64,000 nt of DNA, from assembly GCF_000378225.1 (NCBI RefSeq), contig NZ_KB905144.1:62001-126000 (forward strand), in the 5' to 3' direction. The notes beneath the pieces were generated by a model that saw only the letters and a list, made by a program, of their open reading frames with translations, made no database searches and was not told where the DNA came from. The DNA comes from Methylophilus methylotrophus DSM 46235 = ATCC 53528. GTDB taxonomy: Bacteria; Pseudomonadota; Gammaproteobacteria; Burkholderiales; Methylophilaceae. Shown in pieces: positions 1 to 64,000 of the stretch (positions within the stretch are counted from its first letter, which is position 1; the number at the start of each line of letters is the position of its first letter). Both the position numbers and the translations under genes were made by a program.

Positions 1-290
1 GGATTGCCCGGTTGTGCGCGTGGCGTGACCGTCCCTACTTCAATAAAGCCAAAACCCAGCGCGGCCATGCCATCAATCACCGCCGCATTTTTATCCAGCC
101 CTGCAGCAAGGCCCACAGGGTTAGGGAATGTCAGTCCCATTACCTGGGTAGGTTGATCTGGCAAACGCGGAGCAACCAATTTCAGCAGGCCCATTTTTTC
201 TGCACGCTTGAGCGATTGCAAGGTGATATCGTGTGCTTGCTCTGCATCGAGTTGAAACAGCAGAGGTTTAAGCAGGGGGTAGACATTCAT
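1..290 (-). CDS. pyrD: Dihydroorotate dehydrogenase (quinone), N-terminal part
   Basis: The reverse strand opens with ATG at 290, preceded by an AGGA ribosome site, and reads [20 protein letters not shown], then [19 protein letters not shown] and [18 protein letters not shown] before leaving the window. This is the N-terminal half-barrel start of class 2 PyrD, the membrane-associated enzyme that oxidises dihydroorotate to orotate with quinone in pyrimidine synthesis. The AAGLDKN motif belongs to the FMN-binding region. About 97 residues are present, so the catalytic serine region is outside the window. Confidence 0.93.
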
Positions 291-444
291 ACTTCAATTT
301 CCTGAACAGGGTTTGCAACATTGCAGCCTATGCCAACGTTTGCTGCTTACATCACTTTTGCGTTACATCAAAAACCATATTGTTAATAGGGTTCAAAATA
401 ATCGTCAGATGGCTTGCAAGATTATCTGACAGGAGGAACCCAAC

Positions 445-570
445 ATGAAAATTTTGATTGATTTATTATCGACTGACTATGGTTTGATGAGCTTTATTGT
501 GATCACGGCGATTCTTATCGCGATGACTTGGGCGGGTATTTATGTCTACATTCGTGCTCGCAAGCAATAA
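445..570 (+). CDS. DUF3149 small membrane protein
   Basis: A 41-residue protein, MKILIDLLSTDYGLMSF and onward, with one hydrophobic segment (about residues 16-36) and a basic tail RARKQ. The start has a strong AGGAGG ribosome site at 431-436, and a hairpin terminator follows the stop. Length and sequence style match the DUF3149 family, single-pass peptides found in beta- and gammaproteobacteria with no established function. The N-in/C-in orientation cannot be settled by eye. Confidence 0.8.
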   Translation: MKILIDLLSTDYGLMSFIVITAILIAMTWAGIYVYIRARKQ

Positions 571-591
571 CTCATCCACCAGTCAGTAGAA

Positions 592-617
592 CAAACCCCG
601 CTTCCGCGGGGTTGTTT
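592..617. terminator. Bidirectional rho-independent terminator
   Basis: Stem AACCCCGC (594-601), loop TTCC, stem GCGGGGTT (606-613), followed by GTTTATTT. It sits between the convergent DUF3149 gene and the large FAD oxidase, whose stop is at 620, and can serve both strands. Confidence 0.8.
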
Positions 618-619
618 AT

Positions 620-3600
620 TTAAAGCAATACTTTCTCGATACCGCCGTTATTGGCTTTCTGGATGTAGTTTTCCATCCAGTTTTCACCGAGCACGTGCTT
701 GGCCATTTCCACCACAATGTAGTCAGCCTCAATACCGGTATCATCACCGTAACGTGACAGGCCTTGCAGGCAGCTTGGGCAAGAAGTCAAGATTTTGACG
801 GGTTGCTCAGGCGCACCCACGGTCAGGCCCATCTTGGCCATGCCTTTTTCCAGCTCTTCCTGCTTGCGGAATTTCACTTGGGTGGCAATGTCGGGACGTG
901 CTGCCGCAAACGTACCGGACTCGCCGCAGCAACGGTCATTCAATGCAACTTCGGTGCCCATCAGCTTGTTGGTGACTTCCAGTGGTTTGTAAGTCTTCAT
1001 CGGCGTGTGGCATGGGTCATGGTACATGTAGCGCGTACCGGTGACACCTTGCAGGCGCATGTCTTTTTCCATGAGGTATTCGTGGATATCGAGCAGACGG
1101 CAGCCTGGGAAAATCTTCTCAAACTCGTATTTCTGCAACTGATCCATACACGTCCCGCAAGACACGATCACGGTCTTGATATCCAGATAATTCAATGTAT
1201 TGGCCACACGGTGGAACAACACACGGTTATCCGCCGTGATTTCCTGACCTTTATCATGATTACCCGCAGCCGTTTGCGGGTAGCCGCAGCACAGGTAGCC
1301 TGGTGGCAATACGGTGATCGCCCCCACTTCATACAGCATGGCTTGCGTCGCTAGGCCCACGTTGGAGAACAGGCGCTCGGAGCCACAACCCGGGAAGTAG
1401 AACACGGCTTCCGAATCCTCAGTCACTTTTTGCGGATTGCGGATGACCGGAATCATGGTGTCATCTTCCAGCCCCATCATCGCACGTGACGTCTTGGACT
1501 GCATTTTCTTGGGCATTGGCCTGTTAATGAAGTGAATCACCTGCGCCTTGATTTCTGCCCTGCCCACGGTCGCTGGTGGTGCTTTCTTGTCTTTTAGCAA
1601 ACCAAATTTCTTGGCCAGGCTGTTGGCGATATTAATGGCTTTATAGCCCATTTGTATCATGGTGCCGCGCAGCAATTTGATCGTTGCCGGGTCTTTGACG
1701 TTCAGGAACATCATGCCAGCTGCGGTGCCAGGGTTGAATTTCTTTTTACCCTGTTCGCGCAGGAAATTGCGCATCTTCACAGACACATCACCGAAGTCGA
1801 TATTCACCGGGCACGGCTTCTCGCAACGGTGGCAGACCGTACAATGGTCAGCGACGTCGTTGAATTCGTCAAAATGCTTGAGCGAAATACCGCGGCGTGT
1901 CTGCTCTTCGTACAAGAAGGCTTCGATCAGCAGCGATGTCCCCAGAATTTTGTTCCGTGGAGAATACAGCAGGTTGGCTCGTGGCACATGGGTGGTACAC
2001 ACGGGCTTGCACTTGCCGCAACGCAAGCAGTCAGAAATATCATCAGCGATCTCGCCAATGGCAGACTGTTCCATAATGATGGATTCTTGCTCCAGCAGGC
2101 CAAAGCTAGGCGTATAGGCGTTTTCCAGGCCTGAGCCCGCCATCAGTTTGCCTTTGTTAAAGCGGCCTTCAGGGTCTACCTTGGCTTTGTATTTGGCAAA
2201 GGTATCAATGGTCGCCTGGTCCAGGAACTCCATTTTGGTAATGCCAATGCCATGCTCGCCCGAGATCACACCATTGAGGCCGCGCGCCAGGTCCATCACG
2301 CGTGCCACCGCTGCGTGAGCGTCCTGCATCATGCCGTAGTCATCTGAGTTGACCGGGATATTGGTATGCACATTACCGTCACCGGCGTGCATGTGTAACG
2401 CGATAAATACGCGGCTCTTCAAGACGGTTTTCTGAATCTCGTCGAGCTTGTCTAGAATCTTCTGATATTCGCGGCCAGCAAAAATATCCGCCATCGGGCG
2501 CTTGAGCTCACGCTTCCAGGAGATACGCAGATCATAAGACTGCACCGCACGGAACACATTGTCATACTGTGCAAATGATTTACCCATTTCGCCCAGTACA
2601 GAGACAGGTTCATCCAATGTGTTGAGGATCAGACGCCATCTGGCTCTCACATCGCGCAATAATTGCAGTGCGATATTCTGTTTGGATTTCACGCCTTCAG
2701 GATCGGCATTGCCATCCTCATCTGGCTGCAAAGGCAAATCGCCAGAGACAAAGGCCTCCAGCTCGTCGACCAGCCGCAGTTTGTTATTGATGGAGAGCTC
2801 GATGTTGATGCGCTCAATACCATCTGAGTACTCACCCAGGCGCGGCAATGGAATCACCACGTCTTCGTTAATCTTGAAGGCGTTGGTATGGCGGGCAATC
2901 GCTGCAGTGCGTGAACGGTCCAGCCAGAATTTTTTACGCGCCTCAGCCGAGACAGCAATAAAGCCTTCACCATTGCGGGCGTTACACATCCGCACCACGG
3001 CAGAGGCGACTTCGCCGACGGCGTTTTCGTCATCAGAGGCAATATCGCACAACAACACCATTTTCGGGCGTTGCTGGCGGGCGGCCTTGGTGGCGTAACC
3101 CACGGCCTTCACATAGCGCTCATCCATGTGTTCCAGGCCGGCCATGATGACTGCAGGATCCTGTTTGGCGGTCGCATCCAGGTAATCCTTGATTTCCACA
3201 ATCGCTGGCACAGCGTGTGAAACGTTACCAAAAAACTCCAGCGCAATGGTGCGTACATGCTTGGGCATGCGGTGCAAAATAAACGTCGCAGAGGTAATCA
3301 GGCCATCGCAACCTTCTTTTTGCACGCCAGGCAAGCCAGACAAGAACTTATCGGTCACGTCCTTGCCGAGACCCACCTTACGGAAGCTAGGGCCAGGAAT
3401 TTCCAGGATTTCTGGCTCGGACAACAGATTTTTGTAATCAATGTCGTAACGGCTGATTTTAAAGCGCGCCACGTCGATATCATGAATCTTGCCCAGGTTA
3501 TGGTCCAGACGCTCCACTTCCAGCCAGGTCGCGTCTGGCGTCACCATACGCCAGGAGGCCAGGTTATCCAGCGCCGTGCCCCACAAGACTGCTTTTTTAC

Positions 3601-4489
3601 CACCGGCGTTCATGGCGACGTTACCACCAATGCAACACGCATCGGCAGAAGTTGGGTCACAGGCAAACTCCAGCCCGGCCGCAGTGGCAGCATCCATGGC
3701 ACGGCGTGTCACCACACCGGCGCCGCACTCAATGGTGGCCACCTGGCGTGAAACGCCTGGCAAGGTACGCATTTGCACGCCGGTATGTTGGTCCAGTTTT
3801 TCGGTGTTAATGACGGCAGACAAAGGCGTCAAGGGTACGGCGCCACCGGTATACCCCGTACCACCGCCCCGCGGGATAATGGTTAACCCTAATTCGATAC
3901 ACGCACGCACCAGATAGGAAATCTCAGCCTCGGTATCCGGGTTGATTACGACGAATGGATATTCAACGCGCCAGTCAGTGGCATCGGTCACGTGTGACAC
4001 ACGTGCCAGGCCATCAAACTGCACATTGTCCTTGCGGGTATATTTGGTCAGCTTGGCCAGGGCTTTTTTACGCAGCTCAGCCGTTTGCTTGAAGTCATCA
4101 GCAAACTTTTCTATGGCTTTGGTTGCGGCTGACACCAGCTTCTGGACTTTGTCGTTACCACCGCTGCGTTCGTTAATAGCAGAAATACGGTGATACAACG
4201 CCTCGATCAATGCTTTGCGACGTTTGGGATTTTCCAGCAAGTCATCTTGCAGATAAGGATTACGTGACACCACCCACAGATCGCCCAATACCTCAAACAG
4301 CATGCGTGCACTACGGCCTGTTTTGCGCTCTGCGCGCAGGACATTCAGTATTTCCCAGATTTCCTCACCCAGAAACCGAATGACGATTTCACGGTCTGAG
4401 AAAGAGGTATAGTTGTACGGGATTTCACGTAAACGCGTGAGAGGAGTAGAATCGTGCTTTAACAAATCTGCGTTGACAGGTGCGTTCAT
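620..4489 (-). CDS. FAD-binding / Fe-S oxidoreductase (DUF3683, D-lactate/glycolate dehydrogenase type)
   Basis: A 1289-residue single-chain oxidase. The order is: an N-terminal DUF3683-like region; an FAD-binding PCMH domain with [17 protein letters not shown]; an FAD-oxidase C domain with [15 protein letters not shown] and [12 protein letters not shown]; two ferredoxin-type clusters ([11 protein letters not shown] and [12 protein letters not shown]); then two CCG domains (LCCGYP and HDPCHTPMK with CCGESGTFA). This is the GlcD/GlpC architecture fused in one polypeptide, which oxidises a 2-hydroxy acid and passes electrons via Fe-S clusters to the membrane. The substrate cannot be read from sequence. 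I chose ATG at 4489 ([10 protein letters not shown]); an in-frame TTG at 4516 would add nine residues, and neither has a clear ribosome site. It diverges from the thioredoxin gene. Confidence 0.85.
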
Positions 4490-4584
4490 TGATAATTTAT
4501 CAAAAACAAAAGCCAATTATAACACGCCGCCTACGGCACAAACACGTTAAACGGTCTAGGGTTTTTGAGTAAGCAGGTTTTCGG

Positions 4585-5091
4585 ATGTCGATATTAAATA
4601 CTAAGTTCAAAAAATGGCTGGTACCACTGATTGCGCTGTTATTGTTTGTCGGCCTCGCAGTGGCCGTGATGCAAAAACCGCAGGCGCCCGAAGTGACTTT
4701 TACCACTTTGGATGGTCAAAAAATCAGTATGCAGGCCCTGCGCGGAAAAACGGTACTGGTGAATTTCTGGGCCACTGACTGCCCGGGCTGCATCAAAGAA
4801 ATGCCTGAGCTGATAGACACCTACCAGCAATACAAAGACAAAAATTTCGTCGTGATTGCGGTAGCCATGCCCTATGACCCTCCGGCACAGGTTGCCAACT
4901 ACACCAGGGAAAAAAACCTGCCATTTGCCGTCATGCACGATGGCTATGGCGAAATGGTCAAGGCGTTTGGTGACGTGAACCTGACCCCCACCAGCTTTAT
5001 TTTTGACGCGCAAGGCCAGCGCCTGCAAAAAGTGATAGGCGAACTTAACTTCGCTGAATTGCGCAAACTACTTAACCAGAAAGCCAGCTGA
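4585..5091 (+). CDS. TlpA-family thiol-disulfide oxidoreductase
   Basis: A 168-residue protein with an N-terminal membrane anchor (WLVPLIALLLFVGLAVAVM, about residues 11-30) and a periplasmic thioredoxin fold. The active site is ATDCPGCIKEMPEL, a CPGC variant of CxxC. TlpA/ResA proteins act as reductants in the periplasm, often for apocytochrome c haem-binding cysteines. Its stop overlaps the start of hemJ by one base (TGATG), so the two are translationally coupled. The haem link with hemJ is contextual only. Confidence 0.85.
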   Translation: MSILNTKFKKWLVPLIALLLFVGLAVAVMQKPQAPEVTFTTLDGQKISMQALRGKTVLVNFWATDCPGCIKEMPELIDTYQQYKDKNFVVIAVAMPYDPPAQVANYTREKNLPFAVMHDGYGEMVKAFGDVNLTPTSFIFDAQGQRLQKVIGELNFAELRKLLNQKAS

Positions 5092-5501
5092 TGCTTTGGG
5101 TTAAGGCGCTTCACATTATCTTTGTGACAAGCTGGTTTGCAGGCTTGTTTTACCTGCCACGTATTTACGTCAACCTGGCAATGGAACAAGACCCACAAGC
5201 CCATGCCCGGCTGATCCTGATGGCCAACAAATTGTACCGCTTTATGCAGCCACTGATGTTGCTGGCACTGGCATTTGGCATTTGGTTATGGCTTGGCTAC
5301 GGTTTCACAGGCGGCTGGCTACACGCCAAGCTGACACTGGTTGTGCTATTGATCGGTTACCACCATTACTGCGGCAGGCTGCTTAAACAATTCAAAGCCC
5401 AGCAAAACCGCCATAGCCATGTCTGGTTCCGCTGGTTTAACGAGATACCGGTGCTGATTTTGTTTGCCGTTGTGATCCTGGTTGTGATCAAACCATTCTG
5501 A
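5091..5501 (+). CDS. hemJ: Protoporphyrinogen IX oxidase HemJ (UPF0093/CopD-like)
   Basis: A 136-residue membrane protein that begins MLWVKALHIIFVTSWFAGLF, the family's typical N-terminus with a conserved histidine at position 8. It has four predicted membrane segments and a conserved lysine in HAKLTLVVLLIGYHHYCGR. HemJ oxidises protoporphyrinogen IX to protoporphyrin IX in haem synthesis and replaces HemG/HemY in many proteobacteria. It overlaps the tlpA-like gene and is followed four bases later by a gene of unknown function, so the three probably form one operon. Confidence 0.85.
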   Translation: MLWVKALHIIFVTSWFAGLFYLPRIYVNLAMEQDPQAHARLILMANKLYRFMQPLMLLALAFGIWLWLGYGFTGGWLHAKLTLVVLLIGYHHYCGRLLKQFKAQQNRHSHVWFRWFNEIPVLILFAVVILVVIKPF

Positions 5502-5505
5502 TCAC

Positions 5506-6261
5506 ATGCCAACCGCCCTGCTGCAATCCGAATGGCTGATACGCATGCTGGACAAATCCGGCAAGCAAGCCTCCCAAAAGCTCCTGGGCCTGTTTAATAT
5601 TCTGGACGACCTGTTGTCCAGCCCGCTATATAGCGCAAATGCACCGCAAACGTTTGAGTCAATCCCTGAATCCGACACCCCGGAAAGGCTGCAAAACTAT
5701 CTTACTACCCAGGCGCAACTGGCTGGTGCCAGGCTACCTGACATGCTGGCCAACCAGTTGTACTTTATGGCATTGAGCGCCTGCCAGGAAAAATTGCGCA
5801 ACAAGCAATCCAGTGCACTGCAACATGCCAGGCACGCAGCTCAGGCGCTGATTGATGAACAAACAAAACGCGAAATCAATTGGCTGGCGATCCGCAACTA
5901 CAGCATTGTCATCATGGCATTATTCAGCGGCGTCATGGGCGGTTATTATTGGCACATGCAATTGGCCATTCACCCCTCCATACAAACAGCAGAAACACCA
6001 CAGCCATCGCCACACCCGCTCTCGCTTGAAGCCAGCCCCTCGGAAACTGCCGCCATTTACAGCCGCCTGGAAACCATGAAACATGGTGATTGCCGGCTGC
6101 TGGAAGCACTTCAATTGCCCGACCGCGTCAAGAGCGTCTACATCGAAAATATCATTAACGGCCACGTCACCACCAACCGCGACGAACAAATACTTGTGAA
6201 TCAGCTGTTAGACCAGGTGCAATGCAATTACACGCCCAAACTGATGGCGAACTCAAAATAA
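5506..6261 (+). CDS. Hypothetical membrane protein
   Basis: A 251-residue protein that I do not recognise. The N-terminal ~125 residues look soluble and helical (MPTALLQSEWLIRMLDKSGK), one hydrophobic segment lies near residues 128-150 (NYSIVIMALFSGVMGGYYWH), and a proline/serine-rich linker leads to a C-terminal ~70-residue domain with two cysteines (GDCRLLEALQLPDRV and VQCNYTPKLM). The layout suggests a cytoplasmic N-terminus and periplasmic C-terminus. It starts four bases after hemJ and ends directly at a terminator, so it closes that operon. Confidence 0.7.
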   Translation: MPTALLQSEWLIRMLDKSGKQASQKLLGLFNILDDLLSSPLYSANAPQTFESIPESDTPERLQNYLTTQAQLAGARLPDMLANQLYFMALSACQEKLRNKQSSALQHARHAAQALIDEQTKREINWLAIRNYSIVIMALFSGVMGGYYWHMQLAIHPSIQTAETPQPSPHPLSLEASPSETAAIYSRLETMKHGDCRLLEALQLPDRVKSVYIENIINGHVTTNRDEQILVNQLLDQVQCNYTPKLMANSK

Positions 6262-6289
6262 AAAAGCCGTCGCGGTAACGACGGCTTTT
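6262..6289. terminator. Bidirectional terminator
   Basis: Perfect stem AAAAGCCGTCG (6262-6272) with CGACGGCTTTT (6279-6289) and a six-base loop. It begins one base after the stop of the unknown membrane gene and lies 15 bases from the end of the convergent SRPBCC gene. Confidence 0.88.
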
Positions 6290-6304
6290 GATTGCTGCAC
6301 AGAT

Positions 6305-6802
6305 CTACTGGAACAATGTTTTCAATTGGTTCAAGCCACCATCATAAACACCTTTGATCGTGTCTGAAGCGGCCTTTTCATCCGCGGGTGCTTTAGGCAA
6401 AAAGTGGCTTTCCCAAACCACCACTGACTTACCCTCACCATTGCTGTGCACACTCACGGTTGAGGCATACTCATTGACTGGCAACACCCCCTCTGTGATT
6501 TTATACGAATAGCTTTTAGACTTCGGGTTGTAAGCTGTCAATGTTTCATTGATCTTGCCGCCGTCTTTGAGGGTTAACACTCGCTTCGCTCCTGCGCTGT
6601 TGTTTTTCCCGGACACAATCTCTGTTTTTGCCACGGCAGGATGCCAAGCGCCCAAATCGCCAAAATCAGAAACCTTCTTCCATACGACATCCGCTGACTG
6701 ATTGAGCTCTACAGACTTCACTACAAACAGTGGCTCCGCAGCAAAAGCACTGCCTGCTACTGCCAATAATGTTGCCAACACTAATGATGATACTTGACGC
6801 AT
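6305..6802 (-). CDS. Exported SRPBCC-family protein
   Basis: A 165-residue protein starting at ATG 6802 with an AAGGAG ribosome site six bases away. It has a clear signal peptide (MRQVSSLVLATLLAVAGSAFA, cleavage after AFA). The mature part (FVVKSVELNQSADVVWKKVS, then DFGDLGAWHPAVAKTEIV and LTLKDGGKINETL) matches the polyketide cyclase/START-like SRPBCC fold, which holds a hydrophobic ligand cavity; the ligand is unknown. It diverges from a TetR regulator, and a perfect palindrome covers the region just upstream of the gene, so TetR repression is likely. Confidence 0.8.
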   Translation of the reverse strand: MRQVSSLVLATLLAVAGSAFAAEPLFVVKSVELNQSADVVWKKVSDFGDLGAWHPAVAKTEIVSGKNNSAGAKRVLTLKDGGKINETLTAYNPKSKSYSYKITEGVLPVNEYASTVSVHSNGEGKSVVVWESHFLPKAPADEKAASDTIKGVYDGGLNQLKTLFQ

Positions 6803-6840
6803 AGTTTTCTCCTTATGTAATTTTTGATGCACTATCAAAT

Positions 6841-6863
6841 ATATACTATACAGTATAGTATAT
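6841..6863. promoter_or_regulatory. Perfect 23-bp palindrome, likely TetR operator
   Basis: Two 11-base arms (ATATACTATAC and GTATAGTATAT) flank a central A at 6852. It lies 39 bases upstream of the SRPBCC start. A second, weaker dyad (TATAG-AGTG-CTATA, 6934-6947) overlaps the -10 of the tetR gene, so one repressor could control both directions. Confidence 0.75.
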
Positions 6864-6955
6864 TTACCACAACATAAAACATCAATCAATAGGAGTTAAT
6901 CCTTTTAAAAAGACTTCTTGGTATACAAGATGGTATAGAGTGCTATAATTGAGGC

Positions 6956-7522
6956 ATGAATACGCTAAAGCAGAAGATTCTGCAGGTATCCACAGACCTG
7001 TTTCAAACGCGCGGCATCAACTCCACCGGCGTGGATACCATCGTGGCTGTCGCCGGCACCACCAAAATGACGCTTTACAAATATTTTGAAACCAAGGAAG
7101 AGCTGATACTGGCCGTATTGCAGCAAAGTCATCAGGATTTCCAGAACTGGATGAACGAGAAAATGGGCGGCCTTGGCGGTAGCCCAAATGAGAAAATCCA
7201 GAAACTGTTTGATTTTATTGAGGAATGGGTGACCTCCCCTTCTTTTACCGGCATTGCCTTTATCAAGGCTTCTGCAGAATTCCCCAATGAAGAAAACCGC
7301 ATCCACCAGCTGTCTTTCCAGCAATCGCGTGAATTCCGCCAATTCATTTCCAAACTGGCACAAGACGCCAATATCAAGGATGCAGAGGGTCTGGCCCTGC
7401 AACTTTCCATCCTGTTTGAAGGTGCCGTTCAGGCCGAACAAATCAAGCGCGGTTCAGGGGCGATCAAATCGGCCAAAAAAGCGGCCAAGGCGCTGATTGA
7501 CCTTGCCATTAAGCAATCCTGA
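6956..7522 (+). CDS. TetR/AcrR-family transcriptional regulator
   Basis: A 188-residue protein. The N-terminal helix-turn-helix is LFQTRGINSTGVDTIVAVAG followed by TTKMTLYKYFETKEELILAV, the standard TetR signature. The C-terminal domain (about 70-188) would bind a ligand and dimerise. It diverges from the SRPBCC gene with palindromes in the 153-base gap. A TATAAT at 6944-6949 lies only seven bases before the ATG, and the nearby GAGG is one base from it, so the transcript may be leaderless or nearly so. The ligand is unknown. Confidence 0.88.
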   Translation: MNTLKQKILQVSTDLFQTRGINSTGVDTIVAVAGTTKMTLYKYFETKEELILAVLQQSHQDFQNWMNEKMGGLGGSPNEKIQKLFDFIEEWVTSPSFTGIAFIKASAEFPNEENRIHQLSFQQSREFRQFISKLAQDANIKDAEGLALQLSILFEGAVQAEQIKRGSGAIKSAKKAAKALIDLAIKQS

Positions 7523-7606
7523 CCATCTTCGGGACATGCGCCTCTTGCCAGCATGCTGGCTGACAGCAATAATAGCCCTACTTTACTTAAAAACCTGACT
7601 TCATTC

Positions 7607-8575
7607 ATGAAAATTCTTATCTGTGGCTCACTGGCCTACGACACCATCATGGTGTTTCCTGACCAATTTAAAAACCATATTCTGGCAGACAAAATTCATA
7701 AGCTAAGCGTGGCATTTCTGGTGCCGGAAATGCGCCGCGAATTTGGCGGGACCGCCGGCAATATTGCCTACAACCTGCAATTGCTGGAAGGCCAGCCACA
7801 GATCATGGCAACGGTAGGTGATGACTTTTCTCCTTACCAATCATGGCTGGAGCAAAACAACATTGACCCCCAGCATATCAAGGCAATTGCCGGGACTTAC
7901 ACGGCACAGGCATTTATCACCACCGATATGGACGATAACCAGATTACCGCCTTTCACCCTGGCGCCATGCAATATGCGCACGCAAATAGCGTGAATGATG
8001 CGCGTGACATTGCGCTGGCGATCATTGCACCGGATGGCCGTGATGCCATGTTCCAGCACGCCAAGGAATGCCATGATGCTGGCATCCCGTTTATGTTTGA
8101 CCCTGGCCAGGGCTTACCCATGTTCAACGGCGAAGAACTCATGTATTTTATTGAGATGGCCGATTACCTGGCAGTGAACGATTACGAGTCACAAGTCATC
8201 CAAGACAAGACAGGCCTGACACTTGAACAATTAGCCGCTAAAGTAAAAGCCTTGATTGTGACCCTGGGCAGTGAGGGTTCACATATTTACGCGGATGGTC
8301 AACGCCATGACATTCCATGCGTTAAAGCAGAGCAAGTGGTTGATCCGACAGGATGTGGTGATGCATATCGTGCCGGCTTGCTGTACGGCATTGTTCGCGG
8401 CTGGGACTGGAAAGCCTGTGGCCGACTGGCATCCACCATGGGGGCGATCAAGATTGCCAGCCGGGGTGGGCAGAACCACAAACCAAGCAGAACAGAGATT
8501 GAAAACATTTACAGTCATGCGCTGGTCCAGGATGCACTGAAAGAAGATCCTACCCTGCGCCAGACTGCCAGCTGA
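7607..8575 (+). CDS. PfkB-family carbohydrate/nucleoside kinase (adenosine kinase-like)
   Basis: A 322-residue kinase beginning MKILICGSLAYDTIMVF, where the family normally starts; an in-frame ATG at 7553 would add 18 unlikely residues. The first PfkB region appears as REFGGTAGNIAYNLQLLEG, and the second signature is VDPTGCGDAYRAGLLYG with the catalytic aspartate of GCGD. The protein resembles ribokinase-like sugar or adenosine kinases of betaproteobacteria; the substrate is not determined. The next gene follows after 16 bases. Confidence 0.85.
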   Translation: MKILICGSLAYDTIMVFPDQFKNHILADKIHKLSVAFLVPEMRREFGGTAGNIAYNLQLLEGQPQIMATVGDDFSPYQSWLEQNNIDPQHIKAIAGTYTAQAFITTDMDDNQITAFHPGAMQYAHANSVNDARDIALAIIAPDGRDAMFQHAKECHDAGIPFMFDPGQGLPMFNGEELMYFIEMADYLAVNDYESQVIQDKTGLTLEQLAAKVKALIVTLGSEGSHIYADGQRHDIPCVKAEQVVDPTGCGDAYRAGLLYGIVRGWDWKACGRLASTMGAIKIASRGGQNHKPSRTEIENIYSHALVQDALKEDPTLRQTAS

Positions 8576-8591
8576 TTAACAGGAGAGAACA

Positions 8592-9050
8592 ATGAAAACA
8601 CGTGTATTGCAATGGATTGCAGTGGCATTGATCACCGGGATACTAGGCGCATGCGCCAGCTCAAATTCCGGCAGCGTTTACTCACGCGATGAAGCGCGCA
8701 AAGCCCAAACTGTCAAAACTGGCGTTGTCGAAAGCGTACGCGCAGTCAAACTGGAAGGGACGAAATCTCCAGTCGGTACCATTGCTGGCGGTGCGGTCGG
8801 CGGTATTGCAGGCAGCTCCATTGGCGGGGGTAGAGGCAGCGCCATCGCTGCTGTGATCGGCGCGGTCGCAGGTGGCCTGGCAGGCTCCGCAGCCGAAGAG
8901 GCTGTCACCCGCAAGAACGCACTGGAAATCACCGTCAAACTGGATGGCGGCGGCTTGGTAGCCATCGTGCAAGAGGCTGACGAGCAATTCAACGCCGGTG
9001 ACCGTGTGCGTATTGTTGAGAATGGCGGCACTTCCCGCGTTTCACACTAA
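8592..9050 (+). CDS. Glycine-zipper outer-membrane lipoprotein (SlyB/Pcp-like)
   Basis: A 152-residue lipoprotein with an AGGAGAG ribosome site, a signal peptide ending in the lipobox LGAC (acylated Cys21), and a glycine-zipper segment (GTIAGGAVGGIAGSSIGGG, then AVIGAVAGGLAGSAAEEA, about 62-100). This is the 17-kDa surface antigen/SlyB family, which is anchored in the outer membrane and linked to envelope integrity. A strong terminator follows. Confidence 0.85.
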   Translation: MKTRVLQWIAVALITGILGACASSNSGSVYSRDEARKAQTVKTGVVESVRAVKLEGTKSPVGTIAGGAVGGIAGSSIGGGRGSAIAAVIGAVAGGLAGSAAEEAVTRKNALEITVKLDGGGLVAIVQEADEQFNAGDRVRIVENGGTSRVSH

Positions 9051-9066
9051 GCCGCAGACTATATAT

Positions 9067-9093
9067 AAAAGAGCGACCAATGGTCGCTCTTTT
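9067..9093. terminator. Rho-independent terminator
   Basis: Perfect inverted repeat AAAAGAGCGACCA (9067-9079) and TGGTCGCTCTTTT (9081-9093), 17 bases after the stop of the SlyB-like gene. Confidence 0.88.
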
Positions 9094-9197
9094 CATTTAT
9101 CTCTACCGACACTGTCACACAACTGTCACGTCAGCGTCACCAATCGTTCATGTGACACTCCTAATATCACGCTAAACCTTAATCAAGGAGCCGCGTG

Positions 9198-9983
9198 ATG
9201 TTAGAACGCAATCTGCAAGAACATGGCTTATACCAGCCAGAGATTCAATCACCCATCAATACTGCCCGCCAGTCTTCTACCCTAAGTGTCGCGCTGGCCA
9301 CCAGCGCAGAAGAAATCATGGAAGCGCAGCGATTGCGCTACCAGGTGTTTGCTGAAGAAATGGGCGCACAAATCAAGAGCCAGAATGGCCTGGATGTGGA
9401 TGGCTTTGATGCCTTTTGTGATCATTTGCTGGTACGTGACGATGCCACACAGCAAGTCGTAGGCACCTACCGCATTTTAAACCCGATGCAGGCGATGCTG
9501 GCCGGTGGGTACTACTCCGCCGGGGAGTTTGACCTCAGCCGCCTGGCGCCATTGGCTGACCGTACAGTAGAAGTTGGCCGCGCTTGTGTGCATGCCGACT
9601 ACCGGACCGGCGGCACTATCACCATGCTATGGGCAGGCCTGGCCAAATACATGATGGCGCGCCAGTACGAATACATGATTGGTTGCGCCAGCATCTCCAT
9701 GCATGATGGCGGCCATACTGCCGCTTCGCTGTTCAACAATTTGCGTGAGGATTATTTATCCCCTGCAGAATACCGTGTGTTCCCACACCATCCTTTACCC
9801 ATCGAAGCGCTGGACCAATCATTGCCGGTGACCTGCCCGCCGCTGGTCAAGGGCTATCTGCGCCTGGGTGCCTACATTTGCGGCGAACCCGCCTGGGACC
9901 CGGCTTTTAATACCGCAGATATGCTGGTATTGTTACCTTTATCCAGAATCAATCCCAGATATGCTGCGCATTTCTTGAAATAA
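9198..9983 (+). CDS. olsB: L-ornithine N-alpha-acyltransferase (OlsB-type GNAT)
   Basis: A 261-residue acyltransferase of the Acetyltransf_5 family. The signature is RLRYQVFAEEMGAQI (about 47-61), FCDHLLVRD and VGTYRILNP, then EVGRACVHADYRTGGTI. OlsB moves a 3-hydroxyacyl group from acyl carrier protein to ornithine, the first step to ornithine lipids. Start ATG 9198 is seven bases from AAGGAG; a GTG directly before it is too close to that site. The next gene is a PlsC-type acyltransferase one base downstream, matching OlsA, so the two form the two-step pathway. Confidence 0.85.
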   Translation: MLERNLQEHGLYQPEIQSPINTARQSSTLSVALATSAEEIMEAQRLRYQVFAEEMGAQIKSQNGLDVDGFDAFCDHLLVRDDATQQVVGTYRILNPMQAMLAGGYYSAGEFDLSRLAPLADRTVEVGRACVHADYRTGGTITMLWAGLAKYMMARQYEYMIGCASISMHDGGHTAASLFNNLREDYLSPAEYRVFPHHPLPIEALDQSLPVTCPPLVKGYLRLGAYICGEPAWDPAFNTADMLVLLPLSRINPRYAAHFLK

Positions 9984-9984
9984 C

Positions 9985-10785
9985 TTGCCAAAAACAAACT
10001 TTCTTACTCGCTATTGGCGCATCGCCCGCATTTTTCTCCACACCCTGACCGGACTCACATTGGCAACACTCGTATTGCCTGTGTGTGGCCGCCGTGGCCG
10101 CGAGCAAATCATCCGCTGGTGGTGTGCAAAACTCCTGCGCTGCTTTAACTTACAGTTATCGGTGAGTGGTCAACGCCCTGCACCTCAGACACAGCATACC
10201 CTGTTTGTTGCCAACCACATTTCCTGGTCAGATATCCATGCCCTGAATAGCCTGATCCCCGTGCGTTTTGTCGCAAAACTTGAAATCAAGGATTGGCCAG
10301 TGTTTGGATACCTGGTGAAAAAATCAGGGACGATCTTTATTAACCGGACACGTCAACGCGATGCGGCACGCGTGCTTAAAGTTGTCACACAAGCGATGAA
10401 ACTGGGGGACAATCTGTGCGTGTTTCCCGAAGGTACGACGACCGATGGACAGCAGGTGCTACCGTTTAAAAGCAGCCTGATCCAGGCGTCTATTGATGCT
10501 GAGGCGACTGTGATCCCGATTGCAATCCACTACCCTTTACCTGACGGCAGCCTCAATCTGGCGGCTGCTTATGCAGGGGAAACAACCATGATAGAGTCCA
10601 TGCTGTCTTTTTTAAACATGCAGTCCCCACGTGTGCATTTACATTTTTGTACGCCGATAGAAGCGCGCCTGTTGGACCGGCAAACGCTAGCCAGCCAGGC
10701 AAGAAATGAAATCATTGCACACTTGCCATGGTTGACAGCCTCTGAGGTCATCAGCCAGCCATCACTACAAAGACAACAAGCGTAA
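9985..10785 (+). CDS. olsA: Lyso-ornithine lipid O-acyltransferase (PlsC family)
   Basis: A 266-residue 1-acylglycerol-3-phosphate acyltransferase-like protein. The catalytic NHxxxxD is NHISWSD and the substrate loop is FPEGTTTDG; an N-terminal hydrophobic helix (RIFLHTLTGLTLATLVLPVC) anchors it. It starts at TTG one base after the olsB stop, with no other start nearby. Coupling to olsB supports OlsA, which acylates lyso-ornithine lipid, rather than general PlsC; that assignment is contextual. Confidence 0.78.
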   Translation: MPKTNFLTRYWRIARIFLHTLTGLTLATLVLPVCGRRGREQIIRWWCAKLLRCFNLQLSVSGQRPAPQTQHTLFVANHISWSDIHALNSLIPVRFVAKLEIKDWPVFGYLVKKSGTIFINRTRQRDAARVLKVVTQAMKLGDNLCVFPEGTTTDGQQVLPFKSSLIQASIDAEATVIPIAIHYPLPDGSLNLAAAYAGETTMIESMLSFLNMQSPRVHLHFCTPIEARLLDRQTLASQARNEIIAHLPWLTASEVISQPSLQRQQA

Positions 10786-10817
10786 AGCGATTGACGAGAT
10801 TGCTGCTAAAGGTGCCT

Positions 10818-11576
10818 CTACAAGTAGGCCTGCCAGGCCGTCCTGATAATCAGTACAGCAACCACCAGCATAAATACACGCCTCACTAGCTGGGCACCAT
10901 GCTTGAGCGCCAGCGCAGTCCCCAACAAACTGCCGGCCACATTGGCCGCCGCCATCATCAGGCCCACCTGCCACCACACATGCCCTGTTGCTGCCAGCAT
11001 CACCAAGGCGGCCAGGTTAGTCGTCGCATTCAATACTTTTGCTGACGCCGAAGCATGGAGAAAATCCTGCCCCAGCCAGCGCACCAGCAAGAAAATAAAA
11101 AAACTACCGGTGCCCGGCCCAAAAAAGCCGTCATACCATCCAATCGAGGCACCAATCGCAACAGCGATCAGGAAACGTTGCCGCACGCTATGCGAAGTCG
11201 TGATGCGTGATAAACCGAATTGCGGATACCTGAGGGTATAGAACAGCACCAGCAGCAATATCCAGGGCAATAATTTGCGCAGGAATTCAGGATCCGTCCA
11301 GGTCAGCGTCCATGCCCCCAGGCCGGATCCGATGAGAGCCGCCAATGCAGCGGGCGCCAGCCACGCCCAGTCTAACCGGACATGGCGGTCATAACGCCAT
11401 GCCGCCACTGCAGTTCCAAATACGCTGGAACACTTGTTAGTCCCAAGCAACAACGCTGGCGCAGTATTCGCATAAGTTGTCAGCAACGCGGGGACTGTGA
11501 CCAGGCCACCGCCACCGACCATGGCATCCACGATGCCGGCCAAGAAAGCCGCCGAGATGACCAGCCATAACTCCAT
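10818..11576 (-). CDS. TauE/SafE (TSUP) membrane transporter
   Basis: A 252-residue, mostly hydrophobic protein with two related halves: GIVDAMVGGGGLVTVPALL near the N-terminus and GWYDGFFGPGTGSFFIFLL in the middle. This pair is diagnostic of the TSUP/TauE family (sulfite, sulfonate or other anion export). The substrate cannot be assigned. It is 15 bases downstream of apaH on the same strand, so it may be cotranscribed with it. Confidence 0.85.
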   Translation of the reverse strand: MELWLVISAAFLAGIVDAMVGGGGLVTVPALLTTYANTAPALLLGTNKCSSVFGTAVAAWRYDRHVRLDWAWLAPAALAALIGSGLGAWTLTWTDPEFLRKLLPWILLLVLFYTLRYPQFGLSRITTSHSVRQRFLIAVAIGASIGWYDGFFGPGTGSFFIFLLVRWLGQDFLHASASAKVLNATTNLAALVMLAATGHVWWQVGLMMAAANVAGSLLGTALALKHGAQLVRRVFMLVVAVLIIRTAWQAYL

Positions 11577-11591
11577 ATCGTTTACCTTCTG

Positions 11592-12431
11592 CTAATCGCC
11601 TGCTAAATCTGCCGGGCGGTCACGCAAATCTAACGGCACCTGGCTGATATGTCCGGTCTCCAGCGCATACGCCGTCAACTGACGCCCCCACAGGCAACCG
11701 GTATCCAGGCCAATCACACCATGCCCTTGGTACAAACCTAAGGCAGACCAATGACCAAACAGAATTTTCTGCGTTGCGTTGGCAGATTGACGGTCAGGGG
11801 CGAGAAACCACGGCATATAACCAGCAGGGGTATCGGGCAACTCGCCTTTAAAGGAAAACTCCATGACACCTTCAGCATCCAGCAGGCGCATGCGTGTAAA
11901 GGCATTAGTAATCGCGCGCAAGCGATCTATCCCTGCCAAATCATCATGCCAGGCAGCTGGCTGATTACCGTACATCTGCTGTAAAAAGCCAAGATATCCC
12001 GGAGACTGTAAAACAGCTTCGACCTCAGCTGCCAATGTCCTGGCCTCAGCTAATGTCCATTGTGGATACAGCCCGGCATGCAGCATGGCAAAATCCTCTT
12101 CAAGCACCATCAGCGGTTGCTGTCGCAACCACTGCAGCAGCGCAGGGCCATCAGTGGCAGTTAATAGTTCAGACAAGGTATCAAAACGATGCGGCGGCTT
12201 GATATGATGCGCAACCGCGATGGCATGCAAATCGTGATTACCCAGTACGACCCTGACGTGGGATTGATGCTCAAACACCCAGCGCAGCACTGCTAGCGAA
12301 CCCGTACCGCGATTGATCAGGTCACCCACCAGCCACAAGGTGTCACGGCCTGGCTGAAAATCCAGCTGCTCAAGTAAATGCATCAGGGAATGATAACAAC
12401 CCTGGATATCACCAATTGCGTATCTCGCCAT
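11592..12431 (-). CDS. apaH: Symmetrical bis(5'-nucleosyl)-tetraphosphatase
   Basis: A 279-residue metallophosphatase. Motifs are MARYAIGDIQGCYHSL (GDxxG), LWLVGDLINRGTGSL (GDxxxRG) and VVLGNHDLHAIA (GNHD), with the ApaH-specific FGHWSALGL. It cleaves Ap4A into two ADP. The length is normal for the family. A terminator lies just outside its start, between it and the upstream cytochrome gene. Confidence 0.95.
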   Translation of the reverse strand: MARYAIGDIQGCYHSLMHLLEQLDFQPGRDTLWLVGDLINRGTGSLAVLRWVFEHQSHVRVVLGNHDLHAIAVAHHIKPPHRFDTLSELLTATDGPALLQWLRQQPLMVLEEDFAMLHAGLYPQWTLAEARTLAAEVEAVLQSPGYLGFLQQMYGNQPAAWHDDLAGIDRLRAITNAFTRMRLLDAEGVMEFSFKGELPDTPAGYMPWFLAPDRQSANATQKILFGHWSALGLYQGHGVIGLDTGCLWGRQLTAYALETGHISQVPLDLRDRPADLAGD

Positions 12432-12466
12432 GGTTTCAATGTGTTCCGTAACAGATTTACCAATAA

Positions 12467-12493
12467 AAAAGCCGCTTGATTCAAGCGGCTTTT
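12467..12493. terminator. Rho-independent terminator
   Basis: Near-perfect dyad AAAAGCCGCTTGA (12467-12479) and TCAAGCGGCTTTT (12481-12493). It terminates the cytochrome c gene on the minus strand and separates it from apaH. Confidence 0.85.
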
Positions 12494-12507
12494 CGCGTGT
12501 TACTTCA

Positions 12508-13011
12508 TTATTTCTTCAAACTGGCAGCGTCAAATTTTGCCCCCGCCTGGTTAGCCATATAAGCCACGGCATCTGCCACTTCGTGGTCGGTCAACTCGGC
12601 ATTACCACCACGGGCAGGCATGCTACGAATGCCTTCAATCGCATGCTTGACCAGAGTTTCATAACCTTGGGCGATACGGGGACCCCAATCGCCAGCATCG
12701 CCAACTTTAGGCGCACCCAGAGCACCAACGCCATGGCATGCAATACACACGCCTTTGACGATTTCTTCACCGCTTTTCTCAACGTGCTCACCAGCAGCCT
12801 CAGCCACTTCAACCGTTGCCACTGGCTGGATATTGGCGACCACTTTTTGTTCTGCTGCCTCAGTGGCTTCTTTAGAAGGCTCCGCCTTTTCGCCACCCAC
12901 CACGCCAAAAAGATAAGCCAGTATGGAAACCAGCAAAGTGAAACCAATAATGGCCCCTGGAATCGCAATAATTAATTCTTTAATGCTTGAACTCTGATTG
13001 TAACCCGACAT
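12508..13011 (-). CDS. Membrane-anchored cytochrome c (c5-like)
   Basis: A 167-residue protein: an N-terminal membrane helix (LIIAIPGAIIGFTLLVSILAYLF, about 13-35), an acidic, alanine-rich linker, then a class I cytochrome c domain with CIACHG for haem attachment and a likely methionine ligand in IRSMPARGG. This is the c5 family, usually an electron carrier to terminal oxidases or a small membrane cytochrome. I chose ATG 13011 (MSGYNQ); a longer in-frame reading adds 40 residues without a ribosome site. Confidence 0.85.
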   Translation of the reverse strand: MSGYNQSSSIKELIIAIPGAIIGFTLLVSILAYLFGVVGGEKAEPSKEATEAAEQKVVANIQPVATVEVAEAAGEHVEKSGEEIVKGVCIACHGVGALGAPKVGDAGDWGPRIAQGYETLVKHAIEGIRSMPARGGNAELTDHEVADAVAYMANQAGAKFDAASLKK

Positions 13012-13158
13012 ATCCGTATCCCGTTGCGTTAGAAAAAATATCCACGCGATTATAGCGCAGAACGCCAGGACAGGAAACGCGCGCACGGCTTTTGTGCCGC
13101 GGTAAAAAACAAACAGCCAGGCATATGGCATGCCCGGCTACGCTTGCAAAAATAAGTG

Positions 13159-14643
13159 TTACTGTTGGCGACGACGCATCGCAACGATAGCTACCAGGCC
13201 TAAGCCCAGCATTGCGGCAGAACCCGGCTCAGGCACTGCGCTGATGCTGAACAGCGACGTGGTATTAGAGCCTTCGTTGGCAAACGCCAGGTAAGATTTA
13301 CCACCTATTTCAAACGCCACCAAGCCTTCTGGCGCCAAGTCACCGTCAGACACAACCATGTCGATAAAACTCACCTTGGTTGGGTCTGTGATATCAAACA
13401 GGGCAATAGCACCCTTCAAGGTTCTTTCCAGACCCACCGCAGCAATGGTGCGGCCACCCAGGGTGAACAGATCAACACCTTCCGGCTCTACGCCTTTATC
13501 ACGGCTGCGGCCATCATCGTAAATCCCACGTGCAAACGCCTCTTTATCAAGGATGTCGCCGCTGTCATAAACAAGATTACCATCCGCATCACGGATACTG
13601 AAAGAACGAGCACCGGCAGCGTATAAATCTCCTGCGGAGGAATCTGTATTGGAGATACGAATATTTGCCAGATCACCGGTCGCACCCAGAGAGCTCGCAG
13701 CGGAACGGTCGCCGTCATCCTCACGGAAATCACCTTCATTTGCCGTCACCAGATAAGTCTTGCCAGCCACATCATAAGTGGCAATGCCATCAGGCATATA
13801 CAAACCTTTTACATTGGCATTGATGAAATTGACATTACCATTGTTGAGCGGATCAATCGTATTGCCCGGCATACTAAAGTCTTTCGCCCCCAGGCCAACA
13901 ACATTGGTAAAGGTATTTGTTTGCAGGTCCAGAATACCGATGGCATTCGCTTCTTGCAGCGTGACATAAGCCTTGCTGCCATCCGCGCTTACTGCAATAT
14001 ATTCTGGTTCAAAATCCATACCGGTATTGGTACGGATATGAGTCCCAGACGTAGGCACACCAGCCAGCGTGGCTGTCGCCGCTACCGTACGGTTTGCCAC
14101 ATCAATAATCGTTACGCTACCGACTGGGTCATTCGCGGCGGAGCCATACACCCGTGGCACGCTAGTACCAATCCGTTTGCCGTATGCATCTGGCGTGCCT
14201 TCGTTAGCCACCAGAATTTTAGTGCCGTCCGGGGTAAAGGTCAGCATATCTGGCAATGCACCAACGGTAAAAGTATTGGTCCCTGAGGCCAGGCTGCGGC
14301 TGGAAGTATTATATAACTGGACAATGCCCGCATTGGTACGCGTTGTGTTTTCAATGGCAAACGCTGCCATACCATTGCTGATGCTCACGCTGTTGATACT
14401 GCCGTAAGCACTGGTATCAATATGCTGCAGAAAACTGCCTGTCGTCGCATCCAGCACATCCACCCCTTTCACGCCAGCCACCCATAAAGTATTGGTCACC
14501 GCGTCAAACGCCGGAATCTCAGCCAAATAGCCGCTACCGCTGTGCGTAAATGTCCACTCTTTGCTGATGTTGTAAGTGGTTGCGGCTTGGGCTGAGCTTA
14601 TTGTGCCCAGCGCCAATGCCAACATAATAGTTAGTTTTTTCAT
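13159..14643 (-). CDS. Choice-of-anchor I domain protein with PEP-CTERM sorting signal
   Basis: A 494-residue exported protein. The signal peptide is MKKLTIMLALALGTISSAQA, and ATG 14643 has GAGAGGA upstream. The body is a beta-propeller-like choice-of-anchor I domain (motifs GMDFEPEYIAVSADGSKAYV, VTANEGDFREDDGDR and GVEPEGVDLFTLGGRTIAAV), similar to alkaline-phosphatase-associated repeats. The C-terminus is VPEPGS, a hydrophobic stretch and MRRRQQ, the PEP-CTERM tripartite signal cleaved by exosortase. Such proteins accompany exopolysaccharide and biofilm. No exosortase is in this window. Confidence 0.87.
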   Translation of the reverse strand: MKKLTIMLALALGTISSAQAATTYNISKEWTFTHSGSGYLAEIPAFDAVTNTLWVAGVKGVDVLDATTGSFLQHIDTSAYGSINSVSISNGMAAFAIENTTRTNAGIVQLYNTSSRSLASGTNTFTVGALPDMLTFTPDGTKILVANEGTPDAYGKRIGTSVPRVYGSAANDPVGSVTIIDVANRTVAATATLAGVPTSGTHIRTNTGMDFEPEYIAVSADGSKAYVTLQEANAIGILDLQTNTFTNVVGLGAKDFSMPGNTIDPLNNGNVNFINANVKGLYMPDGIATYDVAGKTYLVTANEGDFREDDGDRSAASSLGATGDLANIRISNTDSSAGDLYAAGARSFSIRDADGNLVYDSGDILDKEAFARGIYDDGRSRDKGVEPEGVDLFTLGGRTIAAVGLERTLKGAIALFDITDPTKVSFIDMVVSDGDLAPEGLVAFEIGGKSYLAFANEGSNTTSLFSISAVPEPGSAAMLGLGLVAIVAMRRRQQ

Positions 14644-14790
14644 TTTAGTATCCTCTCTCAAAAGTGCTTAGAGGATACTTAACGAATATGACACATCCTT
14701 GAAACTGGCATGTCTGCTATGTTTCAACGGACTACTAAATTGATAATCAAAGCGACTTCAATGAATCAATCATGTAAGTACACACTTCTG

Positions 14791-15930
14791 CTATAACCTT
14801 GCATAGGCATAATTCTGTGGATAAACCACTTTTTCGCGTGCATCGGTCCAGATAATGTCGCAATTGTCATCATCGATATGCACCATACGCCCCTTGCGGT
14901 CCACGCAATAATCTCCACACACAATGCGCTCTTCAATTTCATAGCCTTGCGCAATCCGGGTGTAATCAAACAGGATAGAGCGGATCACCGTACTGTCACG
15001 TTGAATATGACAGCCAGAGCTGATCCAAGTTGGGCCAATAATCCGGGCATTTTTATCAATACGCGACCCCGAGCCGATATACACCGGCCCCTCAATCTGC
15101 GTGTTTTCCCAATCAATATGTACATTCAACCCCACCCATACCCCCGGTTTGATTTGCTTGCCGGGAATCGGCATGGAAGGGAAAAAGCCTTGCATCATTT
15201 GCTGCATGACCAGCCAATAATCAGTCACCACGCCAATATCAATCCAGTTAAAAGGATGCTGAATCGCATAAAACGGCAAGCCTTTTTGTACCAATAAAGG
15301 AAACAAGTCTGAGCCGATATCAAACTCACTGCCTGAAGGAATCAGGTCCAGAACCTCGGGCTCAAAAATATAAATACCGGTGCTCGCCCAATTGGAGCGA
15401 GCCTCCTGCTGGCTGGGTTTCTCCTGAAAAGAAATAATCCGTCCTTCTTTATTGGTCACCACGATCCCGTAACCAGACACCTTATCCATAGGCACCTGCA
15501 TCGTCACCAGGCTCGCCAGCGCACCTTTCTCTTTGTGCTCTTTCACTGCCCGGGTGATGTCCAGGTCGATAATCGCATCGCCGCACAAGACAATGGTCGT
15601 CTCTTCAAAAAAACCGCTAAAGTCCTGGATCTTGCGCATGCCACCTGCAGAACCTACAGCGTGAGGCACCACCTGCCCATCCACAATATCGCCTTCAAAC
15701 GAATAACCAATATTCACGCCAAAGCGGTGACCATCTTCAAAGTAATCCTGGATTTTTTTGTGCAGATAACTCACATTAATCATGATATCGGCCACGCCAT
15801 GCATGGCCAGATGCTCAATCAGGTACGCCATCACAGGTTTACCTAACACAGGGATCATAGGCTTAGGCAATTCATAAGTCAGTGGCCGAACGCGTGTGCC
15901 TTTGCCTGCAGCAAGAATCATTGCTTTCAT
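14791..15930 (-). CDS. NDP-sugar synthase (mannose-1-phosphate guanylyltransferase-like)
   Basis: A 379-residue nucleotidyltransferase. The N-terminus MKAMILAAGKGTRVRPLTYE followed by LPKPMIPVLGKPV is the nucleotide-binding signature. Further on, CGDAIIDLDITRAV and FQEKPSQQEARS are typical of sugar-phosphate nucleotidyltransferases, and residues ~255-345 form a left-handed beta-helix (VYIGSGSRIDKNARIIGPTW). It activates a sugar-1-phosphate for polysaccharide synthesis; GDP-mannose or dTDP/UDP-glucose are possible products. Its neighbour is a PEP-CTERM protein, in keeping with an exopolysaccharide role. Confidence 0.85.
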   Translation of the reverse strand: MKAMILAAGKGTRVRPLTYELPKPMIPVLGKPVMAYLIEHLAMHGVADIMINVSYLHKKIQDYFEDGHRFGVNIGYSFEGDIVDGQVVPHAVGSAGGMRKIQDFSGFFEETTIVLCGDAIIDLDITRAVKEHKEKGALASLVTMQVPMDKVSGYGIVVTNKEGRIISFQEKPSQQEARSNWASTGIYIFEPEVLDLIPSGSEFDIGSDLFPLLVQKGLPFYAIQHPFNWIDIGVVTDYWLVMQQMMQGFFPSMPIPGKQIKPGVWVGLNVHIDWENTQIEGPVYIGSGSRIDKNARIIGPTWISSGCHIQRDSTVIRSILFDYTRIAQGYEIEERIVCGDYCVDRKGRMVHIDDDNCDIIWTDAREKVVYPQNYAYARL

Positions 15931-16069
15931 AATGCAACACCCTTAAATAACTTAACGTTTAGCGGGTAAGCATAGTCAGCCATGATGACAAGATTATTTC
16001 ACCAGAGCAGTGCAGGATAAGCTTAAGAGAAAATTGACAGCGCTTGCGTCAAGCCAGCACGGACTTATT

Positions 16070-16078
16070 TGCTATAAT
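16070..16078 (+). promoter_or_regulatory. Extended -10 promoter of tRNA-Arg
   Basis: TGCTATAAT (TGn plus TATAAT at 16073-16078) ends ten bases before the tRNA. No good -35 lies at 17-18 bases, so this looks like an extended -10 promoter. Confidence 0.6.
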
Positions 16079-16087
16079 GGCAGGATT

Positions 16088-16164
16088 GCGCCCGTAGCTC
16101 AGCTGGATAGAGTATTGGTTTCCGAAGCCAAGGGTCGTGGGTTCGACTCCCGCCGGGCGCACCA
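16088..16164 (+). tRNA. tRNA-Arg (anticodon CCG)
   Basis: A complete 77-base cloverleaf. The acceptor GCGCCCG pairs with CGGGCGC (16154-16160), followed by A and an encoded CCA (16162-16164). The anticodon stem TTGGT/GCCAA encloses the loop TTCCGAA, giving anticodon CCG, which reads CGG (Arg). The T arm is GTGGGTTCGACTCCCGC. A terminator follows. Its 3' end is repeated 41.9 kb downstream, marking it as an integration site. Confidence 0.96.
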
Positions 16165-16166
16165 GT
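16146..16166 (+). repeat. attL-like direct repeat (tRNA-Arg 3' end)
   Basis: 21 bases starting ACTCCCGCCGGG and ending GCACCAGT. They cover the 3' side of the T arm and acceptor plus two bases beyond CCA. The same 21 bases, with one C-to-T change, recur in the same orientation at 58077-58097. Recombination at a tRNA 3' end is the usual target of tyrosine-recombinase islands. Confidence 0.82.
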
Positions 16167-16175
16167 AATAAAAGC

Positions 16176-16210
16176 AAAGCCAAGATAGTAATTACTAACT
16201 TGGCTTTTTT
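16176..16210 (+). terminator. tRNA-Arg terminator
   Basis: AAAGCCAAG (16176-16184) pairs with CTTGGCTTT (16199-16207); the inner bases TAGTAATTACTA extend the stem. A T-run closes at 16210. Confidence 0.85.
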
Positions 16211-16211
16211 A

Positions 16212-16255
16212 TGGCCCAACCATGGCCCCACTACGGCCCCATTCTGGCCCATCTT
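16212..16255 (+). repeat. Four tandem 11-bp GGCCC iterons beside attL
   Basis: Four consecutive units, TGGCCCAACCA, TGGCCCCACTA, CGGCCCCATTC and TGGCCCATCTT. The GGCCC core starts at 16213, 16224, 16235 and 16246, so the period is exactly 11 bp. They begin 46 bases past the att core, where arm-type integrase or excisionase sites are expected. The role is inferred; the periodicity is seen directly. Confidence 0.7.
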
Positions 16256-16436
16256 TTTGCTGTAATAATTTCATTAGCAGAAAATGACCATTGGTTTAAA
16301 ACTCAATTGTTATTAGTCTCATATAAATCTCTGAAATCAAGGTTGGATGTTTTAAGCATTTTTGAATTCGCAAGTTATATTGTGCTATCTTGCTCTTTGT
16401 GAAGTTTGTGTTAATAAATCAAACCATGAATCGCCA

Positions 16437-17318
16437 CTAATTTTGTAGACACTGTTCAGCCGATTGATTGAACTGCTTTTCAAAGTCTATCGGAGATAGC
16501 AAGTTATTGGAATTGTGTCTTCGTTTTGAGTTGTAAAAGAACTCGATGTAATCGAAGATATCCCGTTTAGCTTCATCCCGGTCGTTGTATATTTTGCGTT
16601 TAATCCTCTCCGGCTTCAGTAGTTGAAAGAAACTTTCAGCCACGGCATTGTCATGGCAGTTACCTCTGCGGCTCATGCTAGATTCAAGATTGTGTGCTTT
16701 TAGAAACAGCATCCAGTCTTCACTGGTATATTGGCTACCCTGATCCGAATGAATCAATACCTTTTGTTTAGGCTTTCTACGCCACACAGCCATTAGCAAT
16801 GCATCCAATACCAGCTCTTTGGTAATACGCGACTGCATAGACCAACCCACAATGCGGCGGGAGAATAAGTCCATCACAGCAGCTAGATATAACCAACCCT
16901 CATGCGTGCGGATATAGGTAATGTCAGTCACCCATGATTGATTCGGCATCACTGGATTGAATTCACGGTTTAGCCGGTTAGGCGCTGCCACATGGGGCTT
17001 GCCACTATAATGGCGGGGCTTGCGATAGCCAACCAATGCCTTGATCCCATGCAGATGCATCAGCTTATAAACGCGGTTGATCCCAATGTGCTCAACCCAA
17101 GCGCGCAAATCGCTATGCACTTTGCGATAACCATACACACCACCAGACTCTAGCCAGCTTTGCTTGATAAGGCCAGATTGTCGTTGGTTTGTTTGGTAAG
17201 CCTTGGAATAAGGTTTCTTCACCCAAGCATAAAACCCACTCGGATGAACATTCAACACCTTGCATAGCCACCGTATCGGCCAGCAGTCCTGATGCTCTTG
17301 TATAAAGGCATACCTCAA
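16437..17318 (-). CDS. IS3-family transposase, OrfB (DDE integrase domain)
   Basis: The 293-residue catalytic part of an IS3 transposase: an HTH_21-like region (YAFIQEHQDCWPIRWLCKVL then HPSGFYAW), followed by an rve integrase core with DITYI (first Asp), HSDQGSQY (second Asp) and AVAESFFQLLKPE (Glu). This half of the element is open. The reading begins at a TTG with no ribosome site, because OrfB is normally made by -1 frameshifting from orfA; the slippery A7 run is present on the coding strand at 17348-17354. Since orfA is broken, the element is probably not autonomous. Confidence 0.88.
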   Translation of the reverse strand: MRYAFIQEHQDCWPIRWLCKVLNVHPSGFYAWVKKPYSKAYQTNQRQSGLIKQSWLESGGVYGYRKVHSDLRAWVEHIGINRVYKLMHLHGIKALVGYRKPRHYSGKPHVAAPNRLNREFNPVMPNQSWVTDITYIRTHEGWLYLAAVMDLFSRRIVGWSMQSRITKELVLDALLMAVWRRKPKQKVLIHSDQGSQYTSEDWMLFLKAHNLESSMSRRGNCHDNAVAESFFQLLKPERIKRKIYNDRDEAKRDIFDYIEFFYNSKRRHNSNNLLSPIDFEKQFNQSAEQCLQN

Positions 17319-17557
17319 TCTGACTGCTTCGCGAAGTATGCCGCGGCTTTTTTTAAGATATCTCGCTCTTCAGTGACGCGTTTGAGTTCTTTACGCAGAC
17401 GTTGCAGCTCTGCCTGCTCAGCTGTTTTTGCTTGATGCTCTGCTGCATCTGGGCCGTACTTCCTGCCCCAGACATACAGACTATCGACAGTGACTCCAAT
17501 CTGCGTGCCACTTCAGAGACCGCGTATCCGCCTTCCTGGATAACGTTTACCACTCAT
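17315..17557 (-). pseudogene. IS3 OrfA, frameshifted and internally deleted
   Basis: Pieces of a normal OrfA are visible: MSGKRY at the start (ATG 17557), then in another frame VIQEGGYAVSEVARRLE, then in a third VDSLYVWGRKYGPDAAE and on to ERDILKKAAAYFAKQSD. The ~10 residues expected between MSGKRY and VIQEGG are missing, and one base is lost near the end of the helix-turn-helix. Both defects kill the frame before the slippery site. Confidence 0.8.
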
Positions 17558-17697
17558 ACTGCACCTTTCTTTTATTGCCATTATTACGGCTTAAAGGTGT
17601 CTAGTAAATTAGTGGCGATTCAGTATCTGTTTCCATCTACTAGCCTCAATTCTAAAAATTCGAGTAGTGCGAAATGGTAATTTGTCTTTTATCTGAC

Positions 17698-19092
17698 TTA
17701 GCCAGAGTTAGACATACCTAACTTTTCATCCACCCTTTGCAGCAATCTCAAGTTCATCTCACAAAGAGCTCTAAAAGAGTTAGTGATTCGAACATCCTTA
17801 GAGGCCGCCTCCCAAAACTTAATAGCCAGATTAAACGCCAAGCTCCAGGTTGGCTCTTCTTGAGGCTTAGGCAAAGAGAGTTCGAACTCCCTTAAAGGGA
17901 CCTCTCCACCGGCAAGCGGCGCATAGAGCATAGGAAGCATGTCATATGCTGGCGAAAGCTTTAAAGAGGGCTCAATCATAAAGGTAAGATTCCCAAAGTG
18001 CATGTCCGTGTTGGCTATCAGCTTTCCAAACCACCACATTAAAGATATATCCTCAACCAAACCTGAAGGGATTACCCTTTCAGTGACAAGCTTTTGAGCA
18101 GCATCTATCCATGAACCGCTCCCCATTCCGACATAAGCATTATCTAAACTTGCGAGAGAAGCTGTGCCAATTCGCCCGAACTCACCGACACGATCGAATC
18201 GCTCCACCTCCAAAAAGGTACGTCCACCAGCCTGGATTATCCTACTCAAAGGCGCACACAAGCTACCCGACTGCCTAATCACATCCAAAGCCAAGTGCTC
18301 ACAAACAAGCAAATCAGACCATCTCCTGACGGCTGGTGAATCATCTGCCCCAGAAAACTTTACGATCACATAAGGATTAGACGCCTCATTGAGCATACGT
18401 TTAGCTGTAAATTTAGGGAACTCCCCGCCAGCACTTGAGCCCCCTCCTCCAAATCGGGTGGCCGTTTGCGCCAACTCGATATATTGCTGGCTTAACTCAT
18501 CTTCGGTTATGCTGGTTACAGGGTGAATTACGGTATGTAAAAAATCTTGGTACGCGGTATCTCCGATAATTAGATTGCCCTGATTATCGTTTCCTTTAAT
18601 AGTTAATACATGAATCACATCGTCATCGGACCACTCTTCAGGATTTTCTGAGACACCAAAAGTTTTCGCTATTTGCCTAGCTAAACTACGCCCCAAAAAC
18701 CCTTGCGGCCTCATATCAGTCAAAGGATATGGCAACCCATCCCACCAAGGTGACCCATCAATCGGAGCGGGCCAGCCCATTCCTTTGACATCTAAAACAG
18801 CGCCCTCTGGGTCAGCGAGATGCATGTAAGCTAATAAAGACCCTTTACCTTTTTCATCAACCTTGTATACCGGGATAGGCTCAGGGTTTCCTCGCAGGGA
18901 TCGCCGAAGCGCATACCGTGCATTTTTTGTTGTTCCAATACGAATAACTTCATTGCCACGCTCTTGAATAATGCGCAAAATCGTAGGATGGCTAACACCC
19001 AAAGCCTTGGCTAAGGTGGCAGCATCTGCCAGTCTTCGCACTCGCAACTCGATATCTAGCAACGATCTAGCACTTTTGTTGGTTGGTCTCAT
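17698..19092 (-). CDS. HipA-domain serine kinase with fused N-terminal HTH (YjjJ/HipH-like)
   Basis: A 464-residue protein. Residues ~20-50 form a helix-turn-helix (ADAATLAKALGVSHPTILRI). The rest is a HipA-like kinase: a glycine-rich GGGGSSAGGEFPKFTA loop near 215-230, a catalytic segment WWFGKLIANTDMHFGNLTF with Asp/Asn, and the metal-binding LSPAYDMLPM. HipA toxins phosphorylate translation factors such as GltX and normally pair with a HipB antitoxin. Here no hipB is adjacent, and the N-terminal DNA-binding domain makes it resemble E. coli YjjJ (HipH). A 14-base repeat upstream suggests autoregulation. It is part of the island's accessory left arm. Confidence 0.85.
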   Translation of the reverse strand: MRPTNKSARSLLDIELRVRRLADAATLAKALGVSHPTILRIIQERGNEVIRIGTTKNARYALRRSLRGNPEPIPVYKVDEKGKGSLLAYMHLADPEGAVLDVKGMGWPAPIDGSPWWDGLPYPLTDMRPQGFLGRSLARQIAKTFGVSENPEEWSDDDVIHVLTIKGNDNQGNLIIGDTAYQDFLHTVIHPVTSITEDELSQQYIELAQTATRFGGGGSSAGGEFPKFTAKRMLNEASNPYVIVKFSGADDSPAVRRWSDLLVCEHLALDVIRQSGSLCAPLSRIIQAGGRTFLEVERFDRVGEFGRIGTASLASLDNAYVGMGSGSWIDAAQKLVTERVIPSGLVEDISLMWWFGKLIANTDMHFGNLTFMIEPSLKLSPAYDMLPMLYAPLAGGEVPLREFELSLPKPQEEPTWSLAFNLAIKFWEAASKDVRITNSFRALCEMNLRLLQRVDEKLGMSNSG

Positions 19093-19109
19093 GGGAGTTA
19101 TTTAACAAG

Positions 19110-19190
19110 TTATGATTAGAATATTAATAAAAATATCAATTATTAGTCAATAACTTATTTAATTAATTTGCTAAACTTATGATTAGAATA
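19110..19190. promoter_or_regulatory. Duplicated 14-bp element upstream of hipA-like gene
   Basis: TTATGATTAGAATA occurs twice in direct orientation, at 19110-19123 and 19177-19190 (67 bp apart), in AT-rich DNA directly upstream of the hipA-like start at 19092. It could be a binding site for the fused helix-turn-helix. The rest of 19191-19646 shows no gene I can support. Confidence 0.5.
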
Positions 19191-19646
19191 ATTAATAGAT
19201 TTAACAGACCTACCTAGGATCACTAGTCGGTAGGTTGTAATCAGTAGACTCCTGTATACGCCGGACGAATCAGGTGATGTGTCCACTCAATTAATCCTGT
19301 TATCAGTTATCTGCAGAGGCTTATGATAATCGCCGATGTTTAACGCGGCTGAATTTAGAACAATTGACAAAGAGGATATTTGATAATTTCTGGATTATTG
19401 ATATTAGCGTTCGTGCCTCTTACAGCAGGAGCATTTCGTTTAGTTCAGCTAAACAGGATTACCATACAGTTCGAGGACAGAATGCCTCGGCAGTAATCAA
19501 CCGCCGTTTACACAAAATTCAGGACACCCTAAAATCTGTAACCGTCAGATAAATGTACTAAATAAATCACCTCAAATAGATTGCGTTGACGTAACAATCT
19601 ATAAGAAAATTCACCTCTATAAAAACAACCTGCTGAATTTATTGCC

Positions 19647-20075
19647 ATGGGCCTCGAACAACTCGCCGAACTGAAGAAACAGCTTGCTGAAGAAAAGAAA
19701 TCTAAGCAACCAGCAAATAAAGCAAAAACCAAGAGCACAAATCCTGTCGATCCAGTGGTCTTAATCATAGGCAAGCTTCAGAGGCTTTACCCTAAGGCTT
19801 TTCCAAAGAATCCCTCTCCCAAAGTGCCTTTGAAAATTGGTATTCTTGAAGACCTCCAACTGCGATCTGAAGAGATTGGCATTTCCAACGAAGATTTACA
19901 GTTGGCAATTAAAACGTGGTGCAAAAGCTCTCGTTACTGGCAAGCATGTAAAGAAGGGGCTGATCGTTTAGATTTAGATGGCAATCCAGCTGGAGTAGTC
20001 GAAGCGACTGGTGCGGCCCACGCTAAAGGAATGGTAAGAAAACAGACAAAAGCTAAACAAAACCATCATGAGTAA
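19647..20075 (+). CDS. ProQ/FinO-family RNA chaperone
   Basis: A 142-residue protein: a basic, lysine-rich N-terminus (MGLEQLAELKKQLAEEKKSK), then a FinO domain, about residues 35-120 (VVLIIGKLQRLYPKAFPK, PLKIGILEDLQLRSEEIGIS and WCKSSRYWQACKEGADRLDL), and a basic tail. FinO/ProQ proteins bind structured RNAs and 3' ends of small RNAs, and they are common on plasmids and islands. The 302 bases after it hold no gene that I recognise. Confidence 0.85.
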   Translation: MGLEQLAELKKQLAEEKKSKQPANKAKTKSTNPVDPVVLIIGKLQRLYPKAFPKNPSPKVPLKIGILEDLQLRSEEIGISNEDLQLAIKTWCKSSRYWQACKEGADRLDLDGNPAGVVEATGAAHAKGMVRKQTKAKQNHHE

Positions 20076-20377
20076 CTTATGCTTTAGTGCTTCGTAAACC
20101 CATCTCAGGGCCTCCCCCAATTTCAGGGACACAAGCACCTACAAATGCATTTTTCCATCTAAAGTCTAAATCTAAGGTTGAAAGAATGTCAGAAATACTT
20201 GCAGTCCCTCTTTGAAAATTTTTCTACGAGTATCTGGACACTACTAGGGATTTTAGTATGCAAATACTGATTTCAAATGTAAAAGCTAAGTGCTTACCAA
20301 GCCGTGGCTAGTCTAAGATATATGTTTTGAAATCGCTTTTCAAAAATTAATATCAACTGTGTTCCATAATGCAGGAC

Positions 20378-21523
20378 CTAATTTAATTTCGCCACGATGG
20401 CTTCAAAATCAAATCTAAGCATTAATGACCAAGGTAATGTTTTACCGCCTGTTTTAATTGGATGAAAAAACAGAATATCGGATTTATGACCCGCTTCCAC
20501 AAATGGCCTTCCTTCCCGAATTGCTTGCTTGGCTTCAGGCGTAAGATCCATGGCAGACTTTCCAACGTTTTCAATGTCAGGGTGCGTAATGTAAACGCCC
20601 GCATTTGAAATCAGGGAGTACGAGCCAATTCCGTACGGTTTATGCTTACTTAAATCTTCCTGAAACTTATCAAGCGCAAAGTCAATCGCAGATACGCCAA
20701 TAAACTTTCCTGCTGACATAATCACCACCACCATAGTGGCTAACTGAACTGCCTTGCCGCTACTTAAAACATACTCGAAGGGCTCTATCATTAAATTCTT
20801 CCCTAGGCGTCTTGGCTGGTCATACCAAACATTCATCCCGGGGGTCTCATAGGCCTCCAATTTGTCACCTACGATTTTGCCACTGGCGCGGTTCCAATAG
20901 GGAATAAAGCGGCCGGTCTCATCATGCCCTGCTGTGTTGATATATTCGTTATCCAACCCATCGAAAGCATTCGGCTCGAAACAACAGGCATAGCCTAGCA
21001 CATCTGCATCGGCTTTTAGATTCGCCATCAAGAGCGCATTAAGCACATCGCGCTTCGGCCTAATACGAGAAGCTAGCATCCCTTCAATCAGATTTTTTAT
21101 ACCGCACAGGCTAGTTTCCAGTTGCATAAAACGCATTTCAATTTGCATGGCCTGTGCAGCTACAATAAATGAAGCACTTTTTAAAAGTGAATCTTTTTCT
21201 GCACGCAACACTTCAAGAGTTGCTTTCACTGAATCATTTTTAATAGAGGAAACAATTCGACTAATTTCAGTGGCTGCTTTTGATGACTGTTCAGCCATCA
21301 CTCGAACCTCATCTGCAACGACTGCAAAACCACGTCCGGCATCGCCTGCTCTTGCTGACTCGATAGCTGCATTCATTGCAATTAATGTTGTTTGCTTAGC
21401 GACCTGCTTGATAATATCAGCGACCTTACCTATTTCATTTGAACTGATCTCTAGACCTTTTACGAGATTTTTGACGAGCTCAATTGTCTGGCCTGTGCTC
21501 GCATCGTTTAGCTTGATATTCAA
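20378..21523 (-). CDS. Soluble methyl-accepting chemotaxis protein with C-terminal Cache-type sensor
   Basis: A 381-residue chemoreceptor without membrane segments. The signalling hairpin tip is at the N-terminus (residues ~25-95: [20 protein letters not shown], then [20 protein letters not shown] and [11 protein letters not shown]). The C-terminal ~230 residues look like a Cache fold ([52 protein letters not shown] and [15 protein letters not shown]). Normally Cache domains are periplasmic and N-terminal, so the order here is reversed and the sensor would face the cytoplasm. The start is TTG 21523 with AAAGG upstream, and a stop lies immediately before it in frame. It neighbours an amine-island permease; cytoplasmic amine sensing is only a guess. 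Confidence 0.78.
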
Positions 21524-21672
21524 TTACTTTACCTTTCATGCAACCAACATACTCGTAGGAGAAACGCTGCTTGTTTTATAGCTTGTTTACTACTGAACTT
21601 CACACTGTGAACTTTTCGCTTTGAGCGACTAAATGACTATTTAGATAGTCGCAAAGACCACCCATAAACAGG

Positions 21673-21698
21673 AAAAAAGGGGACTGATGCGCCCCCTT
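21673..21698 (-). terminator. Terminator of permease 1
   Basis: On the minus strand AAGGGG pairs with CCCCTT (21693-21698 with 21677-21682), followed by six T's. It lies 55 bases after the permease stop. Confidence 0.65.
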
Positions 21699-21752
21699 CC
21701 AGTTCTTACATCCTATCTATGGTATTAGATATCAGAACTTATTATTTAGCCC

Positions 21753-23450
21753 TTATGAGGCTAAGTGGCTGGTGAAGTACACAATCACGCCTGCAGCAAC
21801 GAGCGCGAGATATGGCAATACTCCGGCTGTTGATGATTGATGACCGTCGAGATGCATGTCTTCTTGCATTTCCTTAGGCAACACGCCTTTATCGACAATA
21901 TAATGTCTCCAGATAAAGATTGGGAACACCAGGCCAGCCATCACCAAACCGCTCATTAAAGTACCGGCACCCCAGATATTAGCGCCGAGGCCCATCAAAG
22001 TGACGTTTACAAAAGCGAGAAACGTGCCTAATACAATCAGAATGGTCGGTGCCTTGTAAGGGCGGTCCCAGTTCGGTCTATCCATACGGTGAATCCAGCC
22101 AGCATTCAGGTTCAAGAAGTTAAATATCACGTAACTGACATTGGCGGCAGCAAGCAAGAACATGTAATCAGACATCATCAGCAAGATGAAGTTAAAGATC
22201 ATATTGGCCCACATTGCGCTTGTAGGTGCACCATGTTCGTTCACTTTGGAAAGGAATTTGGGCAGCAACCCATCTGCTGAACCTTGATACAACGTGCGTG
22301 AAGCGCCAGACATGGTTGTCATGATGGACAACAACAATGCCAAAATCAGCATCACAACAACCAGATTGGCGATAAATGCCGTATTGCCAAGAATGCCTGA
22401 CAACGCTTTCGCAACGCCCATACCGCTGTAAATATCAGGTGCCAGCATACCGTCATAAACTGCGGCACTCGTGACATTACCTGCGGCGTCAGTCACTGCT
22501 GGCGTAATCATTTGGCCTAGGCCCAAATGGCCTTGAAATGCCAACGGCACTAATGTAAACACGCCAACGCAGAGCAGTCCGGAATAGAAAATTGCCTTGA
22601 AGGTATCAGTTTTAGGATCTTTAAATTCACGGGTGTAGCATACGGCGGTTTCAAAACCATAGGTTGACCAGGCGGCGATAAACAAACCGCCCGCCATTAA
22701 CACCCAGCCGTCAAGATTCCATAAACCATCAATCACGTTACCTACACTATCGTAAGCCAATGGGGACAATGGGAAAAAATGCTCAGAAGGCATATCACCA
22801 GTGATCAACGGTACAAGACCAATCATAATCAGCGGGATCAAAGCCGCAACACCCAAAATCATAGTAGTTCTGGCTGAACGCAGAATGCCACCATTCTGGA
22901 TGAAGTAGACGAGTAAAAGTAAGGCTGAACCAATGACAAATGTGGCGTTGATACGCAATGTTAAGCCGTCTTTCAACATCCCCAAATCCAGCAGACTCAA
23001 TTGCCAGGTATTGATAGCAGCATCGGGAGCAAACATTGCCGTGAGAATGTATCCTGCTGCCAAGCCTGATCCAATAGACAGTACTGGAGTCCACGCGACC
23101 CAGTTACACCAAATTGAGAGCGGTGCAACGAACTTACTGTATCGAATCCAAGCAACGGCACCGTAAACGGATGCACCACCAGTTTTATGTGGAAACAATC
23201 CAGCTATTTCGGCATAAGTAAATGCCTGAATAAAACCAAACCCAATCGAAATCATCCATACCAGCCAAGCCGGTTTACCCACAGTGGCCGCAATGGCCCC
23301 CATGGAAAACAGCACTAACGCAGGCACCCCACTGGCAACCCAAAACGCGCCAGTCCAGCTAATTGTTCGATGTAGTGAAGCATTTCCAGCCACTACATCG
23401 TTGCTGACATCTGCGGTGATTGCATCTATCACTTCTACAGTTTTTTGCAC
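21753..23450 (-). CDS. APC-superfamily permease (copy 1)
   Basis: A 565-residue transporter with about 12 hydrophobic segments. APC motifs include GFIQAFTYAEIAGLFPHKTG near the end of helix 2 and AAWSTYGFETAVCYTREFKD in the middle. It is clearly paralogous to a second permease in the island (21 of 24 residues shared around the FPHK segment). The family moves amino acids, polyamines and ethanolamine. Location in a methylated-amine island suggests methylamine or TMA uptake, but the substrate is not readable. TAC-centred palindromes lie 50-215 bases upstream. Confidence 0.83.
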   Translation of the reverse strand: MQKTVEVIDAITADVSNDVVAGNASLHRTISWTGAFWVASGVPALVLFSMGAIAATVGKPAWLVWMISIGFGFIQAFTYAEIAGLFPHKTGGASVYGAVAWIRYSKFVAPLSIWCNWVAWTPVLSIGSGLAAGYILTAMFAPDAAINTWQLSLLDLGMLKDGLTLRINATFVIGSALLLLVYFIQNGGILRSARTTMILGVAALIPLIMIGLVPLITGDMPSEHFFPLSPLAYDSVGNVIDGLWNLDGWVLMAGGLFIAAWSTYGFETAVCYTREFKDPKTDTFKAIFYSGLLCVGVFTLVPLAFQGHLGLGQMITPAVTDAAGNVTSAAVYDGMLAPDIYSGMGVAKALSGILGNTAFIANLVVVMLILALLLSIMTTMSGASRTLYQGSADGLLPKFLSKVNEHGAPTSAMWANMIFNFILLMMSDYMFLLAAANVSYVIFNFLNLNAGWIHRMDRPNWDRPYKAPTILIVLGTFLAFVNVTLMGLGANIWGAGTLMSGLVMAGLVFPIFIWRHYIVDKGVLPKEMQEDMHLDGHQSSTAGVLPYLALVAAGVIVYFTSHLAS

Positions 23451-23500
23451 ACAAACCTCCCTTAAATTGAATCTGCCTAACCCTACTCAACCCTCGCAAT

Positions 23501-23666
23501 TACCTCATAAGCTTTTATAGGCGACCCATCATTTAAAAATTAAGAAACATCGTTTCACGATACTGACGCCTGGAAATAAACAATTTCCTTTTATCGCATC
23601 GTCGTGAATCATAACCACGTGAAAAGTGACTTTCTATTACCACTTAGGCTTACCTCATAAGTGGTA
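23501..23666. promoter_or_regulatory. NarL-type operator cluster between permease 1 and ribH
   Basis: TACCTCATAAGTGGTA (23651-23666) is a 7-2-7 dyad of TACnnnn heptamers. A second, overlapping dyad TACCACTTAGGCTTAC lies at 23638-23653, and TTACCTCATAAG recurs at 23500-23511, 50 bases upstream of the permease start. The three copies fall between two divergent genes, so both may be controlled. The heptamer resembles the NarL consensus TACYYMT; a NarL-like regulator is encoded 1 kb away. Confidence 0.6.
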
Positions 23667-23771
23667 GCTGCAAGCGAATAAACATCGGATAAACTGCTGA
23701 TCAGAGTTTCGAAACAGATCTATTCCACAATCTAAAGAGATGTGGTTTCAATCAATTGAAGAGGTTTTAGA

Positions 23772-24236
23772 ATGAAAGTCATAGCAAAAAACTTATCCGG
23801 ATCAGGGCTCAAAATTGGCATTGTGTTATCAAGATTTAATAGTGCGATTGGTGAAGGCCTACTGGAGGCCTGCACGGAGAAATTACTGGCACTGGGTGTC
23901 AGTAGCGATGCTGTCACCATAGCGACAGTGCCGGGTGCTTTGGAAATTCCATTGGCTTTGCAACACATGGCGCTCAGTCAGCAATATGACGCCCTGATTG
24001 CCCTGGGAGTCATCATCCGCGGAGAGACTTACCACTTTGAAGTTGTTTCAAATGAGTCAGCACGCGGCATATCCGAAGTGCAACGAAACACCGGTATACC
24101 AGTGGCTAATGCGATCCTGACCACGGAAAATGATGACCAGGCTTTGGCTAGAATAAAAATAAAAGGTACAGAAGCGGCGGAAGTGGCCTTAGAAATGCAT
24201 CACCTCATCAAAGTGACAGACAATCCTGAAACGTGA
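23772..24236 (+). CDS. ribH: 6,7-dimethyl-8-ribityllumazine synthase
   Basis: A 154-residue lumazine synthase. Motifs are [50 protein letters not shown] and [13 protein letters not shown], all typical of RibH active sites. It condenses ArP with dihydroxybutanone phosphate to make the riboflavin precursor. In this island it may be an extra copy that supplies flavin for Tmd (FMN) and ETF (FAD). I see no FMN riboswitch upstream; the leader instead has TAC-centred palindromes. A housekeeping ribH would be expected elsewhere. Confidence 0.92.
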
Positions 24237-24296
24237 ATCGATGCTCAATATTAAAATGCACTGTCAAGCAACATGGTTGATCTGAAAAGGACTGTT

Positions 24297-24626
24297 ATGA
24301 AATGGTTATATCTTGCGCTTGCGATATGTTTTGAGCTACTTGGGACTTCGGCACTTAAAAGTACGATCGGATTCACTAAGTTAGGCCCTAGCCTTCTGAC
24401 CATATTGGGATATGCTGTCGCATTTTACTTTCTATCGTTATCTCTAAAAGAAATTCCTATCGGAATCGCTTATGCTATATGGTCAGCAGTGGGCATTGTG
24501 CTGGTTGCCATAATTGGTTACTTTGTTTATGGACAAGTCTTGGACAAGCCTGCAATCTTTGGAATGGGGCTGATCATTAGTGGTGTTGTCATCATGAATA
24601 CCATGTCTGAATCCATCGTGCCTTAG
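24297..24626 (+). CDS. Small multidrug resistance transporter (EmrE-type)
   Basis: A 109-residue protein with four membrane helices. The essential glutamate is in LALAICFELLGTSALKS (Glu13), and the second signature is PIGIAYAIWSAVGIVLVAII, as in EmrE. Start ATG 24297 has AAAGG upstream; an earlier in-frame ATG at 24273 lacks this. EmrE-type pumps exchange quaternary or polyaromatic cations for protons. Next to amine-catabolic genes it could export a toxic quaternary amine or move methylated amines, but that is inference. Confidence 0.85.
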   Translation: MKWLYLALAICFELLGTSALKSTIGFTKLGPSLLTILGYAVAFYFLSLSLKEIPIGIAYAIWSAVGIVLVAIIGYFVYGQVLDKPAIFGMGLIISGVVIMNTMSESIVP

Positions 24627-24719
24627 CCATACCAGACTCAGAAAACATCCACGTCATGGATAATCTACAAGCGGTCCTTCGTCAGAGATGAACAAACTCT
24701 GACGAATATCCGATATCTG

Positions 24720-25358
24720 TTAAACCACTTTCTTAGTATGCGCCCACACGGCTGCTTCCAGGCGACTTGTTAATTTAAGCTTACTTAACAAGTGCTTGAT
24801 ATGCACTTTCACGGTGGTGTCACTAATGCCCAAATGCCTTGCGATGGTTTTATTATTCAGGCCTTTTGCCAAGCACTCCAAAATTTCCCTTTCACGCTCT
24901 GTGAGTGAGACATCATCATCTTGTTTATTCAAAGTAGGGTTCACCAACGCATTCTTCAGAATGTCCGTGAGGCTTTCATGTAACACCGTGATACCAGACA
25001 TGGCCTTTTTCAGGCTCGCACATAAATCTTCCGGCTCCATATCTTTCAACAAATAACCATCCGCGCCAGCGCGCAATGCTTCCAGCAAATCATCCTCTGC
25101 ATCAGAAACCGTTAAAACGATACATTTGGTATCAAGCTTGGCTTCTTTAATTCGCGTCAGCGTTTCTATCCCGTTCATGACCTTCATATTCAGGTCAATT
25201 AATGCAAGTCCTGGCTTTAATTGTTCAACCAAAGATAACCCTTGTAATCCCGATGCAGCCTCTCCTATCACATCGAACTCAGGATCAGAAGAAATCATCT
25301 GCATGACGCCTTTACGGAACAATGCATGATCGTCAATAATTACTACTGTAGTTGCCAT
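24720..25358 (-). CDS. NarL/LuxR-family response regulator
   Basis: A 212-residue regulator. The receiver domain has VVIIDDHALFRKG (acidic pocket), a phosphoacceptor in LKPGLALIDLNMK, and a late lysine in YLLKDMEPED. The C-terminal HTH (LTEREREILECLAKGLNNKT, then IARHLGISDTTVKVHIKHLL) is of the NarL type, including the SRLEAAVWAH ending. I chose ATG 25358, 16 bases after the kinase stop, over an upstream TTG. It is cotranscribed with the histidine kinase. The TAC-centred palindromes in the island match the kind of site NarL binds, so it is the main candidate regulator of these promoters. Confidence 0.92.
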   Translation of the reverse strand: MATTVVIIDDHALFRKGVMQMISSDPEFDVIGEAASGLQGLSLVEQLKPGLALIDLNMKVMNGIETLTRIKEAKLDTKCIVLTVSDAEDDLLEALRAGADGYLLKDMEPEDLCASLKKAMSGITVLHESLTDILKNALVNPTLNKQDDDVSLTEREREILECLAKGLNNKTIARHLGISDTTVKVHIKHLLSKLKLTSRLEAAVWAHTKKVV

Positions 25359-25373
25359 TTTCAAACCCCATTT

Positions 25374-27248
25374 TTATTGCTTTATGCCCTCATTTTTTGG
25401 TCGAAACACTAATCGAACCCGTGTTCCGCCTAACCGGCGAGGGATCACCTCAATTTCACCACCTAAACAATGGGCACGCTCGGTCATAATCGCCAACCCA
25501 TAATGGTGTGGCTTAGCCTCATCAAACGCGGGACCAATACCATCATCGTCAACCATGACAATCACTTCTCCCGTAGACTGCAGCACTAATGAGACTTTGA
25601 CTTTTTCTGCCCCGGAGTGCCGCACAATATTCGACAATGCCTCGCGGATGACGTGTAGCAAATGAAACTCTTCATTCACAGTCAGCCGGCAGTCCTGTAA
25701 TCGGTTATCCAACACAATAGAGAGGTTAGAACGGCTGGCAAACTCACTAATCGTCTCTTCCAATACATGGTCCAACCCACGCACATCCATTTGCACTCTG
25801 AAAGTCGTTAATAACTCCCTCAACTCTTTGTAAGCATTATCCAAACCTTCACGAATATCATTTGCGATTTCTGAGGCATCCGAACTCACACCCTCCTCGT
25901 CGAAGATGCTCTGCAACCGCGCAAGCTGGAACTTCATATAAGACAGAGATTGAGCGAGTGAATCGTGCAACTCCCTGGCAATCACCGCACGCTCCTCAAG
26001 CAAAGCCACACGCCGACCTTCCTGCTCCCGAGCCTGAAATCCCATTGCCATTGCCACCATCTGGGAAGTGACTTCAATGAGCTGAATTTCCATATCCTCA
26101 AAAAAATGATTCGCATCTGTTTCAATGAGCAGAATGCCTAACCAGCCATTAGAACATGGTAATGGCACGGTAGTGTATTGGATGCATTCACTTTGTATGA
26201 GTTTGACCTCATGAGAGACCTCAAACATTTGAAGCTCGCGATCAAATATCCCTTTGTCAAAAGAGAGCGGCATGTAGCTGGAAAAAAGGGCGCGTTGAGA
26301 CGAAAAACGTGAACCGATATCACTAAACATCAAGGCGACGTTTTTTGCATCCAATGTTTTTTCCATTGAGTAGAGGACCTTCTTGATAGTGATTTCATTT
26401 AGGTCCGAGTTTGCAATCAGTCTTGCCAACTTTAGCAGGAAGTCTTGAGACAGTAGCGTCTTTCTCGCCTTATCAGTGCTGATCTTATTTGTCCAGTTAG
26501 TTTCTGCCTGATAGCCCTCAATACGCGCTGACATTTCAGCAGTTAATTTCTCAAGTTTCTCAAGTTCATCACCATAATAGGTGTCTTTATCTGCATGAGT
26601 CAGATCACTTGGAATCAACTCATAAATCCGACCAAGGCGGGTAACGAGGATGCGCCAAGAAGTGAGCATGATGCATGCTCCAATGCAGATTGCCAGAAAT
26701 ACACATGCCAGCTGCAATATTTGAACGACCGCCTGTTTAACCTCAACATCTTCTTTTGAAGCCTCAACAAACTCATCATAAGCCTCTACGATCTGTTTGC
26801 CCTTTAACAGGGTTTGCCCTCTTGGTGTCTCATACAAGCAACATTGAACAAATTCTTGATGTAACTGGCTCAGGTTTTCGTAGGCTGTAGCCAAACGGGT
26901 ATCGCTCTGCTTCCTGCTCCATGCATAGCTAGCTTTATCAAAGTTACTAATACTAAGGGATAACTTGTATGGTTCGAGTCTCTCACCATCAAGATAGCTT
27001 TCCAATTGATAAAGCTCTTGCTTCCATAGAATTTGTTCGCGATAGGCCTGGTTAATTGCCGTCAAATGGTTAGGAATGTAATCAAATAGAAACAAAGAAG
27101 TCGCTTGCATAAGGACGATGACTACCATCAAAGAGGCAACAAGAACATGCATGCTGGCATATAGCTTGTGGCCATTGATATACATCTCTAATTTTTTAAA
27201 AAACGCTAAAATTTTTCGCATATTGCAAGCAGATTTTCTTATACTCAT
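25374..27248 (-). CDS. NarX-type membrane sensor histidine kinase
   Basis: A 624-residue kinase. Two membrane segments (about 31-58 and 176-195) enclose a ~115-residue periplasmic sensor (NQAYREQILWKQELYQLESY and on). A HAMP-like linker and a GAF-like region (~265-405) follow. The HisKA_3 dimerisation helix has the phosphorylated histidine in ERAVIARELHDSLAQSLSYM, and the HATPase has VIREALSNIVRHSGAEKVKV, DDDGIGP and GLAIMTERA. It partners the NarL-like regulator just downstream. The signal is unknown; amine sensing is plausible from context. Confidence 0.9.
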   Translation of the reverse strand: MSIRKSACNMRKILAFFKKLEMYINGHKLYASMHVLVASLMVVIVLMQATSLFLFDYIPNHLTAINQAYREQILWKQELYQLESYLDGERLEPYKLSLSISNFDKASYAWSRKQSDTRLATAYENLSQLHQEFVQCCLYETPRGQTLLKGKQIVEAYDEFVEASKEDVEVKQAVVQILQLACVFLAICIGACIMLTSWRILVTRLGRIYELIPSDLTHADKDTYYGDELEKLEKLTAEMSARIEGYQAETNWTNKISTDKARKTLLSQDFLLKLARLIANSDLNEITIKKVLYSMEKTLDAKNVALMFSDIGSRFSSQRALFSSYMPLSFDKGIFDRELQMFEVSHEVKLIQSECIQYTTVPLPCSNGWLGILLIETDANHFFEDMEIQLIEVTSQMVAMAMGFQAREQEGRRVALLEERAVIARELHDSLAQSLSYMKFQLARLQSIFDEEGVSSDASEIANDIREGLDNAYKELRELLTTFRVQMDVRGLDHVLEETISEFASRSNLSIVLDNRLQDCRLTVNEEFHLLHVIREALSNIVRHSGAEKVKVSLVLQSTGEVIVMVDDDGIGPAFDEAKPHHYGLAIMTERAHCLGGEIEVIPRRLGGTRVRLVFRPKNEGIKQ

Positions 27249-27274
27249 ATTTTGATGTAACTAGGCAGCGGCAT

Positions 27275-28633
27275 ATGAGCATCTTTATATTTTCTACGAT
27301 GATTATCAGTATTATTTACTTAATCGTCCTTGGTTCTTGGCACAGTATTGAAGGCCCTTTTTTAGCACACTTCGCCATTCTGGTGACAATCACCATCGCT
27401 ATTTTCTCAGCGGCGCTTGTTTTTATTATTCAACCCCTGTTTACTAAATCAAACTCCAACAAAAAGAGTGAGTTTACACAACAACTTTCTTGGCTGAGAG
27501 AGACTTCTAATGCCTTATCCTCCCCTGCCGTACTGCTGGATGGCCTAATTGTTAAGTTTGCCAACACTCCCTTCTTGCGTACACTCGGTTTAGTCGGACT
27601 TGAAGACCAGATCAAGGGTATGCCATTTACAAACATCATTCATCCAGCGGATCACCAGATATTCGCTGAATTGAATGCTGAAGCCGCGACGGGAACCTCT
27701 AACAATGAGTCCACCAACATTCGTCTAATTTCACTTGACGGCTCAGCTATTCCATCAAATGTCAGCCTCACTAAAATGCGCGAGGACAGGGACGCAAATC
27801 TGACACTATTTCAATTTACACCGCTTTCCGCTGAACATACACTCAGCAGCGAATTTGACCATCAGTTTAACTATCACTTCATTATCGACAAACTTGAGCA
27901 GATTGTTTTCCAGCTCAACTTTGAAGGGAAAATTATCTTTCTCAATCCCGCTTGGGAAAGCTTTCTTGAGTACGCGATCAAAGACAGTCTGAACAAAGCT
28001 ATTTCTGACTTTGCACATCCAGAAGACAAGCTAATGGTTGAGTCCAGACTTGAATCCGTTGCCTACGGCAGAAAGCCAAGCTTCACGATAGATTTGCGTT
28101 TGATCTCCCTCCAAGGAGAATCTAACTGGTTCCGTTTAAGGGCCAGGTCCTCCTCCAACATTTCCGGAGAGAGAACCAGTGTTATTGGCACCATCACTAA
28201 TATTCAGGATATCAAGGATGCTGAAGCGCAACATTCAGCAAACCGCCGTGCTGCAAATGCCCTGCTCAGTCATATTCCTGGAATGATTTATCGTTGCAGA
28301 CATGACAGATCATGGACATTTGAGTATGTCAGCGAAGGCTGTATTGATATTACCGGTTACGATTCGCTGGATTTACTGCACGACCCAAGTCTGACCTACA
28401 ATCTGATTATCCATCCAACCGATAGAGCCGCAGTATGGAAGTCGATTAATCAGCAAATCGCCGAAAATGAAACCTTCAACATCATCTACAGGATCATTAC
28501 CAGAAAGGGCGAAACAAAACTTGTCCAAGAGATTGGACGGGGTGTGTTCTCAAGTACCGGTGAGCTATTGGCGCTGGAAGGATTCATCACAGCAGCACCT
28601 GACAAACCACACTATGTTTCAACGCTATCCTGA
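27275..28633 (+). CDS. Membrane protein with multiple PAS domains, no output domain
   Basis: A 452-residue protein: two N-terminal membrane helices (MSIFIFSTMIISIIYLIVLG and an ~20-residue segment around 32-52), then about three PAS domains (~70-170, ~200-310 and ~320-440; for example SWFRLRA-like WFRLRARSSSNISGERTSVI with IGTITNIQDIKDAEAQ, and PGMIYRCRHDRSWTFEYVSE). No GGDEF, EAL, kinase or HTH follows. It is transcribed divergently from the histidine kinase, 26 bases away. It could feed a signal to that kinase or be the remnant of a larger PAS protein. Confidence 0.8.
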   Translation: MSIFIFSTMIISIIYLIVLGSWHSIEGPFLAHFAILVTITIAIFSAALVFIIQPLFTKSNSNKKSEFTQQLSWLRETSNALSSPAVLLDGLIVKFANTPFLRTLGLVGLEDQIKGMPFTNIIHPADHQIFAELNAEAATGTSNNESTNIRLISLDGSAIPSNVSLTKMREDRDANLTLFQFTPLSAEHTLSSEFDHQFNYHFIIDKLEQIVFQLNFEGKIIFLNPAWESFLEYAIKDSLNKAISDFAHPEDKLMVESRLESVAYGRKPSFTIDLRLISLQGESNWFRLRARSSSNISGERTSVIGTITNIQDIKDAEAQHSANRRAANALLSHIPGMIYRCRHDRSWTFEYVSEGCIDITGYDSLDLLHDPSLTYNLIIHPTDRAAVWKSINQQIAENETFNIIYRIITRKGETKLVQEIGRGVFSSTGELLALEGFITAAPDKPHYVSTLS

Positions 28634-29181
28634 TCATGCAGCCGACTTGAGCAGCTGCTTCATCGACTTTCGCTGCGCACCACATTTGTCGTATTCCAAT
28701 ACTCGACACCCGTTTGCAGTCAACCTAATTTAAGCTAATAACTAGAAAAGTAGCCCTTAGCTTAATTCATGCCGATGTCCCCATAACTCGCCTTGTCGGA
28801 GAGGTTCGGGAGGCAATGAATATTGCCTCCCTTACAAGTCCATTCTCGTTTGTACTGTCACTTGAGAGAGGTAAAGTACAGTGAACTTGTGCTTTCATTT
28901 TCATGCTTAAGGCGGTATGAAACAATTATTATTTGGGATTACTCCTTTAAGAGTATTGACTACATTAAAGGCAAGTAGAGTCAGGGATGGTCACAAGCTT
29001 ACTTCGCTCGATATGTCAAAGAGTGACAGGCATCCACCAATCAAAATTGAATGAACACCTGTCACTAAGACAAGACACGACAGAGAGGGTCGGACAACAG
29101 CCATACAAGCGTTGACTGAAGTGTAACGTCTTAACGACCTTAAAAAACGCGTTATGGTCAAAAGCTTTACAAAATGAAGCC
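28634..29181. other. Intergenic stretch with stem-loop and orphan TAC palindrome
   Basis: No gene that I can support. It holds an inverted repeat GGGAGGCAAT (28808-28817) and ATTGCCTCCC (28822-28831), perhaps ending the PAS gene though it lacks a T-run. TACTCCTTTAAGAGTA at 28940-28955 is one of the best NarL-type dyads in the window, yet no gene starts nearby on either strand. It lies downstream of the small exported protein of the dmm operon. Confidence 0.5.
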
Positions 29182-29442
29182 TTAGTAACTACGCTTGGAA
29201 ATTGCGTGCAGTTTGGAGGCGTTCTGAGACTGAAGCTCATAGCCTCTGAGGGCCGCATCTTTAAGAGCTGCATCTGTCCCAACACTTGCAGGTCTAGGTT
29301 GTTGATAAGGCCGCTTGCTCAAATTTTGCATCTGTGGGGAATCTATAGCATATTTTATAAAAACGCGATCAGACGCAATTGCCTGAGACATATAACCCAA
29401 AGCCATCATTGATGACACGATCACAAAATGTGTTTTCATCAT
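29182..29442 (-). CDS. Small exported protein, dmm operon
   Basis: An 86-residue protein with a signal peptide (MMKTHFVIVSSMMALGYMSQ, cleavage near AIAS) and a short hydrophilic mature part ending LHAISKRSY. The start has AGGAAG upstream. It lies 35 bases after the stop of the haem N-demethylase on the same strand, with no promoter space, so it is probably the last gene of that operon. I do not recognise it; the mature part has no cysteines. Confidence 0.6.
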   Translation of the reverse strand: MMKTHFVIVSSMMALGYMSQAIASDRVFIKYAIDSPQMQNLSKRPYQQPRPASVGTDAALKDAALRGYELQSQNASKLHAISKRSY

Positions 29443-29477
29443 TTTCTTCCTAGATTGTTGTTTCTTGTTACGAAAAC

Positions 29478-30518
29478 TTATTCTGGATGGGCACCATATT
29501 CCAACACCTCACCATCGTCGAACTGAGCAAGCCAGTCGATCACATAACGGTGATAGGTAGTCATGCCTTTGTATTCAATCAAATCCGGATGAAGATCTTT
29601 CTGCACTCGGTGCAGACGCTTAGCCCATCTTGGATAAGTCGCGATATCTTTAAGGCTGGCCAGGTAACATCTAATACCGAATACGATGGCATTGCTGCGA
29701 GGCAGCCTAAACAGGGTCTGCAATTCAACACGCAGGTTTACCAAATCGCCAACAGTTTCATCATTAACCTTTTTACGGTCGATCGCCCACAGCGGATAGT
29801 TCTCTGGAGAGGTATCCAGTCTTGGATTGATAGTCATCGTCCAGTTCAGTCTACGTACTGGATTTGCTACCTGTAAATTCAGCAGGTATTTCAAGGCCCT
29901 GTCCAATACTCCAAGCTCAGTGACCTTGGGTACAGGGCCATGCCATTCCTGCCATGACATTCCTGTATTGAATGCCAATGACCAGTCTGCCTGGCTTGTT
30001 ACGATGCCTGCGTCGGCATACAAAGTTCCGTCCCGCTGATCCAACAAGACAAAATCCCCCTGCATTTGTCGTCCCATATATTCAAATGGCTCATACGGCA
30101 GTGTGGTGGCATCACCAAAGGTGAACGTGTCGATGATCTCTAATGGACGATTCTTCCAAGTCCATACATTACCGTTCTTGGTGAGCGTGAAATACTCAGG
30201 ATAATCATTGGCCATGGCCGTCATCGCTAGTTCAAGAAAGTCCCACTGTGCAGTCATCATGTGAGGCAGAGCAGCGTAACGGCCAGGGTCTTGTTCCAGA
30301 GTGACACTCTTGTCGAGGCACTCTGAAACATAATGCTCATCAACATCAAATGTATACTCATAGACGGACCCCTTGGCCCCTTTAGCATGTGGCTCGATAT
30401 TGACCGAATACATGTAATGATCTTCGGAGAAAGGGAAAGGGAAACGTTTGATGGCTTCAGGTGAGTTTTTATAACTATAGTCATCCCGGAATGACTCATC
30501 GTTGAAATTTAATTGCAT
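29478..30518 (-). CDS. dmmC: Haem-dependent oxidative N-demethylase, DUF3445 (dimethylamine monooxygenase subunit)
   Basis: A 346-residue protein of the DUF3445/HODM family, recognised by FPFPFSEDHYMYSVNIEPHA, MQGDFVLLDQRDGTLYAD, MSWQEWHGPVPKVTELGVLD, NWTMTINPRLDTSPENYPLW and RLHRVQKDLHPDLIEYKGMT. This family carries a haem and oxidatively removes a methyl group from dimethylamine, giving methylamine and formaldehyde. It follows a VanB-type reductase and a DmmA-like subunit in the same order as in described dmmABC operons. The subunit letter is from that order. The amine released would go to MauAB. Confidence 0.85.
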   Translation of the reverse strand: MQLNFNDESFRDDYSYKNSPEAIKRFPFPFSEDHYMYSVNIEPHAKGAKGSVYEYTFDVDEHYVSECLDKSVTLEQDPGRYAALPHMMTAQWDFLELAMTAMANDYPEYFTLTKNGNVWTWKNRPLEIIDTFTFGDATTLPYEPFEYMGRQMQGDFVLLDQRDGTLYADAGIVTSQADWSLAFNTGMSWQEWHGPVPKVTELGVLDRALKYLLNLQVANPVRRLNWTMTINPRLDTSPENYPLWAIDRKKVNDETVGDLVNLRVELQTLFRLPRSNAIVFGIRCYLASLKDIATYPRWAKRLHRVQKDLHPDLIEYKGMTTYHRYVIDWLAQFDDGEVLEYGAHPE

Positions 30519-30565
30519 GTTTTTTCGCCTTAATTCTACTTAAAAATAAATGTCGCAAAAGGGGC

Positions 30566-31519
30566 TCAAAGATCCACAACCAAGCGCTTTCCTTTGGTAC
30601 GTGATACACAAGGCATAATGCTTCTACATGATACTTTTTCCGAGTCAGACAAATAGTGATCATGGTGCTGGATACCGCCGTCCGTTTCGAGAACAGTCAG
30701 CTCACATCGGCCACAGACTCCCCCGCGACATAGCGAATCCGCGGCGACACCCGCTTCTTCAATTGCCTCCAGCATGCTCATTTCCGCTGGCACTTCAACC
30801 TCTATGCCAGACCTGGCCAGTTGAACCTTGAACGGCTCACCGACAGGAGGAGCAGAGAACTCTTCGTGATGAATATTGTTTTCAGGCCAGCCCAGGTTTC
30901 TTGCAGTTTCCAACACGGCAACAACCATTGGAGAAGGCCCACACACATACACGTGTGTCCCCAACGGCTGATGTCTTAGCAACTCAGTCAGATCAATACG
31001 CTCGTTCTGGCTGTCTGCATAACAATACAGTTTGCCTTCACACTTTTCTTCCAATTCATTGACGAAAGCCGCCTGCTCATAAGAACGAAAGGCATAATGC
31101 AGCTCATAGTCAGCATCGACGGCTTTGAGGTCCTCGATTTGTGACATGAAAGGGGTAATTCCAATACCCCCTGCAATCAGAATATGCTTATGTGCCAGTT
31201 TGGAAAGTGAGAAAAGATTCACCGGGTGCGTAATTTTCAAACGCATACCTACCTGCACACGCTCGTGCATGAACACAGAACCGCCGCGCGAGCTTTCCTG
31301 GCGCCGGACAGAAATATGATAGGCTCTGGTATCTGAGGGAGATCCCATCAAAGAATAGGGATTTCTGTATGTTCTCCCCTCAGCATCCATCGTCACTACA
31401 ATATGGCTGCCACCAGAAAAAGGGGGCAGATCTGCACCATCCTCACTTTCCAGCCGGAAGTGTTTGATTAAAGGGGTAACTTCTTCAACGGCAGCTACCT
31501 TTACGTTGATTGTACTCAT
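30566..31519 (-). CDS. dmmB: PDR/VanB-family reductase (dimethylamine monooxygenase reductase)
   Basis: A 317-residue reductase. It has a flavin domain (GGSHIVVTMDAEGRTYRNPY with SLMG), an NAD(P) domain (HILIAGGIGITPFMSQIEDL and THVYVCGPSPMVVAVL) and a C-terminal plant-type [2Fe-2S] domain with SLCRGGVCGRCELTV and a late cysteine (KVSCRSIMPCVSR). The order flavin-NAD-ferredoxin is that of phthalate dioxygenase reductases. It overlaps dmmA by four bases (ATGA). It passes electrons from NAD(P)H to the haem subunit. Confidence 0.88.
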   Translation of the reverse strand: MSTINVKVAAVEEVTPLIKHFRLESEDGADLPPFSGGSHIVVTMDAEGRTYRNPYSLMGSPSDTRAYHISVRRQESSRGGSVFMHERVQVGMRLKITHPVNLFSLSKLAHKHILIAGGIGITPFMSQIEDLKAVDADYELHYAFRSYEQAAFVNELEEKCEGKLYCYADSQNERIDLTELLRHQPLGTHVYVCGPSPMVVAVLETARNLGWPENNIHHEEFSAPPVGEPFKVQLARSGIEVEVPAEMSMLEAIEEAGVAADSLCRGGVCGRCELTVLETDGGIQHHDHYLSDSEKVSCRSIMPCVSRTKGKRLVVDL

Positions 31520-32118
31520 GGATAAATCTCCTCAATCGCAGGCAACTCCCCAGGAGACTCTGCATCAACCATTAATCCCATATACGCACCCAAATTCCTC
31601 GAGAAATGATCGCGTACAAACAGCATGCGCTCGCAACCGTTACAACAAGTAATATTTGTGGTGACATACTTTGTAATCGTTTTGCAATGAACGCAGTAAA
31701 CAGTTCGAGCAAGTGTATCGACTTGCTCTTTCATGATTTCTGATTCTTGAATACCGAAAGGTTTAGCCGCTGCCACAACGTCCCAGATAAACCCCTCAGA
31801 GCCCGCCACATATATGCGCAGTCCCATGGTGGCATCCCTAAGTAACACTTGAAGCTTCTTGAGCAAGTCTTCCTCAAACTTATAAAGATGCAGATCATCC
31901 TGGATAATCGACTTGAGGGTGTCTGAGTAATCCAGCTCAATTTGACCGTACTTGCCGTAAAGTACTGTAACCGGCTGTGTAGGATGCATTTGTTGAAATA
32001 GCTTGAGAACAGCCATACCACCAATCCCGGTGGCAAGCACGAGGTGCGAAGTTGCTTTTTCATGCCACGTTAAAGAGGTATATATAGGCTTACTTTTAAT
32101 CCAATATCCACGTTCCAT
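31516..32118 (-). CDS. dmmA: DmmA-family dimethylamine monooxygenase subunit
   Basis: A 200-residue protein. The N-terminal part resembles an NAD-binding half of a ferredoxin reductase (HLVLATGIGGMAVLKLFQQM and TVLYGKYGQIELDYSD). The C-terminal ~65 residues have two CxxC pairs (CVHCKTITKYVTTNITCCNG and CNGCERMLF), a rubredoxin- or zinc-ribbon-like metal site. It is first in the dmmABC set. A TAC-centred palindrome lies 124 bases upstream. The exact role in the complex is not known from sequence. Confidence 0.82.
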   Translation of the reverse strand: MERGYWIKSKPIYTSLTWHEKATSHLVLATGIGGMAVLKLFQQMHPTQPVTVLYGKYGQIELDYSDTLKSIIQDDLHLYKFEEDLLKKLQVLLRDATMGLRIYVAGSEGFIWDVVAAAKPFGIQESEIMKEQVDTLARTVYCVHCKTITKYVTTNITCCNGCERMLFVRDHFSRNLGAYMGLMVDAESPGELPAIEEIYP

Positions 32119-32241
32119 ATTGATCTCTTTTTAATTAAAATTGATCGAATCGCCAGCGCCGAATAACCCAATCACCGCTGGCCAATGCATTAAATAGAAG
32201 ACTAAAGTAATCGCCCCTTCAGGAAAATTACCTTGAAGTTG

Positions 32242-32257
32242 TACTTCCTAAGAGGTA
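32242..32257. promoter_or_regulatory. NarL-type palindrome upstream of dmm operon
   Basis: TACTTCCTAAGAGGTA is a 7-2-7 dyad centred on TA, 124 bases upstream of the dmmA start. A weaker half lies at 32229-32243. It sits just in front of the terminator that ends etf transcription. Confidence 0.6.
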
Positions 32258-32271
32258 GACATGTAAAAAAG

Positions 32272-32292
32272 ATGGGCACAGAAAGTGCCCAT
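32272..32292 (-). terminator. Terminator between etf and dmm (distal)
   Basis: ATGGGCAC (32272-32279), five-base loop, GTGCCCAT (32285-32292), followed on the minus strand by CTTTTTT. Second of two related hairpins after etfA. Confidence 0.8.
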
Positions 32293-32447
32293 GTGAAGGA
32301 AGATTGAGTTAGTTTGCTAAATCAATGGCGAATCATTGGACGTTCCTGTCCAGATGACATCCAAATCAAGATCCAAACACAAACCATCATACGCATTTTA
32401 TAAGGGCTTTATAATCACCCAGAAGTGGTACTTCCAAAAGATAAAAA

Positions 32448-32465
32448 TGGGCACCAAGGTGCCCA
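32448..32465 (-). terminator. Terminator of etfA (proximal)
   Basis: TGGGCACC (32448-32455) and GGTGCCCA (32458-32465), then TTTTTAT on the minus strand, 36 bases after the etfA stop. It shares the GGGCAC stem with the distal hairpin. Confidence 0.82.
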
Positions 32466-32501
32466 AAAAGAGAAGCTTCAACGCTTGGATCAAACCTAAG
32501 T

Positions 32502-33467
32502 TTAAGCAGCAAGCTGCGCTTTAAGTTCCTCTTCAATTTCGAAAATATCGGCAACAATGCCGTATTTTGCAATGGTGAAAATAGAGGCTCCAGGATCCGT
32601 ATTCACAGCGACAATCGTAGGTACATGTTTCATACCGGCCATGTGCTGGATTGAACCAGAAATCCCCATGGCAACATACAGCTTGCATGAACCGACGACC
32701 TTGCCTGACTGGCCTACCTGTCTGGATTTTGGTAGCCATCCCGCATCAGCAATCGGACGTGAGCAGCAAAGGGTTGCACCCGCCTGATCTGCCAACTCGC
32801 GGAATTGCTCAACGTTTGCTTCTTCACCAATACCACGGCCAATAGACATAATAAAATCGACAGTGGTGATATCAATATCATTACCACCGCCCACCTCTAT
32901 ATAGTCTTTGTTTTGACTGCGAGACTGTACTGACGGTGCATTCATATTGGTCACCATCGGAGTGCCGGCACCTTCCAATGGCTTGAATACGCTAGGACGG
33001 ATCGTAAGCACAACGGTCGCTTTACCAGGGAAATCCACTTCAACATTGACCTTTTGGTTATAGCCACCACGGGTTGCAACCAGGTCATCTCCTTGATACT
33101 CAACAATATAAACATCAGTGGCAAACCCATAACTGGCTTTGCTTGCTAACGATGATGCATAACCAAGTGAGTCAACAGAATGTGGAAGCAATACAACTGA
33201 CGGATTATGAGCAGCAATCAAAGCAGATACTGAGGCCTCAAAAACATCCGGATCAAAATCGACACATGGTCCTTTGACAACGACAAGTTCATCTACACCA
33301 TTGACGGATAATGCAGGAACAAAAGAGTCAGCCTGACTGCCAATCACCGCGACAACCACTTTATCATCTGCAGTTTTTTTCAGACTATTTGCGGCGCCAA
33401 CCAACTCTAATGATACTGGACGTAGGTCGTTACGGCGATGTTCCGCAATCACCAAAATTTTGCTCAT
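32502..33467 (-). CDS. etfA: Electron-transfer flavoprotein alpha subunit
   Basis: A 321-residue ETF alpha chain, same length as the W3A1 protein. The C-terminal FAD-binding part is SRPIADAGWLPKSRQVGQSG, then VAMGISGSIQHMAGMKHVPT and AVNTDPGASIF. With the beta subunit it accepts single electrons from the 4Fe-4S centre of trimethylamine dehydrogenase. It is two bases after etfB, so coupled. The sequence agrees, as I recall it, nearly throughout with W3A1 ETF, including NKDYxEVGGGNDI. Confidence 0.95.
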   Translation of the reverse strand: MSKILVIAEHRRNDLRPVSLELVGAANSLKKTADDKVVVAVIGSQADSFVPALSVNGVDELVVVKGPCVDFDPDVFEASVSALIAAHNPSVVLLPHSVDSLGYASSLASKASYGFATDVYIVEYQGDDLVATRGGYNQKVNVEVDFPGKATVVLTIRPSVFKPLEGAGTPMVTNMNAPSVQSRSQNKDYIEVGGGNDIDITTVDFIMSIGRGIGEEANVEQFRELADQAGATLCCSRPIADAGWLPKSRQVGQSGKVVGSCKLYVAMGISGSIQHMAGMKHVPTIVAVNTDPGASIFTIAKYGIVADIFEIEEELKAQLAA

Positions 33468-33469
33468 GA

Positions 33470-34264
33470 TTATGCTCCTTTGAATTCGTTAATGATTTGA
33501 ATGATTTTTGCAGCTTGTTCAGAAATAGTGCCTTCAATCATAGTGGCGCGACCTTTTTCTGGGATATACATGCGACGGACTCTGGACATTGATTTGCCTA
33601 CGCCCACATCATTAGCAGAGAGGCCAATCTCTGCCAGAGAAACTTCCTCAATAGGTTTGGTTGCTGCCTGCTTGATGCCTCGCAATGAGGCGTAGCGTGG
33701 CTTGTTAATCCCGAGCTGGATGGTCAACACTGCGGGACAGTTGATTTCAACTTCTTGCAGCATGCCGCCTTCAAGTTCACGGCGAATGACGGCTTTGTTG
33801 TCGCCTGGCTTATATTGCAGGTCGGCGACCACTGCCGCATGCGGCCAATTCAAATAGGAGGCCACAGAAATACCGGTTGACGCATAAGCCTGGTCAGAGG
33901 ATTGCACCCCGGCAAAGACCATATCAGGGGCTTCTTTTTTGATCACCTCTGTCAGAATGCGGCCGATTACAATTGCATCAGATCCTTCTGCAGCGTCATC
34001 CCAAACTCGAATTGCGCGGTCTGCCCCTTTAGCCAGACACTTACGCAGGCTTTCATCTACACGGTCAGGACCCACAGATACAACCACCACCTCAACGTCT
34101 GTATCACTCGATTCCTTGATTTTCATGGCCTCTTCCAACGAGAAATCATCCCATTCATTCAAGTCATACATCATGAAATCTTCATCTACGTCCAAACCAT
34201 CGTCTCGAATTTCAAAATCTTCTTCTAGTGCTGCGGTCTGTTTTACTGCCACTAATATCTTCAT
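33470..34264 (-). CDS. etfB: Electron-transfer flavoprotein beta subunit
   Basis: A 264-residue ETF beta chain starting MKILVAVKQTAALEEDFEIR. The AMP-binding and partner region includes VVSVGPDRVDESLRKCLAKG, AGVQSSDQAYASTGISVASY and PRYASLRGIKQAATKPIEEV. It completes the ETF dimer that links Tmd to the membrane Fe-S oxidoreductase. It lies 16 bases after a leucine-rich-variant protein and two bases before etfA. Confidence 0.95.
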   Translation of the reverse strand: MKILVAVKQTAALEEDFEIRDDGLDVDEDFMMYDLNEWDDFSLEEAMKIKESSDTDVEVVVVSVGPDRVDESLRKCLAKGADRAIRVWDDAAEGSDAIVIGRILTEVIKKEAPDMVFAGVQSSDQAYASTGISVASYLNWPHAAVVADLQYKPGDNKAVIRRELEGGMLQEVEINCPAVLTIQLGINKPRYASLRGIKQAATKPIEEVSLAEIGLSANDVGVGKSMSRVRRMYIPEKGRATMIEGTISEQAAKIIQIINEFKGA

Positions 34265-34280
34265 ACCTTCGTCTCCTTCA

Positions 34281-35693
34281 TTACTTCGTTACTAGAAATG
34301 TATCGGGCATTTTCAGGCAGATGTTTGCTGCCCACCGATATACCGAAAACCTGACCTGGGAATCTGGATCATCTCGTAGACTCCACTTGTCCTGTGCCTG
34401 CAAATGAGGGTTCTGCACGAGCAACATGCGATGCAGGTAGTAGGGATCCTCTAGCAAAGGCAGCAAGGTATTGCGCGTCGCTGACTTATTTAAAATCACA
34501 CCTCTTCTCACATCTGCTTCCGTTGAACGGACCAACCCTTTTAAAATCGTTTGTGGCGTATTTGGATTGTTTGCGACACCACTTAATACATCTACATCTT
34601 TGTCATCCGCCAGCTTGATCAGGATTCTTTGGGATGCATTGGCCTGGTAAGCCACCCCAGATCGCACCCAGGCGTGTTTGTCTTCTGCGAGCATGTTGAG
34701 CAAATGAACTGCGCTCATTGTGTTTCTGGCAACCGCCCTTCTGACATCAGCCACCTCATCTACCGCAAGCTTGTACAACACATCCAGTGACGTCGTCGGG
34801 TTGCGTGCAATTCTTTGCCTCACCCATGGATCAGCGTCGCTGGACAAGGCTTCAATGTGTTCTTCCGACAAATCAATTCGGGAGGCCACTTCCCGCCTCA
34901 CCAATTCGCTTTTATCCCTCAACAAATGACGAAAAATGGCGACCGGCGTTAAGGCATTAGAAGCAACTCCAGCACGCACTCCGGCATCATCACAATCTGC
35001 GTATCGTTGAAGGCTTTCCTTGCTCACACGGCGATTCCGGGCGAGTACACGCATCATCAACACTTCTTCACTGGCCGCCGATTTAGCAATCAAAGAGGCA
35101 GGGCAATGTTCATGTCCAAGAATCGCTGTTTGTGTATAAACATCTGATTTATCAAAAATCCTTGCTAGCAACTCAGCAGAAGCGGATATGTTCTGGGCAA
35201 TATTTTTATGAATTGCCACTGCTATATCGCTACCAGAGACGCGCTCCGATAACGCCGCGAGGACTTTTGAATTGGCTGACGTGTTTTTACTCAGCGCCAA
35301 CAAACATTCAACATCGTTAGAATGAAGTGCAATCCTTTTTAAAACCTCCGTCCCACTATTTAAATGTTGAGCAATGAGTTTGGTTAATCCGGACTTGCCC
35401 TTTTTGCTTGCATCCTCATACAGGTTGGATAAAACGCCGGAAGAAGTGCCTGGATTTTTATCTAGCCGCAACTCAATGGCGTCATCGTGAATACCAGCTA
35501 ATGCCGTGAGTACCGAGGCAGGCGTATGCTCCCAGCGAGCGATCGCTAATGCTGTCCGCCTTGTCCCGCAAATCAGAGCTTCCAATTCGAGTTTTGCAAT
35601 TCCTGTTGCCAGCTCATGCACTGCCGCTGCAATGTAGGGATCTCTCGTTTTGATGGCTAATTGCACCAGCGTATCGGCACTCCCAAACATCAT
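34281..35693 (-). CDS. Variant leucine-rich/HEAT-like repeat protein in the ETF operon
   Basis: A 470-residue all-helical repeat protein. Repeats of ~24 residues recur from about 50 to 440, with patterns such as RRVSKESLQRYADCDDAGVR, DPWVRQRIARNPTTSLDVLY, AWVRSGVAYQANASQRILIK and VLSGVANNPNTPQTILKGL; they resemble the leucine-rich-repeat variant (LRV) family. There is no clear Fe-S cysteine cluster like that of some LRV proteins. It starts four bases after the Fe-S oxidoreductase stop and ends 16 bases before etfB, so it is cotranscribed with the ETF electron chain. A scaffold or assembly role is possible; function unknown. Confidence 0.75.
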   Translation of the reverse strand: MMFGSADTLVQLAIKTRDPYIAAAVHELATGIAKLELEALICGTRRTALAIARWEHTPASVLTALAGIHDDAIELRLDKNPGTSSGVLSNLYEDASKKGKSGLTKLIAQHLNSGTEVLKRIALHSNDVECLLALSKNTSANSKVLAALSERVSGSDIAVAIHKNIAQNISASAELLARIFDKSDVYTQTAILGHEHCPASLIAKSAASEEVLMMRVLARNRRVSKESLQRYADCDDAGVRAGVASNALTPVAIFRHLLRDKSELVRREVASRIDLSEEHIEALSSDADPWVRQRIARNPTTSLDVLYKLAVDEVADVRRAVARNTMSAVHLLNMLAEDKHAWVRSGVAYQANASQRILIKLADDKDVDVLSGVANNPNTPQTILKGLVRSTEADVRRGVILNKSATRNTLLPLLEDPYYLHRMLLVQNPHLQAQDKWSLRDDPDSQVRFSVYRWAANICLKMPDTFLVTK

Positions 35694-35696
35694 TCA

Positions 35697-37841
35697 TCAA
35701 TCTGAGGTTGTAATAACCTCTGCCTCATTCGTGATGTCCACAACGTCATATTCAATACACTCATCAATCAGCTCAATCAGTTCCCGTACGACAAACTGGC
35801 CTTCGAAACCTGACGTTTTAAGAGCATCCTCGAACATTGTCAGATCCTTAGGACATGACACGATGAACACGTCCAGGCCTTCAATCTGTCCTGCCTCACG
35901 CATACGATTCGCAGATGGTTTCTCAATACCCACTGGATCAGGAATCCAGATTCGGCCGCCACCAGCCCCACAACAGAAAGAGTTATCGCGGTTACGGCCC
36001 ATCTCTACCAGCTCACAACCTAGGAGCTTGATCACGTCACGAGGAGCGTCATAGCCTTTGTTATAGCGGCCCAAATGGCAGGGGTCATGGAAAGTCACTC
36101 GGTAATCGAGTTTTTTCTTCAGCTTGATCTGACCTGACTCGATCAACTGTTTCACCAACGTCGTGTAGTGATTGATTTCAAACGCGCCACCAAAATCGGG
36201 GTACTCATTACGGATAGTGTTGAATGAGTGTGGGTCAGTGGTGACAATCGACTTGAAGTCACAGGACTGCAGCGTGCCGATATTCGAAGTCGCTAGGTGC
36301 TCGTACAACCCCTCCTCACCAACACGGCGTATATCATTCCCTGCATTCATTTCGGCTTCAAACAGTAAGCCAAAGTTAACGCCGGCCTTGTTAAGGAGTT
36401 TTGCAAATGACCGAGTCACTTTTTGGTTACGCGGATCAAATGACGCGTAGTCACCTACAAACCAGAGAATGTCGACGGGCTCAGTTCTGGCATCCTTGAT
36501 TTCAAATGGCAGGCCTTTTGCCCAGGCCGCCCGCTTGCGTTTCGACTCACCAAAGGAGTTACCTGTTTTATGAATGGTTTGAAGTGTCTTCTCGAGGATA
36601 GGCTCCATCTCGCCAGCTTCCACCAGATTACGGCGCATTTGAACAATGATAGGGACATGCTCCACAGCCACCGGACAAATCTCTACACATGCCAGACAGG
36701 TACGGCAAGACCATAGTGTTTCCTGCATGACCTGGCCTGGAGATTTACCATGAATATCCAACTCGGCCTCTGCCGGCAACTCTTTGGCATTCAGCGTCTT
36801 GTTCGCAAACTCACGCAGTGACAGAATGACATCACGTGGTGAGAGCGGGGCCCCAACTGCGTTGGCAGGGCACGCTTCCTGACAACGGCCGCATTTTGTA
36901 CAGGCATCCAGATGTAGCAGGTTTTTCCAGGTTAAATCAGTAATGGTTTTATATCCGGCATTTGCCTGTTCTACCGGAATAATCGGCAATCTTCTGCCCA
37001 CCAACGGACTCTTGAACATAAGAGAAGCGGCTGCAGTAAAAATATGCTTAATTTTGGTATATGGAATGCAAGCAATAAACGTCAGTGACAGCAAACCATG
37101 GAACCACCACAGATAAGGGCGGAATGCGCCTGCGATCTCGGCTGTCATGCCCAAGGCCTCCATCATGTGTGCAAGCAATGCACCCACTGGCGACCAAAAA
37201 CGATGATCCCACACAGAGGGCGTTTCACTGAGCCAGACTAGACGGGTCGCTTCTAGGATAAAACCGGTGATGCCAATCAGAATAAACGACCACAAGAATG
37301 CCCAGTCTTCACGACGATACTGACTGCGGTCATAATCTGGATCACCTACTTGTCTATCCACACGCTTGTAATCAAGCTTAGGTAAGTTCATCCATTTACG
37401 GCGGTACATCATGTAAAGGAGGCCGGCGATCACGCCAAAACCGGCGACATCTAGCACTAGTGAAAACAGCAGATAAAAGTTGCCGTACCAAAATCTCACA
37501 CCAAACAGTGGCTCAAGAATGTCGTACTCTAGTGTAATGGTGGCGGTGCCTATGAAAAGGAGAACAAAACCAAAGAAAATCAGGCCATGCGCACGGCCTG
37601 CCTTTTTGTCACGTCTCACTAATGTACGATGTGAGGCCATGGTCTTAACCATGTCCCAAAAGCGTTTGAAGATTTGATTCCAAGATTCATCTGGTTTACC
37701 GCGGCGATATTTACGCACTTGTACGTAGCAGCCGTGAATAAAAATCGCAATCGCAAGATAACCAAATGCATAAAATAGATAGATTGCCTTCGGGTCAAAG
37801 TCCTGGAAGAGTATTCGAGTGATTTGTGTAGGATCTGTCAT
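35697..37841 (-). CDS. Membrane Fe-S oxidoreductase, likely ETF:quinone (DgcB/HdrD-like)
   Basis: A 714-residue protein. The N-terminal ~270 residues have about six membrane helices resembling nitrate reductase gamma (for example HGLIFFGFVLLFIGTATITL). Two ferredoxin-type clusters follow (CTKCGRCQEACPANAVGAPL and CRTCLACVEICPVAVEHVPI), then two CCG domains (SCDFK region and HDPCHLGRYN with CCGAGGGRIW, C near VSCPKD). This is the DgcB/HdrD-like layout, an alternative to classical ETF-QO. It lies between tmd and etfBA. I chose ATG 37841 with AGGTGA six bases upstream; a GTG nine bases earlier is less likely. No EtfQO-type gene is visible. Confidence 0.83.
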   Translation of the reverse strand: MTDPTQITRILFQDFDPKAIYLFYAFGYLAIAIFIHGCYVQVRKYRRGKPDESWNQIFKRFWDMVKTMASHRTLVRRDKKAGRAHGLIFFGFVLLFIGTATITLEYDILEPLFGVRFWYGNFYLLFSLVLDVAGFGVIAGLLYMMYRRKWMNLPKLDYKRVDRQVGDPDYDRSQYRREDWAFLWSFILIGITGFILEATRLVWLSETPSVWDHRFWSPVGALLAHMMEALGMTAEIAGAFRPYLWWFHGLLSLTFIACIPYTKIKHIFTAAASLMFKSPLVGRRLPIIPVEQANAGYKTITDLTWKNLLHLDACTKCGRCQEACPANAVGAPLSPRDVILSLREFANKTLNAKELPAEAELDIHGKSPGQVMQETLWSCRTCLACVEICPVAVEHVPIIVQMRRNLVEAGEMEPILEKTLQTIHKTGNSFGESKRKRAAWAKGLPFEIKDARTEPVDILWFVGDYASFDPRNQKVTRSFAKLLNKAGVNFGLLFEAEMNAGNDIRRVGEEGLYEHLATSNIGTLQSCDFKSIVTTDPHSFNTIRNEYPDFGGAFEINHYTTLVKQLIESGQIKLKKKLDYRVTFHDPCHLGRYNKGYDAPRDVIKLLGCELVEMGRNRDNSFCCGAGGGRIWIPDPVGIEKPSANRMREAGQIEGLDVFIVSCPKDLTMFEDALKTSGFEGQFVVRELIELIDECIEYDVVDITNEAEVITTSD

Positions 37842-37925
37842 TGTGATCACCTGTTTTTGAATGAATGAGTTCCATTAGCCCAAGGGCAACTTGTCACTTG
37901 TATTTCGGAGTTAATGTGTTGAAGC

Positions 37926-37954
37926 ATGGTCAGCGACACTGTGCCGCTGACCAT
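37926..37954 (-). other. Stem-loop after tmd
   Basis: ATGGTCAGCG (37926-37935) pairs with CGCTGACCAT (37945-37954) around a nine-base loop, between the tmd stop and the Fe-S oxidoreductase. It has no T-run on the minus strand, so it may stabilise tmd mRNA or attenuate read-through rather than terminate. Confidence 0.55.
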
Positions 37955-37968
37955 ACATTCATCAGGCG

Positions 37969-40191
<2,223 letters not shown>

Positions 40192-40248
40192 TCAAACTAT
40201 GTGTCATTTTCATAGTGATACCCTGGAGAGACAATTACACTCATGGCT

Positions 40249-40264
40249 TACTACTTAGGTGTTA
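40249..40264. promoter_or_regulatory. NarL-type palindrome upstream of tmd
   Basis: TACTACTTAGGTGTTA, a 7-2-7 dyad centred on TA, 88 bases upstream of the tmd start. It is close to TACCACTTAGGCTTAC beside permease 1. Confidence 0.6.
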
Positions 40265-40333
40265 TTAAGTTGCGCTTGACTTTCAGATGTGAAGCGCGCC
40301 TGAGAGCACCCCTTGGTTTACAAGAAAGCAGGA

Positions 40334-42025
40334 CTAAAGCTGGTCTGTATACCAGACCACAAGAATGGCAAACATGATGGTGAGGTAAGGCAGGTATTCA
40401 AAAAATTTTGTATACTTTGGCCGACTTATTTGTAGCTGCATATCGCTAATCAACTGTGTAGGGAATACCCCTTTATCTTCAAAATAATGACGGTAAATGA
40501 ATAAAGGCAGAATGAGAGAAGAGAAGAAGAGTCCAGTCCTTAATGTTCCCTCACCCCAGATTTCAGTCCCCATCCCCATGATGGCCAGATTTATGTATCC
40601 AAGCAGAACTCCTGCTCCCAACAAGACATTAGGTGTTTTATAAGGCCGATCCCAGCGAGGCCTGTCCATGCGGTGAATCCACCCGGCGTTCAATGCCAAA
40701 AAATGATAGATGATATAAGCCACGTTTGAAGCTGCCAATACAAACACATAATCAGACATCATGAGCAGAATCAGGTTATAAGACAGATCCGTCCACATGG
40801 CCCTGGTCGGTGAACCGTTTTCATTCACGACAGATAAATACTTGGGCAGCAGGCCGTCCACCGAGGCTTGGTAAAGGGTCCTTGCTGAACCGGACATGGT
40901 GGTCATGATCGCCAGTAGCAAGGTAATGATGAGCATCACAACCATGATGTTGGCAATAATCGCACCGCCCCCCACAATTGAAGCCAACGCACTGGCGACA
41001 CCATTTCCCTTGTAGATGTTGGCAGCAAGCATGCCGTCGTACATGGCGGGCGTGGTGACCTCTCCTGCCTCCCCGATTACGGCAGGAACTACCAGCTCTC
41101 CAAGTCCCAGATGGCTTTGAAAGGCTATCGGAACCAAGGTAAAGACTGCGATGCACAGCAAACCAGAATAGACAATCGCTTTGAAAGTATCGGCCTTGGG
41201 ATCCTTGAATTCTCGGGTGTAACACAAAGCGGTTTCAAATCCGTATGTGGACCATGCTGCCACAAATAATCCACCTGCCATGAGCTTCCATCCTTCCAGA
41301 TTCCAGTCTCCTTGAATCACATTGCCATTCATATCGTATGCAAGTGGTGTCAGCGGAAAAAAGTGTTCGCTAGCCAGGTCTCCCGTGACAAAGGGTACCA
41401 GACCAATCAAAAGCAGTGGAATAAGAGCAATTAATCCAAAAACCTTGGTGGTACTGACAGAACGCAAGATCCCGCCGTGTTGCACAGCAAACACCAGCAA
41501 CAGAAATATCGCTCCCAGGATAAAGGTCGCATTAATCCTGAGGCTGAGACCAGCTTTGATGGCACTTAAATCAAGCAGCGTAATTTGCCAGGTATTAATC
41601 AGGGAATTGGCATCAAACAGGATACTTAATGAATAGCCAGCCGCCAATCCAGAGCCAATAGCCAGTACTGGCGACCATGCAGCCCAGTTACACCATACAT
41701 TTAAGGTGGCAATAAACTTACTGTAGCGTATCCAGGCAACCGCACTATGGATGGATAGCCCCCCCGATTTATGAGGAAACAGGCCCGCAATTTCCGCATA
41801 TGTAAAAGCCTGTATAAAGCCGAAGCTAATGGATATTAACCAAACTAACCAAGCCGGTTTACCAACGGTTGCAGCAACAGCACCAATCGTGAATAACACA
41901 AGCCCGGGCACTCCGCTAGCAATCCAAAAGGCTCCTTTCCACCCAATACCTCTATGCAAACCAGTTTGCGCAAGGAATCCCTGATGCCGAAGATCGCCAG
42001 CATGATCAGAAGTTGGTAAAGTCAC
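40334..42025 (-). CDS. APC-superfamily permease (copy 2)
   Basis: A 563-residue transporter with ~12 membrane segments, paralogous to the first permease along its whole length (for example GFIQAFTYAEIAGLFPHKSG and AAWSTYGFETALCYTREFKD). It is directly upstream of tmd on the same strand, 172 bases away. It differs mainly at the termini and in loops. Position suggests TMA (or another methylated amine) uptake, with copy 1 serving a different amine; this is inference. Confidence 0.83.
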   Translation of the reverse strand: MTLPTSDHAGDLRHQGFLAQTGLHRGIGWKGAFWIASGVPGLVLFTIGAVAATVGKPAWLVWLISISFGFIQAFTYAEIAGLFPHKSGGLSIHSAVAWIRYSKFIATLNVWCNWAAWSPVLAIGSGLAAGYSLSILFDANSLINTWQITLLDLSAIKAGLSLRINATFILGAIFLLLVFAVQHGGILRSVSTTKVFGLIALIPLLLIGLVPFVTGDLASEHFFPLTPLAYDMNGNVIQGDWNLEGWKLMAGGLFVAAWSTYGFETALCYTREFKDPKADTFKAIVYSGLLCIAVFTLVPIAFQSHLGLGELVVPAVIGEAGEVTTPAMYDGMLAANIYKGNGVASALASIVGGGAIIANIMVVMLIITLLLAIMTTMSGSARTLYQASVDGLLPKYLSVVNENGSPTRAMWTDLSYNLILLMMSDYVFVLAASNVAYIIYHFLALNAGWIHRMDRPRWDRPYKTPNVLLGAGVLLGYINLAIMGMGTEIWGEGTLRTGLFFSSLILPLFIYRHYFEDKGVFPTQLISDMQLQISRPKYTKFFEYLPYLTIMFAILVVWYTDQL

Positions 42026-42135
42026 GATTGAGCCAAGTTGCTATGATGTCGAAATCCAGATGTGTAAAGCGTTCTTAATACCGTATCCGGTCTTTTTAAG
42101 TTAATAAGAATACCTGCAGATCATACCGCTTTCCT

Positions 42136-43305
42136 TCAGCTATCCCTAGTCACAAAATCAGTCACGTTTAAACCAAAGCCGGACATACTGGGCATTTTGC
42201 GCGGCTCCGCCATCAACCGCATATTCAAAACTCCCAGATCTCTAAGTATTTGTGCACCAATCCCATAATCTTTGAGCGTATGCTGGTTTTTTGATGGATG
42301 ACCTGCTGATTGAATTGCATTGATAACATCTCCATTTTTCTCTTCGCGCCTTAGCATCACAATCACGCCTTCACCCACCTGGCTGATTTTACGCATCGCA
42401 TCAGGTAAGCTCCAGCTATGTTTCTTGCTACTCGCATCCAATAGATCCACGACCGACAATGGCTCATGCACTCTTACCAAGACACTTCTTTCCGGACTGG
42501 GCTCGCCTTTTACCAAGGCGAGATGCAATTCGTTCGCCAAAGACTCTTGATAAGCAATCAGCTGAAAAGAGCCATACGGCGTCTCTATGATGCGTTCAGC
42601 TACACGTGACACCAGGCACTCTGTTTGGCTTCTGTAGTTAATTAAGTCTGCAATCGTGCCAATCTTCAAGTCAAACTTCGCCGCGAAATCTAAAAGATCT
42701 GGCAAGCGGGCCATTTCGCCATTATCCTTGAGGATTTCACAAATAACGGCAGAAGGCTCCAGGTTTGCCAGCCGTGCAATATCACACCCGGCTTCGGTAT
42801 GTCCTGCACGGACTAACACGCCACCGCTCTCGGCAATTAATGGAAACACATGACCAGGACTGACGATATCCATCGGTCTTGCATCAGCACGCACCGCTGT
42901 TTGAATGGTATGCGCCCTATCTGCTGCTGAAATACCAGTAGAAACACCTGCAGCGGCCTCAATTGAGGCGGTAAAGTTGGTACCCATCTTGGTCCCATTA
43001 CGTGACACCATTGGACTCAGGTTGAGTTGCCGGCCTCGTTCAGGTGATACCGTCAAGCAAATCAGGCCTCGCCCATGCTTAGACATAAAGTTAATCGCAT
43101 CAGCGGTCACATGCTCCGCTGCCATCACCAAATCTCCTTCATTTTCCCTATCTTCATCATCAAGCAAGACAACCATGCGACCTGCCTTGATCTGTTCGAT
43201 AATTTCAGTGATAGGGCTGATGATTGTTTTTGTTTTTTTATAAGTGACAGGGGTCTTGACTGTAGTGGTTGGGTGCAACAAGGCGCTATCGACCGGAATA
43301 TTCAT
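42136..43305 (-). CDS. ribB: 3,4-dihydroxy-2-butanone-4-phosphate synthase with degenerate RibA-like domain (RibBX)
   Basis: A 389-residue protein. The N-terminal ~200 residues (after a ~30-residue leader) are DHBP synthase: VVLLDDEDRENEGDLVMAAE, KHGRGLICLTVS, HTIQTAVRADARPMDIVSPG and HTEAGCDIARLANLEPSAVI. The C-terminal ~180 residues align with GTP cyclohydrolase II but lack its zinc cysteines: where RibA has HSECLTGDxF and RCDCG, this reads VRVHEPLSVVDLLDASSKK. So it is RibB with a non-catalytic RibA-like domain, not a bifunctional RibBA. It supplies the four-carbon riboflavin precursor that RibH uses. It starts 10 bases after folE2 and has AAAGGG upstream. Confidence 0.88.
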   Translation of the reverse strand: MNIPVDSALLHPTTTVKTPVTYKKTKTIISPITEIIEQIKAGRMVVLLDDEDRENEGDLVMAAEHVTADAINFMSKHGRGLICLTVSPERGRQLNLSPMVSRNGTKMGTNFTASIEAAAGVSTGISAADRAHTIQTAVRADARPMDIVSPGHVFPLIAESGGVLVRAGHTEAGCDIARLANLEPSAVICEILKDNGEMARLPDLLDFAAKFDLKIGTIADLINYRSQTECLVSRVAERIIETPYGSFQLIAYQESLANELHLALVKGEPSPERSVLVRVHEPLSVVDLLDASSKKHSWSLPDAMRKISQVGEGVIVMLRREEKNGDVINAIQSAGHPSKNQHTLKDYGIGAQILRDLGVLNMRLMAEPRKMPSMSGFGLNVTDFVTRDS

Positions 43306-43315
43306 GATTTACCCT

Positions 43316-44113
43316 TTATATATCCAGACTAGTGATACAGGCATACGCCGAATGATTGTGAATAGACTCAAAGTTTTCGCATTCCACTATAAAGTCCTTG
43401 ATACGCGCTTCATTGTAAAAGACGGACGCAATATCCCGCACCATATCCTCAACAAATTTAGGGTTATCATAGGCCAGCTCGGTCACGTATTTTTCATCAG
43501 GTCTTTTGAGCAGCCCATATAACTCAGAGGAGGCCTGTAGTTCGACTAAGCGGATAATATCTTCGAGCCATATCAGCGTATTGAAAGATAAAGTAACTGT
43601 TACGTGAGACCTTTGATTATGAGCACCATAGGCAGATATTTTTTTTGAGCAGGGGCACAGGCTTGTGACGGGAATGAGAATCTTCACCTTTACGTCACAC
43701 CCAGATTCTGAAATCTCTCCAATAAAGGTGACCTGATAATCGAGCAGACTCTTTACGCCTGATACTGGTGCGGCCTTGTTTACAAAATAGGGAAACTCCA
43801 TTTCAATGTACCCTGATTTCGCTTCAAGTCTAAGTGCTGTTTCGTGCAGAAGCAGGTAAAAATTTTCCAGCGAAACAACGTGCTCCTGATGATTGAGAAT
43901 TTCAATGAACCTGGACATGTGCGTCCCTTTGAGGTGCTGCGGTAATTGCACATACATGCTCATCGTCGCAATCGTCCCCTGGATAATCCCGGCCTTGTCT
44001 TTGATCTTAATCGGGTGACGAATCGCCTTGATGCCCACTTTATTGATTGCAAGCTGACGAACATCGGCAAGATTTTGAACATCTTCTATTGGGAAGGGGA
44101 CAGGTGAATTCAA
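43316..44113 (-). CDS. folE2: GTP cyclohydrolase FolE2 (type IB/MptA-like)
   Basis: A 265-residue enzyme with the GCYH-IB signature [20 protein letters not shown] (metal-binding Cys) and [20 protein letters not shown] near the N-terminus. It makes 7,8-dihydroneopterin triphosphate for folates, or the cyclic form for methanopterin. In a methylotroph this feeds C1-carrier pterins that take the formaldehyde released here. It is coupled to ribBX, so flavin and pterin supply are linked. A TAC palindrome is 212 bases upstream. Confidence 0.9.
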
Positions 44114-44324
44114 GATAATGCTCTTTTCTCAATAACGTAATTGTCTTTGACCAGGGCTGTTTTACTGTACTACCCATCTTGTAAATCAAAAAAATGGGGC
44201 GGGCCAATGCCTATTAGCCCCCCTAGCGCAAGTTCAGCTCGGAAGTGAGGGGAAATCATGCATTTCTGAACTTGTAATTGAATTTTCAAACTTGCAGTCA
44301 ACCATGACAATTGCCATTAAGGAT

Positions 44325-44340
44325 TACTCCATTAGGATTA
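44325..44340. promoter_or_regulatory. NarL-type palindrome upstream of folE2
   Basis: TACTCCATTAGGATTA, preceded by GGAT, in the gap between the cupin gene and folE2. The orphan site at 28940 has the same GGATTACTCC left arm. Confidence 0.5.
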
Positions 44341-44435
44341 CTTGAAAGCTGATTAATATGCGAACGCAAAAACGAAACATTCCACGTAATGCAATTACGT
44401 GGAATGTGGATTAGGAGGTGAAACGCTAGAAACTA

Positions 44436-44786
44436 TTACAGCGGCGCACGTTGACCGGTGAAGAAACCAATCGCTTTGTCTGGTGTGCTGAAAGTAACAT
44501 TACTGCCGGCTGGGAAATACAATACATCGCCTACGGTTGCAGTGACTTTTTGACCTGTATCATCAGAAATGATAAAAGTACCTGCCACAACAATTTTCAT
44601 TTCCTCATAGTCATATGAGTACTTTAATTCATTACCAGCATGCAGATGGAAGAAACCTGCACAGATGGTTTTATCTTTATCTTGAGACACGAATGTATCG
44701 CCCAAGAAGGCTGGAACATTCGGCACATTCATTGAAGGCTGCTCGTCTTTAATAGCTTGTTTTTTATATTGAAACGGTTTACTCAT
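44436..44786 (-). CDS. Small cupin protein (EutQ-like)
   Basis: A 116-residue single-cupin protein with HLHAGNELKYSYDYEEMKIV and DVLYFPAGSNVTFSTPDKAI, similar to the C-terminal half of EutQ from ethanolamine utilisation. The family is metal-binding and includes an acetate kinase-like EutQ, but here only the cupin is present. It lies upstream of folE2-ribBX in the amine island, with its own TAC palindrome, so it may belong to the amine response. Function uncertain. Confidence 0.78.
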   Translation of the reverse strand: MSKPFQYKKQAIKDEQPSMNVPNVPAFLGDTFVSQDKDKTICAGFFHLHAGNELKYSYDYEEMKIVVAGTFIISDDTGQKVTATVGDVLYFPAGSNVTFSTPDKAIGFFTGQRAPL

Positions 44787-44853
44787 TACAGTTCTCCTTA
44801 GGGTTTACTTGAAAAGTGTTTGTATTAAATCGTTTTCAATATGAACCGACAAT

Positions 44854-44868
44854 TACACCTAAGGGGTA
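44854..44868. promoter_or_regulatory. TAC-centred palindrome upstream of cupin gene
   Basis: TACACCTAAGGGGTA is a 7-1-7 variant of the island dyad, 68 bases upstream of the cupin start. The flanking 44787-45023 holds no gene that I see. Confidence 0.5.
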
Positions 44869-45023
44869 CTCTCAAAGAAGCATAAGTCATCACACTGGCT
44901 GAATTCTTACCTTACTAACAGATAGCCACCTCATACCTTAGGAAAGGCAGAGAAGACTGACATAAAACGAGCCTCAAAGACTGCGTGGTTAGTCAATATG
45001 GTTTTATGGCAAGCACAAAAAAA

Positions 45024-45059
45024 GGCCTCCTGCTGATGAGATTGGTAGCGCAGGAGGCC
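45024..45059 (-). terminator. Terminator of the porin-like gene
   Basis: GGCCTCCTG (45024-45032) pairs with CAGGAGGCC (45051-45059) around an 18-base loop; on the minus strand T-rich sequence follows. Confidence 0.8.
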
Positions 45060-45094
45060 AGGGAAAAAGCCGTATGAACGTAAATTGTTTTGGA

Positions 45095-45934
45095 TTAAAA
45101 AGTATGCTTTATATAACCATAGAATCTGCTTTTATCAAGATCGTCACCTGTCGCATCTACATACCAACCTTTTTTGGTAATAGAGTGAATGTAGCTGATA
45201 CCAGCATTCCACCCTTTTGAACCCGCAAATTCGAAAGCTCGACTAATCCCTACCGACATATCGGTATAATTTGCAACACTATAATTTTCAACCACTTGAT
45301 GTCCGATATGAATATTGTAATTGGTGTCAGTCGTGGGGATTTTGCCGGTGTAATTAATATCAACGTAGTTTGTTCCTTTTGAGTTGCCACTTCCGACTAG
45401 CTTTCCCCGGTAAGTGGTAGTGCCGAGAGAATTGGTGTTGTATCCGAACCAGTTGGTCAATGCCTGGTAATACTTCACATTCAAACCCTTGTAGTCCACT
45501 TTCAAAATCATCTCGACCACATCGGAGTTTTCTCCCGAAAACGTATACCCCTGGGGATAGGTAAAATTGAAGATCTCTCCAGTAACTGCAAGATCTTCTG
45601 TAATTGCTTTTCTATACCCAACATAATAATCCGTTTCATACGTGTTGCCGTAAACAGCATCTCTATGAACAGTGCCATAACCAAATCCGGCATAAAATCC
45701 ACTGTCATGTGAATAATCAATGCTTGCATAAAACTATCCGTGCTTTGCGAATGACAAGCCTCTGAATAGATAATCGCTATAAGCACCCGCAGTCATAGAC
45801 CAATGATGCGGCGAACTCTTTGCCTCACTTTGTGATCCGTTATCGCTCTGAATAGTCTCTTCAGCCAGTGCTACCGAATTTCCTCCCAAAGCTAGAAAGA
45901 AGCCGCAGATGATGATTCCTTTACTCTTTTCCAT
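45095..45934 (-). pseudogene. TorF-family putative porin, interrupted by an amber codon
   Basis: One continuous frame of 279 codons with a TAG at codon 67 (45734-45736). Before it is a signal peptide and the start of the beta-barrel (GAYSDYLFRGLSFAKHG); after it the frame runs on as FYASIDYSHDSGFYAGFGYG, VVEMILKVDYKGLNVKYYQA, NYNIHIGHQVVENYSVANYT and finishes SRFYGYIKHTF, as expected for an outer-membrane porin of the Gcw_chp/TorF family. The rest is intact, so either the inactivation is recent, TAG is read through, or the base is a sequencing error. The gene precedes the AraC regulator divergently. Confidence 0.72.
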
Positions 45935-46444
45935 TTACTCCCTTTCAAATCGCATATCATATTTTTAATAGTTACTTATTACTGAACGAACCCTAAAAGG
46001 TGAGGCTTGTTGCCAAGATTGGTCTTTTTACATCGTTGAATACTTGTTATTTTTCAAAGCGTATTCACTTCATCTTTTATGTGACACCCCAGCTTCTTCT
46101 GTTCATCCTCAGCAAATAAATAGTGCAGTGACGCGGTTCAACAATAGCGAGGTTATTTTTTTTAATATAGAAATAACTGGCATGCAGTTCAGTTTTTGAC
46201 GGCCGCAGTGATAGTGATGCCACTTTTTACTACCAGTCGCCAGTTTTTACCATTCCCACTAAGTCTTAATACCTTGGAAGTATTGTCCAGATATATTTTT
46301 AGAGATAAGTTAACCGTCCTACATACCTCAATACACATCGTCGTCAAGACAAAAATCAAAAAACTGACCACTGATAAAATTAATTAAATCAGAGGCTTAA
46401 AAAATTCACGAATATGACGGATGTTGCAAATTAGGAGCAATAGC
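45935..46444 (+). promoter_or_regulatory. Promoter region of AraC gene with tandem ATGCC-TTTTT sites
   Basis: On the + strand ATGCCACTTTTTACTA (46217-46232) is followed 20 bp later by TCGCCAGTTTTTACCA (46237-46252). They match the motif seen upstream of mauF, the cytochrome c gene and tatA. The tandem spacing of two helical turns fits a two-domain AraC-type protein binding its own promoter. No other gene is visible in this 510-base gap. Confidence 0.6.
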
Positions 46445-47455
46445 ATGGGAAATTGTGACTTTCTTGAACGGACCGACAACATGACAAGGGCAGACTTCCA
46501 CTTAATCAAACGTGAAACCTCCGACGTCATGGAGCAGGCAGAAGCGCTGCCACTCTGGTCCCAAGACTATACTCAACTTGGGAAAGGTGTGTTCTCTGGA
46601 TCCATAAAAAGTATTCATCACAATGGCATTCAGATTTTTAGTGAGCGCATGAACAGAGCCGTCGACCAAATTGCCAGCGCACCTAAAGATTGCTTGGTCA
46701 TAGGGTTGCCTACCAGAGTGGAGGGTGACTCGACCTGGGGACTGCTACCTGTACAGCCTCTTTCGCTAATCACACTTGGGAAAAATGCCGATTTATATTT
46801 CAGAACCTCTGCCAACTCTGAAATAATTGCAGCTGTCATTCCTATCAGCAAAATTCAGGCGTTCACAGATAAAATCGAATGGCCAGAATTTGAAGACGCT
46901 CTCAGAACAATTAAACCTGTAGAAATGATACAAAATGATGTATCGCAGAGTTTATTGAGAACGCTGGCGTATGGACTTCAATCGGTCAACGAACACTCCG
47001 ATCAATCGCTTTTGAGTGAAATCTGGGCAAGTTATGAAGAAGATTTACTTGCCTCGTCAGTACAAGCCTTACTGCAGGCTAGCAAAAATGCGCACCCGTT
47101 TTATGTGGATCATAGAATTCCAAGATATATCGTCAATCAGGTCAGGCACCTCACCATATCAAGAGACGGATTTCCATTAAGCATTGATGAGATATGCGAC
47201 CATTTACGTATCAAGCGAAGGACATTGAATGCAGCATTTGCACGCGCGTTAGGCGTTACGCCACTAACATATATGAGGAATCTAAAACTTCATAAAGTAC
47301 GTATGAACTTAATCACACCCCAGAATGATAAAACCAGCATTTGCGAAACGGCTTCACGATGGGGATTTGTTCATATGAGTCTTTTCTCGAAATACTATAA
47401 AGAGCTATTCGGAGAGTATCCAAATGAAACACTGCACAGAGAGAGAGTCAGATAA
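46445..47455 (+). CDS. AraC-family transcriptional regulator
   Basis: A 336-residue protein. The C-terminal ~100 residues hold an AraC double helix-turn-helix (LSIDEICDHLRIKRRTLNAA, then FARALGVTPLTYMRNLKLHK and ASRWGFVHMSLFSKYYKELF). The N-terminal ~230 residues are the likely effector and dimerisation part and resemble the EutR-like type. Start ATG 46445 has AGGAG at 46433. It lies next to the mau cluster, and tandem ATGCC-TTTTT sites precede it. It is the candidate activator of mau, tat and cytochrome c, in place of the LysR-type MauR of Paracoccus. Confidence 0.85.
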   Translation: MGNCDFLERTDNMTRADFHLIKRETSDVMEQAEALPLWSQDYTQLGKGVFSGSIKSIHHNGIQIFSERMNRAVDQIASAPKDCLVIGLPTRVEGDSTWGLLPVQPLSLITLGKNADLYFRTSANSEIIAAVIPISKIQAFTDKIEWPEFEDALRTIKPVEMIQNDVSQSLLRTLAYGLQSVNEHSDQSLLSEIWASYEEDLLASSVQALLQASKNAHPFYVDHRIPRYIVNQVRHLTISRDGFPLSIDEICDHLRIKRRTLNAAFARALGVTPLTYMRNLKLHKVRMNLITPQNDKTSICETASRWGFVHMSLFSKYYKELFGEYPNETLHRERVR

Positions 47456-47562
47456 TAAATATCATCATTTTAATGTATGCTGTAATTCAGTTTGAGAGTC
47501 AGGTATTCATTTTATCTTTTATAAATTTCAAGATAATCATAAAGTCCCTGAAAGCAAAAAAT

Positions 47563-47577
47563 GGGGCCTAAGGCCCC
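47563..47577 (-). terminator. Terminator after cytochrome c gene
   Basis: GGGGCC-TAA-GGCCCC; on the minus strand it continues ATTTTTT. It is 23 bases after the stop of the cytochrome gene and lies beyond the convergent AraC gene. Confidence 0.85.
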
Positions 47578-47599
47578 GGAAATGGAGATCAGCCATTTT

Positions 47600-47944
47600 T
47601 TACAAAGCAGTAATCCACTGTACAACTTCGTTGAATTCCTCATCGGTCAATTTGCCAGCATTGGGTGGCATAGGTAATACGCCCCAATTCCCACGTCCGC
47701 CTGTTTTAATTTTTTCGACCAAGGCCGCCTGTACATCCTGGCCTTTATATTTGGCAGAAACATCTTTAAATGCCGGTCCAACTTTGCGACTTTCGACATT
47801 ATGACAAGCCAGGCAACCGCCTTTATCTGCCAGCGCCGCACCATCAGCCCAAGCTGTTTGTGAGGCCATGCCCAGCGCTGCAATAAACAGTAGACTGGTG
47901 AGGGTGGACATGGATAGCCATGCGTGTTTTGATTGAATGTTCAT
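47600..47944 (-). CDS. Small periplasmic cytochrome c, candidate MADH acceptor
   Basis: A 114-residue protein with a signal peptide (MNIQSKHAWLSMSTLTSLLF, cleavage near AWA), haem site KGGCLACHNVE and a probable methionine ligand in GVLPMPPNAG, as in class I cytochromes c551/c552. I chose ATG 47944; the reading frame extends upstream without support. It is just downstream of mauN but has its own promoter with the ATGCC-TTTTT motif, so it is coregulated with mau. The cluster has no amicyanin gene, so this cytochrome may take electrons from MADH; this is inference. Confidence 0.8.
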   Translation of the reverse strand: MNIQSKHAWLSMSTLTSLLFIAALGMASQTAWADGAALADKGGCLACHNVESRKVGPAFKDVSAKYKGQDVQAALVEKIKTGGRGNWGVLPMPPNAGKLTDEEFNEVVQWITAL

Positions 47945-47999
47945 CTTGAAATCCAGTGTATTTGATATAAGAATTCTAATGGTCAACAAGAGTGGCTTA

Positions 48000-48015
48000 T
48001 GGCAAAAATCGGCAT
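48000..48015 (-). promoter_or_regulatory. ATGCC-TTTTT motif upstream of cytochrome c gene
   Basis: On the minus strand ATGCCGATTTTTGCCA, 56-71 bases upstream of the start at 47944, the same orientation relative to the gene as at mauF and tatA. Confidence 0.65.
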
Positions 48016-48053
48016 CACTTAGCCTCTGCGTCATCTGCTTGAAATAAGTACTG

Positions 48054-48902
48054 CTAGTGCCCGCCCACAACAGGAATGCCTTTAAACTTGCCCTGTTTTT
48101 TAAAGCTGAGTCGCATGGCTAAAGCACCTGTCGAACACTGATCCAAGCATGCCCCGCAGCGAGTACAATCGCCCGATGTCACAAAAGTTGCTTTCTTGGC
48201 TATCACGGGTGCCAGCACGTGTGGTTCCGGGCAGACCTTGATACATTTAGCGCATCCACCACATGCACCTACCTGAGTCGCTTTAACGCGCAAGCGTCCC
48301 TCGCGTCCCAGTTCTGAATAAAACGCACCCACCGGGCAAACATGACCGCACCAGCCACGACGCGTCACTAACACATCAAACAGGAAAATACTCGCCAGTA
48401 CCGTTGCACCTGCAACTGAGCCCCACATCAGTTCGCGTTGAAACAAGGTGATTGGGTTAATCGCTTCCCATGCCAGAGTGCCAGATAGTAGCGACAGCAG
48501 AAGTGATAACATTAATATCGTCACGCGTATATTTTTTGAGAGTGTGAAATTGCTTTTAATATTTAACTTTTGCCGCACCCAATAAGATAGATCTGTCACC
48601 AGATTAATTGGGCATACCCAGCTGCAGTAAATGCGCCCGCCCAACAGCAAATAAAACACGGCAACGATAGCTACGCCAAACAGGGCAGCCTTGCCCAAAG
48701 GAGCTCCGGCCAATAGCGATTGCAGCCAGATATAAGGATCTGTCAGACCAATTCCGAACCAGACACTGGAAGACAGATTGCCTTGTGCAAGATAGCCACC
48801 AGCTGGCAACTCAACCGTAAAGGCAGCAATAATGAGCAACTGGATGATACGTCGGCTGAATAACCAGCGATTGCGAAAGAACATGGCTTGTAACTGTCGC
48901 AT
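48054..48902 (-). CDS. mauN: Methylamine utilization ferredoxin-type protein MauN
   Basis: A 282-residue membrane ferredoxin of the NapH type: about four or five membrane helices, CSWVCPINLVTDL and CGHVCPVGAFYSEL in the loops, then two C-terminal [4Fe-4S] sites (CGGCAKCIKVCPEPHV and CTRCGACLDQCSTGAL). It is the last gene of the mau operon, five bases after mauM. With MauM it is thought to supply electrons or redox control for MADH maturation; not essential in all species. Confidence 0.93.
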   Translation of the reverse strand: MRQLQAMFFRNRWLFSRRIIQLLIIAAFTVELPAGGYLAQGNLSSSVWFGIGLTDPYIWLQSLLAGAPLGKAALFGVAIVAVFYLLLGGRIYCSWVCPINLVTDLSYWVRQKLNIKSNFTLSKNIRVTILMLSLLLSLLSGTLAWEAINPITLFQRELMWGSVAGATVLASIFLFDVLVTRRGWCGHVCPVGAFYSELGREGRLRVKATQVGACGGCAKCIKVCPEPHVLAPVIAKKATFVTSGDCTRCGACLDQCSTGALAMRLSFKKQGKFKGIPVVGGH

Positions 48903-48906
48903 GTGC

Positions 48907-49587
48907 TTACCAGCGTCCTACCGATTGCGCACCTTCAACACCTAAACCTAATTCACGCGGCAGTACGCGAATGGCCGCCTCAGCGAGTACACAGTGCTTT
49001 TCGCAGGTACCGCAACCGGTACATTTGTTACTATCTACGGTTGGGATTTGCAACACACCGCGTTCGTTTTTGATTGGCTTTAATGAGATGGCCTCCCCAA
49101 TAATCGGGCATACGCGAACACAAATACTGCAGGTGAGGCCTTTGTAGTTGAGGCAGGTTTCATGTCCTACCAACACCGCAACTCCCATATCGGCTTTTTT
49201 TATATCGGTCACCAAAGGGCTTAATGCACCTGTCGGACAGGCTCGCGCGCAGGGAATATCAGTACACATGCGACAAGGATCTTCACGGGCAACAAAATAA
49301 GGTGTGCCGGTGGGCGCTGGATCGCTCCAGCGTGCCAGATGCAAAATATCATACGGACAAGCTTCTACGCATAAACCACAGCGTATACAGGCAGCATTGA
49401 ACTCAGGCTCTGGCAAGGCGCCTGGGGGTCTTAATACGCTAGCCGCGCGGGCCGGACGCGAGTCCAGTACTGCTTTACCAAACATGGTAACTACGGTCGC
49501 TACCCCTAGCTGGCGGAAAATCTTGCGAAAAACCTTACGCCGTTCAGGCTCGGCGACTTCTGCTGCTGCAGATGTTTTGTCTGCCAT
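48907..49587 (-). CDS. mauM: Methylamine utilization ferredoxin-type protein MauM
   Basis: A 226-residue periplasmic polyferredoxin of the NapG type. The N-terminus has an RRKVFRKIFRQ twin-arginine-like start and a hydrophobic stretch. Four cluster sites follow: CIRCGLCVEACPYDILH, CRMCTDIPCARACPTGA, CSICVRVCPIIGEA and CTGCGTCEKHCVL. It overlaps mauL by 44 bases and precedes mauN. Confidence 0.93.
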   Translation of the reverse strand: MADKTSAAAEVAEPERRKVFRKIFRQLGVATVVTMFGKAVLDSRPARAASVLRPPGALPEPEFNAACIRCGLCVEACPYDILHLARWSDPAPTGTPYFVAREDPCRMCTDIPCARACPTGALSPLVTDIKKADMGVAVLVGHETCLNYKGLTCSICVRVCPIIGEAISLKPIKNERGVLQIPTVDSNKCTGCGTCEKHCVLAEAAIRVLPRELGLGVEGAQSVGRW

Positions 49588-50083
49588 CGAAAATCTCCTG
49601 TCGGGTAAATCTTGGCAAGTCAGTCCTGGTAACGGAAGAGTACGTATTAGAGGAATTGATTAGCAAATTGGCGCGAATAATTGGATGTATCCAGCACTGC
49701 AGCACAAACTCGCCTTTGGCATCCCTTGGAACCTGCCAGCGAACAATGGTGTCCGGCGTTTGCACCCCCATATTCACCATAGTTCCGTCCGGATAAGTCA
49801 CATAAATACTATGCGAAATATCGGAACGATTGTGGATGGTAATGATGTCCCCTGGTTGAGGCACAAAATCGACAGGCACGAACTCATGATCAGACAAGAT
49901 CATGGTATGGTCTTTAGAGAGAACGTTCGCACTGCTTATTGGCGCATGATGCTTCATGCTACAGCTAGCGAGGTAGATCGCCAGCAATACCAATAAAACA
50001 TACATCGCCGCCCAGGTCGATAATTTTCGCGATGCGCTCAGCAATCCAGGTAAACATGTTTTCATCTGCTTTGCCATCTTCAT
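49544..50083 (-). CDS. mauL: Methylamine utilization protein MauL (cupredoxin-like)
   Basis: A 179-residue exported protein with a membrane or lipoprotein leader (LLVLLAIYLASCSMKH; LASC fits a lipobox). The cupredoxin-like body has ITIHNRSDISHSIYVTYPDG and FVLQCWIHPIIRANLLIN, so His, Cys and His are placed as in a type 1 copper site. MauL is needed for MADH activity in some methylotrophs. ATG 50083 is preferred to the adjacent GTG. It overlaps mauM. Confidence 0.88.
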   Translation of the reverse strand: MKMAKQMKTCLPGLLSASRKLSTWAAMYVLLVLLAIYLASCSMKHHAPISSANVLSKDHTMILSDHEFVPVDFVPQPGDIITIHNRSDISHSIYVTYPDGTMVNMGVQTPDTIVRWQVPRDAKGEFVLQCWIHPIIRANLLINSSNTYSSVTRTDLPRFTRQEIFDGRQNICSSRSRRA

Positions 50084-50098
50084 CACATTCCATCATTA

Positions 50099-51106
50099 CT
50101 ATTCAGGCATTGCCGGTGGCTGAATATTCAAGGCACCGCCATCCAGGCTCTGGATAAACGCAATCAGCTCGCTTTCTTCCAGTTCAGAAAGCTCGAATTT
50201 CTGCATATCCTTGGAAAGGCTATCGCGCTGGATCGCCCCACTTTTGTAATGCTTGATCACGGCCTTCAGGCCACGAAGGGAGCCATCATGCATATAAGGT
50301 CCTTCCATTGGCAGGTCGCGCAAAGAAGGTGTTTTAAAGGCATGCTGCATCAATGTCACCTGTGCAGGCACTTTGGCACCCCGTCCTAAATCCTTGCTCG
50401 GCAAGCCAATATCATGAAAGCTGTCGTCGGTAAACCGCCATGAACTATGGCACGCAACACAGTTGGCTTTGTCTTTATTGTTAAATACGGCAAAGCCTCG
50501 TTTGGCCTGTTCACTGATGGCCTGTTCATCGCCTTCTACCCAACGATCAAACGGGGCCTGGTTAGACACTAACGTGCGCTGGAAACTGGCCAATGCCTGG
50601 GTGATGCGTTGCTGGTTAATATTGTGATCGCCAAAGGCCTGGGTAAACAAAGCTCGGTAACCTTGAATTTTCTGCAATCGCTCCACCAGACTGGTGAGGT
50701 CAAAATTCATTTCATGCGCTGTGGTAATCGGCAACACAGCTTGCGCTTCTAGGGTAGCCGCACGGCCATCCCACATAAGTGCGCTTAACCAGGCACTGTT
50801 TAATACCGTCGGAGTTCGACGGGCATTGTTCACACTTTCTGCCTGTAACGGCAAGCTACGGCCATCACTCCAGCGCTGGTCTGGTGAGTGACAGGTGGCA
50901 CAAGCCATCCCGCCTGACCTTGAAAGGCGCTGATCGAAAAACAGGGTTTTTCCCAGCGTTGCCTTTTCAAGCGTCAGGGGGTTAGACAGGGGTGATGGAA
51001 TACTGGATGGCCGCTTAAATTTTTCCCTCGGAGGAAGATCGGCGGACCAGGCAGTATTCACCACCATCAGTGTGCTCAACATTAGAACCCATCTTCTAAA
51101 CAACAT
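50099..51106 (-). CDS. mauG: Dihaem enzyme MauG (TTQ biosynthesis)
   Basis: A 335-residue periplasmic dihaem protein related to bacterial cytochrome c peroxidase. The signal peptide ends near AWSAD, and the haem sites are [17 protein letters not shown] and [11 protein letters not shown]. MauG uses a bis-Fe(IV) state to finish the tryptophan tryptophylquinone cofactor of MauA, working on partly oxidised pre-MADH. Order and length fit the mau cluster. It lies 15 bases before mauL and 36 bases after mauA. Confidence 0.94.
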
Positions 51107-51141
51107 ACTGATTCTTAACAGAACTTATGCCATTTGGGCAA

Positions 51142-51705
51142 TTAGCTTGCTTTACCGACGATAGGTGAAATGGTGCAGTGGTAAGTCATTGCATCATTGT
51201 CGGCACCGAAGCACCAAACGATATCGTTGTTGAACTCTGGACGGTAAACCGGTAACTCACCTTGTGTATTAACGCAGTTACAACGGCCACAAGTCTGTTT
51301 ACCACAGCAGTCACGGTAGGCAATCAGGTAAGTCTGCTGGTCGCCCGGATTAAAGCAACTCGCTACCCAGGAGCTTGGAGACAAGCTACTGCCTGGAGGG
51401 CAAGAAGTTAATGAACCGCCACAGCAATCACACAGATTGCCGTCAATCGTACAATGGCGCCAGTAGTCACAAGCCTTGGGATCCTTGTCTTGAGGTTTAA
51501 AACCAGCGCGGGTCAGGTTACCTGTTGTAGCAGCCTGTACTTCGCCCCCCAGACGTGAACGACGGTCTACCGGCAACAATGGCAATAACGCAGAACCAAC
51601 TAGGAACCCGCCCAAACGACCGATAAAGCTACGTCTGCCTGTTTTGCTGGCGGTAGTACGTGCCAGTTTCTCAATTTTTGAGTCAAATCCAGATTCTTTT
51701 TTCAT
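51142..51705 (-). CDS. mauA: Methylamine dehydrogenase light (beta) chain
   Basis: A 187-residue precursor. The leader has a twin-arginine motif (KTGRRSFIGRLGGFLVGSAL), so it is exported folded by Tat. The mature part has 14 cysteines for its disulfides. The two tryptophans that form the TTQ cofactor are Trp113 (PSSWVASCFN) and Trp164 (DIVWCFGADN), 51 apart as in the Paracoccus protein (57 and 108). The C-terminus is AMTYHCTISPIVGKAS. MADH oxidises methylamine to ammonia and formaldehyde in the periplasm. Confidence 0.97.
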   Translation of the reverse strand: MKKESGFDSKIEKLARTTASKTGRRSFIGRLGGFLVGSALLPLLPVDRRSRLGGEVQAATTGNLTRAGFKPQDKDPKACDYWRHCTIDGNLCDCCGGSLTSCPPGSSLSPSSWVASCFNPGDQQTYLIAYRDCCGKQTCGRCNCVNTQGELPVYRPEFNNDIVWCFGADNDAMTYHCTISPIVGKAS

Positions 51706-51743
51706 TTCGTTAATCTCTCCGTAATCAATACACGAATCAGCAA

Positions 51744-52379
51744 TTAATGCACTTTGTTCGCGGTTACTTGTTTAAATTTAGGCGCGGTGGAATCATCCTT
51801 GAGATAATTCTGCAAGGTAGAATGTCCGTGGCGTATAGTTTCGAAAAGGCTTTCTACATGCTCGCGTGTATTGCACAGGCCTTTCGCCAGGATTTTTCCA
51901 TCTTGATCCAGCAGTACGCCGTAAGGGACTTTTGAAACCTGATAACGCATACCGATTTCAGCGGATACCACATATAGCTCACCGTCTAACGGATGATCTT
52001 TCAGAAATTGACGGTGTTCCGCCTGCGTCCCATCACTGATCAGAATTACGTCCGTCTCTTCAATCGCTGCCACTGAGCGGATAATAGGCAATAGCTTCTG
52101 GCAGATCGGGCAGGATGGGCCGGTAAACATCATCAGGCTAGGACGACCTGGTGTAATTGAACGCCCCACCAGCACAGGTTCGCCTTCGAAAGTATTCACG
52201 TTGAAAATCGGTGAGCGTTCACCAATTTCTGGACCATGATCAATCATCATGGCACCGAGTGGCGCAGAACGCTCATGTAACAACCCGATTTGACGGATCA
52301 CGCCGAGCATTAATGCGGCTAACGCCAAAAATGCGCCCCATAAAAGCACATTTGATGCAATCAAAATTCCACTAGTCAT
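51744..52379 (-). CDS. mauD: Methylamine dehydrogenase accessory protein MauD
   Basis: A 211-residue thioredoxin-like protein: N-terminal membrane helix ([20 protein letters not shown]), then a thioredoxin fold with [20 protein letters not shown] (CPIC active site) and a cis-proline region [12 protein letters not shown]. It forms or isomerises the many disulfides of MauA. It overlaps mauE by eight bases and precedes mauA by 38. Confidence 0.95.
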
Positions 52380-52944
52380 TTGAATTTCCTTTATAAATCT
52401 CTAATTTGTTTTTGGCAGCAGGGAAACCGACCATCATGTCTGCCCCCATGTAAATCAATGACAGCATGATGGCCGAGGCAAGCGCAGTAAGCACGGATTC
52501 CAAGTTAATGCCTGAAATCTCCAGTGGCACTACAACGACATACAAGCTCAGGCCGGCCAGTGCTAACGCTCTCAGTACATGGAACATACCGATTCGGCTC
52601 ATGCTGGTTGGGCGACGCACACAACCACAATCGATGTGGGTACGGCCGCGACCAACATTCACCGCGATGGCAAACGAGAATAGGATGAACAGTCCGGCTG
52701 CAACACTGGCCGCCATCACATGTAGTGTCGGCACCAGCAAGGCAATTGCGCATCCCAGCTCAAGCCATGGCAACACCTTCGCAAACGGCGACACCAGAAA
52801 AGCAGGCAGCAACTTGTAATTCGCTACCACGCCCAAAAATTCGTCCTGATTTCTCAGTTTTGGAATCGCCGCTGCGGCCAGAATGAGCGCCACAAACAGC
52901 GATGCAAATATCGCAACCGTAGGATCATTCACTATCCATTCCAT
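52372..52944 (-). CDS. mauE: Methylamine utilization protein MauE
   Basis: A 190-residue membrane protein with four predicted helices (for example [20 protein letters not shown] and [17 protein letters not shown]). It has a CGCVRR site in [20 protein letters not shown]. MauE/DoxX-like proteins act with MauD in MADH disulfide formation. I chose ATG 52944 (MEWIVNDP); a TTG at 52965 would overlap mauB. It overlaps mauD. Confidence 0.93.
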
Positions 52945-52951
52945 GATGTAC

Positions 52952-54169
52952 TCACTTATCCGCAATGAAAATCATGGAAGGAGCACGACCCAGTTCATCC
53001 AATGAACCCAATGCTTTCCCAGTCACAGCATCAAAAGTGAACAACGTTTTTGCCTCTTCAGACACGGCGTACAAATAGGGTTTTTCGTCCTGACTGACTG
53101 CAATCGAATTGATTTCATGCTTCAACTCAATTCGACGCAGGCGCTTGCCGGAAGTCGCATCTACGACGAACACATAACGACTAGGCAATTTATGTGTCCA
53201 TTTTTCGCGTTGGTCTGCCAGCAAGTAGAGTTCGTTACGTGCTTTGTGGAAAGTAATAGTTTGCCAGCCGCCTGGACGCCATTTGTCTGCTTTCTCCTTA
53301 TCTGTGAACACGTCAATTGGCTTCAAGAACTCTGCACCAGACTCGGATAGTTTGGCCTGGAAAATCTTGCCTTCATAGGTAGGCCAAGCCAGGTGATTAT
53401 TTGAGTTGGAGTAATAAGGATTATTTAGCAAATACTCTTTTTCAGTATGAAATACCTTGGTTGGCTTCTGCTTGGTGTTGCCCTTGTTGTCGTAGCTGAA
53501 CTGCATCAAAGAACCATCTCTACAATGCATGAAAAAGTTCTGATTTGCGGTTGGGAAAATATGATAACAATCAGGCACATTCATCATTTTCACAAAAGCC
53601 TTTTGTTCCAGATCGACCAACCCGACACCTGGTGATGGAGAGAATTGCTGGAACAGGAAATGCTTATCATCGGTACTCAAACCAGCAGTGCGCTCAAACA
53701 CCCCGGTCAAGAAGCGACCTTCAGGAATATCAATATCAGCAATCGGCTCATGCGTTCTGCTATCTATCAACTCCAGATAATCATCGCGCTTGCCCCGCGC
53801 TACGCGGGAATACATAGTGCTCGCGATAGCCACAAACTTGCCATCAGAGGCTATCATGACGTTCGGCAATTTACCCGCATCTGTCATACCTAGTAATTTG
53901 CTCGATTTGCCATCTACCGTATAAACGGTAGAGGTCATATGGAAGTTACCTGGATCCAATACATACACACGCTTCGCATCACTGGGAGGTGCAACTGCGA
54001 TAGAAGTCTCGTCCTGCAGTTTTGCGGTAATCTCAGAACCCAATTGTTTTGGCGTTGCATCTGCCATAGCCAGACTGCTGGATAGCATGAGAGCTGCCAA
54101 TACCAGCCCCCCTGCTAACCCTGCCGGCTTGCTGCGACGAATCATCGATGGATGATCGAATGTTGTCAT
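52952..54169 (-). CDS. mauB: Methylamine dehydrogenase heavy (alpha) chain
   Basis: A 405-residue exported beta-propeller. The leader is [20 protein letters not shown] and a hydrophobic stretch ending AMADA. The propeller blades show [60 protein letters not shown] and [16 protein letters not shown]. It forms the alpha2beta2 MADH with MauA. The length matches known MauB. It is second in the operon, 54 bases after mauF. Confidence 0.97.
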
Positions 54170-54223
54170 AAATCCTCCTATATTTTTTAAATGGATAGAA
54201 CTAGTTTTGGTGCGGCTACCGGC

Positions 54224-55081
54224 TTACAACAGCACTAGCATTAAAGCGGCTGACGCAATCGCCAATAACAAGAAACCATCAATCTCAACAGCCCTTTCCT
54301 GCCAGCGGGCCAACCAGGCTTGTACTGTCTGATTCTTAACAGGAAAGAAGTTAACTGCCACTGGCAAGCATCGGCCAACATTAAATACGGCAATCACGGC
54401 AATCGCGGTTTGGATGCTGCCACTCAGCAAGGCCACCCCAGTGACGATATAAAGCATCGGGGTTTGCACGTAAGTGAGGTAATTCATGCCTAATGAGAAG
54501 CCATACAGCAGACCGATCACGGATGAACGAAAGCGAAAACGCGCATCATGTGGCACTTGTGCTCTACGTTGAGGATAAGGCATCTTGAGGAAACCGAACT
54601 GATGTAGGCCATAACCAATCGCAAGTACCGCCAGACCAATCACGGTGTATTGCAAAGGCACATTGCCAAACAATAGCCAGCCCAGCCCACCCAACATGCT
54701 CCCCAACACCACGGCACCAATGGCGTAACCGACAGCATGCGTGAAGAAGGTGGGTGTCCAACGGACGACAGAACCAAAAGAGTACCTACCAGCTGGTCTC
54801 AGCAGACTCAGACTGGAATAGCCACAAGGCGACCAGGTAGACAATAGACCACCAGCGAACGCCAGCAGAACAAACAGCGCCATTAACGCATCTTCCGTTG
54901 GGAGGACGCTATGAAAGACGCGACCGGCAATCACACCGGTCACCACACCAGTGAGCATCATGAAAAATCGCGTTTCCATGGATTGCGATTTTGAAAAATG
55001 ATAGGCATCCGGGACGCAGGTCTCAGCTTTGTAGCTTTGGGACGAACGGCTGGCCACGGTTGCCCCCATATTCATACTCAT
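54224..55081 (-). CDS. mauF: Methylamine utilization protein MauF
   Basis: A 285-residue membrane protein with seven or so hydrophobic segments and GGLLSTWSPCGYSSLSLLRP, as in the CcdA/DsbD-like MauF. A cytoplasmic leader of ~35 residues precedes the first helix. It is essential for MADH synthesis in Paracoccus. It is the first gene of mauFBEDAGLMN; mauC (amicyanin) and mauJ are absent. Its promoter has the ATGCC-TTTTT motif. Confidence 0.94.
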   Translation of the reverse strand: MSMNMGATVASRSSQSYKAETCVPDAYHFSKSQSMETRFFMMLTGVVTGVIAGRVFHSVLPTEDALMALFVLLAFAGGLLSTWSPCGYSSLSLLRPAGRYSFGSVVRWTPTFFTHAVGYAIGAVVLGSMLGGLGWLLFGNVPLQYTVIGLAVLAIGYGLHQFGFLKMPYPQRRAQVPHDARFRFRSSVIGLLYGFSLGMNYLTYVQTPMLYIVTGVALLSGSIQTAIAVIAVFNVGRCLPVAVNFFPVKNQTVQAWLARWQERAVEIDGFLLLAIASAALMLVLL

Positions 55082-55156
55082 ATTTCCTCCTTAGGCCTTA
55101 GGGCCTTACCACGTTTTGAATGAAACATGAATATAGCGATCTTGATCCATGGGCTT

Positions 55157-55223
55157 TAGCAAAAATCGGCATACCCCCTCCGGGGCACGATTTAAGAAAG
55201 CATAGTCATGCCACTTTTTGCTA
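55157..55223. promoter_or_regulatory. mau promoter with two divergent ATGCC-TTTTT sites
   Basis: On the minus strand ATGCCGATTTTTGCTA (55172-55157) lies 76-91 bases upstream of mauF; TATATT follows nearer the gene and may be its -10. On the plus strand ATGCCACTTTTTGCTA occupies 55208-55223. A GC dyad, CCCC-CTC-CGGGG type, at 55174-55186 lies between them. No gene that I can support follows the plus-strand site; 55224-55564 looks non-coding. Confidence 0.65.
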
Positions 55224-55564
55224 TCGGAGACTCTTCTTTGCCTTAAAGAATATGTAAGAGATCAAAAAAGAAAGAGACTAAAAACCAGTTATGTACTCAG
55301 TACTAAGTGGCCAAATAACTTCTTTAAGGTTTTCAGGTTTATTCGTAAAGCAGCTGCCACTGGCATCAATTTGGTATCACTGACCCTACAATTCGAACCG
55401 TTTAAGCTGTCGGTGGGGAAGACGTGGCTGAAACCGATTTAGACCGAGTGAAATATTTGAAATATTAATTTTTGGCTGCTCAATGACCAACTGAAGTAAA
55501 TATTTAACCGCTTTATAAGTCACTGAGCGACTTAAGTGTCAAATTTATATCAAGGCCTCTCTGC

Positions 55565-56311
55565 TCAGCTCGCAGTTAATGAGGCAGTTTCTGTGGGGTT
55601 ACGCTTATGAAAAAATACGCTCGCGACCAGCAAACCAAGTTCATATAAGAACCATAAAGGGATAGCCAGCATAAACTGTGAAATGATATCAGGCGGCGTA
55701 AAAATGGCTCCAATCACAAACGCGCCTACGATCACATATCCGCGGCTTTCTTTCAAGGTCTTCAATTCGACCATCCCCATACAAGAAATCGCCACCACAA
55801 TGATGGGCGTTTGAAAAGCCACTCCAAATGCCAATGTGATTGAAATAAGAAAATCGAGATAATTGCCTATTTCCGTCATCACAGCTACGCCCACTGGGGC
55901 ACTTCCGATTATAAACTTGAACACTACTGGGATTACGACATAAAAGGCAAAAGAGGCACCCAGTATAAACAGTGACAAACTCGCCAGCACACCGATAACG
56001 CCAACAAGTTTTTCTTTTGGGTACAGGCCAGGCTGTATAAACTTCCACAACTGGTACAAAGTATTGGGCAGGCTTAAAACAAAAGCCATATACAAGGCAA
56101 TCTTAAGCGGGATAAAGAAAGGTGACGTCACCGAAGTCGCGATCATTTTGCCACTGGCGGGTAGCTGACTTAGCAGAGGTGAAACAAAAAACTGATGCAG
56201 TTGATTGGCAAACGGTAGGGTGACAAGCGCTGCCAGCAGCAACCCCGCCAGGATACGGATACACCGCGTGCGCAGTTCGTAAAAATGACTGAGGGTATCG
56301 TTATATTCCAT
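55565..56311 (-). CDS. tatC: Sec-independent protein translocase TatC
   Basis: A 248-residue protein with six membrane helices. Family features are SHFYELRTRCIRILAGLLLA at the N-terminus, LPNTLYQLWKFIQPGLYPKE and FVIGAIFTPPDIISQFMLAI. It recognises twin-arginine leaders. It follows tatB by four bases. Next to mau, it can export MauA, whose leader is GRRSFIGR. A housekeeping Tat system would be expected elsewhere. Confidence 0.94.
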   Translation of the reverse strand: MEYNDTLSHFYELRTRCIRILAGLLLAALVTLPFANQLHQFFVSPLLSQLPASGKMIATSVTSPFFIPLKIALYMAFVLSLPNTLYQLWKFIQPGLYPKEKLVGVIGVLASLSLFILGASFAFYVVIPVVFKFIIGSAPVGVAVMTEIGNYLDFLISITLAFGVAFQTPIIVVAISCMGMVELKTLKESRGYVIVGAFVIGAIFTPPDIISQFMLAIPLWFLYELGLLVASVFFHKRNPTETASLTAS

Positions 56312-56315
56312 TTTG

Positions 56316-56663
56316 CTATTTCTGACCAGTCATTTCTACATAGACATTCTCGACAAAAGGTTTGGCTGACGAGCCTGTCTTAGAAACCTCAATTGGAAGA
56401 GCCATATCCTGAATCTCACTATGCACATCAATCAAGGTTGACTGCATAGCCAGCAATTTCTGTTGAGCATCTGCTGTGGCTTTTTTCATGGTATCCAATG
56501 CCACCTGGCGATCAATATCTTGTTTGACCCCGGAAATGTAGCGCTGAACACGACCATACATCAGGCCATAGGTTCTGGCCAGCTTAGGAAGCTTCTCCGG
56601 GCCAATCACAATCAACGCCACCACGACGATAACGATTACTTCGGAAAAACCGATCTCAAACAT
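56316..56663 (-). CDS. tatB: Sec-independent protein translocase TatB
   Basis: A 115-residue protein beginning [20 protein letters not shown], then [20 protein letters not shown] and a long amphipathic/coiled region ([20 protein letters not shown]). This is the TatB N-terminus with its FEIGF start. It forms the receptor with TatC. Its start overlaps the tatA end by eight bases. Confidence 0.92.
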
Positions 56664-56829
56664 GTTTTGATAGGTCTTCTATCTCAGCAGGCTGCTCGTG
56701 CATCGCCTCTTTAAAGTTTTTGACAGCCCCTCCCAGATCGCTGCCAAAATTTCTCAGTCGTTTGGTCCCAAACACCAAAGTAACTATAGCCAACACAATG
56801 ACCCAGTGCCAAATGCTAACACTTCCCAT
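56656..56829 (-). CDS. tatA: Sec-independent protein translocase TatA
   Basis: A 57-residue protein, [20 protein letters not shown], then [20 protein letters not shown] and [17 protein letters not shown]. It has the short N-terminal helix, the [14 protein letters not shown] hinge and the amphipathic F-K-x-A segment of TatA. It opens the tatABC operon; its stop overlaps the tatB start (ATGTTTGA). The ATGCC-TTTTT motif is 61-76 bases upstream. Confidence 0.93.
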
Positions 56830-56889
56830 AAAAACTCCATGGATACTAAAAATACCCTACATATCATCGGTCATAATTCCTAATGTGGT

Positions 56890-56905
56890 TAGTAAAAATT
56901 GGCAT
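56890..56905 (-). promoter_or_regulatory. ATGCC-TTTTT motif upstream of tatABC
   Basis: On the minus strand ATGCCAATTTTTACTA, in the same orientation relative to the gene as at mauF and the cytochrome gene. Confidence 0.65.
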
Positions 56906-57084
56906 AACATTTGTTATCCAATTCAATACACATCTGAGATGTAACTAAGGGGCAGCACTAGAGCTTAAAAACAAAAAGACTCAGGAGGCTATGAGTCGAT
57001 ACAGGTTTATTTGACATAATTACATTGAGTAGAAATGATACTCGACAGGCCTACTATCCAACATCTCAACCTTTGCATTAACGA

Positions 57085-57351
57085 TCAATTGCATATCACC
57101 CTGCTCATATAATCCGCTAGTCGATTAAAAATCTCATTGAACTTGTCAGCTCCAAATATCAGCGGCATCTTTGCGCTTTTAGCCATGACAGAATGAGGGT
57201 CTTCAATCTCATAAATCACCGCCTCATGCCTTGCTAATGAATGAACCTTAAATCCAATTAGCCGAGGCTCTGGCTCAAGTTTAAATGAATTACACTCAAG
57301 AAATAGAAGTTCTTGAACCTCTCCATTTTGCTTTATCTTCTGACGCTTTGG
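57085..57351 (-). pseudogene. Open fragment beside the recombinase remnant
   Basis: An open frame of 88 codons, from a stop at 57352-57354 to a TGA at 57085-57087, reading QELLFLECNSFKLEPEPRLI then GFKVHSLARHEAVIYEIEDP. It lacks a usable early start codon and overlaps the recombinase fragment in another frame. It may be a displaced 3' part of that gene or a truncated neighbour. I do not recognise it. Confidence 0.35.
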
Positions 57352-57906
57352 TTAACATGCGAATTGAGTATTTCTCTCCAAAAATATTGATTACTATCTA
57401 CCCTCTTTAAACTGACTTGCTTACGCAAGGCATCTGCCCTCTTCCTCGACCACCGAGCTACTATTGCTGAAGTGATAGCCACTGTTTTCAAACCGCGATC
57501 CATGCAGGCTCGAATACTCACATGATGTAGATGCATATAAGAGGCGTAACTGGTGATTATGGAGTTGTGCCCAAAGTCTGTCGCAAATTGATTTAAATTA
57601 TTTTTGAACCCACTATCGTCCTCTGATAAAGCCTGTATCAGCACATTAGAGATGACAGTGTCCGATAGAGAGTGGAAAGAGATTTTCTGATCGCCCGTTG
57701 CTTGTTTAAGCAGCCGAGCAAGCTGACATCACTGCCAGTAATGTCCCCTAGACTTTGATAGTCTCTGGCGCTTTGCACAGGTGCTCCTGTAAAGCCTTAG
57801 CTAAAAACAATGGCAGGGGGTTTAACTAAAATTTGAGAGGCCGGAACAAAATGCTCTCCAACTAGATTAGCTGCACCAGGAGCAATGATGGGAAGTTCAA
57901 AATAAA
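57333..57906 (-). pseudogene. Tyrosine recombinase (integrase) C-terminal remnant
   Basis: Broken reading on the minus strand. From about 57906 one frame gives ELPIIAPGAANLVGEHFVPA and then a stop, GFTGAPVQSARDYQSLGDIT and a frameshift near 57720, then LARLLKQATGDQKISFHSLS and DTVISNVLIQALSEDDSG, and finally QFATDFGHNSIITSYASYMH. The box H-S-L-S replaces the usual HxLR, and GHNSIITSYASY aligns with the GHxS...Y of tyrosine recombinases, giving the nucleophile Tyr. It lies beside the attR-like repeat, as an island integrase would. It is too damaged to work. Confidence 0.6.
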
Positions 57907-58076
57907 TGACCTATTCGGTAATTGACAGTGCAATCCCCCATTCCTCAGTAGCATATTAGAATAGGTATATCATTAACATAACCATTAGGCAGATTCATCA
58001 TCATAGCCATTAGTGTTAGGCATGCCGCTTTGGATAACTCCGTCTCCTCAGTCATGCTTTTCAATTGCCGACATAA

Positions 58077-58097
58077 ACTCCCGCCGGGTGCACCAGT
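58077..58097 (+). repeat. attR-like direct repeat of the tRNA-Arg 3' end
   Basis: The 21 bases match 16146-16166 except for T instead of C at 58089, in the same orientation. They begin 39 bases before the end of the first GGDEF/EAL gene, outside any tRNA. They would mark the far end of a 41.9-kb element. Confidence 0.8.
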
Positions 58098-58135
58098 TAT
58101 TTGTTGTTTTTAATGTTTTATGTCTCAATCTTTGG

Positions 58136-60571
58136 TTAATGAGTTAATATCGTTTCAGTAAACTCATCTGCCGGCATAGGTTTGCCAAAAAAGTACCCTT
58201 GAAAACCTGTGCAACCCAATGAGACTAAATATTGATATTGCGCCAAAGTTTCAATTCCTTCAGCGATAATGTCCACACCAAATTTAGCTCCCATATTTGC
58301 AATCATCTCAATCATGTATGCATCCAATAAATTCTCATGTGCATTCACGATAAAACTACGATCAATTTTCAGCTGGTCAAACGGCAATTGCCTGAGATAA
58401 TTCAGGGAAGAGTAGCCCGTACCAAAATCATCCATAGACAGGACAAAACCTAATTCCTTGAGTGCTGTCATTTTTGAAACAGCTTCTTCAAGATCCCCAA
58501 CAATCACATTCTCAGTCAACTCCAATTTTAACTTTGTTGGTGAGACATTTTTTTCACGTACGATTTCGAGCAGGTTTTCAACGAAATCTGACTGCCTAAA
58601 TTGAATAGGGCTAATATTAACGGCTATACTCAGCTGCCAATTTGAAGCACTGTTCTGCCAGCTACTTAATTGACTACATGCCGTTTCAAGAACCCAGTTT
58701 CCTATCGACAATATCATGTGGGTTTCTTCGGCTAGTGGGATGAACTGTGCTGGAAAGATTAGCCCCAACTCAGGATGGTTCCATCGAATGAGTGCTTCTA
58801 CCCCGGTTACGGTTCCGGTTGCGTTCACTTGAGGTTGATAAAAAAGTATGAACTGCTTCTTGGCCATGGCATGACGTAGTGATGACTCTAGTCTGGCTCG
58901 CTCTTCCAGAGCCACCTGCATATGCGTATCAAAGAACCTATGCGTATTTTTACCCGCACGTTTTGCGGCATACATTGCGACATCAGCCTGCGTCAACAAT
59001 TGCTGGTGACGGTGTACATTTCCTTGAAAAATTGTGATACCGACGCTAACAGTGACATAATATTCAAGACCATCCAGCACAAATACTTGGCTAACCGATT
59101 CAATTATTTTTTCACTCAATCGCTGTGCATGCGTCGCAGCAATATCCTGATTGACACCGATGTTTTGCAACATGATGACGAATTCGTCTCCCCCAGCTCG
59201 AGCAATCGTGACATGATCGTTTGCAAAAACTTGTAATCGCCGTGCTATTTCCTGGATGAGCATGTCACCGGAATGATGACCTTGGGTATCATTGAGTTGC
59301 TGGAAATTATCCACATCCAGTAACACTAAGGCCCCATGATGTCGACTCTTGGAACTTGCTTTTATGACCTGCTCCAGTTTCTCAATCAACATATATCTGT
59401 TGGGTAGCCCGGATAATGGGTCAAAATAAATCAGCTGATGAATTTTCTCTTCATCTTGTTTCCGAGCCGAGATATCACTTTGCGTGCCAACATAATGTGT
59501 GACCGTACCCGATGCATCTTTTACCTGTTTGATAGTCATCCATTTCGGGTAAATTTCACCAGATTTGCGTCTATCCCAGATTTCACCTTCCCAGGTACCC
59601 TTCTCCCATATCTCGCGCCACATTGCTTCGTAAAAGAGTTTGTCATGTAAGTTCGACTTTAAAATTCGCGGTGTTTGCCCCACTAGTTCTTCAGTGCTGT
59701 ATCCCGATTGCTGCGTAAAGGTTGAATTGACACGCAAGATTATCGAATCTGCATCTGTAATCATTATTCCCACCTGCGCCTCAAAAGCAGTGGCGACTAT
59801 ACGGAGTGCGGACTCAATACGGCGGTACTCACTGATGTCTTCAATAATGGACCAAATAAAACTTTCATTCCCGATGTTAATCCTGACGCCATTAAGCCGT
59901 ACAGGAACCACCGCACCACTGGCGGTAACATATTCCTTTTCATAGGGACCATACTGCGATTTTTCCGAAAGAGATTTTAATTGTGCCATCTCTTTTTTGG
60001 CATACTTATCGGGCGTAAGATGCCAGTAACTTAACTGCTGCAACTCCTCACGTTGGTAACCCACAATATCAAGAAAAGACTGATTCACTTCTAAAAAGCC
60101 TCCATCCATCCTATTCAGCGCCATCCCAAGTGGGGAAGAATCAAACATGGTTCGAAACTTCTCTTCGCTTTGAGCATGTGCCTTGCTAGAGGCTGTCACA
60201 TCAGTGATATCTACAGTTGAGCACAAAAGATAAAGCGGATTTCCTTGTGAATCATAATAAGGCTTCTTAATCGTACGGCCGACTCGAGTTTGCTGCATTG
60301 AGGCATTCCAAAAGGGCCCCTCAGATTCATATTGCTGACCGATACGAAAAATCTCTCGATCAATCTCTGCAGAGTTTGTTAATTGATTAGGTGGATATGA
60401 AGTGTTGCATTCAGTACTCCCCACATCGTTAAAACTGATCCCGAGCACTTCTTCACATGCACGATTCATAAGTACGATATAACTGCTGGCATCTTTTACA
60501 AAAACTGCCTCAGGTAACAAGTCAATCAAAGCTTGTATAGCTTTTGCATCTTCAATTACTTTGGACTGCAT
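58136..60571 (-). CDS. PAS-GGDEF-EAL protein (c-di-GMP turnover), copy 1
   Basis: An 811-residue cytoplasmic protein with no membrane segment. Three PAS domains occupy about 10-375 (for example RTMFDSSPLGMALNRMDGGF and YSTEELVGQTPRILKSNLHD). The GGDEF domain (~385-540) has intact ARAGGDEFVIML but no RxxD inhibitory site. The EAL domain (~555-800) has GVEALIRWNHPELG, LELTENVIVGD, MDDFGTGYSSLNYL and IIAEGIET, all intact. It should be able to make and break c-di-GMP. It is just outside the island's right end. Confidence 0.9.
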   Translation of the reverse strand: MQSKVIEDAKAIQALIDLLPEAVFVKDASSYIVLMNRACEEVLGISFNDVGSTECNTSYPPNQLTNSAEIDREIFRIGQQYESEGPFWNASMQQTRVGRTIKKPYYDSQGNPLYLLCSTVDITDVTASSKAHAQSEEKFRTMFDSSPLGMALNRMDGGFLEVNQSFLDIVGYQREELQQLSYWHLTPDKYAKKEMAQLKSLSEKSQYGPYEKEYVTASGAVVPVRLNGVRINIGNESFIWSIIEDISEYRRIESALRIVATAFEAQVGIMITDADSIILRVNSTFTQQSGYSTEELVGQTPRILKSNLHDKLFYEAMWREIWEKGTWEGEIWDRRKSGEIYPKWMTIKQVKDASGTVTHYVGTQSDISARKQDEEKIHQLIYFDPLSGLPNRYMLIEKLEQVIKASSKSRHHGALVLLDVDNFQQLNDTQGHHSGDMLIQEIARRLQVFANDHVTIARAGGDEFVIMLQNIGVNQDIAATHAQRLSEKIIESVSQVFVLDGLEYYVTVSVGITIFQGNVHRHQQLLTQADVAMYAAKRAGKNTHRFFDTHMQVALEERARLESSLRHAMAKKQFILFYQPQVNATGTVTGVEALIRWNHPELGLIFPAQFIPLAEETHMILSIGNWVLETACSQLSSWQNSASNWQLSIAVNISPIQFRQSDFVENLLEIVREKNVSPTKLKLELTENVIVGDLEEAVSKMTALKELGFVLSMDDFGTGYSSLNYLRQLPFDQLKIDRSFIVNAHENLLDAYMIEMIANMGAKFGVDIIAEGIETLAQYQYLVSLGCTGFQGYFFGKPMPADEFTETILTH

Positions 60572-60654
60572 ACTTTCATCCGCTTCTATTATTTTTAGTT
60601 CTAGGAGCCCATTTAAAAGTCACCATCAATATGGTTTTTCAAACCAAATAGCCG

Positions 60655-63132
60655 TTAGATCTGCTTTACTTTTAATGCTGCTTTATCATTTTCTACAGTT
60701 AGCACACCCTGTTCAGAAACCTTTAAGAATTCCTGCATTCTCAATGGCTTACAATAATAATAGCCTTGAGCCATATCGCATCCGAAACCGACCAATAAAT
60801 CGTGTTGTATTTTTCTTTCAACACCTTCAGCAATCACTTTTATATTCAATTTGTGAGCCATTGAAATAATAGCCTCGCAGAGTGAGTTGTCTGCATTACT
60901 CACACCCAATTCACGAACAAACGTTTGATCAATTTTTAGGTAATCAATATCCAACTTTCTTAGATAATCCAATGAAGAATAACCCGTGCCGAAATTATCA
61001 ATTGCAACCTCCAAGCCTCTGTCCCTGAACAAATACATTGTATTGGTTAACAAGTCATCAATATTAAGCAAGGCGCTTTCTGTAATTTCCAATAAAATAT
61101 TGGTATTGGCTAGCTCCTCATTGGCAAGTTGTTGCAGATGATTATTCTTGGCATGTAGTTGGATGGGTGAAACATTGATGCTTAACTGAATCGCAATCGT
61201 TTTTTGACAATGATTGATTTGTTGCGACTGTCTTATTACTTGCCGGAGAACCCAGTCTCCGATGTCATGAATCAACCCTGTTTCTTCGGCCAGTTTCATA
61301 AACTGCGCGGGAAGAAGTATCCCTTGCTCAGGATGATTCCACCGCAGTAGCGCCTCTGCTTTTCTGATTTGGAAAGTTTGTAGATCAACAATCGGTTGGT
61401 AATACATCTCCAGTTGATTCAGCAATATCGCAGAACGTAGATCATTCAACAATTCGTGTCGTTCCAGTGCCTCAGTGTTTAGATCAATTGCGTAATAGCT
61501 ATAACAATCACGGCCACTTCTTTTTGAAAGATACATTGCTTGATCAGCATGCTTGATCAGATCAATATGATTGTTTGCGTCTCTGGGAAACAATGTAATC
61601 CCCAGACTGCATGAAATAAATGTTTCTTCATGATCGTGCAAATCCAAATCAAAAGGCATTCGCAGAGAATTTAATATTTTTTGAGCGATCTCGGAAATTT
61701 TATCTGTATTAACCAATCCAGGTAATATCACGGTAAATTCATCACCACCCAACCTACTTACAAAATCGGCTACCCTTACGCATGCAGTGATGCGTTGGGC
61801 GACTTGTTTGAGTAAATTATCGCCGTATATATGCCCGTATGTATCGTTTACTTCCTTGAACTTATCGAGGTCAAGAAACAACAATGCAAAGCCTGAGCCA
61901 TGCTGCTTTGCAATTGCAATTTGCTCATTTAGTTTTGTCTGAAAGAAATTTCTATTTGGCAACTGGGTTAATTGATCATAGTTGGCAGACATCCAAATCT
62001 TCTCCTCAGTTTGCTTTTTCTCGGTAATGTCAGAAAAAATGGCAATTCTGCGATGTAAAGATCCATCTTGCTTAAAAGCTGAACTTACTCTTAGCCATTC
62101 TACGAAGAGTTCACCGTTTTTCTTTCGATTAACAATTTCCCCGTCCCAATGGCCCGTTTTTAATATTTCCTCCCACATCGCGGCATAAAAATCATGGCCA
62201 TGGCTGCCAGAACTTAACAAATTGGGTGTTTTACCTAATATTTCCGAGGCTTCGTATCCCGTTAATTTTGAGAACGCAGGATTCACTGAAACAACCTTAT
62301 TGTTCTCATCGCAAACCATGATTGCCTCGCTTGCGCTTACAAATACCTGCTGTGCCAACTCTAGATCGTTTTGTACTTTAATTCGGTCTTGTATATCCCT
62401 GGCTATGCTGCATGCGCTGGTGACTTTTCCAAATTTATCAAAAACGGGGGTAATGCTTACTGAAACATGAATAGTGCTGCCATCTTTTCTAATTCTGACG
62501 GCATCCACAGTTTTGACCCGTTCATTACGACTGACCAATTCAAGGATATCTCTGGATTCAATTTTTTGATCGGATGGAAACAGGATAGAAATGTTTTGGC
62601 CTATGACTTCTTCAGCTTCATAACCGAATATTCGTTTAGCGCCAGGATTCCAGCTGATGATTTTCCCGGTTAAATCTTTGATAACGATAGCGTCTTCAGA
62701 CGCTTGGATGATACTTTCAAAGCGGCGGGCTTTTTCTTCATTCACTCTGGCAGAAGTGACATCATGGTAAGTAAACATATATCTGCCAAGACTCAGCGGT
62801 AAGTACTTAATTTCCAGCCACTCTCCACTAGCTTGTCTTCGTTCAATACGCATTGGAGATTTTGACTTCATCCGGATTTCACAAAAATCCAACACCTGCT
62901 GCAGCGTGTGCTCCTCACCATAATCTCCTCGCGCAAAACAGTGCGCAATAAAATCTTGGAACTTGAAGCCGAGGTTCTGGAAATTTGCAGGAAGGGAGAA
63001 CAATAAATCAAATAGCTTGTTTTTAAAAATGCAATGATCGTTCTCGTCATACAAAACTATTCCCACACTAGCGTTTTGTATTACCTCTTGTAAAAGTAAG
63101 GTGTCTAATGACGAGAAAGTGTTTATCTTCAC
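60655..63132 (-). CDS. PAS-GGDEF-EAL protein (c-di-GMP turnover), copy 2
   Basis: An 825-residue cytoplasmic protein with an N-terminal PAS-like segment and two more PAS domains (~140-380; SWNPGAKRIFGYEAEEVIGQ and AFSKLTGYEASEILGKTPNL). The GGDEF domain (~385-545) has VSRLGGDEFTVILP and an RVAD inhibitory site. The EAL domain (~560-810) has AEALLRWNHPEQG and LLEITESALL, but loop 6 reads DNFGTGYSSLDYL where DDFGTG is usual, so the second metal-binding Asp is Asn. It lies 83 bases upstream of copy 1 on the same strand. Its promoter has an AATCAAACGTTTGATT palindrome. Confidence 0.9.
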   Translation of the reverse strand: MKINTFSSLDTLLLQEVIQNASVGIVLYDENDHCIFKNKLFDLLFSLPANFQNLGFKFQDFIAHCFARGDYGEEHTLQQVLDFCEIRMKSKSPMRIERRQASGEWLEIKYLPLSLGRYMFTYHDVTSARVNEEKARRFESIIQASEDAIVIKDLTGKIISWNPGAKRIFGYEAEEVIGQNISILFPSDQKIESRDILELVSRNERVKTVDAVRIRKDGSTIHVSVSITPVFDKFGKVTSACSIARDIQDRIKVQNDLELAQQVFVSASEAIMVCDENNKVVSVNPAFSKLTGYEASEILGKTPNLLSSGSHGHDFYAAMWEEILKTGHWDGEIVNRKKNGELFVEWLRVSSAFKQDGSLHRRIAIFSDITEKKQTEEKIWMSANYDQLTQLPNRNFFQTKLNEQIAIAKQHGSGFALLFLDLDKFKEVNDTYGHIYGDNLLKQVAQRITACVRVADFVSRLGGDEFTVILPGLVNTDKISEIAQKILNSLRMPFDLDLHDHEETFISCSLGITLFPRDANNHIDLIKHADQAMYLSKRSGRDCYSYYAIDLNTEALERHELLNDLRSAILLNQLEMYYQPIVDLQTFQIRKAEALLRWNHPEQGILLPAQFMKLAEETGLIHDIGDWVLRQVIRQSQQINHCQKTIAIQLSINVSPIQLHAKNNHLQQLANEELANTNILLEITESALLNIDDLLTNTMYLFRDRGLEVAIDNFGTGYSSLDYLRKLDIDYLKIDQTFVRELGVSNADNSLCEAIISMAHKLNIKVIAEGVERKIQHDLLVGFGCDMAQGYYYCKPLRMQEFLKVSEQGVLTVENDKAALKVKQI

Positions 63133-63284
63133 AAAAAAGTCTCAGTTCTTTATTAAGGGATCATTAATAAAAATCATTGGCTTTATAAAATTGAATCATA
63201 GGCAGGCAACGGGGCTATTACTTGCAGATCGATGCTTCTATTGGTCCCCCAAAAACTTGTGAAAAATATAACCAATAAAATAAA

Positions 63285-63300
63285 AATCAAACGTTTGATT
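63285..63300. promoter_or_regulatory. AATCAAACGTTTGATT palindrome
   Basis: A perfect 16-bp dyad, 153-168 bases upstream of the second GGDEF/EAL start. Its core CAAACGTTTG recurs at 63715-63724, 50 bases upstream of the small hypothetical gene. It has the form of a LacI- or TetR-type operator. Confidence 0.5.
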
Positions 63301-63389
63301 AAAAATGTGAATTTACTCTTATTTTAAAACGATGAAAATAATTAATTGAACGTAGTGGAAGAAGTGAATGGAAGACAAGGGAGAGTAGA

Positions 63390-63665
63390 TCAATTTTCCA
63401 AATTGTTTTCATCTTCAATGATTTTTACAACGGCGTCATTAAACTCTTTGGTTAAAAGACCAAACTCTTCAGAAAGATCAGTCATCCGTTTGACATATTG
63501 CTCAAAAATAACTCTGTGATCTGGTCGGCTAAGCGCTCGTAATAATAAATCCATATTTAAATCACTCTCAAATTTCGTATCAGGATCAAGAGACTCGATA
63601 TTGCCTTGATTCTTTGCCTTCAAAATCTGTTGTATCTTTTTAAAATCATAAATATTGGACGACAT
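63390..63665 (-). CDS. Small hypothetical protein
   Basis: A 91-residue soluble, mostly helical protein, MSSNIYDFKKIQQILKAKNQ, ending FNDAVVKIIEDENNLEN. I do not recognise it. ATG 63665 is preferred over the upstream start because of the CAAACGTTTG site and the -10-rich leader. It shares that site with the neighbouring GGDEF/EAL gene. Confidence 0.6.
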   Translation of the reverse strand: MSSNIYDFKKIQQILKAKNQGNIESLDPDTKFESDLNMDLLLRALSRPDHRVIFEQYVKRMTDLSEEFGLLTKEFNDAVVKIIEDENNLEN

Positions 63666-63903
63666 GCTATAAAACCTTATTTTTACTTGGCTTAATATTA
63701 AACGACAATTCAAACAAACGTTTGATTTTTACCATTACACAACAATCACAATAAAATAAATTGACGGAGATCAATTTCCAAATAAGAATTATCGCGATAT
63801 CTTATGAAAGGGATGAGAACAAATAAGCCTTATACCACTAGGACTTACACCACTTAATAATTTTATAAAGGGTAGTGTTTGATCGCCTTTTTTAGGCTTG
63901 TAA

Positions 63904-63999
63904 TTATTGGTCTGTATTCAATTTAGCTCTGAGGATGACTTCCGCTTGACTCAATACCATCAGGATAATTTTTTCGGTGTCTGATTTACTTAAAGAAGT
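63904..63999 (-). CDS. Partial C-terminus of an unknown protein
   Basis: At the right edge, a minus-strand frame is open to the window end and stops at TAA 63904-63906, reading SLSKSDTEKIILMVLSQAEV and ILRAKLNTDQ. It has the helical look of a real protein end, but only 31 residues are visible. The bases between 63725 and 63903 show nothing. Confidence 0.3.
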   Translation of the reverse strand, partial: TSLSKSDTEKIILMVLSQAEVILRAKLNTDQ

Positions 64000-64000
64000 G

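Follow-up and report, generated by a model that had tools for sequence, protein, structure and literature searches.

The window analysed here, a 64,000-nucleotide stretch of Methylophilus methylotrophus (G000, the genome under study, in whose window positions all coordinates are given), carries genes for a pathway from trimethylamine (TMA) to ammonia behind a tRNA-Arg(CCG) gene, raising the question of whether these genes arrived as one mobile island. The first-pass annotation had answered that they did: a single integrative island of 42 kb with the whole TMA-to-ammonia pathway, which a tyrosine recombinase, since decayed, had placed at the 3' end of the tRNA. Our analysis indicates that the region is probably a composite catabolic locus instead, with two independent modules side by side in a plasticity zone that runs from tRNA-Arg(CCG) to 64904, past the window end. 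The features at the tRNA end are as follows.

16088-16164, + strand: tRNA-Arg(CCG) (ARAGORN)
16146-16166, + strand: left repeat copy, the tRNA 3' end ACTCCCGCCGGGCGCACCAGT (sequence match checked)
16170-16211, + strand: terminator-like hairpin, identified by eye, in place beside the tRNA; a conserved 42-bp stretch
16427-17622, - strand: IS3-family insertion sequence, transposase ORF 16437-17318 (Pfam rve/HTH_21; matching terminal inverted repeats, 31/40 identical)
17698-19092, - strand: HipA-like protein (PF07804, E 2.6e-18)
19647-20075, + strand: ProQ/FinO-family protein (PF04352), 89% identical to its counterpart behind the same tRNA in G002

The 21-bp repeat was reported correctly: the tRNA 3' end recurs at 58077-58097 with 20/21 positions identical and its orientation kept, while the runner-up match between 16.2 and 64 kb reaches 14/21 and, assuming uniform bases, about 1.4e-6 matches at 20/21 are expected. 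It is difficult to account for such a copy without a tRNA-targeting element that at some time had its end at 58097. Pfam also bore out the IS3 transposase, HipA and ProQ genes at the tRNA end, and tmd, etf, dmm, mau and tat do lie between the repeat copies; both the repeat in its correct orientation and the enclosed catabolic genes speak for a single island. The repeats do not bracket these genes exactly, as had been claimed, however; the genes span 20378-56829, and other DNA separates them from the repeats, 4.2 kb on the left and 1.2 kb on the right. A canonical tRNA insertion is expected to shift the native terminator to the far repeat copy. The terminator is still found at 16170-16211, so that canonical insertion of one island at this tRNA is not supported; the 42-bp stretch is 41/42 identical behind the same tRNA in G013 and occurs also in G012, whose tRNA allele is the other one, and terminator-only queries revealed no displaced copy elsewhere in the region (best scores 28-32, shuffle-like). 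The tRNA T-stem itself occurs as two alleles, GGG/CCC and GAG/CTC, with both present in G020; they may record past integrations, but descent alone may account for them.

The tRNA-Arg(CCG) gene is a genuine integration hotspot, at which relatives carry a variety of elements. Four relatives have recombinases there: a tyrosine integrase ends 6 bp from the tRNA in G006, large serine recombinases overlap it in G010 and G018, and another overlaps a displaced tRNA 3' half in G020. A partial repeat is found at this tRNA in G007, and an integrase and a ProQ gene lie behind it in G002, where 10 other proteins of the region included no conjugation genes. The recombinases in relatives are in keeping with a single island. 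Unrelated cargo occupies this tRNA site in other strains. It had been predicted that strains without the island would join the tRNA to the DNA after 58097; the nearest such strain has another 9.9 kb, then a PAP2-family gene, and lacks the EAL genes. No site that we read joined the tRNA directly to the right flank, some contigs stopping shortly after the tRNA; in the absence of a clean empty site among them, the single-island model is weakened rather than strictly excluded. The most plausible reading of the 21-bp repeat is a scar left by tRNA-targeting elements using the site, not the ends of one 42-kb unit.

At the right end, three features follow the catabolic genes.

56830-58076: degenerate DNA, site of the supposed dead recombinase (GC 40.6%)
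58077-58097, + strand: right repeat copy of the tRNA 3' end, an att-like scar (20/21 identical)
58098-64000, continuing to 64903 beyond the window: foreign segment with two GGDEF/EAL genes and the start of a TetR-type gene (comparison with G004, GC)

Homology between G000 and its nearest relative, G004, halts at 16172 and restarts at 64904, everything between the tRNA and 64904 being unlike that relative. The end of this unshared DNA does not coincide with the right repeat but lies 6.8 kb past 58097, which counts against a 42-kb island. The view that core-looking genes lie outside the repeats holds on the left side and fails on the right, and we dropped the EAL genes as a core flank: they are absent from G004, the first EAL protein finds a best match of only 47% in the genus, and the GC content of 58098-64903 is 39.0% in comparison to 49.8-51.1% in the flanking core. 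The proposed dead tyrosine recombinase at 57-58 kb was likewise not supported, and the lack of any recombinase match is a further point against the single island. PF00589 had no match on this contig even with stop codons read through (nine genomes scanned); the 103-aa and 129-aa frames gave no meaningful Pfam match up to E 10; the 129-aa frame had no plasmid match better than E 6 (tblastn); and the best match of the 103-aa frame in the family-wide protein search (E 2e-5, 24% over 58 residues) fell inside a 323-aa protein whose place is not among the PF00589 matches of its genome. A Pfam scan of 38 ORFs in the interval 16437-57644 gave no relaxase or conjugation gene.

The right repeat could have come from another, older element unrelated to the catabolic genes, namely the EAL/EAL/TetR segment or a predecessor, a reading that we consider somewhat short of even and that is compatible with a composite locus. 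GC is lowest in the segment after 58097, whose composition also deviates strongly for its length, the repeat and the tat genes are 1.2 kb of degenerate DNA apart, and the unrelated cargo at this tRNA in other strains fits as well; against it, no match to the tRNA end was found near 64904, the far end of the segment.

The composite locus that we favour consists of the following parts.

20378-47467: TMA/DMA module, 27 kb (Pfam/NCBIfam), with an MCP-like gene, permease, lumazine synthase, SMR pump, LuxR regulator, histidine kinase, PAS protein and dmm genes; etfA/B, HEAT-repeat protein, Fe-S/CCG protein, tmd and TMAO/TMA-type permease; ribBA, folE2, cupin, Gcw_chp remnant and a single AraC regulator at 46421-47455
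29478-32118, - strand: dimethylamine monooxygenase genes, HODM-like subunit, reductase and DmmA-family protein (PF11927, PF22290/PF22289, NF041259)
37969-40161, - strand: tmd, trimethylamine dehydrogenase (PDB 1djn/2tmd, 1665.6 bits; Oxidored_FMN)
40334-42025, - strand: TMAO permease family permease (NF053774, 756.1 bits, cut-off 690)
47556-56829: methylamine dehydrogenase (MADH) module, 9.3 kb (Pfam), with cytochrome c, mauN, mauM, a 180-aa protein, mauG, mauA, mauD, mauE and mauB; mauF, tatC, tatB, then a putative tatA-like sequence
54224-55081: mauF, by position (no Pfam match at E 0.001)
55082-55564: gap where other Methylophilus mau modules have Gcw_chp and AraC genes (comparison)

Judging from the known enzyme families, the TMA/DMA module (TMADH, ETF, a membrane-type Fe-S protein, Dmm, permeases, flavin-supply genes and regulators) would convert trimethylamine to dimethylamine and then methylamine, and the MADH module (mau and Tat genes) would convert methylamine to formaldehyde and ammonia; the way in which each module moved is something we infer. 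Trimethylamine dehydrogenase stands with ETF genes, as in TMADH clusters, and the LuxR-to-folE2 core is colinear in G009, G013, G027, G160, G170 and G185, while the lumazine synthase and SMR genes have no match in G009 or G013. The second module shows the mau order, with mauB, mauE, mauA and mauG recognised by Pfam and mauD, mauM and mauN by generic domains and position; the 180-aa protein between mauM and mauG we take, by position, to be mauL. MADH gene order is the same in G002, G009, G013, G017 and other genera. These four Methylophilus genomes have the order mauF-Gcw-AraC-tat, and no credible Gcw_chp or AraC remnant was found in 55082-55564.

A TMA unit with the same ends, 26.3 kb long and 96.06% identical between the two, occurs behind tRNA-Arg in G009 (Methylophilus sp. 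QUAN) and beside ssb in G013 (Methylophilus sp. 42). The TMA module could thus have been mobile on its own, a 27-kb block that moved between sites via IS3-family elements or short repeats and landed by a resident mau cluster; we hold this, which is also compatible with the composite locus, to be possible, at roughly one chance in three. The shared ends at two sites argue for it, as do an IS3-type end (21/22 alike) at most 10 bp from the module end in G013, an IS3 element 2.8 kb from the module in G000, and, to judge from the junctions, a short imperfect repeat where the module is inserted in G013. Against it, no IS end was seen on both module sides in the regions scanned, and the G009-G013 identity is only slightly above that of one backbone segment (94.8%; another 89.3%), so that a recent jump is unneeded. 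The ssb site is present in G009 without the TMA unit, yet ssb-flank DNA of G013 that is common to other genomes is missing there, and G009 may have lost DNA at ssb rather than show the original empty site. A composite transposon with IS3 on both sides was rejected, as the window holds one IS copy and the G013 module one lone end. In G000 and G009 alike, some 4 kb separate tRNA-Arg(CCG) from the TMA module, which has the same orientation in both genomes, and mau lies downstream of tRNA-Arg(CCG) in four genomes; a shared ancient insertion near the tRNA is possible.

Turning to age, both modules have diverged from their relatives no less than the measured core genes, so neither is recent. Four-fold-site identity between G000 and G009 was 52.0% for mau and 49.6% for TMA in comparison to 58.4% and 53.9% for core genes (two core genes only, with four-fold sites near saturation). 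Protein identity of mau between G017 and G000 is 86.7% against 96.3% for the core marker, i.e., more diverged than the marker suggests. Inside the genus the module trees agree with the core marker (one marker of 1298 aa), the TMA tree placing G000 with G009 and G013. Recent acquisition of either module was rejected on these four-fold identities, protein identities and trees. Transfer of tmd between genera was dropped too: although tmd of G000 is 96-97% identical to that of G027, G160 and G162, Tmd is a highly conserved protein (Paraburkholderia plasmid records still reach 83-84%), and the other 12 TMA proteins of G000 are closer to G009 (86-100%) than to G027 (64-92%). The GC content is 45.5% in the TMA module, unlike the core, which would suit an island, and 48.2% in the MADH module, within the range of core windows; this difference in composition between the modules counts against their arrival together.

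Across the family, tmd-type matches occur in 32/187 genomes (30 at 86% identity or more; G137 and G148 have only a 65% paralogue), mauA in 15/187 and both together in 4/187; in the genus, mauB was found in 5/22 genomes (within a set of 61) and tmd in 3/22. Among the four genomes with both modules, G000 is the only one in which they are adjacent: nine genes stand between them in G009, and they are far apart in G013 and G027. The nine genes are kept in order, with two more, in G007, which lacks mau and represents an empty mau site relative to G013. G002 and G017 have mau without tmd. In the 80 public mau loci fetched (48 of at least 20 kb and 32 shorter), the only matches to TMA-module genes at 45% identity or more were the dmm-like and permease genes of two Methylorubrum loci; with 10-kb flanks such loci would reveal ribBA and folE2, not tmd, in the present layout. 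The two modules are separate, differently placed and not recent arrivals. What stands of the island claim is the tRNA hotspot and the DNA unlike the nearest relative up to 64904; a single 42-kb mobile unit is improbable, as the modules occur independently, at different sites and without sign of recent arrival, and the tRNA terminator is not displaced.

Mobile mau islands have been published before, in Methylobacterium extorquens AM1 (PMC2680597) and M. methylotrophus 'White' (PMC4109929), and Methylobacterium mau clusters occur at three sites (PMC5023228). As in those islands, the MADH cluster is variable among closely related strains and sits in plastic regions close to a tRNA or IS; in contrast to them, MADH here directly abuts a TMA/DMA module and the mau tree inside Methylophilus fits the core marker, with no recent transfer seen. 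Methylotrophy islands of Paracoccus and Roseobacter are compact and join several steps of methylated-amine use (PMC4543880), as this locus does; in P. aminophilus, however, TMA is oxidised via TMAO, with NMG on the chromid and mau on the chromosome (PMC4543880), whereas here TMA dehydrogenase stands beside MADH. The repeated tRNA 3' end and the hotspot with recombinases in relatives resemble tRNA-integrated islands and integrative elements, from which the locus differs in its missing recombinase, undisturbed terminator and unshared DNA past the far repeat. One mobile island conferring TMA growth thus gives way to a testable picture in which two old modules, with separate sites and separate losses, were brought together behind a tRNA hotspot; a catabolic block framed by tRNA repeats has not necessarily moved as a unit, and amine loci show how pathways are assembled from parts.

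The locus also offers a concrete system in which relatives can be compared for the methylamine step found near the TMA module, be it MADH or NMG. TMA and NMG clusters of other Methylophilaceae genera share the etf-to-folE2 core in the same order, but NMG follows folE2 there whereas AraC and MADH genes follow it here. In 12/26 other family genomes with tmd and without mau, the N-methylglutamate (NMG) gene gmaS is found at a distance of 13-29 kb from tmd, on the side matching MADH here, and NMG stands beyond folE2 in 8/10 TMA regions of other genera mapped that far (roughly 1-11 kb past it in G128, G134, G143, G104, G170, G185, G204 and G210). Conceivably, methylamine-oxidising modules have a preferred place beside the TMA/DMA module, a slot beyond its ribBA-folE2 end, taken by NMG in many other Methylophilaceae and by MADH here; we regard this as rather unlikely because G027 and G160, whose mapped TMA modules are the most like that of G000 outside the genus, hold neither in the slot. 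If it were true, methylated-amine pathways would evolve through cassette-like exchange of their last step among a few fixed chromosomal sites. In the Methylophilus studied here, NMG is found beside ssb instead, the place of the TMA module in strain 42.

The window's methylated-amine genes lie behind one tRNA gene:

16088-16164, tRNA-Arg(CCG)

The first-pass annotation had read them as a single 42-kb island integrated at this tRNA and bracketed by a 21-bp repeat of the tRNA end. The repeat is there (20/21 bases match, in the same orientation; the runner-up match in the scanned 16.2-64 kb reaches 14/21), and its copies enclose an IS3 element, genes for HipA and ProQ, a long run of tri- and dimethylamine (TMA/DMA) genes, mau and tat. 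One mobile unit was not borne out. Our best explanation, which we consider probable, is a composite locus in which two separate modules, the TMA module (20378-47467) and the methylamine dehydrogenase (MADH, mau) module (47556-56829), stand side by side behind tRNA-Arg(CCG). A canonical insertion at a tRNA end should shift the terminator to the far repeat copy. In the genome holding the window (G000), a terminator-like hairpin is still directly behind the tRNA, with 41 of 42 bases alike in Methylophilus sp. 42 (G013); the same hairpin also occurs in G012, a carrier of the other tRNA allele, and the sequence after 58097 differs from the tRNA terminator. In the nearest relative (G004), the insert ends on the right with a decayed terminator copy. 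Two queries scored it at 46-50 and a third at 36; this third query, shuffled 30 times, reached no more than 32.

In Methylophilus sp. QUAN (G009), the order is tRNA-Arg, about 4 kb, the TMA module, nine genes and mau. In G007, a genome without mau, the same nine genes keep their order, with two extra, and are followed by the genes that stand after mau in G013; the same GGDEF gene precedes mau in G013 and Methylophilus sp. 14 (G002). G013 carries its TMA module at C1:27.7-54.0 kb and its mau genes at 2.466 Mb; assuming a circular contig, the distance is 0.55 Mb. The TMA units of G009 and G013 share both ends (26.3 kb, 96.06% identity). That of G013 adjoins ssb, and G009 has both ssb flanks joined (96.6% and 97.1% identical, with an 11-bp overlap). 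Some ssb-flank DNA missing from G009 is common to G013 and other genomes, so G009 may carry a deletion at ssb instead of the original empty site. An IS3-type end, 21/22 like the window's IS, lies at most 10 bp from the TMA module end in G013.

The genes outside the repeat copies had been taken for core, and on the right this did not hold: 58098-64903 comprises two GGDEF/EAL genes and a TetR-type gene. With the reading extended 40 kb past the window end, homology between G000 and G004 ran up to 16172, broke, and returned at 64904 inside a PAP2-family gene; at this break G004 holds 9.9 kb of other DNA, including an AcrB-type pump and TetR regulators. The first EAL protein had a best genus match of 47% over part of its length, and for the DNA from 58077 to 63132, matches among the 187 family genomes were confined to fragments in 4 others. 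GC content was 39.0% in the 58098-64903 segment; the TMA and MADH modules had 45.5% and 48.2%, and the left and right core 51.1% and 49.8%. Compared with core windows of equal length, the composition of the MADH module was inside the range and that of the TMA module outside it.

As for the dead tyrosine recombinase proposed at one end, no relic was detected by PF00589 or frame searches: PF00589 with stops read through gave 7 matches in G000 and 0 on contig C4, whose positions 62001-126000 form the window, and the frames of the degenerate 57-58 kb yielded nothing credible. The best frame match from there falls in a 323-aa protein, and PF00589 has no match at the location of this protein. The tRNA-Arg(CCG) gene is an integration hotspot in the genus. 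The tRNA query matched 22/22 genus genomes, and the DNA behind it was read in most, not all. In G006, 6 bp separate the tRNA from the end of a 383-aa tyrosine integrase gene (fetched stretch L089:2313-3464), which perhaps marks a live element at the same site. G010 and G018 carry 550-aa large serine recombinase genes with ends overlapping the tRNA gene (L093:6598-8261; L107:1072-2735), and in G020 a second copy of the tRNA 3' half, displaced by 2.24 kb and with a different T-stem allele, overlaps a 547-aa serine recombinase gene at its end (L090:14722-18626). G007 has a partial second copy of the tRNA end. Just after tRNA-Arg in G013, a PhzF-like gene stands between two short copies of a 3' half resembling another tRNA (L078:2183-3638), perhaps a second small insertion; ARAGORN called no tRNA at that site.

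The place after the ribBA-folE2 end of the TMA module holds AraC and mau in G000. In 8 of the 10 other-genus TMA regions whose mapping reached this place (G104, G128, G134, G143, G170, G185, G204, G210), genes of the N-methylglutamate (NMG) pathway, an alternative methylamine route with gmaS as marker, follow folE2 in the same direction about 1-11 kb on, six of these eight regions having been fetched because gmaS was near; G027 and G160 had no NMG genes after folE2. GmaS scored above the TIGR03105 cut-off in 65/187 family genomes, including 24 of the 26 with tmd at ≥86% and no mauA (exceptions G145 and G162). Of these 24, 12 had gmaS on the ribBA/folE2 side of tmd at a distance of 13-29 kb, and ten had it on another contig; in G201 and G202 it was 38-41 kb from tmd on the other side. 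G000 seems to have both MADH and NMG, its NMG-type genes on contig C5 (L315:12322-14117; L315:14441 to L316:3881) adjoining ssb, the site of G013's TMA module; the NMG genes of G004 lie 35 kb away from ssb. NMG was assigned from GmaS, which exceeds its cut-off, and from adjacent genes that look like parts of sarcosine oxidase and glutamate synthase and score under the cut-offs of those families.

We found mauB in 8/61 genomes, including G000 itself and two weak matches (G052, G032), and in 5/22 of the genus. At E 1e-150, tmd was present in 32/187, 30 of them with a match ≥86% (partial in G145) and two, G137 and G148, by a 65% paralogue alone. This tmd-like gene, 64-65% identical to tmd and perhaps encoding dimethylamine dehydrogenase, occurred in ten other-genus genomes, in eight of them in addition to tmd and alone in those two. 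mauA (E 1e-20) was found in 15/187, and together with tmd in 4/187 (G000, G009, G013, G027); the set includes drafts and incomplete genomes, so absences are soft. A scan of public genomes yielded 156 stretches encoding a MauA relative; 80 of them, 48 at least 20 kb long, were retained and fetched, G000 being outside this set. At ≥45% identity, the only TMA-module genes in these 80 loci were of the dmm-like and permease kinds, and came from two Methylorubrum loci. With 10-kb flanks, a layout like the window's would reveal ribBA and folE2, not tmd, a limited reach that slightly tempers confidence in the composite locus.

Mean protein identity between G000 and G009 was 91.1% for mau (8 proteins), 92.0% for TMA (13) and 96.8% for the core marker, and four-fold-site identity was 52.0% and 49.6% for mau and TMA and 58.4% and 53.9% for two core genes; on these values both modules are at least as diverged as the measured core genes. 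The mau tree, (G017,(G000,(G013,(G002,G009)))), and the TMA tree, (G000,(G009,G013)), both agree with the core marker, whose inner genus forks are partly open. The mau genes of M. rhizosphaerae (G017) are more diverged than the marker suggests (86.7% vs 96.3%). Between genera, Methylophilus mau groups with G106, G107 and G109, not with G027, G136 and G200 (midpoint root), and because this conflicts with the core marker an old intergenus transfer of mau is likely.

Passages of PMC4109929 describe an MADH island in M. methylotrophus 'White', repeat an earlier speculation of a mobile module, and state that mau phylogeny typically agrees with 16S. Other excerpts report three Methylobacterium strains with mau at three sites (PMC5023228), a 60-kb island bordered by IS and tRNA that includes mau (PMC2680597), methylotrophy islands of Paracoccus and Roseobacter (PMC4543880), dmd-tmd and mauA/B among Methylophilus sediment genomes (PMC8399692) and mau expression (PMC3728764). 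Neither a joined TMA and MADH block nor an NMG-for-MADH exchange beside tmd appeared in titles and abstract starts of open-access papers among the matches listed. The locus is a real, readable case of pathway assembly, ordinary in kind.

Tmd matches the solved trimethylamine dehydrogenase structure (1djn and related entries), and one permease between the repeat copies passes the TMAO permease NCBIfam cut-off. Judging from family membership, permeases would take up TMA, TMADH electrons would pass to ETF and perhaps on to a 717-aa Fe-S/CCG protein, Dmm would yield methylamine, and MADH would then release ammonia and formaldehyde. The 717-aa protein, which may be an ETF:quinone oxidoreductase of unusual type, lies with a HEAT/LRV-repeat protein between etf and tmd in mapped TMA regions (window 34281-37850). 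Flavin/pterin supply genes occupy 23772-24236 and 42136-44113; almost every mapped TMA region has ribBA and folE2, and lumazine synthase recurs in the regions of G027 and G160 and is absent from G009 and G013. Among six mapped mau regions of other genera, AraC is near mauF in 6/6 and tat genes are present in 5/6. G000 has lost the Gcw_chp and AraC genes from between mauF and tatC. The AraC next to mau is the one belonging to the TMA module, with 79% identity to the TMA-linked and 56% to the mau-linked copy. A Gcw_chp gene at 45095-45786 is broken into short frames; G009 has a 286-aa frame at the same place. Tat translocase genes (55565-56663) occur in the MADH module, as in other genera, and the RR motif kept in the MauA leader (consensus) fits their presence. 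A 1298-aa FAD/Fe-S oxidoreductase with GlcD-like and GlpC-like parts is encoded at 620-4516 and was found in 26/26 genomes searched.
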